Positions 1 to 64,000 of a stretch of DNA of 64,000 bases are shown one piece after another. The notes under the pieces were generated by a model. It was not told where the DNA came from and ran no database searches. It was given only the letters and a program-made list of their open reading frames with translations. The stretch lies in the NCBI RefSeq assembly GCF_910592395.1, contig NW_027020281.1, positions 126,001-190,000 of the forward strand, given 5' to 3'. A program made the translations under genes and the position numbers. The DNA comes from Lineus longissimus. Taxonomy: Eukaryota; Nemertea; Pilidiophora; Heteronemertea; Lineidae. Every line of letters begins with the position of its first letter. Positions within the stretch are counted from its first letter, which is position 1.

Positions 1-1075
1 TGTTTAGGGCCAGGGTGCGCATTTCTCACTCACAGGGTTTGACTATAATAAGTTTTAGGCCCATGATTTAGTTGTGTTGATCTGATTGCAGATTAAATTG
101 CTTTCATGGATGCGCTGACCGATGGACGATTCCTTATAGTCCTGCCTACACCAGCCCTCGTTGATGCCGTAGGATATTGTACAGTATTAAACGTCGACGT
201 TGAGTGCCTTGAAGTCTTTGGATTGGGTTTCTTGCTAGTTTGCAGAAATGCCCGCGAATTCCTAGGCCTTGTGGCTTACCTGGCAGTGCAAAATATCCCT
301 TTCGCCACGTCTGTCAGTGCTTATTGAAAGGTAATTTCGAAGTTTTAGTTCATATTGTTTTCTATAGAGCTAAAAGGAGAAAACTGTTAAATAGGGGCCC
401 CCTGATTAAGGTCTCGGGTAAGACTACGCGAGGCACCTTTCCTGTCATTCATTGAGACTCCCACTCACTGACGTAAACCTGTCTGCGCCAATTGAGTGTC
501 CTTATTACATGAAGACCCTATACGTAAGCCTAGTACAGGCCTATGAAGTGTCCGCTTTTCTTCCGCCGATCAATACTCTCTGACTAACAAAAGGAATGCG
601 CTCGAAGTCCCCAATTTGTTTTGAAAGTTTGCCTCCTTATTCCCCTTTTTTGGATCATTTTTTTAAGCCGATTGTTACATCTTATTCGGACACTTATGAT
701 ATCGTAACAGAAGTTTTTTTCTTCAATCATTTGACGGGAACAACGAATAAATTCGAAATTTCTCAATATAGCCTAATTTGACCATTAATTGGCCATTCAA
801 ACGGTGGCGGTGGCAAAAATCTGACAGGTCGCTCCGTCACATTTTGCGCATTATATTTCTGCGTCAATAGGTGCTGACCGCATCGGAAATGGACATTCGA
901 GGCCAACCTAATTAGTCGCTACATGCTGAAAAGAGGGGTCTTTTGTGTTGCCTAATTAGGCTGATTTGATTGCAGAAATGTCTCATTTTTTTATTCGCAA
1001 AAGTATGCAAAACCCCTCAAACTAAATATATTCCATATATTGTTTGGTACCAAAGGCCTTTTTTCCCCCAAATTT
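1..1075. other. 5' stretch without a recognised gene
   Basis: An open frame of about 73 codons lies at 106-327 (+) but matches nothing I recognise and has no convincing splice borders. The rest is ordinary AT-rich intronic or intergenic sequence. Exons encoding the start of the SET protein would be expected upstream of 1711, but none could be identified here. Confidence 0.4.
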
Positions 1076-1390
1076 TCAGACATCCAAATTTCGACCCGTA
1101 AGAACATACTGGAAAATGATCTGATCAAACATCTTTATACCAAGCTTTGGGGTATATATTTCCCCAGAGCTTTTAGAGCTTTTCAATTTGAATAAAGCCT
1201 TTCTGGCCCTGTCAGCTATATCTTCCTTGGCATAGGTGAAAGTACCACTAGCTACAATCACTATACCAAGGTATTTATATTTTGAAACATTTTCAATTAC
1301 ATTTGCCTGCATTCTAAATATTTGTTTACACTTTCTCCCAGTTCTTGAAAATTTTGCTGTATGAACAGTTTCCCTGCAATATCTGTTCAA
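1076..1390 (-). mobile_element. Non-LTR retrotransposon reverse transcriptase fragment
   Basis: The minus strand encodes about 105 residues with the end of the RT palm/thumb typical of LINE elements: a YKYLGI motif, then a glycine plus a FTYAKEDIADRARKALFKLKS-type stretch, and a KMFDQIIFQYVL segment that corresponds to the usual LFD..I.PILLYG. Only this piece remains; the YADD box, endonuclease and 3' end are absent. It is a truncated relic just upstream of the first SET exon, within the same intron or 5' flank. Confidence 0.75.
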
Positions 1391-1710
1391 ATAAAAGCTT
1401 CAGAGGAGAAATGATGAGGAGAAAGATAGAAATTGTTACAATTTCTATCTTTGTCTGTACCTCCAGACTAGACCTCCATATTAGTAGTTCTGCCTGTGCT
1501 ATGACTGCAGTAAATCATATATTTCCTGGATGCAGATGGTCTAAGGTTTATCTTAGTAGCAATTTCGTGTCATCTTGATCAACCACTTGTGTTGAACCAT
1601 GGCTGGAATTGGGAAAATGTACACAACAATGGTTTTTCTGCCCCATTGACCTCAAGGTGACCTAGATAAGAAGCATTTGTTTCAAAATCATACATTCTTC
1701 ATTCTTCCAG

Positions 1711-1876
1711 GATGGGGTGTCTTCGCTACTAAGAAACATCTGAAAGGCTCATTCCTTCTCATGTACCATGGAGTTTTGATAAAAGAAGATGAAGCAAGGC
1801 GCAGAGAGAAAAGCTACGACAAAACCAAGAAAGGATCTTTCATGTTTTACTTCAAACATAACACGAGCACGTTATG
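1711..1876 (+). CDS. SET domain, N-terminal exon (KMT5A/SET8-like)
   Basis: Acceptor CTTCCAG before 1711 (phase 1) and donor TG|GTAAGT after 1876 (phase 2). The product opens with GWGVFATKKHLKGSFLLMYHG, the first conserved block of a SET domain (the GRGVFA...KGDFVVEYHG of KMT5A). It continues with an EAR(R)RE helix and a GSFMFYF strand, corresponding to the glycine-containing S-adenosylmethionine pocket and central sheet. SET enzymes transfer methyl groups to lysine side chains, KMT5A to histone H4 K20; the substrate here is unknown. Phase 2 to phase 2 joining with the exon at 4089 restores the cysteine that normally precedes the VDAT motif, which supports the splice. Confidence 0.8.
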
Positions 1877-2149
1877 GTAAGTTACATTTTTTTTCTACCT
1901 CACTTACTAGAAGGCTACGTTCTCGTTCTCGTTTTCGAAAACCATCCGAAACCCTCACAATGTGAAAATAAAATCGAACCCAAGAGGTGATTACGTCTTG
2001 AAAACTTAAATTGAAGTCATCCCTTTGACAGTACTTGTATCTGCTTTTCCTTCGTGGGGCGTTCCCCTGGGATTTTATTTCGAGAGAAATATTGTGTGAT
2101 CAAACATCTGTGCCAGTCGGTAGGCCTACTAATACAGTGTACAACTCGA

Positions 2150-2400
2150 CATAGTAAGGCCTACTGTACAATCCACTCTGTCGCGACACTTCCTGACCTT
2201 GAACCTCGTTACTAAAAGGTTTAGCAGACCCCATTTATACATGTAGGAGGCTTCTAAAATTTATACTATGGAGTCCGAACGTTGTGAGCATAGGAAAGTA
2301 TGTATACCCATCAAATAGTATCCACTAAGCTGCTCGAAACAGATGTCAATCACGCCTCAAGCAACAACCAAGTGTCGTGACCAAGTGTCAGTATTGGGAT
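2150..2400 (+). pseudogene. Relic of the exon found intact at 36050
   Basis: The stretch around 2315-2390 (TATACCCATCAAATAGTATCC..., CTCGAAAC, CAATCACGCCTCAAGCAAC) parallels 36077-36140, and the flank at 2150-2240 (TCCACT..GTC, ..AGCAGACCCC) parallels 35945-36018. The TTTTGCAG acceptor present before 36050 is absent here and the donor context has changed, so this copy should not splice. It shows that duplication moved material between the two ends of the locus. Confidence 0.6.
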
Positions 2401-3191
2401 GAGCGGACCCAACATGGCGTCCTCATTGCTCGGTAAAAGAAAATGCACATGTATAAGTCTCGACAACGACAGAAAAGATTTATTCCCCTTGCTTATATAA
2501 GGGTAAGTGATAGGTAAAGACAGTGGTAAAACTAAAAATACAAATAGCGAAGTCTAAGTACCTGTAAAAATGTACATGGAATACACTACGATCAGATCTT
2601 GAATATCCCTCGGACCTTTTTTTGGGGAATAGAAAATATAGATGTCAGTGACAGTGCCGATGGTAAGATTTCACATTTCTCAGGCATTGTTGAAGCAAAA
2701 AGGCGTGGCCCCAACATGGCCACCACCAGGTCTGGGACCTGTTTCCGCCAGCAAGGAAGGGGTTAACGCAAACCTTTCCGATTGGTTATTTCTAAGGAAC
2801 ACCCGAAGTTTAAAAAGTGCCAACGTTTTATTGGGAAACCGTTTCTGCCCTGCTCAGGCTCTGTCAGTATGGTCTGCAATAGGCCTATTGATTTTTTTTC
2901 TTTTCTGCAAGAATCCTGTGGGAAAATGCTATCGTTCGACACTAACGGCGCCTATTTTGCCTTAGGGTACACGCTTTTGTGGGTACATTCCCCGGCACGA
3001 GCAGATAGAACATATGGGAAAATGTTGTATCCAAATAATCGCAGCCAAGCATCATAGCATATTTTAAATTTCTCGAAAAAAGTGGGCGGGGCATACTCGG
3101 ACCAGGAAGGGTTAATCTGAACAATTGATGCTAATTTTTCTGTTCTACAAATAGGACCTTTAAATCCTGGATAGAATATGAATTACGGTAA

Positions 3192-3394
3192 CCCCTTGGC
3201 TATAGCGTCATTGAGTACACTATGTATGAAGCCCGTCGGGCGTGAATGGGGTGGGCCTACTTTGCATACTTAATTTTTGTCGTTAAAGTAATCTTAACTT
3301 TAACGAATAAAAATAGGTATACTAAGTAGGCCCGCCCCGTTCACGCCCCACGGGCTTCATACATGGTGCACTCAATGACGCTATAGCCAAGGGA
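3192..3394. repeat. Foldback/hairpin MITE-like repeat
   Basis: Two arms of about 95 bp are inverted copies of each other: CCCCTTGGCTATAGCGTCAT at the left reappears reversed as ATGACGCTATAGCCAAGGG at the right, with GAAGCCCGT..GGGCGTGAA and TTCACGCCCCACGGGCTTC inside. A short AT-rich loop separates them. No coding capacity; a small intronic inverted-repeat element. Confidence 0.8.
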
Positions 3395-4088
3395 TGACAG
3401 TATTTTATGCCGGATGAGTGAAACAGATTATTTTTTTAATTTATGACTGAATTTTGAAGAAAAAAAATCTGAACCCCTCATGAAACCATTCAACTATTAT
3501 CCCATGCAGGATAGTCTCTCGATGTTGGATCAAGTTAGTTGCATCCAATTGCAGGAAATGGCAGCGCACCATAAAAACCCCAAATAAAACGTATGATACC
3601 TATACTGCACTACTGATAGGTATCATAATGTTAAGCTCTGTGGTGTCTATAGGGGGTCACTGGGGGAATTTATGAGGGGGGTCCCAAGGGGTGTCGCGGA
3701 GGGGTCGTCGCGGGGGTAAAAAAAGACCGATAGAATTTGTTTAGAGGAGTTCTTTTTTTCATCTACAATTTTACTACAATCCTTAATGTATTACATCTCT
3801 TAAACACTATGTTTTTAAATGAATTCTTTTAAAGATTTTTAAAGATTTTGCTGTGATTTTACCTATCGCATGTCGTTGTCGGGGCCTATAGGCCTTACAA
3901 CAATTGTTATTGAGCGGGCCAAGCGGTCAATGTCATCTGGTGTTCACATGACAACGAGAGCAAATATTAATTTCCCTAGCTATGGCATTCCATATCTTTA
4001 TGATGTATGACTCAACATGACATGGCGTCAAAATCATTCGAAACACTCCATTGCCCGCGCCACTCCTTAACAATAGCCATTCTTTTAG

Positions 4089-4290
4089 TGTGGATGCAAC
4101 TAAAGACGACGGTACCTTAGGAAGGTTAGTTAATGATGCCTGGAGAGGAGCAGCCAACTGTTCAATGAAGAAGGTTTCAACAGAAAAAGGGAGTCCAGCT
4201 CTATGCCTATTCGCTAACCGCGATATAGAAATTGGCGAAGAGCTGCGATACGACTACGGGGTGGACGATCTGCCATGGAGACAACAAAAG
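4089..4290 (+). CDS. SET domain, C-terminal exon
   Basis: Acceptor TTCTTTTAG before 4089 (phase 2) and donor AAAAG|GTAAGG after 4290 (phase 0). It encodes VDATKDDGTLGRLVNDAWRG, then ANCSMKK, then PALCLFANRDIEIGEELRYD plus YG. This is the second SET block: the RLVND stretch replaces the usual RxxNH cofactor-binding motif, and GEELRYDYG carries the catalytic-type tyrosine and the pseudoknot segment. The exon closes with a DLPWR tail. The (V)DAT..D.T.GRLVND and DLPWR features resemble KMT5A-like proteins of fish and invertebrates rather than canonical KMT5A. Both SET halves look intact, so an active methyltransferase is plausible. Confidence 0.85.
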
Positions 4291-6269
4291 GTAAGGATTC
4301 ATAAAGATTGAGAAAAAACTCTGCTCTGAGTGATTTTTCCTGACCAGCGTCTCCACACATTGTCTGCATTACCTATACCAACTCCCCCGGACACCCCTGG
4401 TTGGAAAACAAACTGTAGTTTGCATCGGCTGGTTTGCACGAAACATTGTTCCTGCACTACGGGGGGGGGGGGGGGCGAAGCCGGGGGGTAAGGGGAGGGC
4501 TACATATGTACGTTTGGGACAAACCGATAGCATTGCCATATCAACATTCAAACTAAACAGCAATTCTGTAATCAAAAGATTTAACAAGAGGCCCAAGGGC
4601 CTGGCGCTCAGCTGGATGACCTAATAACATAGGACTGAGGGTGTAAAGTAGTAAATATCGGCTTTATACTACTGTTTGAAGGTCAAGAGAACACGTTATA
4701 CCACTAAAATTTCCAATGCAGAGCTGCCAGCTGAAGGAAATATGACTGAACTAATCATCCATGGTACGTAAATATTACAGGAGGCAACGGAAGATATCCC
4801 TAGTTCAGTATGTTGTATCGGTAGCTTTACAGAAAAGAAGTGTCAGAGAGGATGAGACTTCTCCATGGCCAACTGTGGTATGTCCAGGCTGGGTTGTACA
4901 GCACAAGGATACAAAATGCTGTCTGTAATTGAGAGGTATCCTGATTTAACAGAGGTCAAAATAAATAGAAATGACCAGTTTGGGACTAACACCACTGTCT
5001 TTTTTTTTTAATAAGGTAGAGATTACAGGAGTCAACAAAATTAATTTTATTGAGAGAAATTGACCTGTCCTGCAGGTGATTGGAATTTACAATACAAAGG
5101 GTCGTTTTTCATGACATTGTGCTCTACTGCGTATCCCTAGTGAGTCGATCGGGAACCAATCTATCCTTGGCGCAGACAGGTTCAAATTGGCTATATCTTG
5201 AATAGATTGAATTGCGATGAAAATCTAATGCAATAAAGGAGTAATATCGAAGAGACAAATTAATCAAACCAATTGTCCACAAACTCGGACCCTGCAATGG
5301 CGTGATGTATGCGTGCATATAAAAGTATATCAATTGGTCCGATAGAGATGATGAGGCAATGTCAATATGCCTCGTTCCTTAGTCAGCAGTATGCCCCTTT
5401 TTAAATTTTATACGGAGAAGAAGGAGAACCCAGATAGGCCTTCACATGTCGGCTTTCAAATTGCACGAACAAACTGTACTATCATCACTACTATAACTTT
5501 AAAATGCGTGCTCCTCCTACATGTAGCAATGTCTTGGCCAAAAAGGCACTTAGTCGACAGGCAAGCTAGAAGTTCAGCACCGTGAGCAGCTCCTTGGTAA
5601 GGCCATGTCAGGTTCTGCGCGCCTCTTAAGATACATCAAGTATTGAAAGCTGTGGTGAGCACATAAAAAGACCATGTTCACCTTGATTTGAAAATCCCTT
5701 CATAATCAAGGGCTACCTCTGACTAATTTATAAACCACCACCCATAAACAATAGACCACCAATTTGACCCCAGCTCCTAACTGCGGGAAAACCCAAGTCC
5801 AGCAACCAAAAGTACCAAAAATACATTTTTGTTTACATTTGAACTGCACACTATGCGTTTGTTTACAATTTCATTTCCCGCGAAATCACGAAAATCAGGT
5901 GACCAGCAATCGTGGATTGAAAATAACATTAACCTGGGTTCAGCAGGTCAGCAGGTATACCGGCTGATCCAATCATCCCCTTACAGCCAGCTGTTCAAAA
6001 GGTAACGTTATTCACCCCACAGGGAGTGCAGGTAATTGATTAAGCCCCTGCATAACTTAACAGCAATGGCTTGGCTTCTGTGAGTGGTAAGGAGAATTGA
6101 CAGTGTCCGATTAAGAATCCCTCATTACTGCTCCGCTGAAGTAAATTTTTGAATAAAACCAAGACGTTGCATCAGGGTAAGGTGTCACCACCATTCATGC
6201 AAAATTTCAAGGCGATCCAAAGCCGCTAAGTGTGACTTTATTCGTCCCCCGGCCCTTCTAATATTATTA

Positions 6270-7240
6270 TATAGAAGATGACGTCATTTCTGGTGATTCC
6301 CTACGTTGTCCAATGAGCGCTTTTTAAAGTGTGCCATTTGGCATGCATTGGCATGCAATGTATTTTATCAGCGCTGCCAATTGCCGAACAGAATGCTGTA
6401 GCTCCGTCAATTTTGAGTCAATTTTTATGGGAGTAACATTATTGTGTTGCTTAAAACGTCTACTTTTTACTCATGTAAGAATCGTAGTACTAAAAACTAA
6501 TATGCAAACAGAATCATGCCGATTCACTGCACATACTGTGGGAATTCTCCACTTCAAAATACATCGCGAACAGAGCGTGCACTTCCGATATCATTTTCAC
6601 AGAATTGTGGCCAAATTTTCAAGAACTAATTTCTGAAAGTATTCCTTTAAGACCTTATGACTACCCACTGAAAGGAACTAGTGATAATATCGCCTACTTG
6701 ACTACTTTTTAGCAGAAAATTGGTTACTTGCTGCAAAATCAATCTTCCATCTTTTGACTGGTCCGGGCACAGTGGGTATGCTGAAATATGGCCTGGTTCC
6801 TTGGTCAATTCAATGCGCAGAATACAACTGCGCAACTATACGTCATAACCCGGGCTTTTAAATCGTCAAAAAATCTGTCAAATGTGCCTGTAGCGCCAAC
6901 TGGCGGTGAAAACTAAACTAATTCAATTACAAGTCAAAACGAAAAATTATTAAAAAATATTCGGCCAGATTTGAAAACAATATTTCCTCTGTGGACCAAG
7001 GTATAAAGGAAAGAATTTTAAACTTCCCGATGACCTCATTCGCCGAATGTAGGTCTGATCGCGCTAATTTTTGGTTTCTGAGTTCCCCTTGGGCTATTCC
7101 TAATTTAGGCCGTCAAGAAAGTGCCTAGGTCTCACGGTTACAAAATGCCCAAAATTGACATGGAAGGATGGCAGGAAGGACGGACACCATTCCCTTAGTA
7201 ATATGATCAGCTTCGCTGACTTTGTCAGCTGAGCTTAAAA
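6270..7240. repeat. Dispersed copy of the 55-57 kb inverted-repeat family
   Basis: From ATGACGTCATTTCTGGTGAT (about 6278) through CCACTTCAAAATACATCGCG (about 6549) to the CTTTGTCAGCTGAGCTT end (about 7218-7236), this follows the arm at 56784-57673 with substitutions and some unrelated sequence. It includes the same GGTCTCACGGTTACAAAATG and GGA(T/C)GG tract. No open frame of note; a non-autonomous interspersed repeat. Confidence 0.75.
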
Positions 7241-7340
7241 TTTGTCTGAAATTGGCGGTGCTCGCATCGAAGCTTGAAAGTTTCTGTGGAGGTCGGTTTA
7301 CAGGTAAACAACAAGAAGGCTGATTTTTTGCTGAGTCATA

Positions 7341-8137
7341 TTGCCGTGGTCACACTGGGGTTTTAACACGAATTGAATTCGAATTAAAACGTTTATACGT
7401 ATTGGGGGGTCACACTCAATTCGGTTCATACCGATCTCAATCCGCTTCAACCAACACGGTTCTTAAACCGAATTGAATGCGAATCAGCTAATCCGAATCA
7501 ACGAAACCGTATTGAGATTTCAAGTGTGACGCGCTTGATACGAATTAAGGTTTTCGATCGCACTGCCCATGCGCCCGGCGCATGGAAAGTGACCTTTGAC
7601 CGCGGGAACTAGTGCTCCGAACTAGTTAACTGATGTATTTAAATGATGTCATTAACTCAAACTCCCCTGCACGTGACTTGCATTTCCATTTCCTGGCAAG
7701 GTATGTTGCCGCCGGTTCGTTGGTCAAAGGTACGCTGGTCAGCAACATCGTCACGGCGGGGTTTTCCCCGGTTTTGGCCTCGTTTTCAAGGGCGAGGCCG
7801 GGATTCTCCGCATTTAGCGACGGTGTTGTAGGCATGGCAGGGAGATGGAAATGGTCAAGCACCTTACGCGATTTTAACTTGTTAATAATGACTGTGTGAT
7901 ACTTTGATATTATATACTTATATGTTTTGTACTTGTAAATTTTATTCTCCCGTATGGGAGGTTAATAAATGATAATAATAATAATAGATGGCGCGTCGTT
8001 AGTACGCATTGAGTGTGGCGCGTTTTAAACCGATTTGAATGCGTATTCGGGCCAGTGTGACGCGACCGTTCTGAAACTGGATTAACCAATTCGTATTCCG
8101 GAGAGCGCTCTACGGAATTCGGTTTCAATTCGCATCA
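7341..8137. mobile_element. MITE with GCCGTGGTCACACTGG end, first copy
   Basis: The left end (TGCCGTGGTCACACTGGGG, then GAATTGAATTCGAATTAAAAC) and the right end (GTATTCGGGCCAGTGTGACG ... TTTCAATTCGCATC) are shared with the element at 18680-19442, but the middles differ. Here the centre holds an AATAAATGATAATAATAATA tract (about 7963-7986) that looks like a LINE 3' tail. The right terminus decays after CGCATCA. Non-coding, in an intron. Confidence 0.7.
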
Positions 8138-8649
8138 ACACCCTAAACGTAGCGGTGGCCCTTGCTCTCCGTGTTCCAAATGTACTATAGCTCCTTCCAA
8201 ACTAAGTGAATAAGCACAGGCTGGGTGTCAGTTGGTGGTTATCTAGAAATTCGTCAAACCATGTGCTCAAATCCTAAAGCAGTTAGAACATCCTCAAAAC
8301 GAAGTGAATGGACACAGGCTGGGTATCAGTACATTTGGAACACAGATGGCAATGACCACCGCTCGGTTTCGATTGGATTTCACTTATTTTTTAAGGTTGT
8401 GTGGGCCTAATCAAAGTCTATACCTCATCAAAAAATCAGCCTTCTTTTTGTTTACCTGCGGCTAACCCTTAAAGGCTATTCGAAGCGCACTTGGACAAGG
8501 TGCAGCCACTGTGATCATCCAGTGCAGGTGTAGCCATGTAAAGTGCGCTAAGGAGTCCAATTACATTTACATTTTCAATTACATAGAAATCATGGACTAA
8601 ACCGGAATGCGATCTATGTGTGATACTGTTTGTTTTGCTGATATTTCAG

Positions 8650-8707
8650 AATGCTGCAACTCGTTCATTCCCTGAACTGGATGTGAAACAAATTGATAAA
8701 TCAGACG
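8650..8707 (+). CDS. Small exon after the SET domain
   Basis: Acceptor ATATTTCAG before 8650 and donor G|GTAAGAA after 8707. Phase 0 start matches the SET exon end and phase 1 end matches the following array. It encodes 19 residues (NAATRSFPELDVKQIDKSD) plus one base. No domain; a linker between the SET domain and the disordered section. Support is splice sites and phase only. Confidence 0.55.
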
Positions 8708-9693
8708 GTAAGAAAATTATTTCCTTCCTAGGAATAAATAGAGATGAGAATGGCTAAGCACCCCCCCCCCCCCCCCAAGCATTAGGTGGGTGTACCTATG
8801 CTCTGGTATCCCCTTGATACGCCAGATTTGGCCCGTTCGGATCAATTTGTCTCATAATTTACCCTTAAATACGGGGCATGGTGCTGTTAGCAGAAGCTCA
8901 TTCTCATAGAATACCTTTGATTGCCAAAAGTACCCCCTTTTTCACGATTTGTGCGGAAAAGTCTTCGTAATTGAGGTAGGAAAAAGGACCAATTTTTCGT
9001 ACTTTTTACGTACGCGCATGCGGTCACCCAAGGTATACGAGTGTGTGTTTTGGGGGGGGGCGCATCCGGCGCACGCCACCTCTATTTTGACAATTCTTTT
9101 ATTTTGACCATGTACAGAGCGCAAAAAAACATAGTTTTAATGAACAACCTCATCCATAGGATAATCCGAGGGCCTTTGACATGGGGGGTGGGGGGGCGGT
9201 CGGTATTACCCTAGCGTCAATGATGTTTGGGAAGAATTTGATCTGGGTACTTCTACGGTACTGCCACTAGCGGACACGGGGTATATCGTAAAGGCTTATG
9301 CCATTTATCGATATTTTCAAAAGCTCCTTTTTTTGTAATTTATAATCTTTTTTCTATTAGACAGTTACATGTATATATCATTAATAAGAGTCACCTTACA
9401 TGGATGATGATTCATGATTCATGATTAGGCGGTGTAAACGTTAGAGGCATGTCTTAGTTAATTAATTGTATTTGCATACGATCAATTATGGGCCTCGAAT
9501 GCCATAGATCCAGGGTGTTGTGATTACCCACAGGTTGGATTTGGATAATGGGTGGGATTGCCTCACTAAAATTGGCAGCTCAGTCAGCCAGTTCAGCAAG
9601 ATTGAGTGGCGGGTGTTTTATCATCTGCTGTTGGTATGTGTATTGGGCGCATTGGTGTCTGAACTTGAATTTAATTTCTTTCTATGGGTATAG
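8708..9693. other. Intron
   Basis: Poly-C (8761-8777) and poly-G (9051-9060, 9182-9196) tracts and AT-rich sequence. No exon or recognisable element. Confidence 0.5.
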
Positions 9694-9864
9694 CAGTTCA
9701 AAGGCCTGTTGGTGAAATAAGGACAACACCACCTGATGAGATGGATAATGAAATTAACCCTGGCACATCTGTTGCAATCACAACCTCGGAAGTTTTACAC
9801 CTTGAAAAACATGAACATGGAACCAAGGAGTCAGATGAAGGTGAAACCAAGGAGTCCAGGAAAA
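9694..9864 (+). CDS. Disordered acidic/Thr-rich exon, phase 1-1
   Basis: Acceptor GGGTATAG before 9694 and donor AAAA|GTGAGT after 9864 give a symmetric phase 1-1 exon of 57 codons. The product is Glu/Thr/Lys-rich (for example HEHGTKESDEGETKESRKS) and predicted disordered. It is the first member of the run of 1-1 exons that fills the next 24 kb. The acceptor is weak in pyrimidines. Confidence 0.55.
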
Positions 9865-10602
9865 GTGAGTAGGGTAATCATAGTCTATAATTGATCATTG
9901 ATAGCTGATGATGAGATATTAAGCGGACTTGAACTCGTCCTGTAGGTGGGTAGCATTGCTTGATCGATTGAGCCATTCCAAAAAAGGAAGTGCCGTGTTG
10001 ATCACTGTATGAATATACTCTCCATTCGTATTTCTACTTCTTGGGGCCGATGACCAGGTTTAGGCCCAGCCCCTAATACAAAGGATTCATCAATTGCATT
10101 CACCCTGTATTACAGCCCTTCTCACCAACAAAAATAGGCCTGGGTAATCTCTTTTAAAGGGACCCTAACATGCATATTCAATGAGGTAGGCGTTCTCTAG
10201 AAGGGACCATAGAAAGAAGAATCGAGAGTATTACAATTATTGTTGTACACCGTTTTTTTTGCTGGCCACGTGACCAAGTTTAACGCAGCAGACCAGAGAT
10301 TACAATACTATATTCCTTTGATCAGTTATTTGTTTGACAATCGCTTTTCTAGGCAACCTTGTATTAGTGATAACCGTCAGAACAGGCTGAGAAGCATTGG
10401 TAGGCGTCCCGGGGTAGGCGTACGCCATCAGGGATTCGAAATCTCGGTAGCGAGCGACTTTTGTGGACACTCGTACACCGTAGCGTTCATCGGGTCCTGT
10501 ATTTCATTCCACCGGCTGGTACTATTCGTTTTGTTCACGGGCGTATGAAAGGCGAACGCCTATGCTGACCAACCATTTATTGCCCTGCGAACAAAAGATT
10601 AG

Positions 10603-11001
10603 ATGAAATTGTACAAGCTGGACAGAATGCACTCGTGGTAAAAGCAGCCCATTTACGGTGTACGAGCGTCCAGTGTATTCGATTTGCAGACCCACTGCAT
10701 GATCAGATTAATCTCTACCTGGATGAAATAGAAAGAAACGGAGAGTTGGGCACCTTCATTAGTGATGCGAAGCAGTCTTCGAAGGATGGTCATAAACTGT
10801 TAATCTATTGGGATGAGGAAATGCAGCAGAGGTCGAAGAACCACATGACCTACGCTGATTTGTACTATGGGGATTATTTCACTGACCAACTGCTTCACAA
10901 GGCTAGGAATGATCTCAGAGGAATCGACGAAAGTGGTCATGTTCTTATTGTACTTGCAGACCTTGTTATGGACGATTTCCACCACCAGATGTGTGCAGAG
11001 A
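10603..11001 (+). CDS. 133-codon exon, folded-looking unknown domain
   Basis: An acceptor at AAAGATTAG (phase 1) and donor AGAGA|GTAAGT after 11001 (phase 1) give a symmetric exon. Unlike its neighbours the product looks folded: mixed hydrophobic and charged, with segments such as QINLYLDEIERNGELGTFIS, KLLIYWDEEMQQ and HVLIVLADLVMDDFHHQM. I do not recognise the fold. The acceptor lacks a good polypyrimidine tract, so the 5' border may lie further upstream. It may be a distinct functional module between the SET domain and the repeat array. Confidence 0.6.
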
Positions 11002-11092
11002 GTAAGTATAAACATTGCCAATAAATGAACAAAGTTGTAAAAATCCTGAATATACATGTACTAGGAAAATCAAGGAAGAGAATTTGATGTTT

Positions 11093-11145
11093 TTAGCTCA
11101 CCTCTTAGCAGAGGCGAGCTTATCCCATACCGTGGCGTCCGTCGT

Positions 11146-11210
<65 letters not shown>

Positions 11211-12235
11211 CGTCGTCCGTTAGCAGGGCACGTTTCGTAACTGTTAGAGCTATTGAGTTGAAACTTGGTACACATGTACCCTTATGTAATGACACCTTGG
11301 AGACCAAGTTTCGGTCCGATTCGTTTCATGGTTTGGCCACCAGGGGGCCAAACGTTAAAAGTGAAAATATGCAATATCTCCCTTAATAGTAGTCGGGAAA
11401 TTTTGAAAAAAATATGGTAGGTACTTCTAGCAAAGGTGCATCATATATCCTCCGGGTTTTTGATTTGACCTCCTTTTCAAGGTCACAGAGGTCAAATGGT
11501 GTAAATTGGCCGTTAGGATGTAACGATGGCACGTTTCTAAACTGCAATGACTATTGATACCAAATTTGGTACACATTTACCCCTTAGTCAGGTGATCTCA
11601 GGGACCAAAGTTTGGTCCAATATGATTCACCACTTGAACACCAGGGGGCAAAATCTAAAAACCTTAAAAATGTGATTATTCCTTAACTTCTTGCCCGATT
11701 GCCACCAATTTGATATCATGGGTACATCTAACCACCATACAGTATATGTCACACAGGTTTTTAATTTGACCTTCTTGTCAAGGTCACAGAGGTCAAATGG
11801 CATAAATTCGCCGTCAGGCCGTAACTATGGCACGTTTCTTAACTGCAATGACTATTGATCACAAATTAAGTACACATGTACCCCTTAGTCAGGTGATCTC
11901 AGGTACCGAAGTTTGGTGCGATCTGATTTGCCGTTTGGCCTCCAGGGAGGGGGCCAAATCCTAAATTCTTCAAAATGCCATTATTCCTAGTAATGACTTG
12001 CCCGATTGGCACCAATTTTATATCATAGGTACATCTAATTCTAACAACCATTCAATGTGTCACCCGGGTCTTCTTTGATTTGACCTACTTTTCAAGGTCA
12101 CAGAGGTCGAATGTACTGTAAATTGGCCATTTTGGGGAAATTGTAATTGCTTGGACCTACATCAAACCTAACACTACATGACACAATACCATGCTCTTTA
12201 TCCATCTTTCCTCCACATGAGGTGAGCACAATGGC
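11093..12235. mobile_element. Repeat element with GCTCACCTC / GAGGTGAGC ends and internal ~300-bp repeats
   Basis: Ends TTTTAGCTCACCTCTTAG and CACATGAGGTGAGCACAATGG are short inverted repeats. Inside, three diverged units repeat the order GCACGTTTC, TTGGTACACATG/TTTACCC, ACCAAG/AAGTTTGGTCC, CCAGGGGGC, TTTTCAAGGTCACAGAGGTC (about 11228-11500, 11530-11800, 11830-12110). No protein is encoded. It carries the GTC microsatellite near its left end. A non-autonomous interspersed repeat in an intron. Confidence 0.75.
11141..11220. repeat. (GTC)n microsatellite
   Basis: About 25 tandem GTC triplets at the left end of the element at 11093-12235. They translate as polyArg or poly-other tracts in every frame, so the open frames over them are artefacts. 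Confidence 0.95.
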
Positions 12236-12239
12236 CCTG

Positions 12240-14215
12240 GCCGTTTCATTAAATGGATTGAGAGGCGGTGCGTTAGGCCTGTCATTCGCATAACTATGAA
12301 ATAATTGCGTAGATATCCCTGGACCTATTTGCTATCGAAAAAGATTTTTCCTACAGTTGCTGATTTTGCTGACAATTCTAATTAGGGATATCACCGAAAT
12401 ATTTAGTAGGTGAATACGTATGTGCAGTAATGACACTTTCCCGGTGTAGTATGCGAGTGTTTCGGTGTGACAGTTTTGCCCTACAACAGCATCAGAACAA
12501 GACTGGTTGGGTCTCTCTAGCCATGGCATTGTTCGTGGGAAACACTGACACATGGAGCTTACTGAAAAATATTAGGCTTTTTTCACAACTATACTGTGCT
12601 TGTGCTTATGCCCGCTAAGCCCGCCTCTCTTCGAGTGAGGCTTGGGATTGGCTGGTCAGGGGTCTTGGGGTGTTGACACATCAAAATAGCTAACCGGCTG
12701 ACAAACCGACACGCAAAACTATTGAGCTACGGTCGGTATAGCCGTTCAAAGGGGATTTCATAACTCCAAAGTAAAGTCTTGGGCCACCGCTAGTGGTGTC
12801 TTTTATCAATCATTCCTTATTCAGATGATCCACCAATAAGCCTTTTAGCACAGCGCTATCCTGTTCTTTAGATGACGACATCCTTACTATTTATGCGTTT
12901 ATACAATAGAGCCGAGCGTCAAGGAAGAATGCCTGAGGTAGGCTATTTGCCGCGCGATGTTGTCACCTTTTATGAGATGTCAGCATTTACAAACACCCAA
13001 AGGTCCCATGAGAAAGGGATTGACGACATACCTTCGTAGAACTGCATTGTCTTTCGCTATGTCCTGTGGAAGGGGGAGTCATAGTGATGTACCCGCTTAT
13101 CGGTGGTATATGATATGATATTTATTTGTGGGGGGGGAGAGGTAAGCGCTAAAGGTGCTATTCCATGATGATACAGATTTTTTCAGAGGTTGTTCTTACA
13201 TGACCTGAAGGATCACTCCAATGATGGACAGCTTAACGAGATCTTTCAATTCAATTGATGATTAGGAGGGCCCCTCCGAGAAGTACAACGGCATGCCGAT
13301 TTCCTATCCAAAGAAGTAGAAATCCTAGAAACATGGTATCAATGCTCTATAGCCTTGTCCCTCGTGGGATTTTAGGGTAATACGTAGCGTTATTCAAAAA
13401 GGGTCTACGCCAATTAACAGCATAAGATTAGCACTTGGTGTGCGCTTTAACCCAGAAAGCGCATAAGATTTGAAAAGGACAAGTGCGGACCGGCAGAGGG
13501 CTGTATTGTGATGTTAGTGCGCCATTGGCAAAGAAATGCTCTTTTACGACAAATCAGCATAACCTTTGTGTGGAGGGATTCAAAGAAATGCTCTTTTACG
13601 ATGGATCAGCATAGCATGATAGCATGTTTTTGATAGGCTTTTTTCATAACGCATTCCCCTCATTGTCCGCACAGCGCTGTTCTTTGTATTCGAGCGCTTG
13701 GACAATAGCGAAGCATTCTTATGAAAAAAAAATTAAAATCAAATTAAAAGAGATTAAAATTTACGGACGAACATTTTATACACCAGCTGGGGAGAACCCC
13801 CCCCCCCCCCCGGCCTCCCTCCCTGTGACCCTGTCCCGCACGCGCGTGCCCAAGGTGGCTCGGTGTGTGGATTCGATCGTCTGTAACTGCACATTGGTTA
13901 CACTTGTAATACTATGTAATACTGTCCGGCCATCAAAAGGATTGGGGCCAATGAGATGAATAAAATCCCTGAACGTGACTGCGTGCCAACGCATGTAGGC
14001 CTGTTACAAATCATGCCGTCGGTCAATGATTTTGGTGGACACATCCACCTGTCTTTAACAGAATCTTATTATTGTATGAATAGAAAGAGGAGGGCTTTCT
14101 GGCGCATAAGCACAGGCACAGCATAGTCATGAAAAAAGCCTATTACACCGACGTATATGCCTACCTACGATTAAAGGCACTTGTGATTAATCTATACTAC
14201 CTGTATCAATTTCAG
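12240..14215. other. Intron without recognised elements
   Basis: Unassigned sequence. A local duplication of about 30 bp (AAGAAATGCTCTTTTACGA.. at 13530 and 13584) and a poly-C run (13798-13811) are visible. Open frames (for example 13624-13959) have no splice support. Confidence 0.5.
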
Positions 14216-14332
14216 ATGCTAAAGTGAGGAATACAAGCTTATGCATGAAGAAATGTGCCAAGGAGAGCAGTGCGGACATGTCAGGACCCTCTGAATCGAG
14301 CAATTGCAAGCATATGAAAAGGAAGGGAAAAT
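14216..14332 (+). CDS. D-type array exon, 39 codons, phase 1-1
   Basis: Acceptor AATTTCAG and donor AAAT|GTGAGT. The product starts DAKVRNTSLCMKKCAKESSA and ends in a basic KRKGK. It belongs to the D-type exons (start D-A-x-x-x-V, basic end, donor GTGAGT) also found at 14706, 16464, 18268, 33111 and 33563. Predicted disordered and nuclear-like. Confidence 0.7.
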
Positions 14333-14705
14333 GTGAGTACCAATGGCCTGACATGACATATAATGTCAGTTGCCACAATGAACTGGGTTCCGCCGAGGAG
14401 AGGGTACAGTGTCTCAACGCGCGTGCGATATAGGCAACTATCAATGCCGACGATCTTGTTGAACTATGCGTTCACAGAGCAAGGAAAAGTACTGAATGTC
14501 TTTATTTGCTGTGTTGCCCCGCTAACTGATGCTGCACTAGAGTTTATGGACCGCCAATGACTGTAATTCAGGATATAGCCCAATCTCTGGTGCATTTATC
14601 TTGAGGAAGGAATCACTGACAAAAAAACAAACCCTAGGGAAAAAGGTTGCAATCTAGGTTGAATCGGAGATCCATTAACTTTAAAACAACTTTCTAATTA
14701 TGCAG

Positions 14706-14795
14706 ACGCCGGAGAGGACGTTGCAAACAAAAAGAAAAGAGGTACCAATGCTGACATTAGACATGCTAATGGAACAAAAACGATGGAAAAACAAT
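14706..14795 (+). CDS. D-type array exon, 30 codons, phase 1-1
   Basis: Acceptor AATTATGCAG and donor ACAAT|GTGAGT. Encodes DAGEDVANKKKRGTNADIRH and an EKQ end, most like the exon at 33563 (DAEQDVESKKGR... TEKQ), which suggests the two come from one duplication. Confidence 0.7.
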
Positions 14796-14950
14796 GTGAG
14801 TTTTCGGAGAACAGTTTGAAAAGCATCTTTACCTTTAATGGCCCGACACATGACAAGTCCTCACGACTGTGATATATCATTCATTATCGGACTCTCCTTG
14901 TCAATGACAGAGACTAGCGTGGGAGTCATCAGGGCCCCCGCACTTACGTA

Positions 14951-15545
14951 CAGGGTGTTAAAAAAAGTCCGCAAACTTTAATCTCTTATAAAATTTGATA
15001 CAGGTATCACTTGAAAATGACACTGGTACCAATGAAAACTAGGAGCTCAAGCATTTTAGCTGGTGAAAGTCACACATCTCTAGCATCAATGGTTATTGCG
15101 TAACAGGCGCTCAGAAAAAGGGAGCGTTTGTCGGACCGTGCAATTACTGGCCAATTTTAGCACCTCAGATGAAGCAATTACCCACTAAACGGTCATCGTT
15201 CTTTTAAAGCTTAGAAAAGCATCGAAAAAGTCTTGTGTTACAGCGAAGACCTTATTCGGATGTAAGGAACAACTTTCCTGCCTGGAATGAGATGCTGCAT
15301 AGCGATCGGACTCAGCCAAGTGGAGCCATCTCGCTCCTCAATTGATGATTACTGACGCGGTCATAAAAACGCATTCCTTTTTTGAGCGCCTGTTACGCAA
15401 TAACCGTTGATGCTAGAGAGGTGGGACTTTCACCAACAAAAATGCTTGAGCTTCTAGTTTATATTAGTACCAGTTGCTTCCTTTTATGCTGCCTGTTGCG
15501 AATTCTATAAGAGATAAAGGTTTGTGGACTTTTTTTAACACCCTG
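14951..15545. mobile_element. Tc1/mariner-like MITE (TA target site)
   Basis: Inverted ends CAGGGTGTTAAAAAAAGTCC / GGACTTTTTTTAACACCCTG, with arms of about 175 bp, flanked by TA on each side (CGTA|CAGGG and CCCTG|TATC). The interior does not code for a transposase. Its right 259 bp (15287-15545) lie inside the 1,804-bp tandem duplication and recur at 17091-17349. Confidence 0.85.
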
Positions 15546-15763
15546 TATCACCGGCCCACTTATTACCCTGCTTGCATTTCCAAAGTCATCTGGCTTCATA
15601 CGTCTCGTGTCTACATAAGCAATGGCGGCTTGGGCAAGAAATAATGTAATCTTCACGTTTCAACAGGGCTAGGGATTATGACAAGGTAATCGAAATGTGC
15701 GCAGAATCATCCGTTCCCATCTTTTAATCAACATCTGGTGCTCATGGATACATTTTCCTTTAG

Positions 15764-16021
15764 GTAAGAAAGTGAAGCCGCCACCATCCCAGATAACCTC
15801 CACGAAGCACGAGGGATCCTATTCAGTCATCAAGAATTTGAACAGAGACCATGCAGCAACTCTAGAGAAGCAAGAAATTCATTCACCCAGGACCCCCGAT
15901 TTATCTGTCCAGCCACAGAAAAACATTTGCCCATTCATCGAGAAAAAGGAACATTATTCAGGAACTACGGCAGCTACGGTCCATATCATATCAGGGAGCA
16001 GAGAACTTCTACCAATAAAAG
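15764..16021 (+). CDS. K-type array exon (long form), 86 codons, phase 1-1
   Basis: Acceptor TCCTTTAG, then GTAAGAAAGTG as the first exon bases, and donor AAAAG|GTAAAG. The product begins (G)KKVKPPPSQITSTKHEG and contains EKQEIHSPRTPDLSVQPQKN. The first two thirds align with the shorter K exons at 21121, 22748, 25805 and 26426; the rest differs and resembles the end of E-type exons. Lys/Ser/Pro-rich, predicted disordered. Confidence 0.75.
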
Positions 16022-16463
16022 GTAAAGAGGCATTTCGTTCTGATCATTTGTCCTATCTGACCTTCATACCATGACCCCCTCCCCAAGGAAAAAAAGAACA
16101 AAATTATCTGTCACGTCGTACATTATGATATATTTGACCTGTAAAGCGTGCGATTCATTAGTGGCTTTCAATGGGTACTGCAATTGGACTACAATCTTGC
16201 ACCGCACGTTCCGGCCAGACAGGTTTTTTATACTGTACCGACTTATGTGGCGTATAATAGAAGGGCACAACCAGTCCCTAATCCCAGTCAAAAGAACGAA
16301 TCAGGCCATGGCAAGGGGTTCTGGGGCGGTAACTAATACTTTATGAGGTGACGCTTTAACTAAGTTTTTACAGTATATTGGCAGCAACAAGAATACCTCA
16401 TCAACATTCTCAGATAATATGATAATAGTATCGTCAAACTAAAATGGTGTTTACCTCCTTTAG

Positions 16464-16574
16464 ATGCTGGAGAGCAAGTTGCAAGCAAGGGGCAATACTC
16501 CAAAAGGATCTGTTTAGACTCCTCAAAACTGGCTGAAGCAGGGAATTGCAAGCTGACTAAAAGGACGGGGAAAC
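16464..16574 (+). CDS. D-type array exon, 37 codons, phase 1-1
   Basis: Acceptor CTCCTTTAG, donor AAAC|GTGAGT. Encodes DAGEQVASKGQYSKRICLDS and ends KRTGK. Nearly the same layout as 33111 (DAKVKVASKGQCSKGISAD), so K+D exon pairs have been duplicated as units. Confidence 0.75.
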
Positions 16575-17567
16575 GTGAGTAGCCCTACATGGGTGACTTT
16601 TCATGGCTTGATCAAGTTGAACAGGAAACTGTTCCTCTCTGGCTCGTATCACTGAAGAATAAGAGTTAATCATGTGGACGCAAGATTACATTGACGGCTG
16701 AGTGCGCTCAATAACCATGTCAAGTTGTATTAATCCCAACTACGACAGAAAGGATTTAAGGTATTTGTAAAATGACACATGATTGAAATTCAGCAAAACC
16801 AAGAATGCCCCTAAACATCCCAAATATATCGAGTAATCATTCATGCCCTATACCACCTTGTTCAGCAATACACATAGACCCCCAAATGATTCACAAAGAT
16901 GACCTGTCTTGCAGCATTATGTAACAATCTACTTCAAACAAAAGGATTCTTGCTGCAAATGCCCAGGGTTTAGACGGGACCGAAATGAAATTTGAACATA
17001 ATTGACCTAAGGATCCCCTTCAGATGCAGCTAGCAATTAGATTAGGAGAAATTCATTCTCAACGCTGCAAACGGCAACACTATCACCCTCATGAGATGCT
17101 GCATAGCGATCGGACTCAGCCAAGTGGAGCCATCTCGCTCCTCAATTGATGATTACTGACGCGGTCATAAAAACGCATTCCTTTTTTGAGCGCCTGTTAC
17201 GCAATAACCGTTGATGCTAGAGAGGTGGGACTTTCACCAACAAAAATGCTTGAGCTTCTAGTTTATATTAGTACCAGTTGCTTCCTTTTATGCTGCCTGT
17301 TGCGAATTCTATAAGAGATAAAAGTTTGTGGACTTTTTTTAACACCCTGTATCACCGGCCCACTTATTACCCTGCTTGCATTTCCAAAGTCATCTGGCTT
17401 CATACGTCTCGTGTCTACATAAGCAATGGCGGCTTGGGCAAGAAATAATGTAATCTTCACGTTTCAACAGGGCTAGGGATTATGACAAGGTAATCGAAAT
17501 GTGCGCAGAATCATCCGTTCCCATCTTTTAATCAACATCTGGTGCTCATGGATACATTTTCCTTTAG

Positions 17568-17825
17568 GTAAGAAAGTGAAGCCGCCACCATCCCAGATAA
17601 CCTCCACGAAGCACGAGGGATCCTATTCAGTCATCAAGAATTTGAACAGAGACCATGCAGCAACTCTAGAGAAGCAAGAAATTCATTCACCCAGGACCCC
17701 CGATTTATCTGTCCAGCCACAGAAAAACATTTGCCCATTCATCGAGAAAAAGGAACATTATTCAGGAACTACGGCAGCTACGGTCCATATCATATCAGGG
17801 AGCAGAGAACTTCTACCAATAAAAG
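17568..17825 (+). CDS. K-type array exon (long form), duplicate of 15764
   Basis: Same borders, phases and encoded residues as 15764-16021, offset by 1,804 bp. Both copies remain open and keep their splice sites, so the duplication adds 86 codons to the predicted protein without breaking the frame. A collapsed or false assembly duplication is an alternative, but the MITE present in only this copy argues for two real loci or haplotypes. Confidence 0.7.
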
Positions 17826-18267
17826 GTAAAGAGGCATTTCGTTCTGATCATTTGTCCTATCTGACCTTCATACCATGACCCCCTCCCCAAGGAAAAAAAG
17901 AACAAAATTATCTGTCACGTCGTACATTATGATATATTTGACCTGTAAAGCGTGCGATTCATTAGTGGCTTTCAATGGGTACTGCAATTGGACTACAATC
18001 TTGCACCGCACGTTCCGGCCAGACAGGTTTTTTATACTGTACCGACTTATGTGGCGTATAATAGAAGGGCACAACCAGTCCCTAATCCCAGTCAAAAGAA
18101 CGAATCAGGCCATGGCAAGGGGTTCTGGGGCGGTAACTAATACTTTAGGAGGTGACGCTTTAACTAAGTTTTTACAGTATATTGGCAGCAACAAGAATAC
18201 CTCATCAACATTCTCAGATAATATGATAATAGTATCGTCAAACTAAAATGGTGTTTACCTCCTTTAG

Positions 18268-18378
18268 ATGCTGGAGAGCAAGTTGCAAGCAAGGGGCAAT
18301 ACTCCAAAAGGATCTGTTTAGACTCCTCAAAACTGGCTGAAGCAGGGAATTGCAAGCTGACTAAAAGGACGGGGAAAC
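18268..18378 (+). CDS. D-type array exon, duplicate of 16464
   Basis: Same 37 codons, acceptor and GTGAGT donor as 16464-16574, offset by 1,804 bp. Confidence 0.7.
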
Positions 18379-18679
18379 GTGAGTAGCCCTACATGGGTGA
18401 CTTTTCATGGCTTGATCAAGTTGAACAGGAAACTGTTCCTCTCGGGCTCGTATCACTGAAGAATAAGAGTTAATCATGTGGACGCAAGATTACATTGACG
18501 GCTGAGTGCGCTCAATAACCATGTCAAGTTGTATTAATCCCAACTACGACAGAAAGGATTTAAGGTATTTGTAAAATGACACATGATTGAAATTCAGCAA
18601 AACCAAGAATGCCCCTAAACATCCCAAATATATCGAGTAATCATTCATGCCCTATACCACCTTGTTCAGCAATACACTA

Positions 18680-19442
18680 ATGCCGTGGTCACACTGGGGT
18701 TTTAACACGAATTGAATTCGAATTAAAACGTTGATACGTATTGGGGCGTCACACTCAATTCGGTTCATACCGATCTCAATCCGCTTTAACCAACACGGTT
18801 CTTAAACCGAATTGAATGCGAATCAGCTAATCCGAATCAACGAAACCGTATTGAGATTTCAAGTGTGACGCGCTTGATACGAATTAATAATTTCGATCGC
18901 ACTGTGCATGCGCCCGGCACACTTCCTCTTCCGTTAATTCTCCGCGCCAAACTTCTATCAATTCAATTGATTGTGCTGGTCTTGTGGGATGTGCTGAAGT
19001 GAATGCCTGGTAAATGGTAGAGTTATGATCTGCTAAACACAATATGAAGATGTTTTTGGAATAATTTTTTCATGCAATTTTGAATAGATTTATTTTTGTA
19101 CGGAGTAAAGTTGATCTTATCAGAGGTTTGATTGTTTGTTACGCCACAGAGACCAAAGATTGAATGGTGAATGGCCTAGGAATGTATGCTGAATGAAACT
19201 GTTCTTGTATTTTTTTATGTATGTATGTACATGTACTAGAATTTGCTTCTTGCAGGATCTGCAGATTGAAATTGAATGCTTGATGTTAGTATACGCATTG
19301 AGTGTAGCGCGTTTTAAACCGATTTGAATGCGTATTCGGGTCAGTGTGACGCGACCGTTCTGAAACTGGATTAACCAATTCGTATTCCGGAGAGCGCTCT
19401 ACGGAATTCGGTTTCAATTCGCATCCAGTGTGAACACACCAA
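18680..19442. mobile_element. MITE with GCCGTGGTCACACTGG end, second copy
   Basis: Inserted into duplication copy 2 between AATACAC and TAGACCCCC, where copy 1 (16867-16880) and the inverted copy (about 20160) read through. Ends GCCGTGGTCACACTGG and CCAGTGTGAACACACC are imperfect inverted repeats. The junctions suggest a TA-type target, but the exact duplication is unclear. The ends match 7341-8137; the centre does not. Non-coding. Confidence 0.85.
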
Positions 19443-20283
19443 TAGACCCCCAAATGATTCACAAAGATGACCTGTCTTGCAGCATTATGTAACAATCTAC
19501 TTCAAACAAAAGGATTCTTGCTGCAAATGCCCAGGGTTTAGACGGGACCGAAATGAAATTTGAACATAATTGACCTAAGGATCCCCTTCAGATGCAGCTA
19601 GCAATTAGATTAGGAGAAATTCATTCTCAACGCTGCAAACGGCAACACTATCACCCTCATGCAAGTCCTCAATTAGATGCCTCTCTTAGAAAGGTCCACA
19701 AAAATATATCCAAGGCCTACATGTACGTGTTTTGCATTGGCCTGTGTATGTGCATACCCAAAACATGCAGCAGACTTGAATGGTTTGCAGGACGCGTTGC
19801 ATTACTAGGCCCCTTTAAATTCCGTGGCATTGGACTCCAAGCATGTACATAGGCCCTATACGGCCTGTAATGTACATAGAAAGATCCACGCCTATGGATA
19901 TGTAAGAACCCTTCCATGAGAGACATCTAATTGAGGACTTGCATGAGGGTGATAGTGTTGCCGTTTGCAGCATTGAGGATGAATTTCTCCAAATCTAATT
20001 GCTAGCTGCATCTGAAGGGGATCCTTAGGTCAATTATAGACACGTTCAAATTTCATTTCGGTCCCGTCTAAACCCTGGGCATTTGCAGCAAGAATCCTTT
20101 TGTTTGAAGTAGATTGTTACATAATGCTGCAAGACAGGTCATCTTTGTGAATCATTTGGGGGTCTATGTGTATTGCTGAACAAGGTGGTATAGGGCATGA
20201 ATGATTACTCGATATATTTGGGATGTTTGGTGCATTCTAGGTTTTGCTGAATTTCAATCATGTGTCATTTTACAAATACCTTA
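19443..20283. repeat. Inverted duplication flanking a ~240-bp spacer
   Basis: The sequence at 18561-18677 plus 19443-19679 is repeated in reverse orientation at 19921-20283 (for example CTTCAGATGCAGCTAGCAAT at 19587 and ATTGCTAGCTGCATCTGAAG at 19999). The spacer 19680-19920 is itself weakly palindromic. The right arm lacks the MITE. Confidence 0.9.
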
Positions 20284-20366
20284 ATGAACCATCAGGTGGT
20301 ACGCTCTGATTGAAATGGTCTTGGGGTGAAAAGTCATACCTAATGTATTTGCGCATTTCATTTTAG

Positions 20367-20582
20367 GTAGTAAATTGGAGCAGAATACTGCTGTCGGACC
20401 AAGCTCAGTCCATGAAAGGGCTCTATTGCCAAAGCACTCCAGTCGCCCTGATCAGGCGCAGATACCCCTTACCCCAGTCCTGAAGAAAAAGGAGGATGCA
20501 TCTGGAACTACGAAGGCTTATGTTAGAACTACAGAGGTCTCCATCGCGTCTGAAAGAACGATAGTCGTGCAGCCAAAAAAAT
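20367..20582 (+). CDS. E-type array exon, copy 1, 72 codons, phase 1-1
   Basis: Acceptor CATTTTAG|GTAGTAAA and donor AAAAT|GTAAGT. Encodes (G)SKLEQNTAVGPSSVHERA, a middle KKKEDASGTTKA and the end TIVVQPKKC. The end block (T-T-x-V-x-I-x-x-E...VQPKK) also appears in the exons at 28782 and 29344, linking all array exons as one family. Predicted disordered. Confidence 0.75.
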
Positions 20583-21120
20583 GTAAGTAGCAGTGGTCCA
20601 TTCATACTGGTACCCATCTGACTCTCTTGGGAAGAAACTTAAGTGGTCTAAGAAATGTCTCAATTAGATAGATAATAGAGTGGTCTAAAAAGGCTCAATT
20701 ATGTAGATTTACCATTTTCACCTCACCTCTATTTGATCATTTTGTTTCGTCATCAGTTGCATTTGATCAATCTCGTTCCTTCGAGTTGCGTTCACCAATC
20801 AACTTAAAGCTGAGATCACAGCAAGATGTATTCCTCAGCAATTGACCATAGGAAGGAGACAAAACATTCATATTTCCCCAGTCTTTAATAAGGCAGGTAA
20901 TTTATAACACCACTCATTATCAGACCTCGAGCTACCACTTCATGTCGTCATCATTATCTCACCAACAGGGCAATCTCTTTGATCTATAGGCCTAGATATC
21001 ACAGCATGGGAGTCAGAATTTGAGCGGTGTAGAAATATCGGTTCGATTCATTTTGAATGCTATACGGACAACACTCCTTGGCATTTGTCTGTTGGTACAG
21101 GATGATCCATTTATATTTAG

Positions 21121-21324
21121 GTAAGAAAGTAAAGCCGCCACCATTCCAGACGACGTCCACAAAGGAGGATGGGTCCTGTTCAGCCCTGATAGAAACAAAA
21201 AGGAAGGGTGGAGCACGGCTAGAGAAGGAGGAAATCATTCAACCACCAAGGACCCCTGAAAAAGGGAAACTTATGACTACGGGAGCTCGGATGATATCAG
21301 CGACAAGCGATTCCCCTAAGAAAA
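21121..21324 (+). CDS. K-type array exon, copy 1, 68 codons, phase 1-1
   Basis: Acceptor TATATTTAG|GTAAGAAAG and donor AAAA|GTAAGAAA. Encodes (G)KKVKPPPFQTTSTKEDG, then EKEEIIQPPRTPEKGK and an end SDSPKK. Contains an RTPEK-type Ser/Thr-Pro site. First base run and donor share the GTAAGAAA octamer. Confidence 0.75.
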
Positions 21325-21936
21325 GTAAGAAACCTTTTGCTGCGATATTTGTCCTATCTGACCTCGCCCCATGTTCATGTAAAAAATGCGCTGTCAAGCC
21401 AGTGGGTCATTGGGAGCTGTTCATGCTATTTCCCGATTGCTGAGGGCGCATCACATCAGCTTGCTTTCAATGACAAATGAGGCATAGGCGAATGTCAGGC
21501 AGCCTGTATAGGTTCCGGTAGAGAAATTTCGGCGGACTTTGAGTTGACTCTTAAACATTTTGCTTTACCGAGCAATGTGGATGCTGTCAGCATGACATCC
21601 TGGAAACATCTACGCCTGTCACCGCTGAGCTCAGGGTGCGATCCCTTGTCGTTCCCGGTTCTTTCATGTGATAGAGTGGGCGAGCCTCTCTGGCAGCGCA
21701 GGTCTCCTCCGGGGGCTCTGGTTTCCTCCTGCATCTCCCTATATTACCTGTTAAACTATTATAATCATGTGGACGCAAGATGACATTGACGGCTAGGTCC
21801 GCTCAATAACCATGTCAAGTTGTATACATCCCAAATACGACAGAAAGGATTTAATGGACCATCAGGTGGTACGCTCTGATTGAAATGGTCTTGGGGTGAA
21901 AAGTCATACCTAATGTATTTGCGCATTTCATTTTAG

Positions 21937-22152
21937 GTAGTAAATTGGAGCAGAATACTGCTGTCGGACCAAGCTCAGTCCATGAAAGGGCTCTATTGCC
22001 GAAGCACCCCAGTCGCCCTGATCAGGCGCAGATGCCCCTTACCCCAGTCCTGAAGAAAAAGGAGGATGCATCTGGAACTACGAAGGCTCATGTTAGAACT
22101 ACAGAGGTCTCCATCGCGTCTGAGAGAACGATAGTCGTGCAGCCAAAGAAAT
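21937..22152 (+). CDS. E-type array exon, copy 2, 72 codons
   Basis: Same acceptor and donor as copy 1 at 20367, 1,570 bp further on, with a few substitutions (for example KHSSR to KHPSR and QIPL to QMPL) and no indels. The flanking intron (GGTCTTGGGGTGAAAAGTCA) is duplicated too. Confidence 0.75.
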
Positions 22153-22747
22153 GTAAGTAGCAGTGGTCCATTCATACCGGTAACCCATCTGACTCTAAGA
22201 AACTTAAGTGGTCTAAGAAAAATGGCTCAATTATGTAGATAATAGATTTGTCTAAAAAGGCTCAATTAGGTAGGTTTACCATTTTCACCTCATACTAGCG
22301 TCATCTTTCTTTGAATATTTTGTTTCGTCATCAGTTGCATTTGATCGATCTCGTTCCTTCGAGTTGCGTTCACCAATCAACTTAAAGCTGAGATCACAGC
22401 AAGATGTATTCCTCAGCAATTGACCATACGAAGAAGTCAAAACATTCATATTTTCCCAGTCTTTCATCAGGCAGGTCATTTATTACAACACTCATTATCA
22501 TACTCTCTATTTTAAAGATCTCGAGCTCAACCACTCCATGTCGTCATCATTTTATCTCGCCAACAGGGCAATCTCTCTGTTCTAATGTATAGGCCTAGAT
22601 ATCACAGCAGGGGAGTCTACTGTATAGGCCTAGATATCACAGCCCTAGATATCAGAGTGCAGAAATATTGGTTAGATTTCTAAATTCTATACGGACAACA
22701 CTCCCTGGCATTTGTCGGTTGGTACAGGATGATCCATTTACATTTAG

Positions 22748-22951
22748 GTAAGAAAGTGAAGCCGCTAGCATTTCAGAAAACGTCCACAAAAGAGGATGGA
22801 CCCCGTTCCACCGTGATAAAAACGAAAATAAAGGATAATGTACGGCTAGAGAAGGAAGAAATCATTCAATCACCGAGGACCCCTGAAAAAAGGAAACTTA
22901 TGACTACGGGAGCTCGGGTGATATCCGTGACAAGCGATTTCCCTAAGAAGA
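22748..22951 (+). CDS. K-type array exon, copy 2, 68 codons
   Basis: Acceptor TACATTTAG|GTAAGAAAG, donor AAGA|GTAAGAAA. The most diverged short K copy (VKPLAFQKTSTKEDGPRS, VIKTKIKDNVRLEKEE), yet with exactly the same length and both splice sites kept. Confidence 0.75.
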
Positions 22952-23025
22952 GTAAGAAACCTTTTGCTCCGATATTTGTCCTATCTGACCTCACCCCGCT
23001 AATACAATATACTAGCAATAACCCG

Positions 23026-23870
23026 TGCTACGCACGGAATTGAGATTGGAATGGTATGTTGCAGTGGGTGAATTTCGGGGGGGGGGGGGGGTTCTAAGAC
23101 CTCTGAAGATGTTCGAGGTCTGAATAATTTGGACACATGTAGGTATGTGTCTCTGAATGATAGAGCCCTGGAGAAAGCAATATGCAGCTGGCCACCGAGA
23201 AAACACTGGTTGCTGGAGGTAGATCTCTTGAATCATTGAGTAGTTTTGCTTTCTGTGTGGTGCCTTCGGGGTATCACATTACGACGTTTTCGCCGCAATT
23301 AGCCTACCCGTGCTGGGATGTGCAGCAAATTCACACGGCAGCTGATTCAGGCCTAGAATGCTTACAGAGGGGCTTTAATCAGATTAGACACAGCAAAACC
23401 CGTTCAAACGGGTCATCCACTACGTCAAAAGCAAGAATGACGTCAGATATACGGAATTGAGGTTCCAGTGTCATCGGGAAGGTACATGTATGTTGCAGTG
23501 GGTGAATTCTGGCGGGTTGGCGCTAAGATCTCCCCCTAAAGATGTTTGAGTTGGAACAATTTGGACATGTGTCTATGTGTTTACTAAGAATGATCACGCC
23601 CCTGGAGAAGGCAATTCATGCAACTGGCCACTGAATAACACCGGTTACTGGAGGTAGATTCTAATGAATCATTGAGTAGTTTTGCCTTCTGAAACCGCTA
23701 TTACCCGTGCTGCGCTGCGAATTCACACGGCATACGCGGCCGCAGCCGCAGCTTATTCAGACCTAGAATGCATACATGGGGGCTTTAATCAGAGTAGACA
23801 CAGCCAAACCCGTTCAGACGGGCGGCCCACTACGTCATAGGCAAGAATGACGTCATATATACGTGTCGTC
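23026..23870. repeat. Two-unit tandem repeat (~420 bp each)
   Basis: GGAATTGAG...TATGTTGCAGTGGGTGAATT...GAATCATTGAGTAGTTTTGC...TTTAATCAGA.TAGACACAGC occurs at about 23035-23453 and again at 23453-23862, about 80% alike by eye. It begins near ACCCGTGCTACGCACGG, a near-palindrome. It is inserted in the second E/K block and is not coding; the 92-codon frame at 23182-23460 has no splice support. Confidence 0.75.
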
Positions 23871-24567
23871 ATGTGCGGCGCTATGGCGATGACGTATTTA
23901 AACGGTGGAGACGTCGATTGTTGACATCATTATTTACCGCGGTCCTGTTTTCACCAGTTACGTCATGGCCTAGCGACGCGCGTCGTTAGCAACAAATTTG
24001 CGAGAATTGGGGCTGGATCTGCTTCAATAAACGCGATTTGTGTGTCTAATATGACCACTAAGGCATTCAGACCGTCCTCGAACACATCTTGGAGGTAGAC
24101 TGCTGTATGCTGCGAAATATGTAACGAATCTGTTCGGCGGTTTGGGAGGAGTATTTGCGCGTTACAGAATTGGGCTTAGAGTAAGATAATATAGATGAAA
24201 AATGCGCTGGCAGGTTTCGGTAGAGAAATTTCGGCGGCCTTTGAGTGGATGCTGTCAGCATGGCATCCTGGAAACATCTATGCCTGTCACCGCTGAGCTC
24301 CGGGTGCGATCCCTTGTCGTTCCTGGTTCTTTCATGTGATAGAGTGGGCGGGCCTCTCTGACAGCGCAGGTCTCCTCTGGGGGCTTTGGTTTTTCCTCTG
24401 CATCTCCCTATATTGTCTGTGAGAGCTACTATAGGCATGTGGACGCAAGATGACATTGATGGCTGGGTCCGCTCAATAACCATGTCAAGTTGTATAAATC
24501 CCAACTACGACAGAAAGGATTTTAATGGACTAGGTGGTACGCACTAATTGAAAGGGTCATGGGGTCA

Positions 24568-24779
24568 AAAATTGGAGCAGAATACTGCTGTCGGACCAAG
24601 CTCAGTCCATGAAAAGGCTCTATTGCCGAAGCACCCCAGTCGCCCTGATCAGGCGCAGATGCCCCTTACCCCAGTCCTAAAGAAAAAAGAGGATGCATCT
24701 GGAACTACGAAGGCTCATGTTAGAACTACAGACGCCTCCATCGCGTCTGAGAGGCCGATAGTCGTGCAGCCAAAGAAAT
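24568..24779 (+). pseudogene. E-type array exon, copy 3, acceptor deleted
   Basis: From AATTGGAGCAGAATACTGCT to AAAGAAAT|GTAAGT the coding part matches copies 1 and 2 and is open. However, the about 48 bp that hold CATTTTAGGTAGT in those copies are missing: GGGTCA joins directly to AAAATTGGAG. With no AG acceptor at the exon edge, this copy should be skipped, which keeps the 1-1 frame intact. Confidence 0.75.
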
Positions 24780-25090
24780 GTAAGTAGCAGTGGTCCATTC
24801 ATACCGGTAACCCATCTGACTCTAAGAATTGTTTCGTCATCAGTTGCATTTGATCGATATCGTTCCTTCGAGTTGCGCTCACCAATCAACTTAAAGCTGA
24901 GATCACAGCAAGATGTATTCCTCAGCAATTGACCATACGAAGAAGTCAAAACATTCATATTTTCCCAGTCTTTCATCAGGCAGGTCATTTAATACACCAC
25001 TCAGTATCAGACTCTCTATTTTATGTCGTCATTACTTTATCCCAGTCCCAGGAACAGTGACTAGACCAAGAGAGCAATCTCTCTGTCCTA

Positions 25091-25681
25091 CAGTGTGTAT
25101 CAAAAAAGTATACCCAACTTTAGCCCCTATTTTCCCCGAAACTATATTTCCTCGAAACTATAAAACAATCAGAAAATAAAGTATATATCCTGCATGTGAA
25201 CGCCAAGGCCGATGTCCTCTTTCCAATGTGACCTTGGTGAATGAGTTGCTGCCACGCGTGACTGAGTAACAAAGCCAGGTTTTGAGTGGTACTAAGTTTT
25301 GAACCGTGCCAAATTTACCCATGGGTAAGAAACCACCACCAAATGCAGTTGTTATTCAATTGTCTTCAATTATGGAGAGACATGATAGGTTACGTAACTT
25401 TGGAAACACAACCCAAGAGCATTTGAAGTCACTGTGCCACATGACACAGGTCAGAATGGTCCAGCTGTGACACTTTTATTCCCTCCAAAATGACTTGGCA
25501 TGGCACTGATTTAGACGACGTTCAAATACAACATTGTTGCTCAGTAATGCGTGATGATAAATCAAAGTGTCATTGCCAAGCGGACATCATAGGCTTCCTT
25601 AGACATCAACAAGTTGTTTCTGATTATTCTTATTTTTTTGGGGGATTTTAATTTGGGTATACTTTATTTTGATACACACTG
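25091..25681. mobile_element. Tc1/mariner-like MITE (second family)
   Basis: Inverted ends CAGTGTGTATCAAAAAAGTA and the reverse of TACTTTATTTTGATACACAC followed by TG, flanked by TA (CCTA|CAGTG, CACTG|TATAGG). The equivalent places in the older blocks (about 20987 and 22585) lack it, so it inserted after block duplication. The interior is non-coding. Confidence 0.85.
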
Positions 25682-25804
25682 TATAGGCCAAGATAAGACG
25701 GCAGGGGAGTGAGAATATGAGACGGTTCGATTCATTTCAAATGCTGTACGGACAACACTCCCTGGCATTTATCGGTTGGTACAGGATGATCCATTTATAT
25801 TTAG

Positions 25805-26008
25805 GTAAGAAAGTAAAGCCGCCACCATTCCAGACGACGTCCACAAAGGAGGATGGACCCCGTTCCACTGTGATTAAAATGAAACTGAAGGATGGAGCAC
25901 GGCCAGAGAAGGAAGATATCTTTCAATCATCAAGGACCCCTGAAAAAAGGAACCCAATGACTACGGGAGCTCGGGTGATATCAGCGACAAGCGATTCCCC
26001 TAAGAAAA
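25805..26008 (+). CDS. K-type array exon, copy 3, 68 codons
   Basis: Acceptor TATATTTAG|GTAAGAAAG, donor AAAA|GTAAGAAA. Encodes (G)KKVKPPPFQTTSTKEDG and VIKMKLKDGARPEKED. Intact frame and length. Confidence 0.75.
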
Positions 26009-26425
26009 GTAAGAAACCTTTTGCTCCGATATTTGTCCTGTGTGACCTCACCGCGTTCATATGAAAAATGCGCTGTCAAGGCAGTGGGTCATTGGGAGTC
26101 GTTCATGTTATTTCCCGATTGCTGAGAGCGCATCAGCCTGCTTTCAATGCAAAATGAGACATAGGCGTAGTTAGGTGCACTTGATTATGTCCCCGCACTA
26201 GGTGCCTTTTGCGCTTATGTGAGCAATGTCAGACGGCCCGTATAGGTCCCGATCGGTTGAGAAATTTCGGCCGCCTTTGAGTGGACTCGTTTTTTTACCA
26301 AGCAATGTGGATGCTGTCAGAGTGGCATCGGTCCGATTTATTTCAAATGCTATACGGACTACACTCCCCCTGCATTGGACGGTTGGTACAGAGTGTCTTG
26401 TGCTAATGGATCCATTTATATTTAG

Positions 26426-26629
26426 GTAAGAAAGTAAAGCCGCCACCATTCCAGACGACGTCCACAAAGGAGGATGGATCGTGTTCAGCCCTGATAAAAA
26501 CGAAAAGGAAGGGTGGAGCACGGCTAGAGAAGGAGGAAATCATTCAATCACCAAGGACCCCTGAAAAAAGGAAACTTATGACAACGGGAGCTCGGATGAT
26601 ATCAGCGACCGGCGATTCCCCTACGAAAA
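26426..26629 (+). CDS. K-type array exon, copy 4, 68 codons
   Basis: Lies 621 bp after copy 3, with the same acceptor and an ACGAAAA|GTAAGAA donor. Closest in sequence to copy 1 at 21121, which suggests block conversion or a second duplication from that copy rather than from its neighbour. Confidence 0.75.
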
Positions 26630-28781
26630 GTAAGAACCTTTTTGCTCCGATATTTGTTCTATCTAGTCTCACCGCGTTGATATGAAGCTGAGAGCACAGC
26701 TAGGTGTACCTCCAGCAGTAAAGCAGAAATATCAACCTGTGGTAGCCAAAATGCACTTCGGTACGCGGCACCCTAAATAAATAAATGAATAAATAAAGCA
26801 GAAGTAGTACACACCATTACTATGCGAGTCTTTCATCAGACGGGAGGCATATCAGTTTCCATCGTTGCACCTGTCTTATTTGTAAACACTTTGTTACGGC
26901 AAAAAGAACATTACCATTGCATTTTAGGTATGTTTCTTTATCAAATAGGCGCCGCACACCGCCATCACAAATGTTGTAGTTGTGCAACTCTTTTGCGTTA
27001 TAATGAGCTCTATTATTTTGCCTATACCACCTTTTATTGTGGGGCCGTAACATATTCTGGGATCGTTCAGGTGATTTCCCCTGATCATTAGGATTGACAA
27101 GCGCTAACACACTGTCACTGATATCCCGGGGGCGGGGGGCGGGGGGGGGGTCACAGGATACACACCCCCGAGTCGTAACTTCAAAATGGTTCAGATCCCA
27201 TCCCAAACCACTACGTTTTCCCACTCGACCTTGGTTGACAATTGCTACACCACTGCTACTGATTTCCCATGGGCCATCGGGGGGGGGGGGGTTGCTGCTG
27301 GGATCCCATTCATTTTATTACGACTCTCGTGCCATCTCACTGGCATCATGTGTCATGCCTGCAAGGAAGTGAAGCTAGCACATCACTAGACAAGCATTTC
27401 ATATTTGCATATGACCGTCCCCATAACAATAAACCAAACAAATGGCTATGCGATAGCACAAAGTGTCATGTAATGAAGTATGAGAAAGTGTATGACAGCG
27501 TGGACATCCCTGTTTCACCTCGAACAATACGACTTAAGCCAAAATAATGGTGAAGCGACAACACGAATGACTCAGCTGTCCACCTAACTTGTGAACCTGT
27601 GTGAACAATTGTAACACTTGTTCGATGAACAAAATTGGCAAAACCTATCCAGATAAGGGGATAAATGCCTTATCAATGATCAGCACTGGCAGTCTGACGT
27701 GTTGGCTGGAGATGAGGACCGATTATTGTTGGAGGCATTCCGAATAAGTGAACCAAGTCCAATCATTAAATAGACGTGTAATGCTTAATCAGTTTCAGGG
27801 ACTAAAGGAATTCAGTTCTAGCCCTAAAACATACAACTCCTAATCACCCTTTGTCATGGAGAGAGATGTCCAACTAACTCGCAACAATAAGAGAATGTCT
27901 ACCTAATAACTCATGAACCTGTGAACAATGATAACCCTCGTTCAAATCAACACTCGTTCTGTGAACATGATGGTATTTACAATGTAATGACAACAAATCA
28001 CATGATTGACGGATTTCCACCACAACAGTATGAATTTCTTTGGCAAAATCAACCCATGCTTGACCCCCTTGTCTCCATGACTGAGATGTCCACCGAAATC
28101 GCAACAATGGTAACCCTCGTTCAATGAACAAGATATCAAAAGTGCATGTCGGACGGATTATTTCCTTCCACCTCACCGTTACGACTTTCTTTTGCGAAAT
28201 CAATCCAGATAAGGATCTAAATGCCCCCCCCCCCTCGTATCTCCATCTCCATGACAAAGATGTCCACCTCGCAACAGTTGGATTTCCAACTCAACCGTAC
28301 GACTTTCTTTGACAAGATCAACCCACTACATTTTTAGCTATAACCATTCATGAATTGAAAGCAAAAAAGCACATACCGGTGTGACAGCGGATATAGTCCC
28401 CCTGGAGTCATAGTCCGGTAGCATTGTATTTGATCAATTAAGCAGCATGATCTATTGTACCGCTAACCCTAACCAAAACATTTAGCAATGCGGGCTATTG
28501 TTACACGTACTATCAGCCCTAGGACTACTATCCCTTGCACACCGGTATCAAAGCCAAAATAATGGTAATACGACGACACAAGGTACATGTTTATATCCAA
28601 TCAATTACTCATTCGATGAAAATATTGGTCAAAATCAACCAAGATATCAATGCAAAAATCAACCAAGAAATAAATGCAAAAAGGTAACCAAGCCGCATCA
28701 TTAAAATATAAAGTCTCCATGACAGAGAGTGTTACCGACTTTCTTTGGCGAAGTTCATGGACACATGCCATTGCATTTCAG
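26630..28781. other. Intron with G-runs and degenerate short repeats
   Basis: Poly-G tracts at 27130-27150 and 27280-27290. At 27575-28330, decayed repeats of the type GTCCACCTAACTYGTGAAC / AACAATGGTAACCCTCGTTC / TACGACTTTCTTTGRCAA occur several times. No supported exon; GCATTTTAGGTATG at 26919 looks like an acceptor but its frame does not continue as an array exon. Confidence 0.5.
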
Positions 28782-28940
28782 GTATGAATGCCAAACTACC
28801 AAAACGCCTGGACGGAGCTACCAAGGGCAATGCTTCAGGAATGAGGAATGCTACCACCGTCCACATGACTAAGGTCCACACTTCTCACTATTACATGGCG
28901 CCGGAGATATCAGCAGTTGTGCAACCAACGCTTATGAAAT
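28782..28940 (+). CDS. Array exon, 53 codons, phase 1-1
   Basis: Acceptor TTGCATTTCAG|GTATG and donor GAAAT|GTAAGT. Encodes (G)MNAKLPKRLDGATKGNASG and ends PEISAVVQPTLMK, the diverged counterpart of the E-type ending. Predicted disordered. Confidence 0.7.
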
Positions 28941-29343
28941 GTAAGTGGCATTGTTATAGTTAAAGTTACAGTTTTCGGGTATAGTCAGATATTAACTGCA
29001 GCAGAGGTTGTTATCATTAACCCCGGTCTATTCCTGAAACCTTTCACAGCAATTCCCAGACCAGCAGCTCATGGTGCCTGCTGTTCCTGACCAGCCCAAC
29101 ATTAATTTGTGTTTCAATGACACCTTTGGATTGGAAGACGCATTGGTAACCTTCGTGTTTTACCGATAGCAAAACTACTGTCCTATCAAAAACCCAAAGG
29201 GAAAATTAAACCCAAAGGGAAAATTAATGACCACCTGCTTGTTAAGACGAGTATTCAATTACATAGTCTTTTCGTCAAAATGTAATTTCGAGATGTGGAA
29301 TTTGATTGTCTGTTTTTCAAATATGCTTGCCGTTTAATTCCAG

Positions 29344-29601
29344 GTACAGATATCAAACCATCACTTACCACACAGGGTAATACCGATTTCAAAAATCAAA
29401 ACAACAATGTCAAATCCTGTTCAGCACAGGACATTGCTCTGTTACAAAAGAAAAGAAAAGCATCTGCCCAAGCACAGAGACCCAATGCCCCAAAGAAAAG
29501 GAAAGAGGTACCGGAATCAACAGAGAATTCGGCTAATATCCGCACTCATCAAGTCCCCATTTCACCCGAAATGTCAGCTGATGTGCAACATAAAAAGAAA
29601 T
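29344..29601 (+). CDS. Array exon with NLS-like motif, 86 codons, phase 1-1
   Basis: Acceptor TTAATTCCAG|GTACAG and donor GAAAT|GTAAGG. It contains LLQKKRKASAQ and NAPKKRKEVPE; the second closely resembles a classic basic nuclear localisation signal. Ends SPEMSADVQHKKK, the E-type family ending. The best direct hint that the protein acts in the nucleus. Confidence 0.75.
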
Positions 29602-30001
29602 GTAAGGGCAACTTTTGTTCACCATTCCTCATCATATTCACGTTGTTTCGATGCTAGTTTCCATTTCATAGTGACAGGTATCGGATCAGGATAGAAGGGA
29701 GATCTTTCCAGCATTATAGAAATTAACCCCATCCAAACCAACACCATCTTTTGAGGAACCCCCCCGAATGAAAATTTGAGTTTATAGCGTTTTCAGGACT
29801 CACCTCACATTTCTGTATAACTAGTAGTGGTGCCAGGGCCCCAAGTTGAGAAAAAGTGGGTCACGTCATGACGTACTTTTGCATTTGAGCTTATAGCGTT
29901 TTCAGGACTCACCTCACATTTCTGTAAACCCAAACCATTGAATTAATCGCATAACAATCAATGCAAACAGTTGGCTACTTTGGACCAAGATTATCGATAC
30001 A

Positions 30002-30381
30002 TATTAAGACGATTGCTCCAAACGAACGGCAAAGAACGCTAACGACGTAGATCATAATATATCTATAATCTCTCAAATGGATAACATCTTTACGTTTCGG
30101 TGACAATGCGAATACTCACTAAAATCATGAGAAAGAGTCCAAGCATCCCTTAACCTGATACTATGAGATAACAATAGCAGAATACGATTGACGTCGATTT
30201 CGTGGAAGCGTGATACCATTTCGGATGATAGTGACTCATCAGGCCTATGAGCAACAGTCAGCTGATAGTGATGACACGAATCTGCATCCGTGTCGGGTGG
30301 TACAAAGATGCTGGGCTAATTAGAGTAAATGAAACTGTAAACCCATTAAACTATCTATAACATTTAAAACCCTTCTGAACA
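30002..30381 (-). repeat. 3' LTR of the BEL/Pao element
   Basis: 380 bp, near-identical to 32706-33085. Left flank ATACA. The outer TG has become TA. Confidence 0.9.
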
Positions 30382-30795
30382 TTCTCCCCCTCCTGATATG
30401 ACAATATCAGCATGATGAATGATAGAAACAATGCCAGTCCAAAAGCAAATTTTGACTCTCCATAAGACGTTCATGCTGGCAATTGGTAACGAAGAGTTCA
30501 CGATTTCTTCATTTATAATGATAGTTGAAATGTTCGATAATCCAAACAGTCGGCATTCATAGAAAGGAAAGTCTCTCAGATAACCTAAGCGTGGCTTGAC
30601 ATCTTTCTCGGTCGACAGGCGTCGTAACCCCGACGAAGGGAGGCGAAACGGGTGCTACACTGTGCCCAACAGTGCCCCGTAGGCTGACTAGGGGAAGGAG
30701 AAGCCTTAATTTCATCCTTAATAGACGGGTCATAGACCAAGTCTACCTGTTACCCCATAAGTTCATGACGAAGTTTACGTATCCTCGAAGTGATC

Positions 30796-32569
30796 TTATA
30801 CACGGCGAACGGGTATATCCAGTTTCCAAAACAAAGTTAATGGTGAAAGGCACGATATCCATATCCTCGGAGTAGGCCACACTAATTTTAGCAGTCGATG
30901 GTGGTTGGATTTGCATTCTCCTATTCCACACGGTCTACTTCTTTTACAGTCGGCTCCTCTGTGGTTTCCAAGGCACCTAAAGCAAAGATTTAGCCCTTTG
31001 GCTTTATCCCATCGTAGGTTAACATCCATGGCTTTGAACGTGTCACATACCCATACCCCGTGCTGACCGCTACAAACCTTGCACTGTTTCTCGTTTATCT
31101 GGGTCGTGGTAACGAACGTTTTTGACGACGCAGCTTTATCTGTTCGGGGATGACTTTCCTTGATTCCCTGGATGGTCTCAGCGGCAGTGGTTAGGAATTC
31201 GGACTCATCATTGATGAACTTTCTCAATGTTTCTACTTTCTGTTCTAATCTGTACTCCGAAATCCACCGGTGATACTTAGCCAGTAAGCCTTCACTCAGC
31301 TTGCGTTGTAGTGATATGTAGAGGGACCCACTACCTAATTCTGCTGCTTGTCCTCCATCGATTAGATTTACTACCAGAACATCTAGCAATTCTGAAAATC
31401 GCTCTAGGTCCTGGCAATTACCGTCTCGGATCTGCCGAAATCTCTCTAACTGTTCAAGTCTTAAAGTGATTTGTCGTCTCTTACCGCCATATTTCCTTTC
31501 GAGCCTGTCCTTGGCCACGTCGTAGGCAGCAGCCGAATGTCCCAAGCCTTCAATTACTTTAAGAGCTTCCCCTTGCAAGCTGTCCCTTAATCGAAGCAGC
31601 TTGTATTCTTTTGTAGTTACTGCATTGTCGACACAGGCCTTGAAGGCTGCGTTCCAGCTTTCACTCCTCTTGTTACCGGCAAACTTTGGGACTGGGACTC
31701 TCGTTAATAGTCTAGATGGATCAAATCTGACCGGTGGTTCAGTCGCTGCATCTGGGGGCGTTCCTTCTAGCAGATTGTACAAAGATGCTCCTGGGTGCGG
31801 AGTAGGAGTCGAATAGTAATGAAGCGGAAACCTCTGCTGCTGTGTTGGCAGTCCAACTGGCGAAAGAAAAGGCTGCTTTGATGCCAATACGGGCGGCTGT
31901 GGCATCATAGCGGGCGACTGTATCGTCAAGTGTCAGGACTGGCGGCTGTGGCGACATAACGGGCGGATGCGGCGTCAGGATTGGCGGCTGTGACGATTCG
32001 AACACTCGAGCTTCTACATTATCGTGATGTGGTGGATTTTCCTGACGTGGCGTCGGCTTTTTGTCCGCTTCTTCCTTGAGAGACATTCCAGGGGCCCCAG
32101 TAGCTTCATCACCCTTAGCTTCGTCACTCGTGGCCTTTTCTACCTTGGCTTCGTCACCTGTACTATCGTTATATTCCGAAGGTTCCGCAAAGCTGACATT
32201 TCGTCTGGCATGCCGGGGTGGAGGCAATGTGGTGAGGCTGGCCTCCATCCTCCTAATTTCTTCTCGCGTCTTCTCAAGTTCATCCTCCAATGACTTATAA
32301 TTGAAGTGACGATCAGTTTCTAGGCCTACACTTTCAAACTGAGGGCTATGCATATGTGACGAGAGTTGGGACTTACTTAATTCACGCCGCTGTTTCATGT
32401 AGTCGTGTGCTACTTGTTCGGCTAAGTCATATTTGTTGGCGATCTCGTCCATCTCGTCATCAAAAACGGCTGCCTTTTTCTCCAGGCTGGATCCGGAGCC
32501 TCGGCAACGGTCGGTATATTCCGAATATGTCATGTACACATCTTGGTATATTCCGTATAAAGTATCCAA
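30796..32569 (-). pseudogene. BEL/Pao gag, frameshifted
   Basis: Gag is spread over two overlapping minus-strand frames, 32569-31739 and 31929-30796, so a frameshift near 31925 breaks it; the expected beginning (ATG about 32677) is in yet another frame, with a second shift near 32575. The N-terminal part is coiled-coil and Glu/Lys-rich. The second frame has a capsid-like region (VPKFAGNKRSESWNAAFKA..., DSLQGEALKVIEGL, LERKYGG) typical of the BEL/Pao DUF1759 family. It ends in paired zinc knuckles CKVCSGQHGVWVC and CFRCLGNHRGADC with a following CGIGECKSNHH. Pol is absent, so the copy cannot move by itself. Confidence 0.88.
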
Positions 32570-32705
32570 TCGTAATCGAATATCCGCATTTGTACGTTTA
32601 TGTCGAATTCCGAAAACAAACGATCCATGCCTTTCTCAAAGGCTTTTCGAATACGGGAACGCTCACTGACAAAATCCATCTGTACAACTGCGCTCTGCTA
32701 CCAAA

Positions 32706-33085
32706 TGTTAAGACGATTGCTCCAAACAAACGGCAAAGAACGATAACGACGTAGATCATAATATATCTATAATCTCTCAAATGGATAACATCTTTACGTT
32801 TCGGTGACAATACGAATACTCACTAAAATCATGAGAAAGAGTCCAAGCATCCCTTAACCTGATACTATGAGATAACATTAGCAGAATACGATTGACGTCA
32901 ATTTCGTGGAAGCGTGATACCATTTCGGATGATAGTGACTCATCAGGCCTATGAGCAACAGTCAGCTGATAGTGATGACACGAATCTGCATCCGTGTCGG
33001 GTGGTACAAAGATGCTGGGCTAATTAGAGTAAATGAAACTGTAAATCCATTAAACTATCTATAACATTTAAAACCCTTCTGAACA
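32706..33085 (-). repeat. 5' LTR of the BEL/Pao element
   Basis: 380 bp, TGTTAAGACG...CTTCTGAACA read on the plus strand. Right flank ATACA, only 25 bp before the exon at 33111. Confidence 0.9.
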
Positions 33086-33110
33086 ATACATGCTCCTAAT
33101 TCGTTTTCAG

Positions 33111-33221
33111 ATGCTAAAGTGAAGGTTGCGAGCAAAGGACAATGTTCCAAAGGGATCAGTGCAGACGCTTCAAGGCCCGCTGAAACGGGAAAGTCCATGC
33201 GCACCAAAAGGTCGAAGAAAT
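33111..33221 (+). CDS. D-type array exon, 37 codons, phase 1-1
   Basis: Acceptor CGTTTTCAG, donor GAAAT|GTGAGT. Encodes DAKVKVASKGQCSKGISADA and ends RTKRSKK. Its branch-point region must lie in the 25 bp left between the retrotransposon and the exon (TCCTAAT is a candidate) or within the LTR. Confidence 0.75.
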
Positions 33222-33562
33222 GTGAGTACCGGAGTGACATGACCTGTTAATAATAAGTATTTCTTCAATGCTGAATGGCGAGGTTACATCTCGTAGCACA
33301 GCCCAATATTCAATTAATTACTGAAGACTGCAATGAAACGATCTTACGCCTGCAGCAAAGCAACAATCAAGGCTTCCATCCGTCAGTGGATGGGACAAGC
33401 CTTAAAGGAGCATTGTATTCGATGCAGTAAACTGTCAAATAGGGGCCCCGTACCCCTACCGTGGGCCCCCACTCATGCATTGAGACATGGTTTGGTAACA
33501 TGGTTTGCTTTTGTGCATTTTGCATTTGTTTTTATAAAACACACTTTCTCACTATATTGCAG

Positions 33563-33655
33563 ATGCCGAACAGGATGTTGAAAGCAAAAAGGGGAGAATC
33601 AACGAGTCTCGTAATACCCATCAGTCTAAACGAACTGATAAGACAGAAAAACAAT
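33563..33655 (+). CDS. D-type array exon, 31 codons, phase 1-1
   Basis: Acceptor ATATTGCAG, donor ACAAT|GTGGGT. Encodes DAEQDVESKKGRINESRNTH and ends DKTEKQ, most like 14706. The donor (GTGGGT) is weaker than the GTGAGT of its relatives. Confidence 0.65.
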
Positions 33656-33773
33656 GTGGGTATTAAATTTGTCTGTGGTGATTCCACCTATCCCGAAATG
33701 GTGGGTTTGTGAGAGTCGTGTCCGACCCCGGTCTTTCCCGGGCTTGAGAAAACCTGCTCGCGTTCACACGTTG

Positions 33774-33930
33774 GGATTTTCAGTACATGTTCCTTTCACA
33801 TCAATCAATGATCGAGGGCTCTGATGGATACAGTAAGCCACAACTTGAGAAGCAACACACTATTTAATCAACCAGAACCACAGTATCTTACCAGCCACAG
33901 AATAAACACCTGCCTTGTTTCGAGCCGTCT
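33774..33930 (+). pseudogene. Relic of a long K-type exon
   Basis: GAGAAGCAACACACTATTTA (about 33848) through CCAGCCACAGAATAAACACC follows GAGAAGCAAGAAATTCATTC...CCAGCCACAGAAAAACATTT of the exon at 15764. An acceptor-like GATTTTCAG (33774-33782) remains, but the frame meets a stop soon after and no GTAAG donor follows. A dead array exon. Confidence 0.55.
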
Positions 33931-34183
33931 GGATGCATGGGCCTCCTTCATGTTGATTGACCGGGTCTCCTGTTCATTGACGTAAGGTGATAAGACACCT
34001 GATTCATCAGCCAGCAATCGACTCCGATTATGATGTTGTTTTTTTCAGTTCTTTGCGTGCTTGTCCCCTTCACCAAGAAAATCCAGCTGCGTTACACAGA
34101 ATATGATTACTACATGTATAGTCTGTTTTTTTTTACTTTCTCGAGTCTGACCGAGTCCTAACACTTCATTTTGATCGTTGCAG

Positions 34184-34251
34184 TTGATGCTCTTATGCAG
34201 CCAAGGGTTGTGAATCTACTAGGAAGCGTCACTGATGGTTCTACTATTGAT
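34184..34251 (+). CDS. Small exon, phase 1-0 (pair A, first half)
   Basis: Acceptor ATCGTTGCAG, donor GAT|GTAAGT. Encodes DALMQPRVVNLLGSVTDGST plus ID. Sister of 35194 (YAVMQPVVVDLCRSSDGSS...). It links the 1-1 array to a phase 0 partner at 34805. Confidence 0.7.
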
Positions 34252-34804
34252 GTAAGTTGACAAGGAAAGTTCACCAACTGATCGGGAGATGTCATGGTTG
34301 TTCCATTCAAACTCTTTACCAGAAAAAAGCCCTCTCCCCTTTCCTCATATTCTATCTCCTCCTCTTCCTATCCTCCCCTACCACTCCAACCTCTCCGGGC
34401 CAATTCCCATGCCTCATATTTTTTCCCCTTTCCCGACATTGTCTCTCGCTCTCCAACGGCCCCAGGCGAATTAAACCTTCCCAGCCTTCTCGATGTGGGC
34501 GGAGGGGGGGGATAAATGACCCTTATGACAAGCAGCTCCTCATGGTAATCGTTTAGTGCAACCCCCGAGGTGCAACCGTAAAAAAGCAAGACGCGCCTAA
34601 ATATTCGGAAAGGGAAAGACAAGGCGAGAGAATTGAGAGGGTGGAGGGCCTGGGTGGGGGAGGGAGAGTTGGCACTAGAGACATCTCGTCATAGTGCCAA
34701 AGTCTCGTAATGAAAGTATTTCTTGAGAATCATCTTATCATGCTTATTGCTCTGATGGTTCAAACATGAAAGACATTACAGAATCAGCGATTCACTTTTT
34801 TTAG

Positions 34805-34886
34805 GATGTGGGCAGCCAGCAACAAATGAAGGAGATGGACAGCAGGCAACAAATGACTTATCATTTCGAAGAAACTGCCGAGAAAG
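34805..34886 (+). CDS. Small Gln-rich exon, phase 0-1 (pair A, second half)
   Basis: Acceptor TTTTTTTAG, donor AAAG|GTGAGG. Encodes DVGSQQQMKEMDSRQQ and ends FEETAEK. The ending matches the exon at 37055 (LEETTEK), so the two exon pairs A and B are duplicates. Confidence 0.7.
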
Positions 34887-35193
34887 GTGAGGTCACTTCT
34901 ACCTAATTCACAAAAAAACGCCAGCAGGAGGGGGGGGCAGGGAGCAAATCATATGTCGACCCAAACAGGTCCAGGATCTTTCGATGATAATGCCTTTGAT
35001 GAGAAACGCACGGGGAGAAAGACAGGCTACTGCATGGTGACATGCAAGATATTCTTTCCTGTAGCTAATTTAGCTCTCGATAAGTTGTTTCTGATATCCG
35101 CTAGTCAAAGATAGATAAAAACGAGAGGGCGAACAAAATTACTGATTGCGGGAAATTTCATGTCTCTCAAAATTGTGGTGTGTTTTTTTTCAG

Positions 35194-35264
35194 TTTATGC
35201 TGTAATGCAGCCAGTTGTTGTGGATTTGTGTAGGAGCTCTGACGGTTCTTCTTTAGAGACTGAT
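35194..35264 (+). CDS. Small exon, phase 1-0 (pair B, first half)
   Basis: Acceptor TTTTTTTTCAG, donor GAT|GTAAGT. Encodes YAVMQPVVVDLCRSSDGSSL plus ETD; paralogue of 34184. Confidence 0.7.
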
Positions 35265-36049
35265 GTAAGTATGTTACTTTGCTCTGCCCCACCGCAATTC
35301 TACAAATTGAGGGGTCAAAAGAGCATGCGTTCCCCTTTGAATCATAAAGTGCCCAAAAAAGTATTTTGCATTTACTAGGTCGTAGTAGGTAACAAAGTAA
35401 TCTTCACTTCTACTCTGCTGAACACATCAACGCTATTTAGAATCCACAAACCTTAACCCTTTCTCGAAATATGTATCAATAATGTGACAAATGTTACAAT
35501 CGGATGACATTAAAACTACTAACTGGCTCCACTATTTTAGACATACATAGCACTCTTCCTTAATATATTGACTTCAGGAGCATTCCATTTTATAAACATG
35601 TGGTAGGCCTATTCATCTCCAATCTCTCCTGAATTACAATGGGCACAAAATCGTGCAGTTCGATCTCTCTTTCTCAATATCAAAACAAAACGCGTGTAAT
35701 AGCCATACAATATCATCCCTTATTTTGGTGACCAGATGGAATTAGAGAGGTTGATCTGAGAACGAAAACGAATTCAGCTACGAGCACCAAAATCAAAATG
35801 GCTCATAACCAAATTATGAAGTCGCATTCCACATTAATATAAGTACCGGTACACCTACAGCGCGAGGGCTTATCAATATGGTGAAACGTCAAATCGCTTC
35901 CTTCCTAGATTGTCTGGAACCGGTGCTAATCGACCTCGTACTGTAAAATCCACTTTGTCTCGCACTTCCAAATCCTCACCCTGGGTTACTGAGTACTCAA
36001 AGGCCTAGCAGACCCCTATTATAAGATCTGGGTAGATTTTATTTTGCAG
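35265..36049. other. Intron
   Basis: AT-rich, no recognised element. The last 110 bp share sequence with 2150-2270. Confidence 0.5.
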
Positions 36050-36142
36050 AATACAAACCTTGTGAATACAAGAAGGTATACCCATCAAATAACATCCACC
36101 CAGTTGCTCGAAACTGATGCCAATCACACCTCAAGCAACCAG
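36050..36142 (+). CDS. Candidate small exon, phase 0-0
   Basis: Acceptor TATTTTGCAG; the donor would be CAG|GTTCAA, a weak site but the same type as CAG|GTTCGT at 39421. Encodes NTNLVNTRRYTHQITSTQLL and an NHTSSNQ end. The ITST motif recurs in the next exon. Phase fits on both sides. It may be skipped without breaking the frame. Confidence 0.45.
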
Positions 36143-36289
36143 GTTCAAAACTTGGAAGTGTCGAGACAGAGTGATTTCTACAGTACGTCGTTCTCGTTCT
36201 CGGAAAACATCTTAATGCCTCCATTTCTGGATATTCTTGCATGAATGAACCTTGATTGTGTAAAACCGAAACCTTGTTCACTTCTTCAG

Positions 36290-36451
36290 GTTATATATCC
36301 AATTGTCACCTCTACCCATGCCAAAAGACAATGCGGAAGTGAAGACTGTACCATCGATTGTCCGATCATCACCTCTACCCCTGCCAAAGGACAATGCGGA
36401 AGTAATGAATTTACCATCGATACAACAGCTAACAAGGCCTTTTGCAATCAG
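36290..36451 (+). CDS. Cys-containing exon with internal duplication, phase 0-0
   Basis: Acceptor CACTTCTTCAG, donor CAATCAG|GTAACT. 54 codons made of two copies of a unit: VTSTHAKRQCGSEDCTID and ITSTPAKGQCGSNEFTID. No known domain; the paired cysteines do not form a standard zinc site by themselves. Confidence 0.65.
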
Positions 36452-37054
36452 GTAACTGTTTAGATTACAAGCAACGAGCTGTGCGAGATAGAGACCTTCG
36501 CGCACAAACGGAATAGGTTATTTGTGACAAATAATCCCTTGGCCAGATCCACACTCTATTCCCTTTACAAGAATGCTCTTTATAGGATTTAACCGTTTAG
36601 GCCATAGGACGAATCTGAAAAAGCTGCTAGAAATTGTTTAGGCCAACACACTCAGGGACCACCTGAAAATTGGTGTGTAGGATAATTGAGGGGTGCCCTT
36701 TCTGAATATAAGTTTTTCTAGTTCGTAAATGTTCACATTTACGGTAAATTAACCCCTTTCTTGACGGGGCGCTCAAAAACCGATACTAAGTTCTTTAGAC
36801 TATTCCTTAGCCCTTTTCTGCACCAAAACACAATACATGATGGTCAGTAAGTTGTACAGCTAATTGCAGATGAACATTTATGTTATTTTAGACTAGTTGC
36901 TTAGTGTGCATTCTTGTAAAGGGAATGATGTTTCTTTTTACACGGAGTACGCAGGCGGGACTGAAATGTGTAAAACTCAAATCCATCTCCTGCATGTCTA
37001 CTTTCCACGGGTTCACCTTAACCTTTCCCAATTAAGTATGTTAATTTATTTCAG
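36452..37054. other. Intron
   Basis: Nothing recognised beyond ordinary AT-rich sequence. Confidence 0.5.
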
Positions 37055-37106
37055 GACGAGAGTAGCCGACTGATGGCATGTATCTTGGAGGAAACCACGG
37101 AGAAAG
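37055..37106 (+). CDS. Small exon, phase 0-1 (pair B, second half)
   Basis: Acceptor TTATTTCAG, donor AAAG|GTATGT. Encodes DESSRLMACILEETTEK; paralogue of 34805. Confidence 0.65.
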
Positions 37107-37299
37107 GTATGTTTTCAGTTGTTACCAGCTTGATATATTTTATGTTCACGGGGTAACATATTGTATCCCCAGGTCTCAAGCAACACTAGCCTACATCTGA
37201 AATAGGGACTACACTACGATTGGTCCATGGAAAAGACAAGCATCTTTCCACACGTCACTTAGTCAGCATGATCCTAACATAAAAACATTACCATTTCAG

Positions 37300-39420
37300 A
37301 TACTTACACGTGCGGGGGATGCAAGAGAACCTTTAACGACTTAGATAGATTCATAGCACACAAGCATACGCTGTGTAGGGGTGATAGCAAAAACGTTCCA
37401 AGTATTGTCTTGAAAGAAGAGAAGAGCGCTGACGAGGGTACAAGGCAACCAACTCAAGAAAACACGCATCTGCTGTCATGGGTGGAGAGGAGTCAGCCTG
37501 ATGGTCAGGAAGGAATGACAAATCTGCAATTATTTGTGGGAAGAGGCCAGCCAGATGGCCAGGAACGAACTGAGAAAAAAGGTCACACCACTGCAAGTGG
37601 GGGAGATTGTCATGACGACGGAGATTTTGTTTGCATGCGATCCTTCCAGTTGCAAGTGTCATTTGAAGATGAAGATGATTCAATTATTGGGCAAACCGAG
37701 CACGAATCTAATGAGGGGCGTATATTGCAGGAATTAACAGATGAAAATGCAGATCGACACTCAACAAAGGGGGCTGGGGGTCTAGTGCAGGAGCCAACAG
37801 AGGAAGATGCTGATAAAAAATCAACTGTGGGGAGTCTAGTACAGGAGCCAACAAAGGAAGATTCTGATCGACAATCAATTGAGGCGAGTCTAGTGCACGA
37901 GTCAACAGACGGAGATGCCGAACAACAATCAACAGATGGGTCAAAAGATGGGAGTCTAGTGCAGGAGTCAACAGACGGAGATGACGATCGACAATCAACA
38001 GAGGGGTCAAAAGATGGGAGTCTAGTGCAGGAGTCAACAGACGGAGATGACGATCAACAATCAACAGATGGGTCAAAAGATGGGAGTCTAGTGCAGGAGT
38101 CAACAGACGGAGATGCCGAACAACAATCAACAGAGGGGTCAACAGATGGGAGTCTAGTGCAGGAGTCAACAGACGGAGATGACGATCAACAATCAACAGA
38201 TGGGTCAAAAGATGGGAGTCTAGTGCAGGAGTCAACAGACGGAGATGCCGAACAACAATCAACAGAGGGGTCAACAGATGGGAGTCTAGTGCAGGAGTCA
38301 ACAGACGGAGATGACGATCAACAATCAACAGAGGGGTCAACAGATGGGAGTCTAGTGCAGGAGTCAACAGACGGAGATGACGATCAACAATCAACAGAGG
38401 GGTCAAAAGATGGGAGTCTAGTGCAGGAGTCTACAGACGGAGATGACGATCGACAATCAACAGAGGGGTCAAAAGATGGGATTCTGATGCAGGAGTCAAC
38501 AGACGGAGATGACGAAGATGCTGATCAACAATCAACAGAGGGCTCAAAAGATGGGAGTCACGTGCAGGAATCAACAAACGGAGATGACGATCGACAATCA
38601 ACAGATGGGAGTCTAGTGCAGGAGCCAACAGAGGAAGATGCTGATCAACAATCAACAGATGGGAGTCTAGTGGAGGAGCCAACGGAGGAAGATGACGATC
38701 AACAATCAACAGATGGGAGTCTAGTGCAGGAGCCAACAGAGGAAGATGCTGATCAACAATCAACAGATGGGAGTCTAGTGGAGGAGCCAACAGAGGAAGA
38801 TGCTGATCAACAATCAACAGATGGGAGTCTAGTGGAGGAGCTAACGGAGGAAGATGACGATCAACAATCAACAGATGGGAGTCTAGTGGAGGAGCTAACG
38901 GAGGAAGATGACGATCATCAATCAACAGATGGGAGTCTAGTGCAGGAGCCAACAGAGGAAGATGCTGATCAACAATCAACAGATGGGAGTCTAGTGGAGG
39001 AGCTAACGGAGGAAGATGACGATCAACAATCAACAGATGGGAGTCTAGTAGAGGAGCAAACGGAGGAAGATGACGATCAACAATCAGCAGATGGGAGTCT
39101 AGTGCAAGAGTCGATAGATGGAGATGACGATACTCAGGAATCAACAAATGGAGATGCTGATCGACAATCAACAGAAGGAAGTCTAGTGCAGGTGTCGATT
39201 GATGAGGAATCAACAGAGGGAAGCCTATGGCAGGAGCCAGATGATGGGGAACTTGACCGCCAATCGACAGATGGGAGCGAACTGCAGGAATCAAATTCTG
39301 TTGAAGCAGATCATCAATCAACAGAAGGGAGTGATTCAGAAAATTTAATTGACGAGGATGCCGAGAAGAAAAAAGAGTGTGTATCAGGACCAGGCGATGT
39401 AAAATCCAAGTATCCATCAG
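37300..39420 (+). CDS. C2HC zinc finger plus long acidic repeat exon
   Basis: Acceptor CCATTTCAG, donor ATCAG|GTTCGT, phase 1-1, 707 codons. It opens with YTCGGCKRTFNDLDRFIAHK followed by HTLC, a C2HC finger like the N-terminal one of BCL11 proteins. After a linker with the two imperfect units SQPDGQEGM / GQPDGQER comes an acidic Ser/Thr/Asp/Glu/Gln region: first 22-residue units (STDGSKDGSLVQESTDGDDD plus RQ), then 18-residue units (STDGSLVQEPTEEDADQQ), about 30 units in all, ending in degenerate copies. The exon is continuously open. The region is disordered and strongly negative and may act as a spacer or an interaction surface. Copy number is likely to vary between alleles. Confidence 0.85.
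37770..39180. repeat. Coding minisatellite (66-bp and 54-bp units)
   Basis: Tandem units share GGGAGTCTAGTGCAGGAG. The 5' part uses a 66-bp unit and the 3' part a 54-bp unit, both multiples of three, so unit gain or loss keeps the frame. Some neighbouring unit pairs are identical (38090-38300), showing recent expansion by unequal exchange. Confidence 0.95.
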
Positions 39421-39634
39421 GTTCGTATTAATGTCCACTTACAGAAATTGAACTTTACGCTCTTGGAAGTTTTTGGAACTATCTGATCTTCCTTTACCAG
39501 AATCTCAGCAACTGATTTTAAAGATGCAGGAAGACATAGGGAATGGTGTTTGGAAATATCGAAACCACGATAAATTAGAATGACTGCTGCATACTACCTC
39601 TCAAAATCTCGAAAGTGAATAATTCTCTTTGCAG

Positions 39635-40958
39635 TGACGGTTCCTGGGTTTCGTAGAAAAGAAGATGGTTCCAGAAACTACGATAGACGTCATGCATGTT
39701 ATTACTGTGGACGGTTGGTGGCAAAGATACGAAGGCATTTAGAACAGTGTCATGGAGATGAGGTGGAGGTTATTCGCATCCTTGCATTAAATGACAAGCA
39801 AAGAGCGTCTAAAGAGATTGAAAGGATTCGTTTGAAAGGAAATTTTAATCATAATATCAATGTGCTGCACTTAGGGGAAGGTGAACTCATAGTCTCGAGG
39901 CGTCCAAGTGGTAGGCGCAATGCTGATGAATATCTGCCATGTGTCCACTGCTTGGTATTCCTCCATCAGGATGAAGTGTGCAGGCATGCAAAGATATGCC
40001 AGTTCAATCCGGGCTCAGCTGCCGCGGCTGCCGATGATGACATAGATGATGACGATGCCAATGACAACGACACTCACCAAGACCGTGTGCAGTCATCAAA
40101 GGTGCAAAGTCGTATTTTCCTGGATGCTGCAACAATTGGAAATGACGGTAGTGCGGCCGAATGGTGTCAGCTTAAGGAAGCGGTTATCTATCAGATGCGA
40201 CATGACACTGTGGTATCGATAATTGAAAAAGATTCCCTCATAATGAAGTTTGGGGTGATCTTGCTGAACAAACTTGGTCACAAAAAGCGAAACATCATAT
40301 CTCAGCGTCTGCGTCAGCTAGGGAGATTCCTTATTGCCTTCCGTACATTACACAATGACAACTTCATCTCCCTATCTGAAATATTATGTGGGAAACATTT
40401 TGATGTCGCAGTGAAAGCAACTAGGGAGCTTTGTTGCGTGAGTAAGGAGACAACAATGACTGGTGTAAATCTATTGGACAGTCCGAGCATTGGTCTCCAC
40501 ATCGGACATACGCTGAGGAAGTGTGCGCTGGTGAAACACGGTATTGGGTTAAGGAGAATGGACAATGCCATGGTTGACGAAGCTCAAGTATTCCTCCAGT
40601 TGTTTAATGCCGAGTGGACTGAATTAGTATCATCTCATGCACTACAGAGTCTCAAGGAACGTAAATACAACAGCGTTGAACTGATTCCTATTACTGCCGA
40701 TTTAATTAAGCTGCGTGGGCATCTTCAAAAGATTTTGCCTGAACTTGAGACAGATCTCCAGCAGAACACATCACCAGCTTCATGGCGAAAACTCGCGGAG
40801 GTCGTATTTTCAATCGTGACATTGTTTAACAAGCGGAGAGGCGGTGAGGTCGCAAGGATGCACCTATCATGCTTTGTTGAGAGGCCAAAGTGGAAGGAAC
40901 ATCGAAACGAAGACATCCTATTATCACTCTCTGCACTTGAACTGAGGCTGATGGACAG
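39635..40958 (+). CDS. Zinc fingers and N-terminal part of tyrosine-recombinase-like core
   Basis: Acceptor CTCTTTGCAG (phase 1), donor GACAG|GTAAGC (phase 2), about 441 codons. Near the start HACYYCGRLVAKIRRHLEQC plus H forms a C2H2 finger (C-x2-C-x9-H-x4-H), and LPCVHCLVFLHQDEVCRHAK plus IC forms a C2HC finger. An Asp-rich linker follows, then a helical region comparable to the core-binding domain of tyrosine recombinases. The end carries NKRRGGEVARMHL; the Arg three residues before Glu (codon 40837-40839) sits where integrases have their first catalytic Arg (xRxxE). I recognise the layout as that of uncharacterised fish and invertebrate proteins, not a named gene. Confidence 0.85.
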
Positions 40959-41520
40959 GTAAGCGTTTTTCGTCACAAGCACATAGACCCTCTAAAAGAA
41001 TAGACATGCAACTAGGCTGTATCGGCCACGTGACCAACCCAAGCACACTTGCTGATGTTTCCGAGGGGTGTTTTGCACCGTGAGTTTCCACGCATGATGT
41101 TTGTGTTTTTTTAACAATGTTTGTCTCGCTCGCTAGTATTCGTCTGATCATTTTCTTTTGCAAGTTCATTATGACTTTGCTCAATTTTTCGCGGTTTTGA
41201 CAAAAATGATACCTTTTTTGTTCCCTAAAGAGAACGCAGAAAAACATCAAATCGTCCTGGAAAAGTCCCAAACGCTGTCACCAAATTTCACCTACAAAAT
41301 CTCTTATTTTTCTGCACAAATGATTAGCATAACCAATCACAGTCTAATTTATTTACCCTACAACTGGGTCATTATCGAATTACTATGGCAATTTTAAATA
41401 ACACAATCGCAAAAATTATCTACCCTACTATTGGTAGAGCGATTATCGAATTGCGATGGCAACATTATTCCTCCGATACCGTAGATAATATGTAATTCAT
41501 GTTGTACTCTTTTCTTACAG

Positions 41521-41692
41521 CTTAGACATGGTCCAATTACCCGGAAAGCGTAACAGAAAAGTGCCGTTACTCCTCAAGCCGGACTGGATAAGAGCGATGC
41601 AGCTTCTTGTTGAAAAGCGAACCGAATGCGGTGTTGACAGTGAATATTTCTTTGCGATTCCTGGAGCAAAGTCGTATCTATCACCTTGGAAG
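41521..41692 (+). CDS. Recombinase-like core, beta-hairpin exon
   Basis: Acceptor TTTCTTACAG (phase 2), donor GGAAG|GTAAGA (phase 0). The start SLDMVQLPGKRNRKVPLLLK fits the beta-2/beta-3 hairpin of tyrosine recombinases, in which a Lys contacts the scissile site (GKGNKxRxVPL type). The rest, FFAIPGAKSYLSPW, matches the loop leading to the next helix. The Ser codon is made across the splice (AG+C). Confidence 0.8.
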
Positions 41693-43012
41693 GTAAGAAG
41701 CAGTTTTCATTATATTCAAAACCAACAAATGGTTTTCGAATCAATAGAGGGTCCACCTAATGCTTGGTCTTGTGGATCCCCCTTGTATGAGGCGCCATGT
41801 GGGAATTAAATTATTTGACGTAATTATTTGAAATAAGCAAATTATATCGAAATAAATGAGTGAACCAAGTCAAGATTATTTCCAAACCATAAATTTGCTT
41901 ATTCAATTGTATTCAAACCATTTACTGTTCCTATCGATATTGTTTCAAACAATGAATTTGCTCTCTTTTGATTATATTCATCCAATAAAACAACGTAACT
42001 TTATTGTTTTCAAATAATACATTTTCTGAATATCCGTGGTTTCAAATAATCAAACTGTCTCGAAATGATGGTTTGTTAAATAATCAAAATTAAAAAAGTC
42101 ATGGTTTCTCAAACCAGGAAATTGTCCATTGCATTGGATGATAAACAATCACGCACAAAATCATTATTTCCAAACCATCACTTTAACAAACTGATCGTTT
42201 CAAATCATGAAAGTATGCACGAAATTATTTGTATACAATCTAATTGTACTCATCTAATGTTGATTATTTGCATCCCAGCAACGTTTTTTCAAACCATGAA
42301 AACGCGAACTCTGATTGTTTCCATCCAATCACTTTCAAAAGTCATTGTTTCCATCCAAGCAAAACTACGTTCATGGTATGCGCACATGGTTTGCGCAGTA
42401 GACGGGTTTTAGGTCTCGTTAGGGAGTTTTTCCCAAATGTACGCGATGATGACGTCGTACATTTGGGAAAAACTCCTGTTTGTCACCAGTGGTGATGGTG
42501 ATATCGCCCCATGATACGAGTGACGTGATTGGTCCCTCGAGTCGGGATAAGTTGTGTTTGTCACGTCATCTTACATCATGTTATGTGTCCATCAACGTCA
42601 CCCTCCCTCAGTAGAAAGGACTGACCTGGAAAACCTCAGGTACCACAAACATTTGCCATATGAAAAGTACACGCTTTGTTTAGTTTGTCCCTTTTAAAGT
42701 ACACTTTGACTTCGGTCGTCATAACATAACCATAACAACTGAAAACGATTTCGCAACAACGTTTGGTCACCAACACCTACTCATTATTCTTACAGGGTTG
42801 CATTACATAGCACCTAACTAAAGAGCCCTGTAGATACACGTGACAAGGGTGTCATTTGAATATTCTAGGATCCTAGGTAACTCCTTAATCTAGGCCTACC
42901 TACACATAATTTTCCCTCCATCAACTCTAGATTTAGTAAGTACTAGTATGTTTGCGCGGACTAGTGATTGTTTATGGATTAAGAAGACAAACCTTATCAT
43001 TGTCTCTTGCAG
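41693..43012. other. Intron with degenerate AT repeats and a perfect hairpin
   Basis: 41810-42370 is made of loose repeats of TTTCAAAC(A/C)AT-like motifs. A perfect 21-bp hairpin lies at 42423-42476. No exon is seen. Confidence 0.6.
42423..42476. repeat. Perfect 21-bp inverted repeat, 12-nt loop
   Basis: GGAGTTTTTCCCAAATGTAC plus G at 42423-42443 is exactly complementary to 42456-42476; the loop is CGATGATGACGT. Could be a transposon remnant or fold in the intron RNA. Confidence 0.9.
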
Positions 43013-43105
43013 GTACTGAATAATCATGCGAAATTGGCAGAATGCTCAAGACCTGATCTCATATCAACAACGAAGCTGAGAAAATACACCGCAACTGTCA
43101 CGCAG
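43013..43105 (+). CDS. Recombinase-like core, second Arg exon
   Basis: Acceptor TCTCTTGCAG, donor ACGCAG|GTAAGC, phase 0-0, 31 codons. LISTTKLRKYTATVTQ corresponds to the HxxR box of tyrosine recombinases. The Arg (43079-43081) is present; the His position holds Thr, a substitution seen in some family members. Confidence 0.8.
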
Positions 43106-43320
43106 GTAAGCAAAAAGAAACGATTTCTAAAGAACATGGGGATATGAATTATGATTAAGTCATGTTCCCCGTTTCATTACGTTATGACGACTTTACCGTT
43201 ATTATAGTTTGCCAATGATACAGTCAATTGTCTACTGGGTGAAATTGACCGTTGTAGATGATCCAGTAAATTTTCTACTCGTATACTCGGTGAAATTGAC
43301 AATTGGATATCTTCTTACAG

Positions 43321-43516
43321 ATACTAGGATTACAACCTGGAGAGTTGGAGTGGCTGGGAAACCATCTAGGCCATACCGTGGAGGTTCACAAGGATTCGTA
43401 TCGCTTGCACGAATCGACGATTGAAATGGCGAAGGTATCCAAGGTTCTTTTGGCCATTGAAAACGGTACAGCGGGAAATTTCCAGGGAAAATCATTGAAT
43501 GAGATTCAGCTAGACG
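43321..43516 (+). CDS. Recombinase-like core, LGH and Tyr exon
   Basis: Acceptor TTCTTACAG (phase 0), donor GACG|GTACGT (phase 1). LEWLGNHLGHTVEVHKDSYR carries the LGH histidine (43372-43374) and, nine residues on, the candidate nucleophilic Tyr (43399-43401), the standard spacing of the family. The following helix TIEMAKVSKVLLAIENG is hydrophobic and probably packs on the core. So the Arg-Lys-x-Arg-His-Tyr set is complete except the His of HxxR. Confidence 0.85.
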
Positions 43517-43858
43517 GTACGTTTATACAAGATAATTCAGCCATTTCGTTCGAATGGGAAGAATATCCTATAGGGCACTGCGTTTTTAACCCATTAATAA
43601 TGCATGACACCCTTAGATATGGTCATATCAAAGTCACAGCTCTACCTGGCCCATGTTTTATGCTAAAGACACTTTGTAGGATATTACAGATGTAATCCCT
43701 CAGAGCATCAGCTGCAACCAACAAACAATGATGATCGTCATTTACTGAATTAACTGTAATGTTTTTGGATGCTCAGCAAGAAGCTGTAAATAATGTGTCA
43801 TGTGCCTGCATGCATTGAATAGTGTGTTGTTCGCTTTAAATTTGACAATTCCTTGCAG

Positions 43859-44496
43859 ATGTTGTGTTGCCTGATGGCAGTTTAGACGATGGAAGCATCA
43901 ACGAAGATCCATCCATGACAGAAGGTCTCAATGATTCAAAGGGCAATGGAAAGGTTTCGAAGTGTAGCCGTGCGACTGTGCCAAATGGAAGAAAGACATT
44001 AAAGGGGTGCGAAAAGAACAAGTTGGTGGAAAAGAATAAGAAAGGTCAGCAAAGTTCCGAACACTCTCGTCGTCCAAAACGGAGTACAAAAGAAGTCAAA
44101 TACGATGTAGGTGAAACTGAAGTTTTAGATGATTCCTTCATCGATGCTGATTACAGAGAGGAATCCACCAGTGACTCCAGCAGTGATTCCGGAAATGACA
44201 GCTTACAATCGGAAAATATGCCACCTAAGGTAACCAAAGCTAAAGATTCAAAGTCTGGTAAGAAAACATGGGTTAAATGGTCAAACGGAGAAATTGCTAT
44301 TCTCCAGACTCATTTTCAATGTAATATTAGAAATGACAGAGTTCCCAGAAAGGCTGACGTTGATAAGGTTATGAATAAGTTCCCGGTCTTACAAACACGG
44401 AATTGGGTGCAAATCAAGAGTAAAGTTCAAAATCTGATTAAACGTAAATCAAGTCTTCGTAGTGATATACTGAAAAAGGGATCAGAGAGGCTGTGA
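43859..44496 (+). CDS. C-terminal exon: charged linker and Myb/SANT-like motif
   Basis: Acceptor TTCCTTGCAG (phase 1); runs to TGA at 44494-44496. An acidic start (DVVLPDGSLDDGSINEDPSM), a basic stretch (RRPKRSTKEVKYD), an acidic Ser cluster (STSDSSSDSGNDS), then KTWVKWSNGEIAILQTHF with VPRKADVDKVMNKFP, LQTRNWVQIKSKVQNLIKRK. The tryptophan spacing and helices resemble a Myb/SANT DNA-binding repeat. This is the end of the large gene; the exon is intact. Confidence 0.82.
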
Positions 44497-45286
44497 TAGG
44501 CCTACTGGGGCACAACTGAAAATTCAAAGGTGACGCCGTAGCATGCCTGCATTATTTGATTACAGTGAAACCTGTCTAATGGAAACAGTCACGGTGCCCG
44601 AAAAAAAGTTGACATTAGACAGGTGTTTCCATTATGCAGGTTGAAAAGATTGACACAAGTCACGTGTGTTCATCAATGACAATGACATTGTTAAACAGTA
44701 ATTAAGAACTGATTGCCACAAGCATGCTTTACAAAGGGTCTCAATGACAATGATTGCATCAAATTAGTTGTTTCGAACATCATCAATGGATGCTAATCAC
44801 AGTGCTTTTCACTAATTACTTCACCTAGCAAACAATTACTGTACTAAATCAATACCAGCATGTTGATTTTGCCAAAAGGAGCCGCACTGTTGAGATGGAA
44901 ATCCGTCCAACATATGTTTTTGATGGCACTACTTCATATAACAAGGCCATCTAGCCACACGTCTTTCAACCTCCTGCTTCTTCTGGCGTCTTGCCCATTT
45001 GTCATAGGTGGACCTATTAAAGGGCTTGTAACCCGACTTCAACCCCGATTTCAACAAGAATGCGCGCCCCTCGTGATTACTCATTCAATCATAGAACGCT
45101 CCACGCATACAATGCACATAGGACTGGCTTTATACAAGGTAGCCTGCCAACGCATGGACTGTGAGTGCGACAGGTTTTAACTCAGTGATTCGACGTTCGT
45201 GTTACCTTCATGTTACCATTGCTGCGAGTTAGGTTGACAGTACCGGCACCAACAAGGGCTTTTCCAGCTGTTCCTTGAAGTAATCC
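44497..45286. other. 3' flank / possible 3' UTR
   Basis: A small inverted repeat (AAACCTGTCTAATG at 44570 and CATTAGACAGGTGTTT at 44611) marks a short MITE-like element. No AATAAA signal was noticed soon after the stop. Open frame 44860-45180 is unsupported. Confidence 0.5.
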
Positions 45287-46322
45287 TTCAATGGGGTAGT
45301 TGTAAAACAAGAAACACAGAAACGAAACAGAAACACAGAAACACAGAAACGAAACGCAGAAACCAGTCTTGTGGCGAATTCTGGTCTGCAGACTCCATCT
45401 TGTTGCCATGGTTGTGGCCGCGAACGCGGGTGTAACTAAAACTGGTATTCAGTCGGAATGGAAGGAGGAATGCTCATTTCCCAATACCCCTTTTAGCCTC
45501 ATCAACGTGTGCGCAGATTGGCAGCATCCGGCCTTGATCGTGCCCCTGACCAAAAACGGCCCCAAGTCGAAACGGCCCCACTTTATTTATTATGTACAAT
45601 AGAACATGACTCTCTATTCGAACTCGCTATTCTTTTGTACATTCCATGGCCTGTGCACGACACTAGGCTGAACTTCCCTACTGCAACCTCATTAACATAA
45701 ACAGATATTTAAAGGGACTATTTAAAGGCAGCAGCTGGGCAGGCAAGATTGAGTTACTCCAAGTCCAAGTCTAGTGCCCGCCCGCCCTCCCCCCCACACT
45801 TTACTCTATTCTAGTCGCCAAAATTGGTCTCTCACGTCTCACATAACGTCGAAATGATTCACACATGTACTGGAACCGTACCTTGCATTTAGTGCTGCAT
45901 CAGACGGGATTTGTAGGATGATCCTGGTACTTCATGTAAATTGAACACTACAAGGCAAGATGTTGCACTGCACCTTCATTTAAAATAACATGCTGTAGGA
46001 ATCGAATCGAACCTACCAAAGTACTACACCACCACCTCAAAAGACTTCACCCATATCGTGCCACCCCCCCCCCCCCCCCCCAAGTTGCTCCATGTATCCC
46101 CTCAACAACTCTATTGCATTCTGGCTGGCCGCAACCCACCAACCTCAGATTTTACTTTTAAACGACAATAACAACGGATTGGGCAAGGAAAGTATCGGCG
46201 TTCCGCTTGATTCCAACTTTTATGAAAACCCGTTTGATTTTCGTTTCTGCGTTTCGTTTCTGCGTTTCTGTGTTTCTGTTTCGTTTCTGTGTTTCTTGTT
46301 TTACAACTACCCCCTTCAATGA
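45287..46322. mobile_element. Foldback element with GAAACACAGAAAC subrepeat arms
   Basis: The left arm (45287-45364: CTTCAATGGGGTAGTTGTAA, AACAAGAAACACAGAAACGA) is repeated inverted at 46237-46322 (...CGTTTCTGTGTTTCTTGTTT, ACAACTACCCCCTTCAATG). The arms consist of tandem 6-7-bp subrepeats. The centre includes a poly-C run (46064-46081) and no transposase. Confidence 0.8.
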
Positions 46323-46379
46323 CGATGCTGTAAAGTTAAGTGCAACACATAACTAATGCTGTTGGACGGCCGGATTGCC

Positions 46380-46640
46380 ATCTCTAGAGTAGGACTTTCT
46401 TTGGCAAAACCAACCCCTAGGTGCAGATTACTAGATGAATATTGATCTAATGTACACACCACCTTTGAGACGGCAATCCGTCCAAGGTGCAAATCACTTA
46501 GATGAATATTGATTTTGTGGTTTCTCTTATGTCGACTGGTTTCTCTTATGTCAATCCGTCCGAGGTGTACATCACTTAGTTAGATATGGTGTCAACTGTG
46601 CGAGGTGCAGATCATTAGATGAATGTTGATTTGTACATAC
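46380..46640. repeat. GATGAATATTGAT / GGCAATCCGTCC repeat cluster
   Basis: TTAGATGAATATTGATYTNATG, CACCTTTGAGACGGCAATCC and GTGGTTTCTCTTATG occur repeatedly; the same cluster recurs at 52000-52170. Non-coding dispersed repeat. Confidence 0.7.
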
Positions 46641-46865
46641 CGTCTGTTTATGCCCACTCCCAGGCCCTTAGTCATGGGGATGTATCAGACTTGAGAGCGA
46701 CTTCTTCGTCCACTATTTCACAGACGCCATGAAGATGTATCAGCACCCCCGTTCGGCACATGTCCTGGATCACACCCCCCTTGCGAAAATTCCTGGCAGA
46801 AAACCTGACAATTGGGCAGTAACTGCAAGTTTTACAGTATGGTGTCATTTGCACAGGCCTACACA

Positions 46866-47840
46866 TCTGCAAGTGTCATTTGAAGATGAAGATAATTCAA
46901 TTATTGGGCAAGCCGAGCACGAATTTAATGAGGGGCGTATATTGCAGGAATTAACAGATGAAGTTGCAGATCGACACTCAGCAAAGGGGGTTGGGGATCT
47001 TGTGCAGGAGCCAACAGAGGAAGATGCTGATAAAAAATCAACTGAGGGAATTCTAATACAGGAGTCAACAAAGGAAGATTTTGATCGACAATCAATTGAG
47101 GAGCTGGCTTTACATCTGGGGGTACCTTCTTTTTACGTGGACCTCTCGGAGCACCTCTCCAGGAGTCAACAGACGGGAAAGATGGGAGTCTAGTGCAGGA
47201 GTCAACAGACGGAAATGACGATCAACCATCAACAGAGGGGTCAAAAGATGGGAGTCTAGTGCAGGAGTCAACAGACGGAGATGACGATCGACAATCAACA
47301 GATGGGTCAAAAGATGGTGACGATCTACAATCAACAGAGGGGTCAACAGATGGGAGTCTAGTGCAGGAGCAGGAGTCAACATACGGAGATGACGATCTAC
47401 AATCAACAGATGGGTCAACAGATGGGAGTCTAGTGCAGGAGCAGGAGTCAACATACGGAGATGACGATCTACAATCAACAGAGGGGTCAACAGATGGGAG
47501 TCTAGTGCAGGAGTTAACAGACGGGGATGACGATCGACAATGAACAGAGGGGTCAATAGGTGGGAGTCTAGTGCAGGAGTCAACAGACGGAGATGACGAT
47601 CGCCAATCAACAGATGGGTGTCTAGTGCAGGAGCCAACAGACGGAGATGACGATCGACAATCAACAGATGGGTGTCTAGTGCAGGAGCCAACAAACGGAG
47701 ATGACGATCGACAATCAACAGAGGGGTCAACAGATGGCAGTCTAGTGCAGGATTCAACATACGAAGATGACGATCGACAATCAACAGAGGTGTCAATAGA
47801 TGGGAGTCTAGTGCAGGAGTCGCCATATTTCCCCGGCTAG
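46866..47840 (+). pseudogene. Broken duplicate of the acidic repeat exon
   Basis: From CTGCAAGTGTCATTTGAAGA (compare 37650) this follows exon 37300-39420: IIGQAEHEFNEGRILQELTD, then acidic units. It departs at 47101-47163 (an insertion of unrelated sequence), changes frame, and has a TGA at 47541-47543 within a unit. The zinc-finger start and the exon end are absent. Some units carry a new QEQESTYGDDDLQ variant. A non-functional partial copy downstream of the gene. Confidence 0.85.
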
Positions 47841-47959
47841 TAGATGAGCGGTGTGATCGTGCATAGCCCTGCTCACCTTCGCCCCCTACTGGCAAGAGCC
47901 CTCTGTATAACACTCTCCATACATTTATCTTTGAATGAACATGGTGTGCTCGATGGGTA

Positions 47960-49010
47960 TCTGCCCATTCCGCCTTAACCTTATTCGCCTTATCCAATTT
48001 TGCCTTCTCCCATTTAGCCTTGTCCTAACTTGCCTTTTCTCAATTCGGCCTTCTTCCTAACTCGCCTTCCTCTCATCTTGCCTCATCCTAGTTTGCCTTT
48101 TCTTATTTCGCCTTTGTCCTATTCTGCCTTGGTTCCATCCTGCCTTATCTCATCTTGCCTTTTCTTGATTCAAGACCTTTATGTCAATTCGCCTTCTTCC
48201 CATTTTGCCTTCTCCCGTTTCGCCATATCTCACCTCGCCTTTTATCAATCCAAAAGTTGGTTTTGGAGATACATGTAAGCTTACATGTAGATGGTTCAGA
48301 AGTTATGAAGATTTGAAAATATTGGTAATTAAGCAACAGCCTCGGGTAGGGTGCCAAAACATAATTCGTGGAAACACTCTTATATGAAAGATTGGCCCCA
48401 CAAACATGGGTAAAACATGGGTAAAAGAGACAAAAGTCTTTTGTAATATGGTATGTAATGTAATATGACTATAATGGCTGAGAAGTTATCTACACTTGTA
48501 ATTTTGGCAATTTCCACCGGGTTTTGATTGCGGGTACCCCCGAATGGACCCTAGAAGCCCTTCAACACTGTTGAAGACACTTTCATATGAAATATTGACT
48601 CAACAAACATGGGTAAAGACACCAAGTTTGTTGCAAAGTAGGAAGAAGGCGAAATGGGAAGAAGGCGAAACAATACAAAGGCGGGGCGGGTAAAGGCGAG
48701 ATAGGATGAAGGCGAATTAGGACAAAGGTAAATTAGGACAAGGTGAAATAGGAGAAGGCAGATTAAGACAATGGCAAACTGAGACGAAGGCAAGAATGGA
48801 TAAGGCAACTTGTGATAAGGCAAGATAAAACAGAGGCAAAATAGCATAAGGCGAAAAATGAAAAGGCGAAAAAAGACAAAGGCGAGATAGAATAAGGCGG
48901 ATTGGGAAGAGGCAAAATTGGAAAAGGCGAAATAGGAGAAGGCGAAATGTATATTTTTTAAAGGCAAAATGGGAAAAGGCGAAAAAAGACAAGGCGAAAT
49001 GGGCATGAAC
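47960..49010. repeat. Inverted pair of CGCCTT-repeat arms
   Basis: 47965-48250 is a run of about 15-bp units of the type TCGCCTTNTCYCATTT; 48646-49005 is a run of the reverse complement (AAGGCGAAATNGGANA). The middle (48260-48640) contains two copies of ACACT(C/T)TATATGAAA.ATTG. The whole can fold back on itself; open frames on either strand are pure repeat translations. Confidence 0.8.
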
Positions 49011-49800
49011 CGCTCGATGAGCTGTGGATGAATTCCCCTCGGATTTACTCCCATTCGTCACTTCCTGCATCTGTCGCTGCCCATTAATCCAAGTGAAAAG
49101 GCCCCTTTCGTTGTATCCTAGCAGCTATGCATTTCCTCTGCCGTGGCTAACCTCGGCTTGGTTATAGCGCACGTCAATGCAAGCGGTCACAACCATAGCT
49201 TGAGATGCAAGCGGTCACAACCATTGCTTGAGATATGGTGCAGAGGTTGAGCGGGTGCCTTTTAAAAATGATAACCTGGTCATGGGCCTACTGGAACTTT
49301 CTCCATGCCTGGTTGAGCTTGGCGACTCTACCGATAGGTTCTTTATTCATCTCGATCGAGATGGCAATTTGGATGTGCGGCAAGACAAGATTGGCTTCCA
49401 ATAAAGTATGTCCACCCAGCTCTTGAAAACTAGTTTATATAGATTAGCTTCCAATGCGGCTCGAATTATGGTAATTGGGTGTACGTCAGTTGGGCAGTAT
49501 AACTGCAAGTTTTACAGTATGGTGTCATTTGCACAGGCCTACACATCTTTCTCCCTGGCTCCTGCACACATCTTTCTCACTGGCTCGTGCATACACTCCC
49601 TATGCCGTGCCGCACACTTCTCGTGACAAGGATATATCAAATTAGGTGACGTGGCAGAATATTGTGCAGGGTAATGATGACCAAGCTTCTGAAACTTGTC
49701 CCCAAGGCGTCTTTGGCCCAACAAGAGACGTTGCTCATTGATTGTTAGGTTATTCAGTGAAACGTTAACTCCACCATTGGCATGCTGGGAGAACCACCCT
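49011..49800. other. Unassigned sequence with shared fragments
   Basis: 49495-49550 (TGCAAGTTTTACAGTATGGT, then GTCATTTGCACAGGCC) duplicates 46820-46866, and 49297-49330 (CTCCATGCCTGGTTGAGCTT) recurs at 54850. No supported gene. Confidence 0.5.
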
Positions 49801-49814
49801 TCACGTGGACTGAC

Positions 49815-51395
49815 CTGGATACTGTCATCATTTCCCTCTACCATATCTTCGAATGACCCCCACTTGATTCGACATCTTGCGACATGGCTCGGCTCATTTG
49901 GTCATTGATGGAACCAGAACTCTCGGTTAGTGATGCATCCAATCGTATTCTACGACGCTATTAGTTCGCACAATGACTCCACTGGAGAGTTAGAACTGTT
50001 TGCTTCCTGATGATTGCCATGATCAACTCCAGTCATTTTGACTCATTTGCTGAAGACAAATCAAATAATCTATCTGGGCTTAGAGGAAGAATCAGACCGT
50101 CTGGAGTGAAGGGAAGCAAAAAAATGTCGCAAAGGCATATTCAGTGGAGTTCCCCATGACATTCACAATGGATTTTTTTAGATCTGTGACTCCTTTTTTC
50201 TGCGTACTATCATGTAGTCATCATGCATTAGAATGTTCTTTTGGGGTACCAATCGAATCTGAAAATAATGTCAATGTTTCATGTAACCTATTTCGAGTGT
50301 AGGCCTATCATGTATAACAGCTATTAATGAATGGTGCCATGTTGTTCTTGGTGTTCTTTTTCGATTTAGAAATTATAAGTTGTTTCTGATCAAAGTTTGA
50401 TGTTTATTGATGAAGAGTCTGGGCGTTATGCTCAGGAATACGTTTGCTTTCTGATGACGTGACACCTATGATGTTTCAACAGGAAAACCTTTGTTTGAGG
50501 GTTAATCATCGTCATCACGACTATCATCCTTGTCACCACTTGATTTAATGTCTTTGAACTGGAACACCCGTGCATGTCTCCATGCTTCGTCTTCAAACGT
50601 CGTATCATTAATGGAATCTCGAGAGCTTTCTTCTTGGGAGTATGGCTCACTGTCTACCACTTCCAGAAGGGCTGTACTGCTACCATCATGTACCGGGGAT
50701 TCCATTATTTTGTCATTGCCTTGTTATGTTTTATGACAGTTGGCATGACGTGACACTCATCCTGTAGAACGTAAAAATTAACTAGATTGAGTGTTGATTT
50801 GATACCAAATGGCCGCTTATCTATCAGTTAACATAATAATGACTTCAACCAAACTTACATGTATAGTGTTATGTTCTCCCTCTGCCAGGAATGAGTTGAT
50901 GTATCTTCAATCATCCCCTCACTCGATTCGAAATCTTGCGATGTGGATTGGCTCATCATCTCGTCACTGGTTAACATTATCGCCGACGGCTGGACCGGTA
51001 CCATTTTCTCTCGACTCATAATTATAGCCGCCTCCATTTAGTGGTTGGTACAATTCTCAAAATATTGAAAAAAAATAATCGCTAGTTAGCATGTTACGAT
51101 ACCGGTAAGCATAGACACGTGGTGATTTGCTTGATCAAATGGTCACATCTCTGTTTTGTTAAACATTACACTGATAGAATTAATACTTACATGTACTTCA
51201 AAATCAAATAATCTGTCTGGGCTAAGAGGAACTGGGCTAAGAGGAACAACCAGACCGTCGGTGAAGGGTAGCAGTAATTCAGTGGTACATTACACAATAA
51301 CCCTACCTTTGATATCTTTTCCTTCGCTGTCCACGTCTCCACTGTCCATTTCATTGATACATGTACCTTCCTCAGACGTGTTTCCTGGTAGTCCC
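49815..51395 (-). CDS. Possible multi-exon minus-strand gene or remnant, acidic and Ser-rich
   Basis: Several minus-strand segments look exonic. 51395-51305 encodes GLPGNTSEEGTCINEMDSGD and ends before GTAGGG. About 51030-50859 encodes MSQSTSQDFESSEGMIEDTS and ends before GTAAGT. 50705-50502 encodes SEPYSQEESSRDSINDTTFE and stops. A piece ending at 49815 encodes FEDMVEGNDDSIQ before GTCAGT. The parts near 49.85 and 50.93 kb are diverged duplicates, and so are 50066-50120 and 51205-51270. Acceptors are unclear and order or phase cannot be proven; coordinates cover the whole set. Confidence 0.25.
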
Positions 51396-51399
51396 AATT

Positions 51400-52524
51400 A
51401 ATATTGTTGATCAGCGTTAGCTACTGTGTCCTGTATCTTTTGTTTTTGATTCGGTCTTAGTTTTTATTTCACAACATCCTATAAGTCCAGAGCTGGTTTT
51501 GGCTTGAAGCTTGGGAATCGTATGCCGACCTGTTGTACTTATTAGCTAGTAACCAGGGGATGCGGCATCGGAAAATGATTTGGTGGCATCCAGAAAAAAA
51601 GGATTCCACTTGCGGCATCCAGGCTCATATTGAAAATCATAGTGCAATAGCCACATTTTGCGGCACCAGGAATACCGGCACTCGATGATTAAGTTATTCA
51701 GTTCAATCCTAAGCACACGAGGATCTTATCAAAACCAGACCATACAGTCCTTGTCAATTACATCTGTACCCGTGAAGCCCCTTTTCTAGCAAATGCTTTG
51801 TATTTCATGCGGTAGAAATCGTGGGATATGCAAGTCGTCAGATGCCAGGAAAACACATTTAGGGGGGGGGGTCTACATTTCAAATTGTTTAGGACCCCGT
51901 GAAAGTCAACCAGGAGGCACCCATAATTTATCTTAGTAAAAATGCGGCAACGGACACATTTCATTCGAAATCACTGATGTTGTGGTTTCTCTTACCAGTA
52001 CTTTAATGTCAACTTTACAAGGTGCAAATCACTTGATGAATATTGATATAATGTACACACCACCTTTGAGACGGCAATCCGTCCAAGGTGCAGATATAGA
52101 TGAATATTGATTTTGTGGTTTCTCTTAACGTGCAGGTTACTAGATGAATATAAAATATAGCAATTCGTCCAAGGTGAATGTAAAGTTAGTGGATCGCACA
52201 TCGACCGGTGATCGAAAACAACATTACTCAGAATTTCTGAACCGAAAAAAGTAGCATCTATTGGATAACACCCCCAAAATGACGTTTCATAACAATCTAC
52301 TGCCGGAGCTTATGATACTTCTAGCTGAAATTTGGACACTGTGGTTGACAGTGATTGACATTGCAACCACTTCTAGTCTCCAAAGTAAAACATAACCTAC
52401 AATGTATAAACACCAATTTGCTTTCCTAGCTCTTGGGGCGGGAAAGAGGGTCTATTTAGAAAAATCGATTATTCTAAATACATTTAATTGAGAAGAGGAT
52501 CAAGACGATGGAATTTAAAGTGAA
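51400..52524. other. Stretch without recognised gene
   Basis: Holds a second copy (52000-52170) of the 46.4-kb GATGAATATTGAT repeat, and a G-run at 51862-51870. Nothing else recognised. Confidence 0.5.
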
Positions 52525-53061
52525 ATGGTATTCACATTTGGTGACAGTGGCATCGCCACTGTAATGCCCCACACCAAAGTCTATAAGATGTTTACCGAGA
52601 AGTCAAAAGTGGTAGCGATGTTTATCACGAGAGATTGTAGAAAATTTAATTTTTGTCAATTTGATATATGTAATTTTGATATAATTGTAAGATGCATGGA
52701 CGCGGGGTTAGCCATACCCTTAGAGCAATTGTATAAATGTGTCGAAATTATTTGTTATAGGATATTTGACAATAGCCTGGTTAAACAATTATTACCAGCT
52801 ATTCCAATAGGTGGAATGAAGGGTTATCTAAAACCAATGCACACTCTGTTGATAAATGATTACGTAGATTTAGTGAAAGATATATTTGTAGCAAGTAGAC
52901 TTCCAACGTTCCTCTGCGATAATGTTAGCACATACTATCGAACATTTAAACAGCAGTACCGAAACGCAGAGCGATTGAATCAATGGTTTGTCACTAAGTG
53001 CCAGGTTAGCTGCACATGTCAACGATGTTCAGAATATCAGTCACTAAGAATGAGGCAATGA
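52525..53061 (+). CDS. Unrecognised 178-codon AT-rich ORF
   Basis: An uninterrupted ATG-to-TGA frame with coding-like composition (hydrophobic and charged residues alternate; for example FDIIVRCMDAGLAIPLEQLY, LVKDIFVASRLPTFLCDN). It is more AT-rich than the gene exons. The end (TFLCDN..YYRTF....QWFVTKCQ) reappears decayed on the minus strand at 54500-54590, and TGCAGATCACCATAA at 53424 reappears inverted near 54446, so the ORF may be part of an inverted-repeat mobile element. I do not recognise the family; a transposon-encoded protein is my best guess. Confidence 0.45.
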   Translation: MVFTFGDSGIATVMPHTKVYKMFTEKSKVVAMFITRDCRKFNFCQFDICNFDIIVRCMDAGLAIPLEQLYKCVEIICYRIFDNSLVKQLLPAIPIGGMKGYLKPMHTLLINDYVDLVKDIFVASRLPTFLCDNVSTYYRTFKQQYRNAERLNQWFVTKCQVSCTCQRCSEYQSLRMRQ

Positions 53062-54949
53062 AGAAGGTCCTGGAAGCTATGCTAATCCACATTTTGGATT
53101 ATTCAGGAATACGTTTGCTTTCTGGTGGCTGATATTACGAATAACGATGACAGATGCAGCTAACCTGTGTGGCGATTTATCTGACATGTTCGAAATTTGT
53201 TGTTTCTCAACTAAAGACCTCATCAAACCTACTGTAGCTATTAAAATACCACTTTGAGGAAATCATGCCCATGGTGTTTGGAGTGTCTGCTCCAAATTGC
53301 AGAGTCGTGTGACCATACACGCATGAGCAATTACAAAAAGATTGCAAAAAAACACTGTTTTCAAAATTCACAAAATAACCTCTTTGAATGTTGCTCCATT
53401 CTGGGCGCTATCCCTCCCGTACAGTGCAGATCACCATAAAACTCCACTCACTTACTGGCCATTCACCACTCAGTGCTGCCATCTTTACCCACATATGTTA
53501 TATATCAGAATTCTTGTTTTTGAATTCCAAACAAATCATCACATTGCAGCTTACAAAAGCATCATGGCCACCATTGAAGGAAATGATTGCTGAGTATAGT
53601 TCAAAGGCTTGGAGGTTCTATTTCATCCAAAATATGGGTGAACAGAATTCAAAAACTGAATATCTATGTAGGTGAATGAATTCAGGTGTAGTTTGGAGAC
53701 TTTTAACCCTGAAATAAGTCTAGAAAATGACTCAGTTGATCAGGGTCGTAGGTTGTGTTTTGATTACAGAACATTGTTGATAAATTGGGCATGAACAATG
53801 GTTCAGGGAGTTTAAATCATGCAGAAAGGTCCTAGATAACATATTAATTTGTTTTAGCATGTTATTTGACAGTAAGTAATTCTTGGAATAGGACCTACAT
53901 GGACTAGAATGGTGAAAAGTTGGGGCTTGGCATTTTAGCGAAAGTCTCACTACTTCTAATGCCAATAAAAACTGTTTGGGACACTTTATCAAAAATCCGT
54001 CTTACAAAAAGTTGCATTTGAAGGCATTCTTTCAGGGTAAAAAATCGGCATTCCCAAAATTCCAAAATTGTTGAAGCAAATTTGAAAAGAACATTGGATT
54101 GAATTTGGGCCATCAATACCGGATTTTGTCTATAAAATACATTCTATCAAAAATAACAAAAATTCCTCTCACAAAAAGTTGGAGACTATTGTCATGAATA
54201 ATCCCTGAAAAAATTATGTGAATGCGTAATGCTGTTTTTGAGAAAATTTGAAAACACTGAAATTGTCTTATTTGGAATCATCGGATGCTAATTAGCATAA
54301 ATTATGCAAATTTTCCATAACGATGTATTTTTTCAGAAAGTATTGACTGTGGTGATCAAGGTGATACCTAGTTTTGTCTTCTCTGAACTGCTTTTTGGGG
54401 TGAATTTCGACTTTCAAAAAACAGGCAAAAATGGGCCGTTATGGTGATCTGCACTGTAGGCAGCTGCAAATAGGTGGACCGCATCAACAAATCCACGAGC
54501 TTCTGGCACTTGGTGACAAACCATTGAGTGCGATAGTTTTGGTCTACATTATCACAGAGGAATGTTAGAAATCTACATGCAATGGATTTGCTTTTCATCA
54601 CATTTTGTGTAACCATTTATCAAAAGCGTGTGTTTGGAAATCTACATGCAATTGAATTTAATTTCCATCCGATTTCAGAGAGGTTATATTCACTTGAAAC
54701 CTCTTACATGTACAAAGAGAGTGCTCTCTCTATCACATGAAAGACAGAGTAGGCTTCCCGGGAGCCAAGTTGTAGTTGGTAAAAAAAGTTAATCTGGTCA
54801 CACGCCTTATTTCAGGGTCTTGGCCCCCCCCCGACTATTGAGGAATTTTCTCCATGCCTGGTTGAGCTTGGCGACTAGGATTCCAGGTTCTTCTTGATGT
54901 CGTTTATGCATTCTAACTTGGTGCGCAGTGTAGCAGGTGTCAAAGCTCA
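53062..54949. other. AT-rich repeat-like stretch
   Basis: Contains inverted fragments of 52.9-53.45 kb (at 54.44-54.59 kb) and a repeat shared with 49.3 kb (54848-54885). Short frames are not supported as genes. Confidence 0.5.
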
Positions 54950-57858
54950 GCTGACAAAGTCAGCTGAGCTTGTCAAATAAGCTGCTCAGTGGCGTCCGTC
55001 TGTCAGTCCGGACGGCCCGCCGTCCGTCCGTCCGTTAAACCCATGGTGCACATTTTGTAACCGTAAGACCTGGAGACTTCAATTTTGCATTTCTGGATAC
55101 TTCTGGTCAAACTTTACTTTCAAAACAAAATTTGTCGCCATTCGACCTACCTCCTGCGAGCGAGAGTGCTTGAAGGAAACTGGCCTATTTCGGCCTAGGA
55201 GCAGCAGAATTAGTCGAAATATGCTCTAGTATTAAGATAAAATTCTTGAAAATCTATTTTATTGAGAAAAAGTTCAAAATTTTAACAGGAGAGGGCGCTA
55301 CCTGCCTTTTAATTATTTCTGCCGATTCAAATTCCCGCCCGATGACGTCAGCCATCAATGAAGTCACCTATTTGCCAGTTCTCAAAACATGGCAGCTACA
55401 CAACAAAAGCAGTAGCTCCAGGAATAAATCACTGTTCACTTCAGCTTCGTAATCGATTGTACCCCCACTTTATTGTGGTTTGTGTGGTGTTCCTATTTAA
55501 TCAACGATGTAAGGCCTTATTATGTTGGTTTTAATTGAGAAGGTGCATTATAAGCGGCGTACGAAATACCGAAGCGGATACAAAATGGCGGCATGTTGTT
55601 TACGCCATGTGCAATAATCTTGGAGCTCAATGACACTCAAGTACCCAATTTTCTGCTTAAAAAGTAGTCTGGTAGGCGATATCATCACTAGTTCGTTTCA
55701 GTGGTAGTCATAAGGTCTTTAGGGACTACTTTCAGAAATTAGTTCTTGAAAATTTGGCCACATTTCTGTGAAAACGATATCGGAAGTGCATGCTCTGTTC
55801 GCGATGACATCGCCGATGTATTTTGAAGTGGAGAATTCCCACAGTATGTGCAGTGAATCGGCATGATTCTGTTCACCTATTAAGTTTTATTTCTACGATT
55901 CTTTCATGAGTAAAAAGTAGACATTCTAAGCAATACAATAATGTCACTCCCATAAAAATTGATTGGAAATTGAGGGAGCTACGGCATTCTGTTCGGCAAC
56001 TGGCAGCGCTGAAAAAATACATTGCATACTGTACAATACCAAATGGCACATTTTAAAAAGCGCTCATTGGACAACGTAGGGAATCACCAGAAATGACGTC
56101 ATCGCTGGTCTAAATAGAAAACTACGGTGGCGCAGTAGAGCACAAGAAAAGGTTTAGCATTAACTTCGTCATGCAAGCTTCAGCAACAAAACGATTTCTC
56201 ATGAATGATTTATTTGATCATCATCAGCTTGTTTTCCCCTGATAGATAAAACAAGAGGCCCAAGGGCCTGGCGCTCAGCTGAGTTAATATCATTAATATC
56301 TTCCCGGTGTTTAGTTCATTATGCATGAAAATGGCATGCTCCATGGTATTTGATATCCTTTTGCGTTCACTACGGTACCAATGTTTTTGGTTGACATAAT
56401 TATGCCACTGTTCATTCCTCAATCCTGACCATAATTCGGGTGAAATCATCGTATGAAAATATTTACCGAAACATGAAGTTTATGCCATGAATGAGGATAC
56501 TCTTTGTCATAGCCTCGTTTACAAGTACGAAGTATTTTCCCGCGAATATTCAAAACTGCTTGGCTCCTTGCCAGTTAAATAACATGTGACTATACACAAA
56601 ATAGAAAACTTTGATGGAAATTGTAAATCATTTTTTTATCTATCGGGGGAAACAAGCTGATGATGATCAAATAAATCATTCATGAGAAATCGTTTTGTTG
56701 CTGAAGCCTGCATGACGAAGTTAATGCTAAACCTTTTCTTGTGCTCTACTGCGCCACCGTAGTTTTCTATTTAGACCAGCGATGACGTCATTTCTGGTGA
56801 TTCCCTACGTTGTCCAATGAGCGCTTTTTAAAATGTGCCATTTGGTATTGTACAGTATGCAATGTATTTTTTCAGCGCTGCCAGTTGCCGAAGAGAATGC
56901 CGTAGCTCCCTCAATTTCCAATAAGTTTTTATGGGAGTGACATTATTGTATTGCTTAGAATGTCTACTTTTTACTCATGAAAGAATCGTAGAACTAAAAC
57001 ATAATAGGCGAACAGAATCATGCCGATTCACTGCACATACTGTGGGAATTCTCCACTTCAAAATACATCGGCGATGTCATCGCGAACAGAGCATGCACTT
57101 CCGGTATCGTTTTCACAGAAATGTGGCCAAATATTCAAGAACTAATTTCTGAATTTAGTCCCTAAAGACCTTATGACTACCACTGAAACGAACTAGAGAT
57201 AATATCGCCTACCAGACTACTTTTTAAGCAGAAAATTGGGTACTTGATTTTCATTGAGCTCCAAGATTATTGCACATGGCGTAAACAACATGCCACCATT
57301 TTGTCTCCGCTTCGGTATTTCGTACGCCGCTTATAATGCACCTACTCAATTAAAACCAACATAATAAAATAGATTTTCAAGAATTTTATCTTAATATTAG
57401 AGCATATTTCGACTAATTCTGCTGCTCCTAGGCCGATATAGGCCAGTTTCCTTCATGCACTCTCGCTCGCAGGAAGTAGGTCGAATGGCGACAAATTTTG
57501 TTTTGAAAGTAGAGTTTGACCAGAAGTATCCAGAAATGCAAAGTTGAAGTCTCTAGGTCTTACGGTTACAAAATGTGCACCATGGGTTTAACGGACGGAT
57601 GGATGGATGGATGGATGGACAGACGGACGCCACTGAAAAACTTATTTGACAAGCTCGGATGACTGAGCTAAAATGATTTACAATTTCCATCAAAGTTTTC
57701 TATTTTGTGTATAGTCACATGTTATTTAACTGTAGTGAACGCAAAAGGATATCTAATACCATTTAGCATGCCATTTTCATGCATAATGAACTAAACACCG
57801 GGAAGATATTAATGATATTAACTCAGCTGAGCGCCAGGCCCTTGGGCCTCTTGTTAAA
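54950..57858. mobile_element. Alternating inverted repeat A-C-A'-C'
   Basis: A (54950-56246) is repeated inverted as A' (56636-57673); C (56247-56635) is repeated inverted as C' (57674-57858). A has an extra stretch of about 230 bp (55262-55500) and C about 170 bp (56410-56578) missing in their partners. C and C' end in ACAAGAGGCCCAAGGGCCTG / its complement at 56249 and 57858. A starts with AGCTCAGCTGACAAAGTCAG. No transposase. Fragments of the family lie at 4585 and 6270-7240. Confidence 0.88.
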
Positions 57859-57940
57859 AGGGTAATCTGGTGATTGTTGGCCTGAGAAAGACCCTTTCGA
57901 TGTATCCCTGAAGTGGAAGATTCTGAAGAGGTGGACTGGC

Positions 57941-58189
57941 TCATAAATGGAAAGTGTTTGAGCTAAAAATGTCTGCGTAATGTTGTGTCTTCATCATGTG
58001 GACAGTCGAGTCTGGTGAACTTTTAAATGATTCGGCGCACTGCATGCAGCGCAGAATCTGTTTGGTTTGTTCAGAACCACTGTTCAGCCACATGTCCTGA
58101 CCTCGCATCAACTTTGGGTAACCTTGTCTATCTTCGTGAGCAGGTAACCTGGTGAGGAGATAGAGCAGGTGTCTTCTCAAAAGGGTCAT
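57941..58189 (-). CDS. Teashirt-type C2H2 zinc finger fragment
   Basis: The minus strand encodes ILRCMQCAESFKSSPDSTVH followed by MMKTQHYADI. The C-x2-C-x12-H-x5-H layout with CMxC, SF and HM..T.HY is characteristic of Teashirt/TSHZ-type fingers, DNA-binding modules of nuclear regulators. Metal ligands are intact, but the hydrophobic residues between F and H (normally SL..L) are changed to SSPDS. Splice borders are unclear and the frame stops after SSNTFHL. It may be one exon of a zinc-finger gene on the minus strand or a decayed copy. Confidence 0.5.
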   Translation of the reverse strand: MTLLRRHLLYLLTRLPAHEDRQGYPKLMRGQDMWLNSGSEQTKQILRCMQCAESFKSSPDSTVHMMKTQHYADIFSSNTFHL

Positions 58190-58514
58190 CTCACTGTGGC
58201 CACTCGTACACCGACTGCGTTCACCGTGTGTATATCTAATCCGGTTTGTTCAATTCTTTTGTCCACGAGCATAAAAGTGGGTGAAGGCCTATCCCTATAA
58301 TCCCTTCAATGGCGATCGAACAAAGAAATTGTCATAATGGTACACGCCGGAACTAATATACACGCGGTGAACGCAGCCTTGTAGGTGTACGAGTGACCAC
58401 AGTGAATCTGGTCGTGACCCAGAATAGGGCTGGCTCTTAAATGGGCGTTTGATCATACATCACATACACTCGTTCCGTTTCTGAATGCGTGGATGAAGAG
58501 ATCGATGAGTAGGC

Positions 58515-58709
58515 CTACTCAAGGTCATTGATCTGTTCTTGGAGGGTCTCTATCTCCCTGGCTCGTAAATGGGCGTAGTGGTCGTACATTGCATGCACTC
58601 TCGGTTGGAGATGCAAACCTGTGAGCCATTCGCGTACTCTCCCGCGGGATATTAGGGCATCTGGAAATTGCATGACTCCGAGAGTCCAACTCGGGATTCG
58701 TCTGCACAT
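58515..58709 (-). CDS. Possible terminal exon, coiled-coil end
   Basis: The minus-strand frame ends HLRAREIETLQEQINDLE before TAG, a plausible coiled-coil C-terminus preceded by RVREWLTGLHLQPRVHAMYD. A GTGCAG acceptor-like site lies near its start. It shares strand with the zinc finger at 57941-58189 but lies upstream of it in that direction, so the two are unlikely to belong to one transcript with this as the last exon. Unrecognised. Confidence 0.25.
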   Translation of the reverse strand: MCRRIPSWTLGVMQFPDALISRGRVREWLTGLHLQPRVHAMYDHYAHLRAREIETLQEQINDLE

Positions 58710-59566
58710 CGCACCTTTTACATATTATGTATATTCAGGGGAACTGGTTCTACCGAGCTTTTTAGAAGCCTCTCCGAGAAATAGTCTGGTGGAGGCGTAC
58801 AGATATTTCGCAATTCAGTGCGCTGTCATTGATCATGATTGGTAAAGTTGTATACAGGTCTCGAAAAGCTGATAGTACTGAATTTCAGCAAGGCTACATT
58901 ATTTACCATCGCTAGCCTTGTGGACAGTCCACTTAACTTTCTAACAATCTGACACTATGCCACATGATGAATGTAAGTAATTGTTAATTTGTCAACTATA
59001 ATCAATGAAATGAATGTAACAGGGATTCGTAGATTAATAAATGCGAATGGTTATAAAAAAAAGTATCGCGCCATTATTTCATTTCTAGTTGTATACCATG
59101 TATACTGGGGTACCGGTATCGGGTAGGAGCCGCTCATAAAGAATCAAGTATTTTTGGTGCTACTGTTAGCCCAACTCCCTTATCGGAGGTGGGTCTAGCC
59201 TGTGACGGACACAACTGCTGGATGTAAGGCCGAAATCTGTCTGCGCAAGAATGAGCGATTCCTGGCCGATTTTCAAGTATGTACAGTTCCGGTGACAGCT
59301 GTTCACCTATCCAGCATTGTGCTATGGTGCGAGAGCTTCTTCGACAAGGACGTAATTTTCTATGAGGACACATGGACTTGGCACGTAGATAGATACCCAA
59401 CAGAGTACATCAAAATCGGAATCAAGACCCCCGACAGCCCCCCCCCCGCATAGGCTGAATATCACTGGCTCATCACAAATACGTCCAACGGAATAGAGAC
59501 TGGCAAAGACTTTACTATGTGCATGGGGAATCTCCCCTACTACGTGCATCGGGAATAATGATGCAC
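58710..59566. other. Stretch without recognised gene
   Basis: Frames at 59134-59453 overlap on both strands without splice support. AT-rich around 58970-59080. Confidence 0.45.
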
Positions 59567-62500
59567 TATCCATGCCCCCCCCCCAGAGTAACTGAGGACC
59601 CCCTCCTTGATCATCAATGTCCCCCCAGATTAACTGCTAGCTGGACTCCTCTTTGATCATCCATGCCCCCTCCCCAGAGTAACTGCTAGGTGGACCCCTC
59701 TTTGATCACCCATACCCCCCGCAGGAGTAACTGCTAGCTGGACCCCTCTTTGATCATCAATGCCCCCCCCTCCCGAGAGTAACTGCTAGGTGGACCCCTC
59801 TTTGCTCATCCATATCCCCCGCCAGAGTAACTGCTAGGTGGAATCCTATTTGATCACCCATGTCCCCCCCCAGAGTAGCTGCTAGCTGGACCCCTCTTTG
59901 ATCATCCATGTCCCCCGCCAGAGTAACTGCTAGCTGGACCCCTCCTTGATCATCCATGTCCCCCCAGAGTAACTGCTAGCTGGACCCCTCTTTGATCATC
60001 CATTCCCCCCCCTCCGAGTAACTGTGCTAGCTGGACCCCTCTTTGATCATCCATGTCCCCCGCCAGAGTAACTGCTAGCTGGACCCCCCTTGATCATCCA
60101 TGTCCCCCCAGAGTAACTGCTAGCTGGACCCCTCCTTGATCATCCATGTCCCCCCCAGAGTAACTGCTAGCTGGACCCCTCTTTGATCATCCATGTCCCC
60201 CGCCAGAGTGACCCCTCCTTGATCATCCATGTCCCCCCCCAGAGTAACTGCTAGCTGGACCACTCTTTGATCAGCCATGTCCCCCGCCAGAGTAACTGCT
60301 AGGTGGACCCCTCTTTGATCATCCATGTCCCCCGCAAGAGTAACTGCTAGCTGGAACCCTCTTTGATCATCCATGTCCCCCCAGAGTAACTGCTAGCTGG
60401 ACCCCTCTTTGATCATTCATGTCCCCTGCCAGAGTAACTGCTAGCTGAACCCCTCCCTGATCATCCATGTCCCCCCCCCCAGAGTATCTGCTAGCTGGAC
60501 CCCTCCTTGATCATCCATGTCCCCCCCAGAGAAACTGCTAGCTGGACCACTCTTTGATCATCCATGTCCCCCGCCAGAGTAACTGCTAAGTGGACCCCTC
60601 TTTGATCATCCATATCCCCCGCCAGAGTAACTGCTAGGTGGAATCCTATTTGATCACCCATGTCCCCCGCAGAGAAACTGCTAGCTGGACCCCTCCTTGA
60701 TCATCCATGTCCCCCAGAGTAACTGCTAGCTAGCTGGACCCCTCTTTGAGCATCCATGTCCCCCAGAGTAACTGCTAGCTGGACCCCTCCTTGATCATCC
60801 ATGTCCCCCCCAGAGTAACTGCTAGCTGGACCCCTCTTTGATCATCCATGTCCCCCGCCAGAGTAACTGCTAGCAGGACCCCTCCGTGATCATCCATGTT
60901 CCCCCCGAAGAGTAACTGCTAGCTGGACCCCTCTTTGATCATCCATATCCCCCGCCAGAGTAACTGCTAGGTGGACCCCTCCTAAATCATCCATGTCCCC
61001 GCCAGAGTAACTGCTAGCTGGACCCCTCTTTGATCATCCATGCCCCCTCCCCAGAGTAACTGCTAGGTGGACCCCTCCTTGATCATCCATGTCCCCCGCC
61101 AGAGTAACTGTTAGGTGGACCCCTCTTTGATCATCCATCCCCCCCCCCCCCGAGTAACTGCTAGGTGGACCCCTCTTTGATCATCCATGCCCCCTCCCCA
61201 GAGTAACTGCTAGCTGGACCCCTCTTTGATCATCCATGCCCCCTCCCCAGAGTAACTGCTAGCTGGCCCCCTCTTTGATCATCCATGTCCCCCTCCAGAG
61301 TACCTGCTAGGTTGACCCCTCTTTGATCATCCATGTCCCCCGCCAGAGTAACTGCTAGCTGGACCCCTTTTTGATCATCCATGCCCCCTCCCCAGAGTAA
61401 CTGCTAGCTGGACCCCTCTTTGATCATCCATGTCCCCCGCCAGAGTAACTGCTAGCTGGACCCCTCCTTGATCATCCATGTCCCCCCCAGAGTAACTGCT
61501 AGCTGGACCCTTCCTTGATCATCCATGTCCCCCCCCAGAGTAACTGCTAGCTGGACCACTCTTTGATCATCCATGTCCCCCGCCAGAATAACTGCTAGGT
61601 GGACCCCTCTTTGATCATCCATGTCCCCCCCCCGCCAGAGTAACTGCTAGCTGGACCCCTCTTTGATCATCCATGCCCCATCCCCAGAGTAACTGCTAGG
61701 TGGACCCCTCCTTGATCATCCATATTCCCCGCCAGAGTAACTGCTAGGTGGACCCCTCTTTGATCATCAATGCCCCCTCCCCAGAGTAACTGCTAGGTGG
61801 ACCCCTCTTTGATCATCCATGCCCCCTCCGAGAGTAACTGCCAGGTGGACCCCTCTGTGATCATCCATGCCCCCTCCCCAGAGTAACTGCTAGGTGGACC
61901 CCTCTTTGATCATCCATGCCCCCTCCGCAGAGTAACTGCCAGGTGGACCCCTCTGTGATCATCCATGCCCCCCTCCCCAGAGTAACTGCTAGGTGGACCC
62001 CTCCTTGATCATCCATGTCCCCCGCCAGAGTAACTGCTCGGTGGACCCCTCTTTGATCATCCATGCCCCCTCCCCAGAGTAACTGCTAGGTGGACCCCTC
62101 TTTGATCATCCATGCCCCCTCCCCAGAGTAACTGCTAGCTGGCCCCCTCTTTGATCATCGATGTCGCCCGCCAGAGTACCTGCTAGGTTGACCCCTCCTT
62201 GATCATCCATGTCCCCCGCCAGAGTAACTGCTAGCTGAAACCCTCTTTGATCATCCATGTCCCCCCAAAGTAACTGCTAGCTGGACCCCTCTTTGATCAT
62301 CCATGTCCCCCGCCAGAGTAACTGCTAGCTGGACCCCTCCTTGATAATCCATGTCCCCCCAGAGTAACTGCTAGCTGGACCCCTCCTTGATCATCCATGC
62401 CCCCCCCCCCCCCACCAGAGTAACTGCTAGCAGGACCACTCCTTGATCATCCATGTCCCCCGCCAGAATAACTGCTAGGTGGACCCCTCTTTGATCATCC

Positions 62501-64000
62501 ATGTCCCCCGCCAGAGTAACTGCTAGCTGGAACCCTCTTTGATCATCCATGCCCCCTCCGCAGAGTAACTGCTAGGTGGACCCCTCTTTGATCATCCATG
62601 TCCCCCCCAGAGTAACTGCTAGCTGGACCCCTCCTTGATCATCCATGTCCCCCCCCCCCCCCCACCAGAGTAACTGCTAGCTGGACCACTCCTTGATCAT
62701 CCATGTCCCCCCAGAGTAACTGCTAGTTGGACCCCTCCTTGATCATCCATGTCCCCGCCCCAGAGTAACTCCTAGCTGGACCACTCTTTGATCATCCATG
62801 TCCCCCGCCAGAGTAACTGCTAGGTGGACCCCTCCTTCAATCATCCATGTCCCAGAGTAACTGCTAGCTGGAACCCTCTTTGATCATCCATGTCCTCCCA
62901 GAGTAACTGCTAGCTGGACCCCTCTTTGATCATCCATGTCCCCCGCCAGAGTAACTGCTAGCTGGAACCCTCTTTGATCATCCATGTCCCCCGCCAGAGT
63001 AACTGCTAGCTGAACCCCTCCCTGATCATCCATGTCCCCCCCCCCCCCAGAGTAACTGCTAGCTGGACCCTTCCTTGATCATCCATGTCCCCCCCAGAGT
63101 AACTGCTAGCTGGACCCCTCCTTGATCATCCATGTCCCCCGCCAGAGTAACTGTTAGGTGGACCCCTCTTTGATCATCCATGCCCCCCCCCCGAGTAACT
63201 GCTAGGTGGACCCCTCTTTGATCATCCATGCCCCCTCACCAGAGTAACTGCTAGGTGGACTCCTCCTTGATCATCCATGTCCCCCGCCAGAGTAACTGCT
63301 AGTTGGACCCCTCTTTGATCATCAATGCCCCCTCCCCAGAGTAACTGCTAGGTGTACCCCTCCTTGAACATCGATGCCCCCTCCGCAGAGTACCTGCTAG
63401 GTTGACCCTTCTTAGATCATCCATGTCCCCCGCCAGAGTAACTGCTAGCTGGAACCCTCTTTGATCATCCATGTCCCCCCCCCCCAGAGTAACTGCTAGC
63501 TGGACCCCTCTTTGATCATCCATGTCCCCCGCCAGAGTAACAGCTAGCTGGACCCCTCCTTGATCATCCATGTCCCCCCAGAGTAACTGCTAGCTGGACC
63601 CTTCCTTGATCATCCATGTCCCCCCCCCAGAGTAACTGCTAGCTGGACCACTCTTTGATCATCCATGTCCCCCGCCAGAATAACTGCTAGGTGGACCCCT
63701 CTTTGATCATCCATGTCCCCCCCCGCCAGAGTAACTGCTAGGTGGAACCCTCTTTGATCATCCATGTCCCCTCCGCAGAGTAACTGCTAGGTGGACCCCT
63801 CCTTGATCATCCATGTCCCCCGCCAGAGTAACTGCTAGGTGGACCCCTCTTTGATCATCAATGCCCCCTCCCCAGAGTAACTGCTAGCTGGACCCCTCTT
63901 TGATCATCCATTCCCCCTCCGAGTAACTGTGCTAGCTGGACCCCTCTTTGATCATCCATGTCCCCCCCAGAGTAACTGCTAGCTGGACCCCTCTTTGATC
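59567..64000. repeat. Minisatellite, ~48-bp unit, ~90 copies, runs off the window
   Basis: Unit: GATCATCCATGTCCCCCGCC + AGAGTAACTGCTAGCTGGAC + CCCTCTTT. Variants include TAGGTGG for TAGCTGG, CTCCTTGA for CTCTTTGA, GTCC for GCCC and C-runs from 3 to 15. Rare variants (ACTGTGCTAGCTGG at about 60025 and 63928; GGTGGAATCCTATTTGATCACC at 59836 and 60645) recur far apart, showing higher-order duplication. Minus-strand frames (MDDQRGVQLAVTLAGD per unit) are broken by C-run length changes, so no protein is claimed. Confidence 0.97.

Follow-up and report, generated by a model that had tools for sequence, protein, structure and literature searches.

A KMT5A-type SET domain and a predicted tyrosine recombinase in one gene family of Lineus longissimus, with evidence for mobility in one subfamily

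The DNA analyzed here raises the question of whether exons for a SET domain and exons for a recombinase-like core, which lie far apart on one strand, encode a single protein and, if so, whether the gene belongs to the host or to a mobile element. The window, by which the whole analyzed stretch of 64,000 nucleotides is meant, corresponds to C29:126001-190000, C29 being a contig of 221,868 bases; the genome searched comprised 391 Mb in 30 contigs.

The first-pass annotation had proposed a single frame of ∼2,960 residues running from position 1711 to a TGA at 44494. Such a frame is real: 33 exons join on the (+) strand between 1711 and 44496, giving a product of 2,963 residues with no internal stop, the single stop being the last codon (TGA, 44494-44496). 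All 33 exons are preceded by AG, and the first 32 are followed by GT. The order of phases is 1-2, 2-0 and 0-1, followed by a run of 1-1 exons ending with 33563-33655, and then 1-0, 0-1, 1-0, 0-0, 0-1, 1-1, 1-2, 2-0, 0-0 and 0-1. All junctions are compatible, as had been proposed, and the series contains one 0-0 exon fewer than that listed originally. The phase match of the middle 17 exons is partly by construction because these were drawn from a candidate set limited in advance to phase 1-1. Since translation runs into exon 1711-1876 in phase 1, the protein starts upstream of 1711. The features of the gene are as follows.

1711..1876, (+) strand: SET exon 1 (GWG..., KMT5A type), phase 1-2, assigned from a KMT5A match and splice sites.
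4089..4290, (+) strand: SET exon 2, phase 2-0, assigned from a PF00856 match of the open frame 4021-4311 (E 3.4e-7) and alignment to KMT5A.
4123-4137, within SET exon 2: the motif RLVND, in which Asp replaces the His of NHS (codon 4135-4137); YDYG is retained in this exon.
8650-8707 and 9694-9864, (+) strand: post-SET exons, assigned from splice sites and phase.
10603..11001, (+) strand: conserved exon of ∼132 residues, with 58% identity over 104 residues to the C10 paralogue and no match in Pfam.
14216..33655, (+) strand: 17 exons of phase 1-1, the majority rich in lysine and several of them duplicated in tandem.
34184..37106, (+) strand: five short linker exons (1-0, 0-1, 1-0, 0-0, 0-1).
37300..39420, (+) strand: exon with one C2H2-like motif (zf-C2H2, E 0.23, under the Pfam cut-off) and acidic repeats of 66/54 nt.
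39635..40958, (+) strand: Cys/His motifs and the N-terminal region of the predicted recombinase, with codon 40837-40839 for the first catalytic Arg.
41521..41692, (+) strand: predicted recombinase exon with the catalytic Lys (codon 41546-41548).
43013..43105, (+) strand: predicted recombinase exon in which codon 43079-43081 specifies the second catalytic Arg and Thr replaces the HxxR His.
43321..43516, (+) strand: predicted recombinase exon that encodes the GH His at 43372-43374 and the catalytic Tyr at 43399-43401.
43859..44496, (+) strand: last exon, with a SANT/Myb-like C terminus (55% identity over 78 residues to C10) and the stop TGA.

The SANT/Myb-like end of the window's last exon had no match in Pfam; the corresponding end of the C11 copy matched Myb_DNA-bind_4 at E 0.011, under the cut-off.

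The joined SET exons (1711-4290) matched PF00856 with an E value of 2.1e-16. When compared with sequences in the PDB, the best 14 of 110 matched sequences were all KMT5A/SETD8 (E 2.9e-24 to 2.2e-22, the top match being 5teg), and the next match followed at 5e-14. On this similarity the domain is assigned to the KMT5A type. KMT5A/SETD8 is an H4K20 monomethyltransferase, and KMT5A-A-like proteins with similar tails are present in fish and invertebrate databases. KMT5A/SETD8 is the closest solved relative of the window SET domain and differs from the family in having NHS, where ND (His to Asp) is found in all six SET copies aligned (window, C10, C11, C1, C4 and locus L020 on C8). The first five of these adjoin a recombinase; by contrast, no recombinase match was found within the 40 kb examined around L020, a KMT5A-like SET locus. 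A separate KMT5A-like locus of the same genome, L003, has NHS, as KMT5A does. The final YxYG is retained in all six copies, as YSYG in C4 and as YDYG in the others. Because NHS is altered in every copy aligned, reduced or changed methyltransferase activity is possible, and the domain may have a reader-like role, binding without writing a mark.

The identity of the C-terminal core was less readily established. No recombinase model in Pfam or NCBIfam matched. DUF3504 in particular was absent from the Pfam matches of the 806-residue window protein at E values up to 5, and from those of the proteins encoded on C4 and C11 at values up to 1. A PDB search with a four-copy profile gave XerA as the best match, in catalytic register; this match was not significant (E 0.071) and lay close to those with unrelated PdxS chains (E 0.26). 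These results would be expected if the core were an unrelated fold in which the register of the motifs is coincidental. Against this stand the residues themselves: R, K, R, H and Y are invariant in all four aligned copies, of which the three others are 35-40% identical to that of the window. The catalytic order R...K...HxxR...H/W...Y is kept in all four, with the exception of the HxxR His, in place of which three copies have Thr and the fourth has Arg. Furthermore, alignment (hhalign) to a XerC/XerD/FimB/FimE/lambda Int alignment placed the catalytic residues in order with a score of 26.4 (probability 10.6%; E 0.0029, calculated for a single comparison), whereas none of 30 column-shuffled controls scored higher than 20.0. 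An unrelated fold is thus regarded as very improbable, and we infer that the core is a tyrosine recombinase.

Evidence that the two halves belong together was sought in paralogues. At C4:16164001-16172000 (L029), a single stop-free frame of 1,496 residues runs from the interior of a SET domain through acidic repeats into the recombinase. Its SET portion comprises the C-terminal part of the domain only and matched PF00856 with 24.0 bits (cut-off 22.4) over profile positions 61-105. A paralogue on C10 (L024-L027) carries, on one strand, SET exon 2, matches to the lysine-rich exons and to the 132-residue exon, the recombinase and the C terminus. The recombinase there falls into four pieces whose breaks coincide with the exon junctions of the window; the lysine-rich part comes before the 132-residue piece, whereas in the window it comes after. 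SET exon 1 was not found at C10, the DNA just upstream of SET exon 2 consisting of other repeats. Neither the frame on C4 nor the paralogue on C10 depends on splice phases, and a chance chain of phases was rejected on these grounds as the origin of the window frame.

A similar picture was obtained genome-wide, where at least 85 recombinase matches, clustered into 50 loci, and at least 67 SET matches were found. A SET match lay upstream on the same strand within 50 kb in 24 of the 50 recombinase loci, compared with a chance expectation of about 0.0043 per locus, or about 0.2 loci in all; these 24 are not independent because the window, its haplotig and near-identical copies are included. In none of the 50 was the nearest SET match on the opposite strand. 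The other 26 loci had no upstream SET match (24 had none within 50 kb, and 2 had one only downstream). Conversely, a recombinase lay downstream of 26 of the 67 SET matches.

Such an arrangement could also arise if two adjacent genes, one KMT5A-like and one for a recombinase, travelled as one element or block and were transcribed separately, and the range of distances between the halves, from 2.6 kb at C4 to 35 kb in the window, is in keeping with this. However, the C4 locus carries both in one stop-free open frame, and in the window a single frame spans 33 exons, the middle ones of which were chosen by phase. Separate genes are accordingly judged quite improbable, and fusion of SET domain and recombinase is very likely real on the sequence comparisons. 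The first-pass proposal of SET, zinc-finger-like, recombinase-like and SANT/Myb-like parts in one protein therefore gains support from the paralogues, chiefly from the single frame at C4.

The window contig itself has a close counterpart. C6:7125600-7175599 matches window bases 47-50599 in blocks of 99.5-99.9% identity, falling to ∼96% across the acidic repeat, and C29 is therefore read as a haplotig of the C6 region. A transposed copy of the C6 locus was rejected as the origin of C29 in view of this match over bases 47-50599. Among the matches found, the haplotig is the sole near-identical copy of the window locus. The window copy is a single diverged intact locus and may be either a domesticated gene or an old element.

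Different behavior was apparent in subfamily A, the members of which are dispersed and young in appearance. The C11 and C9 copies are 99.1% identical, similarity is lost at one point, and the flanks beyond this breakpoint are unrelated. When C11 DNA across the breakpoint was used as a query (40 of 77 candidates scored), at least six sister copies at 99-100% identity were found (C8 twice, C9, C15, C10 and C6), and all six matches start at query base 494, as the end of a mobile element would give. This common 3′ end lies ∼1.8 kb past the point at which the C11 coding frame stops. On the 5′ side there is also a match to an eighth copy, that on C5, which is absent among the six sister matches; the 5′ end of the subfamily lies beyond C11:5864500, and no target duplication was found. 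The repeat adjoining the C11 copy also ends at the junction by itself and so provides no empty site. With regard to the reverse transcriptase characteristic of DIRS/Ngaro retrotransposons, the single RVT_1 frame encountered belongs to the flank of the C9 copy and lies past the 3′ end; the element frames scanned (6 of 26 listed frames, covering part of the element) contained none. Transposition of subfamily A is thus well supported at one end by these comparisons of copies. The suggestion of the first-pass annotation that the product is a domesticated transposon protein is borne out to the extent that one subfamily has a precise common 3′ end and near-identical dispersed copies; domestication of the window copy itself is a step beyond these data.

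Subfamily B (C5, C8, C10 twice and C15; 99-100% identical where compared) may or may not have spread by transposition: the two C10 copies, 138.8 kb apart, have a downstream flank in common, and the C5 copy is rearranged, apparently by a C5-specific inversion. Base 5160 of L026 was considered as a terminus of this subfamily and rejected, as the C8, C15 and both C10 copies continue through it and C5 alone breaks. No 5′ end could be taken from C10 because the region upstream of SET exon 2 consists of other repeats.

Comparison of five exons between the window and C10 gave pN values of 0.04-0.24 and pS values of 0.65-0.85. With dS saturated in four of the five, dN/dS is undefined in these; a value of 0.157 was obtained for the fifth (10603..11001). 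The C11 and C9 copies differ by a dS of 0.011 and a dN of 0.002. These substitution patterns indicate that the SET half and the recombinase half are both under amino acid constraint, which in the element copies may reflect selection in active lineages, not host use.

Low dN against mostly saturated dS would equally suit a host gene family, in which a SET-recombinase gene arose a single time, became domesticated and multiplied through segmental duplications, so that all copies would be ordinary, immobile paralogues. The shared downstream flank of the two C10 copies, the occurrence of three C13 copies within 0.65 Mb and the lack of a near-identical window copy besides the haplotig are all consistent with such a history. 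It does not readily accommodate six subfamily A sisters on five large contigs that all match C11 from one base, or the unrelated flanks of C11 and C9, and we consider it unlikely. The preferred reading of the family is that of recombinase elements carrying a captured, NHS-altered SET domain. Overall, it is probable that the fused proteins (KMT5A-derived SET, variable linker, zinc-finger-like, recombinase and Myb/SANT-like parts) constitute a gene family of which at least one subfamily is a self-mobile DNA element. A more specific history, in which a still or recently moving tyrosine-recombinase transposon lineage captured a KMT5A SET domain into its recombinase, so that a single protein would move the element and also mark or read nucleosomes, and the window is a single-copy descendant kept by the host, is put forward tentatively, its chances being slightly short of even.

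In the mechanism proposed, subfamily A at least would be a DNA element that depends for its movement on the recombinase it encodes. This enzyme would cut and rejoin the element ends via the conserved Tyr together with R-K-R-H, probably through a circular intermediate. Introns would be kept because no RNA step is involved. Least certain are the steps in which the zinc-finger-like and Myb-like parts may bind element or target DNA and the SET domain may contact nucleosomes, where it might deposit a lysine mark, on the chromatin of either the donor or the target, or simply bind.

If true, fusion of a recombinase to a SET domain would let a single polypeptide link the choice of target or donor, or the evasion of silencing, with a chromatin mark, such that a mobile gene may carry its own chromatin-modifying domain. 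It would also add to animal genomes a recombinase lineage without a DUF3504 match, for which the many copies in one genome allow young ones, nearly identical to one another, to be compared with an old member present once. Among the open-licence papers listed, no description of a SET-recombinase fusion was found by titles and abstract openings, a search that does not cover Repbase, and the main text of a study of Cryptons (Kojima and Jurka 2011, PMC3212892) uses "set" twice and never for the SET domain.

According to the text available of that study, animal Cryptons have no terminal repeats and no C-terminal domain, a circular DNA intermediate has been proposed in work cited there, and the three CryptonA recombinases searched match DUF3504 (PMC3212892). 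Like CryptonA, the present family would have a recombinase gene within a DNA element; to judge from the same text, the two differ in the DUF3504 match, present there and absent here, and in the C-terminal domain, absent there and SANT/Myb-like here, and many introns and an N-terminal SET domain are the present family's own (PMC3212892). With respect to the Crypton tetrad R-H-R-Y, the family keeps R, R and Y together with K and the GH His, whereas the HxxR His is Thr or Arg. In the same available text, KCTD1, KIAA1958, ZMYM2-4, QRICH1 and WOC are described as Crypton-derived, with a DUF3504 domain that lacks most of the catalytic tetrad (PMC3212892). Like the window protein, these have a recombinase-derived domain within a larger protein; unlike them, the window family keeps R, K, R, H and Y and has no DUF3504 match.

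DIRS1-type retroposons, as presented in the accessible part of PMC3537659, contain an inactive DNA N6-adenine methylase domain and a reverse transcriptase. Their methylase stands in contrast to the SET domain of the present family, as does their reverse transcriptase, none having been found in the frames scanned from part of the element (PMC3537659). On the same account, the combination of a methylase domain with a tyrosine recombinase within a single element would be common to both, as would a zinc-binding region ahead of the recombinase (PMC3537659).

A conserved frame was also identified 3' of the SET-recombinase gene, as follows.

Window 52519-53061, + strand: conserved frame, second to that of the SET-recombinase gene and lying 3' of it
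L026:4920-5645: counterpart of this frame in the C10 paralogue, likewise downstream of its SET-recombinase gene

Comparison of the two frames gave an identity of 47%, and the conserved frame is characterized by a Cys-rich end; searches of it against Pfam returned no significant match. DNA of the C10 region around L026:4920-5645 is repeated on two further contigs of the same genome, C13 and C15, with a spacing of ~2,157 bases.

Repeats were also observed 3' of the gene: a partial second copy of the acidic repeat exon at window 46672-47840 (+), and a GC-rich array with strong skew that occupies window 59565-64000 and segment L028, extending beyond the window end.

Within the gene, a direct duplication of 1.8 kb (window 15287-18677) takes in two phase 1-1 exons and is carried by both haplotypes. 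The C6 haplotype lacks a 764-base insert that is seen at window 18678-19441. An intron contains, antisense to the gene, an element at window 30001-33004 (-) with a DUF1759 frame (E 5.6e-11); this element, which we take to be BEL/Pao-like, is bracketed by 300-base direct repeats that are 98% identical.

The C11 copy of subfamily A is interrupted by a high-copy repeat of 1.15 kb (L040:3235-4383), which is missing from the corresponding site in the copies at C8:15.28-Mb, C5, and C9. Finally, the KMT5A-like locus L003 (C2:26290666 region) retains the ordinary NHS motif of the SET core and may be the host gene.
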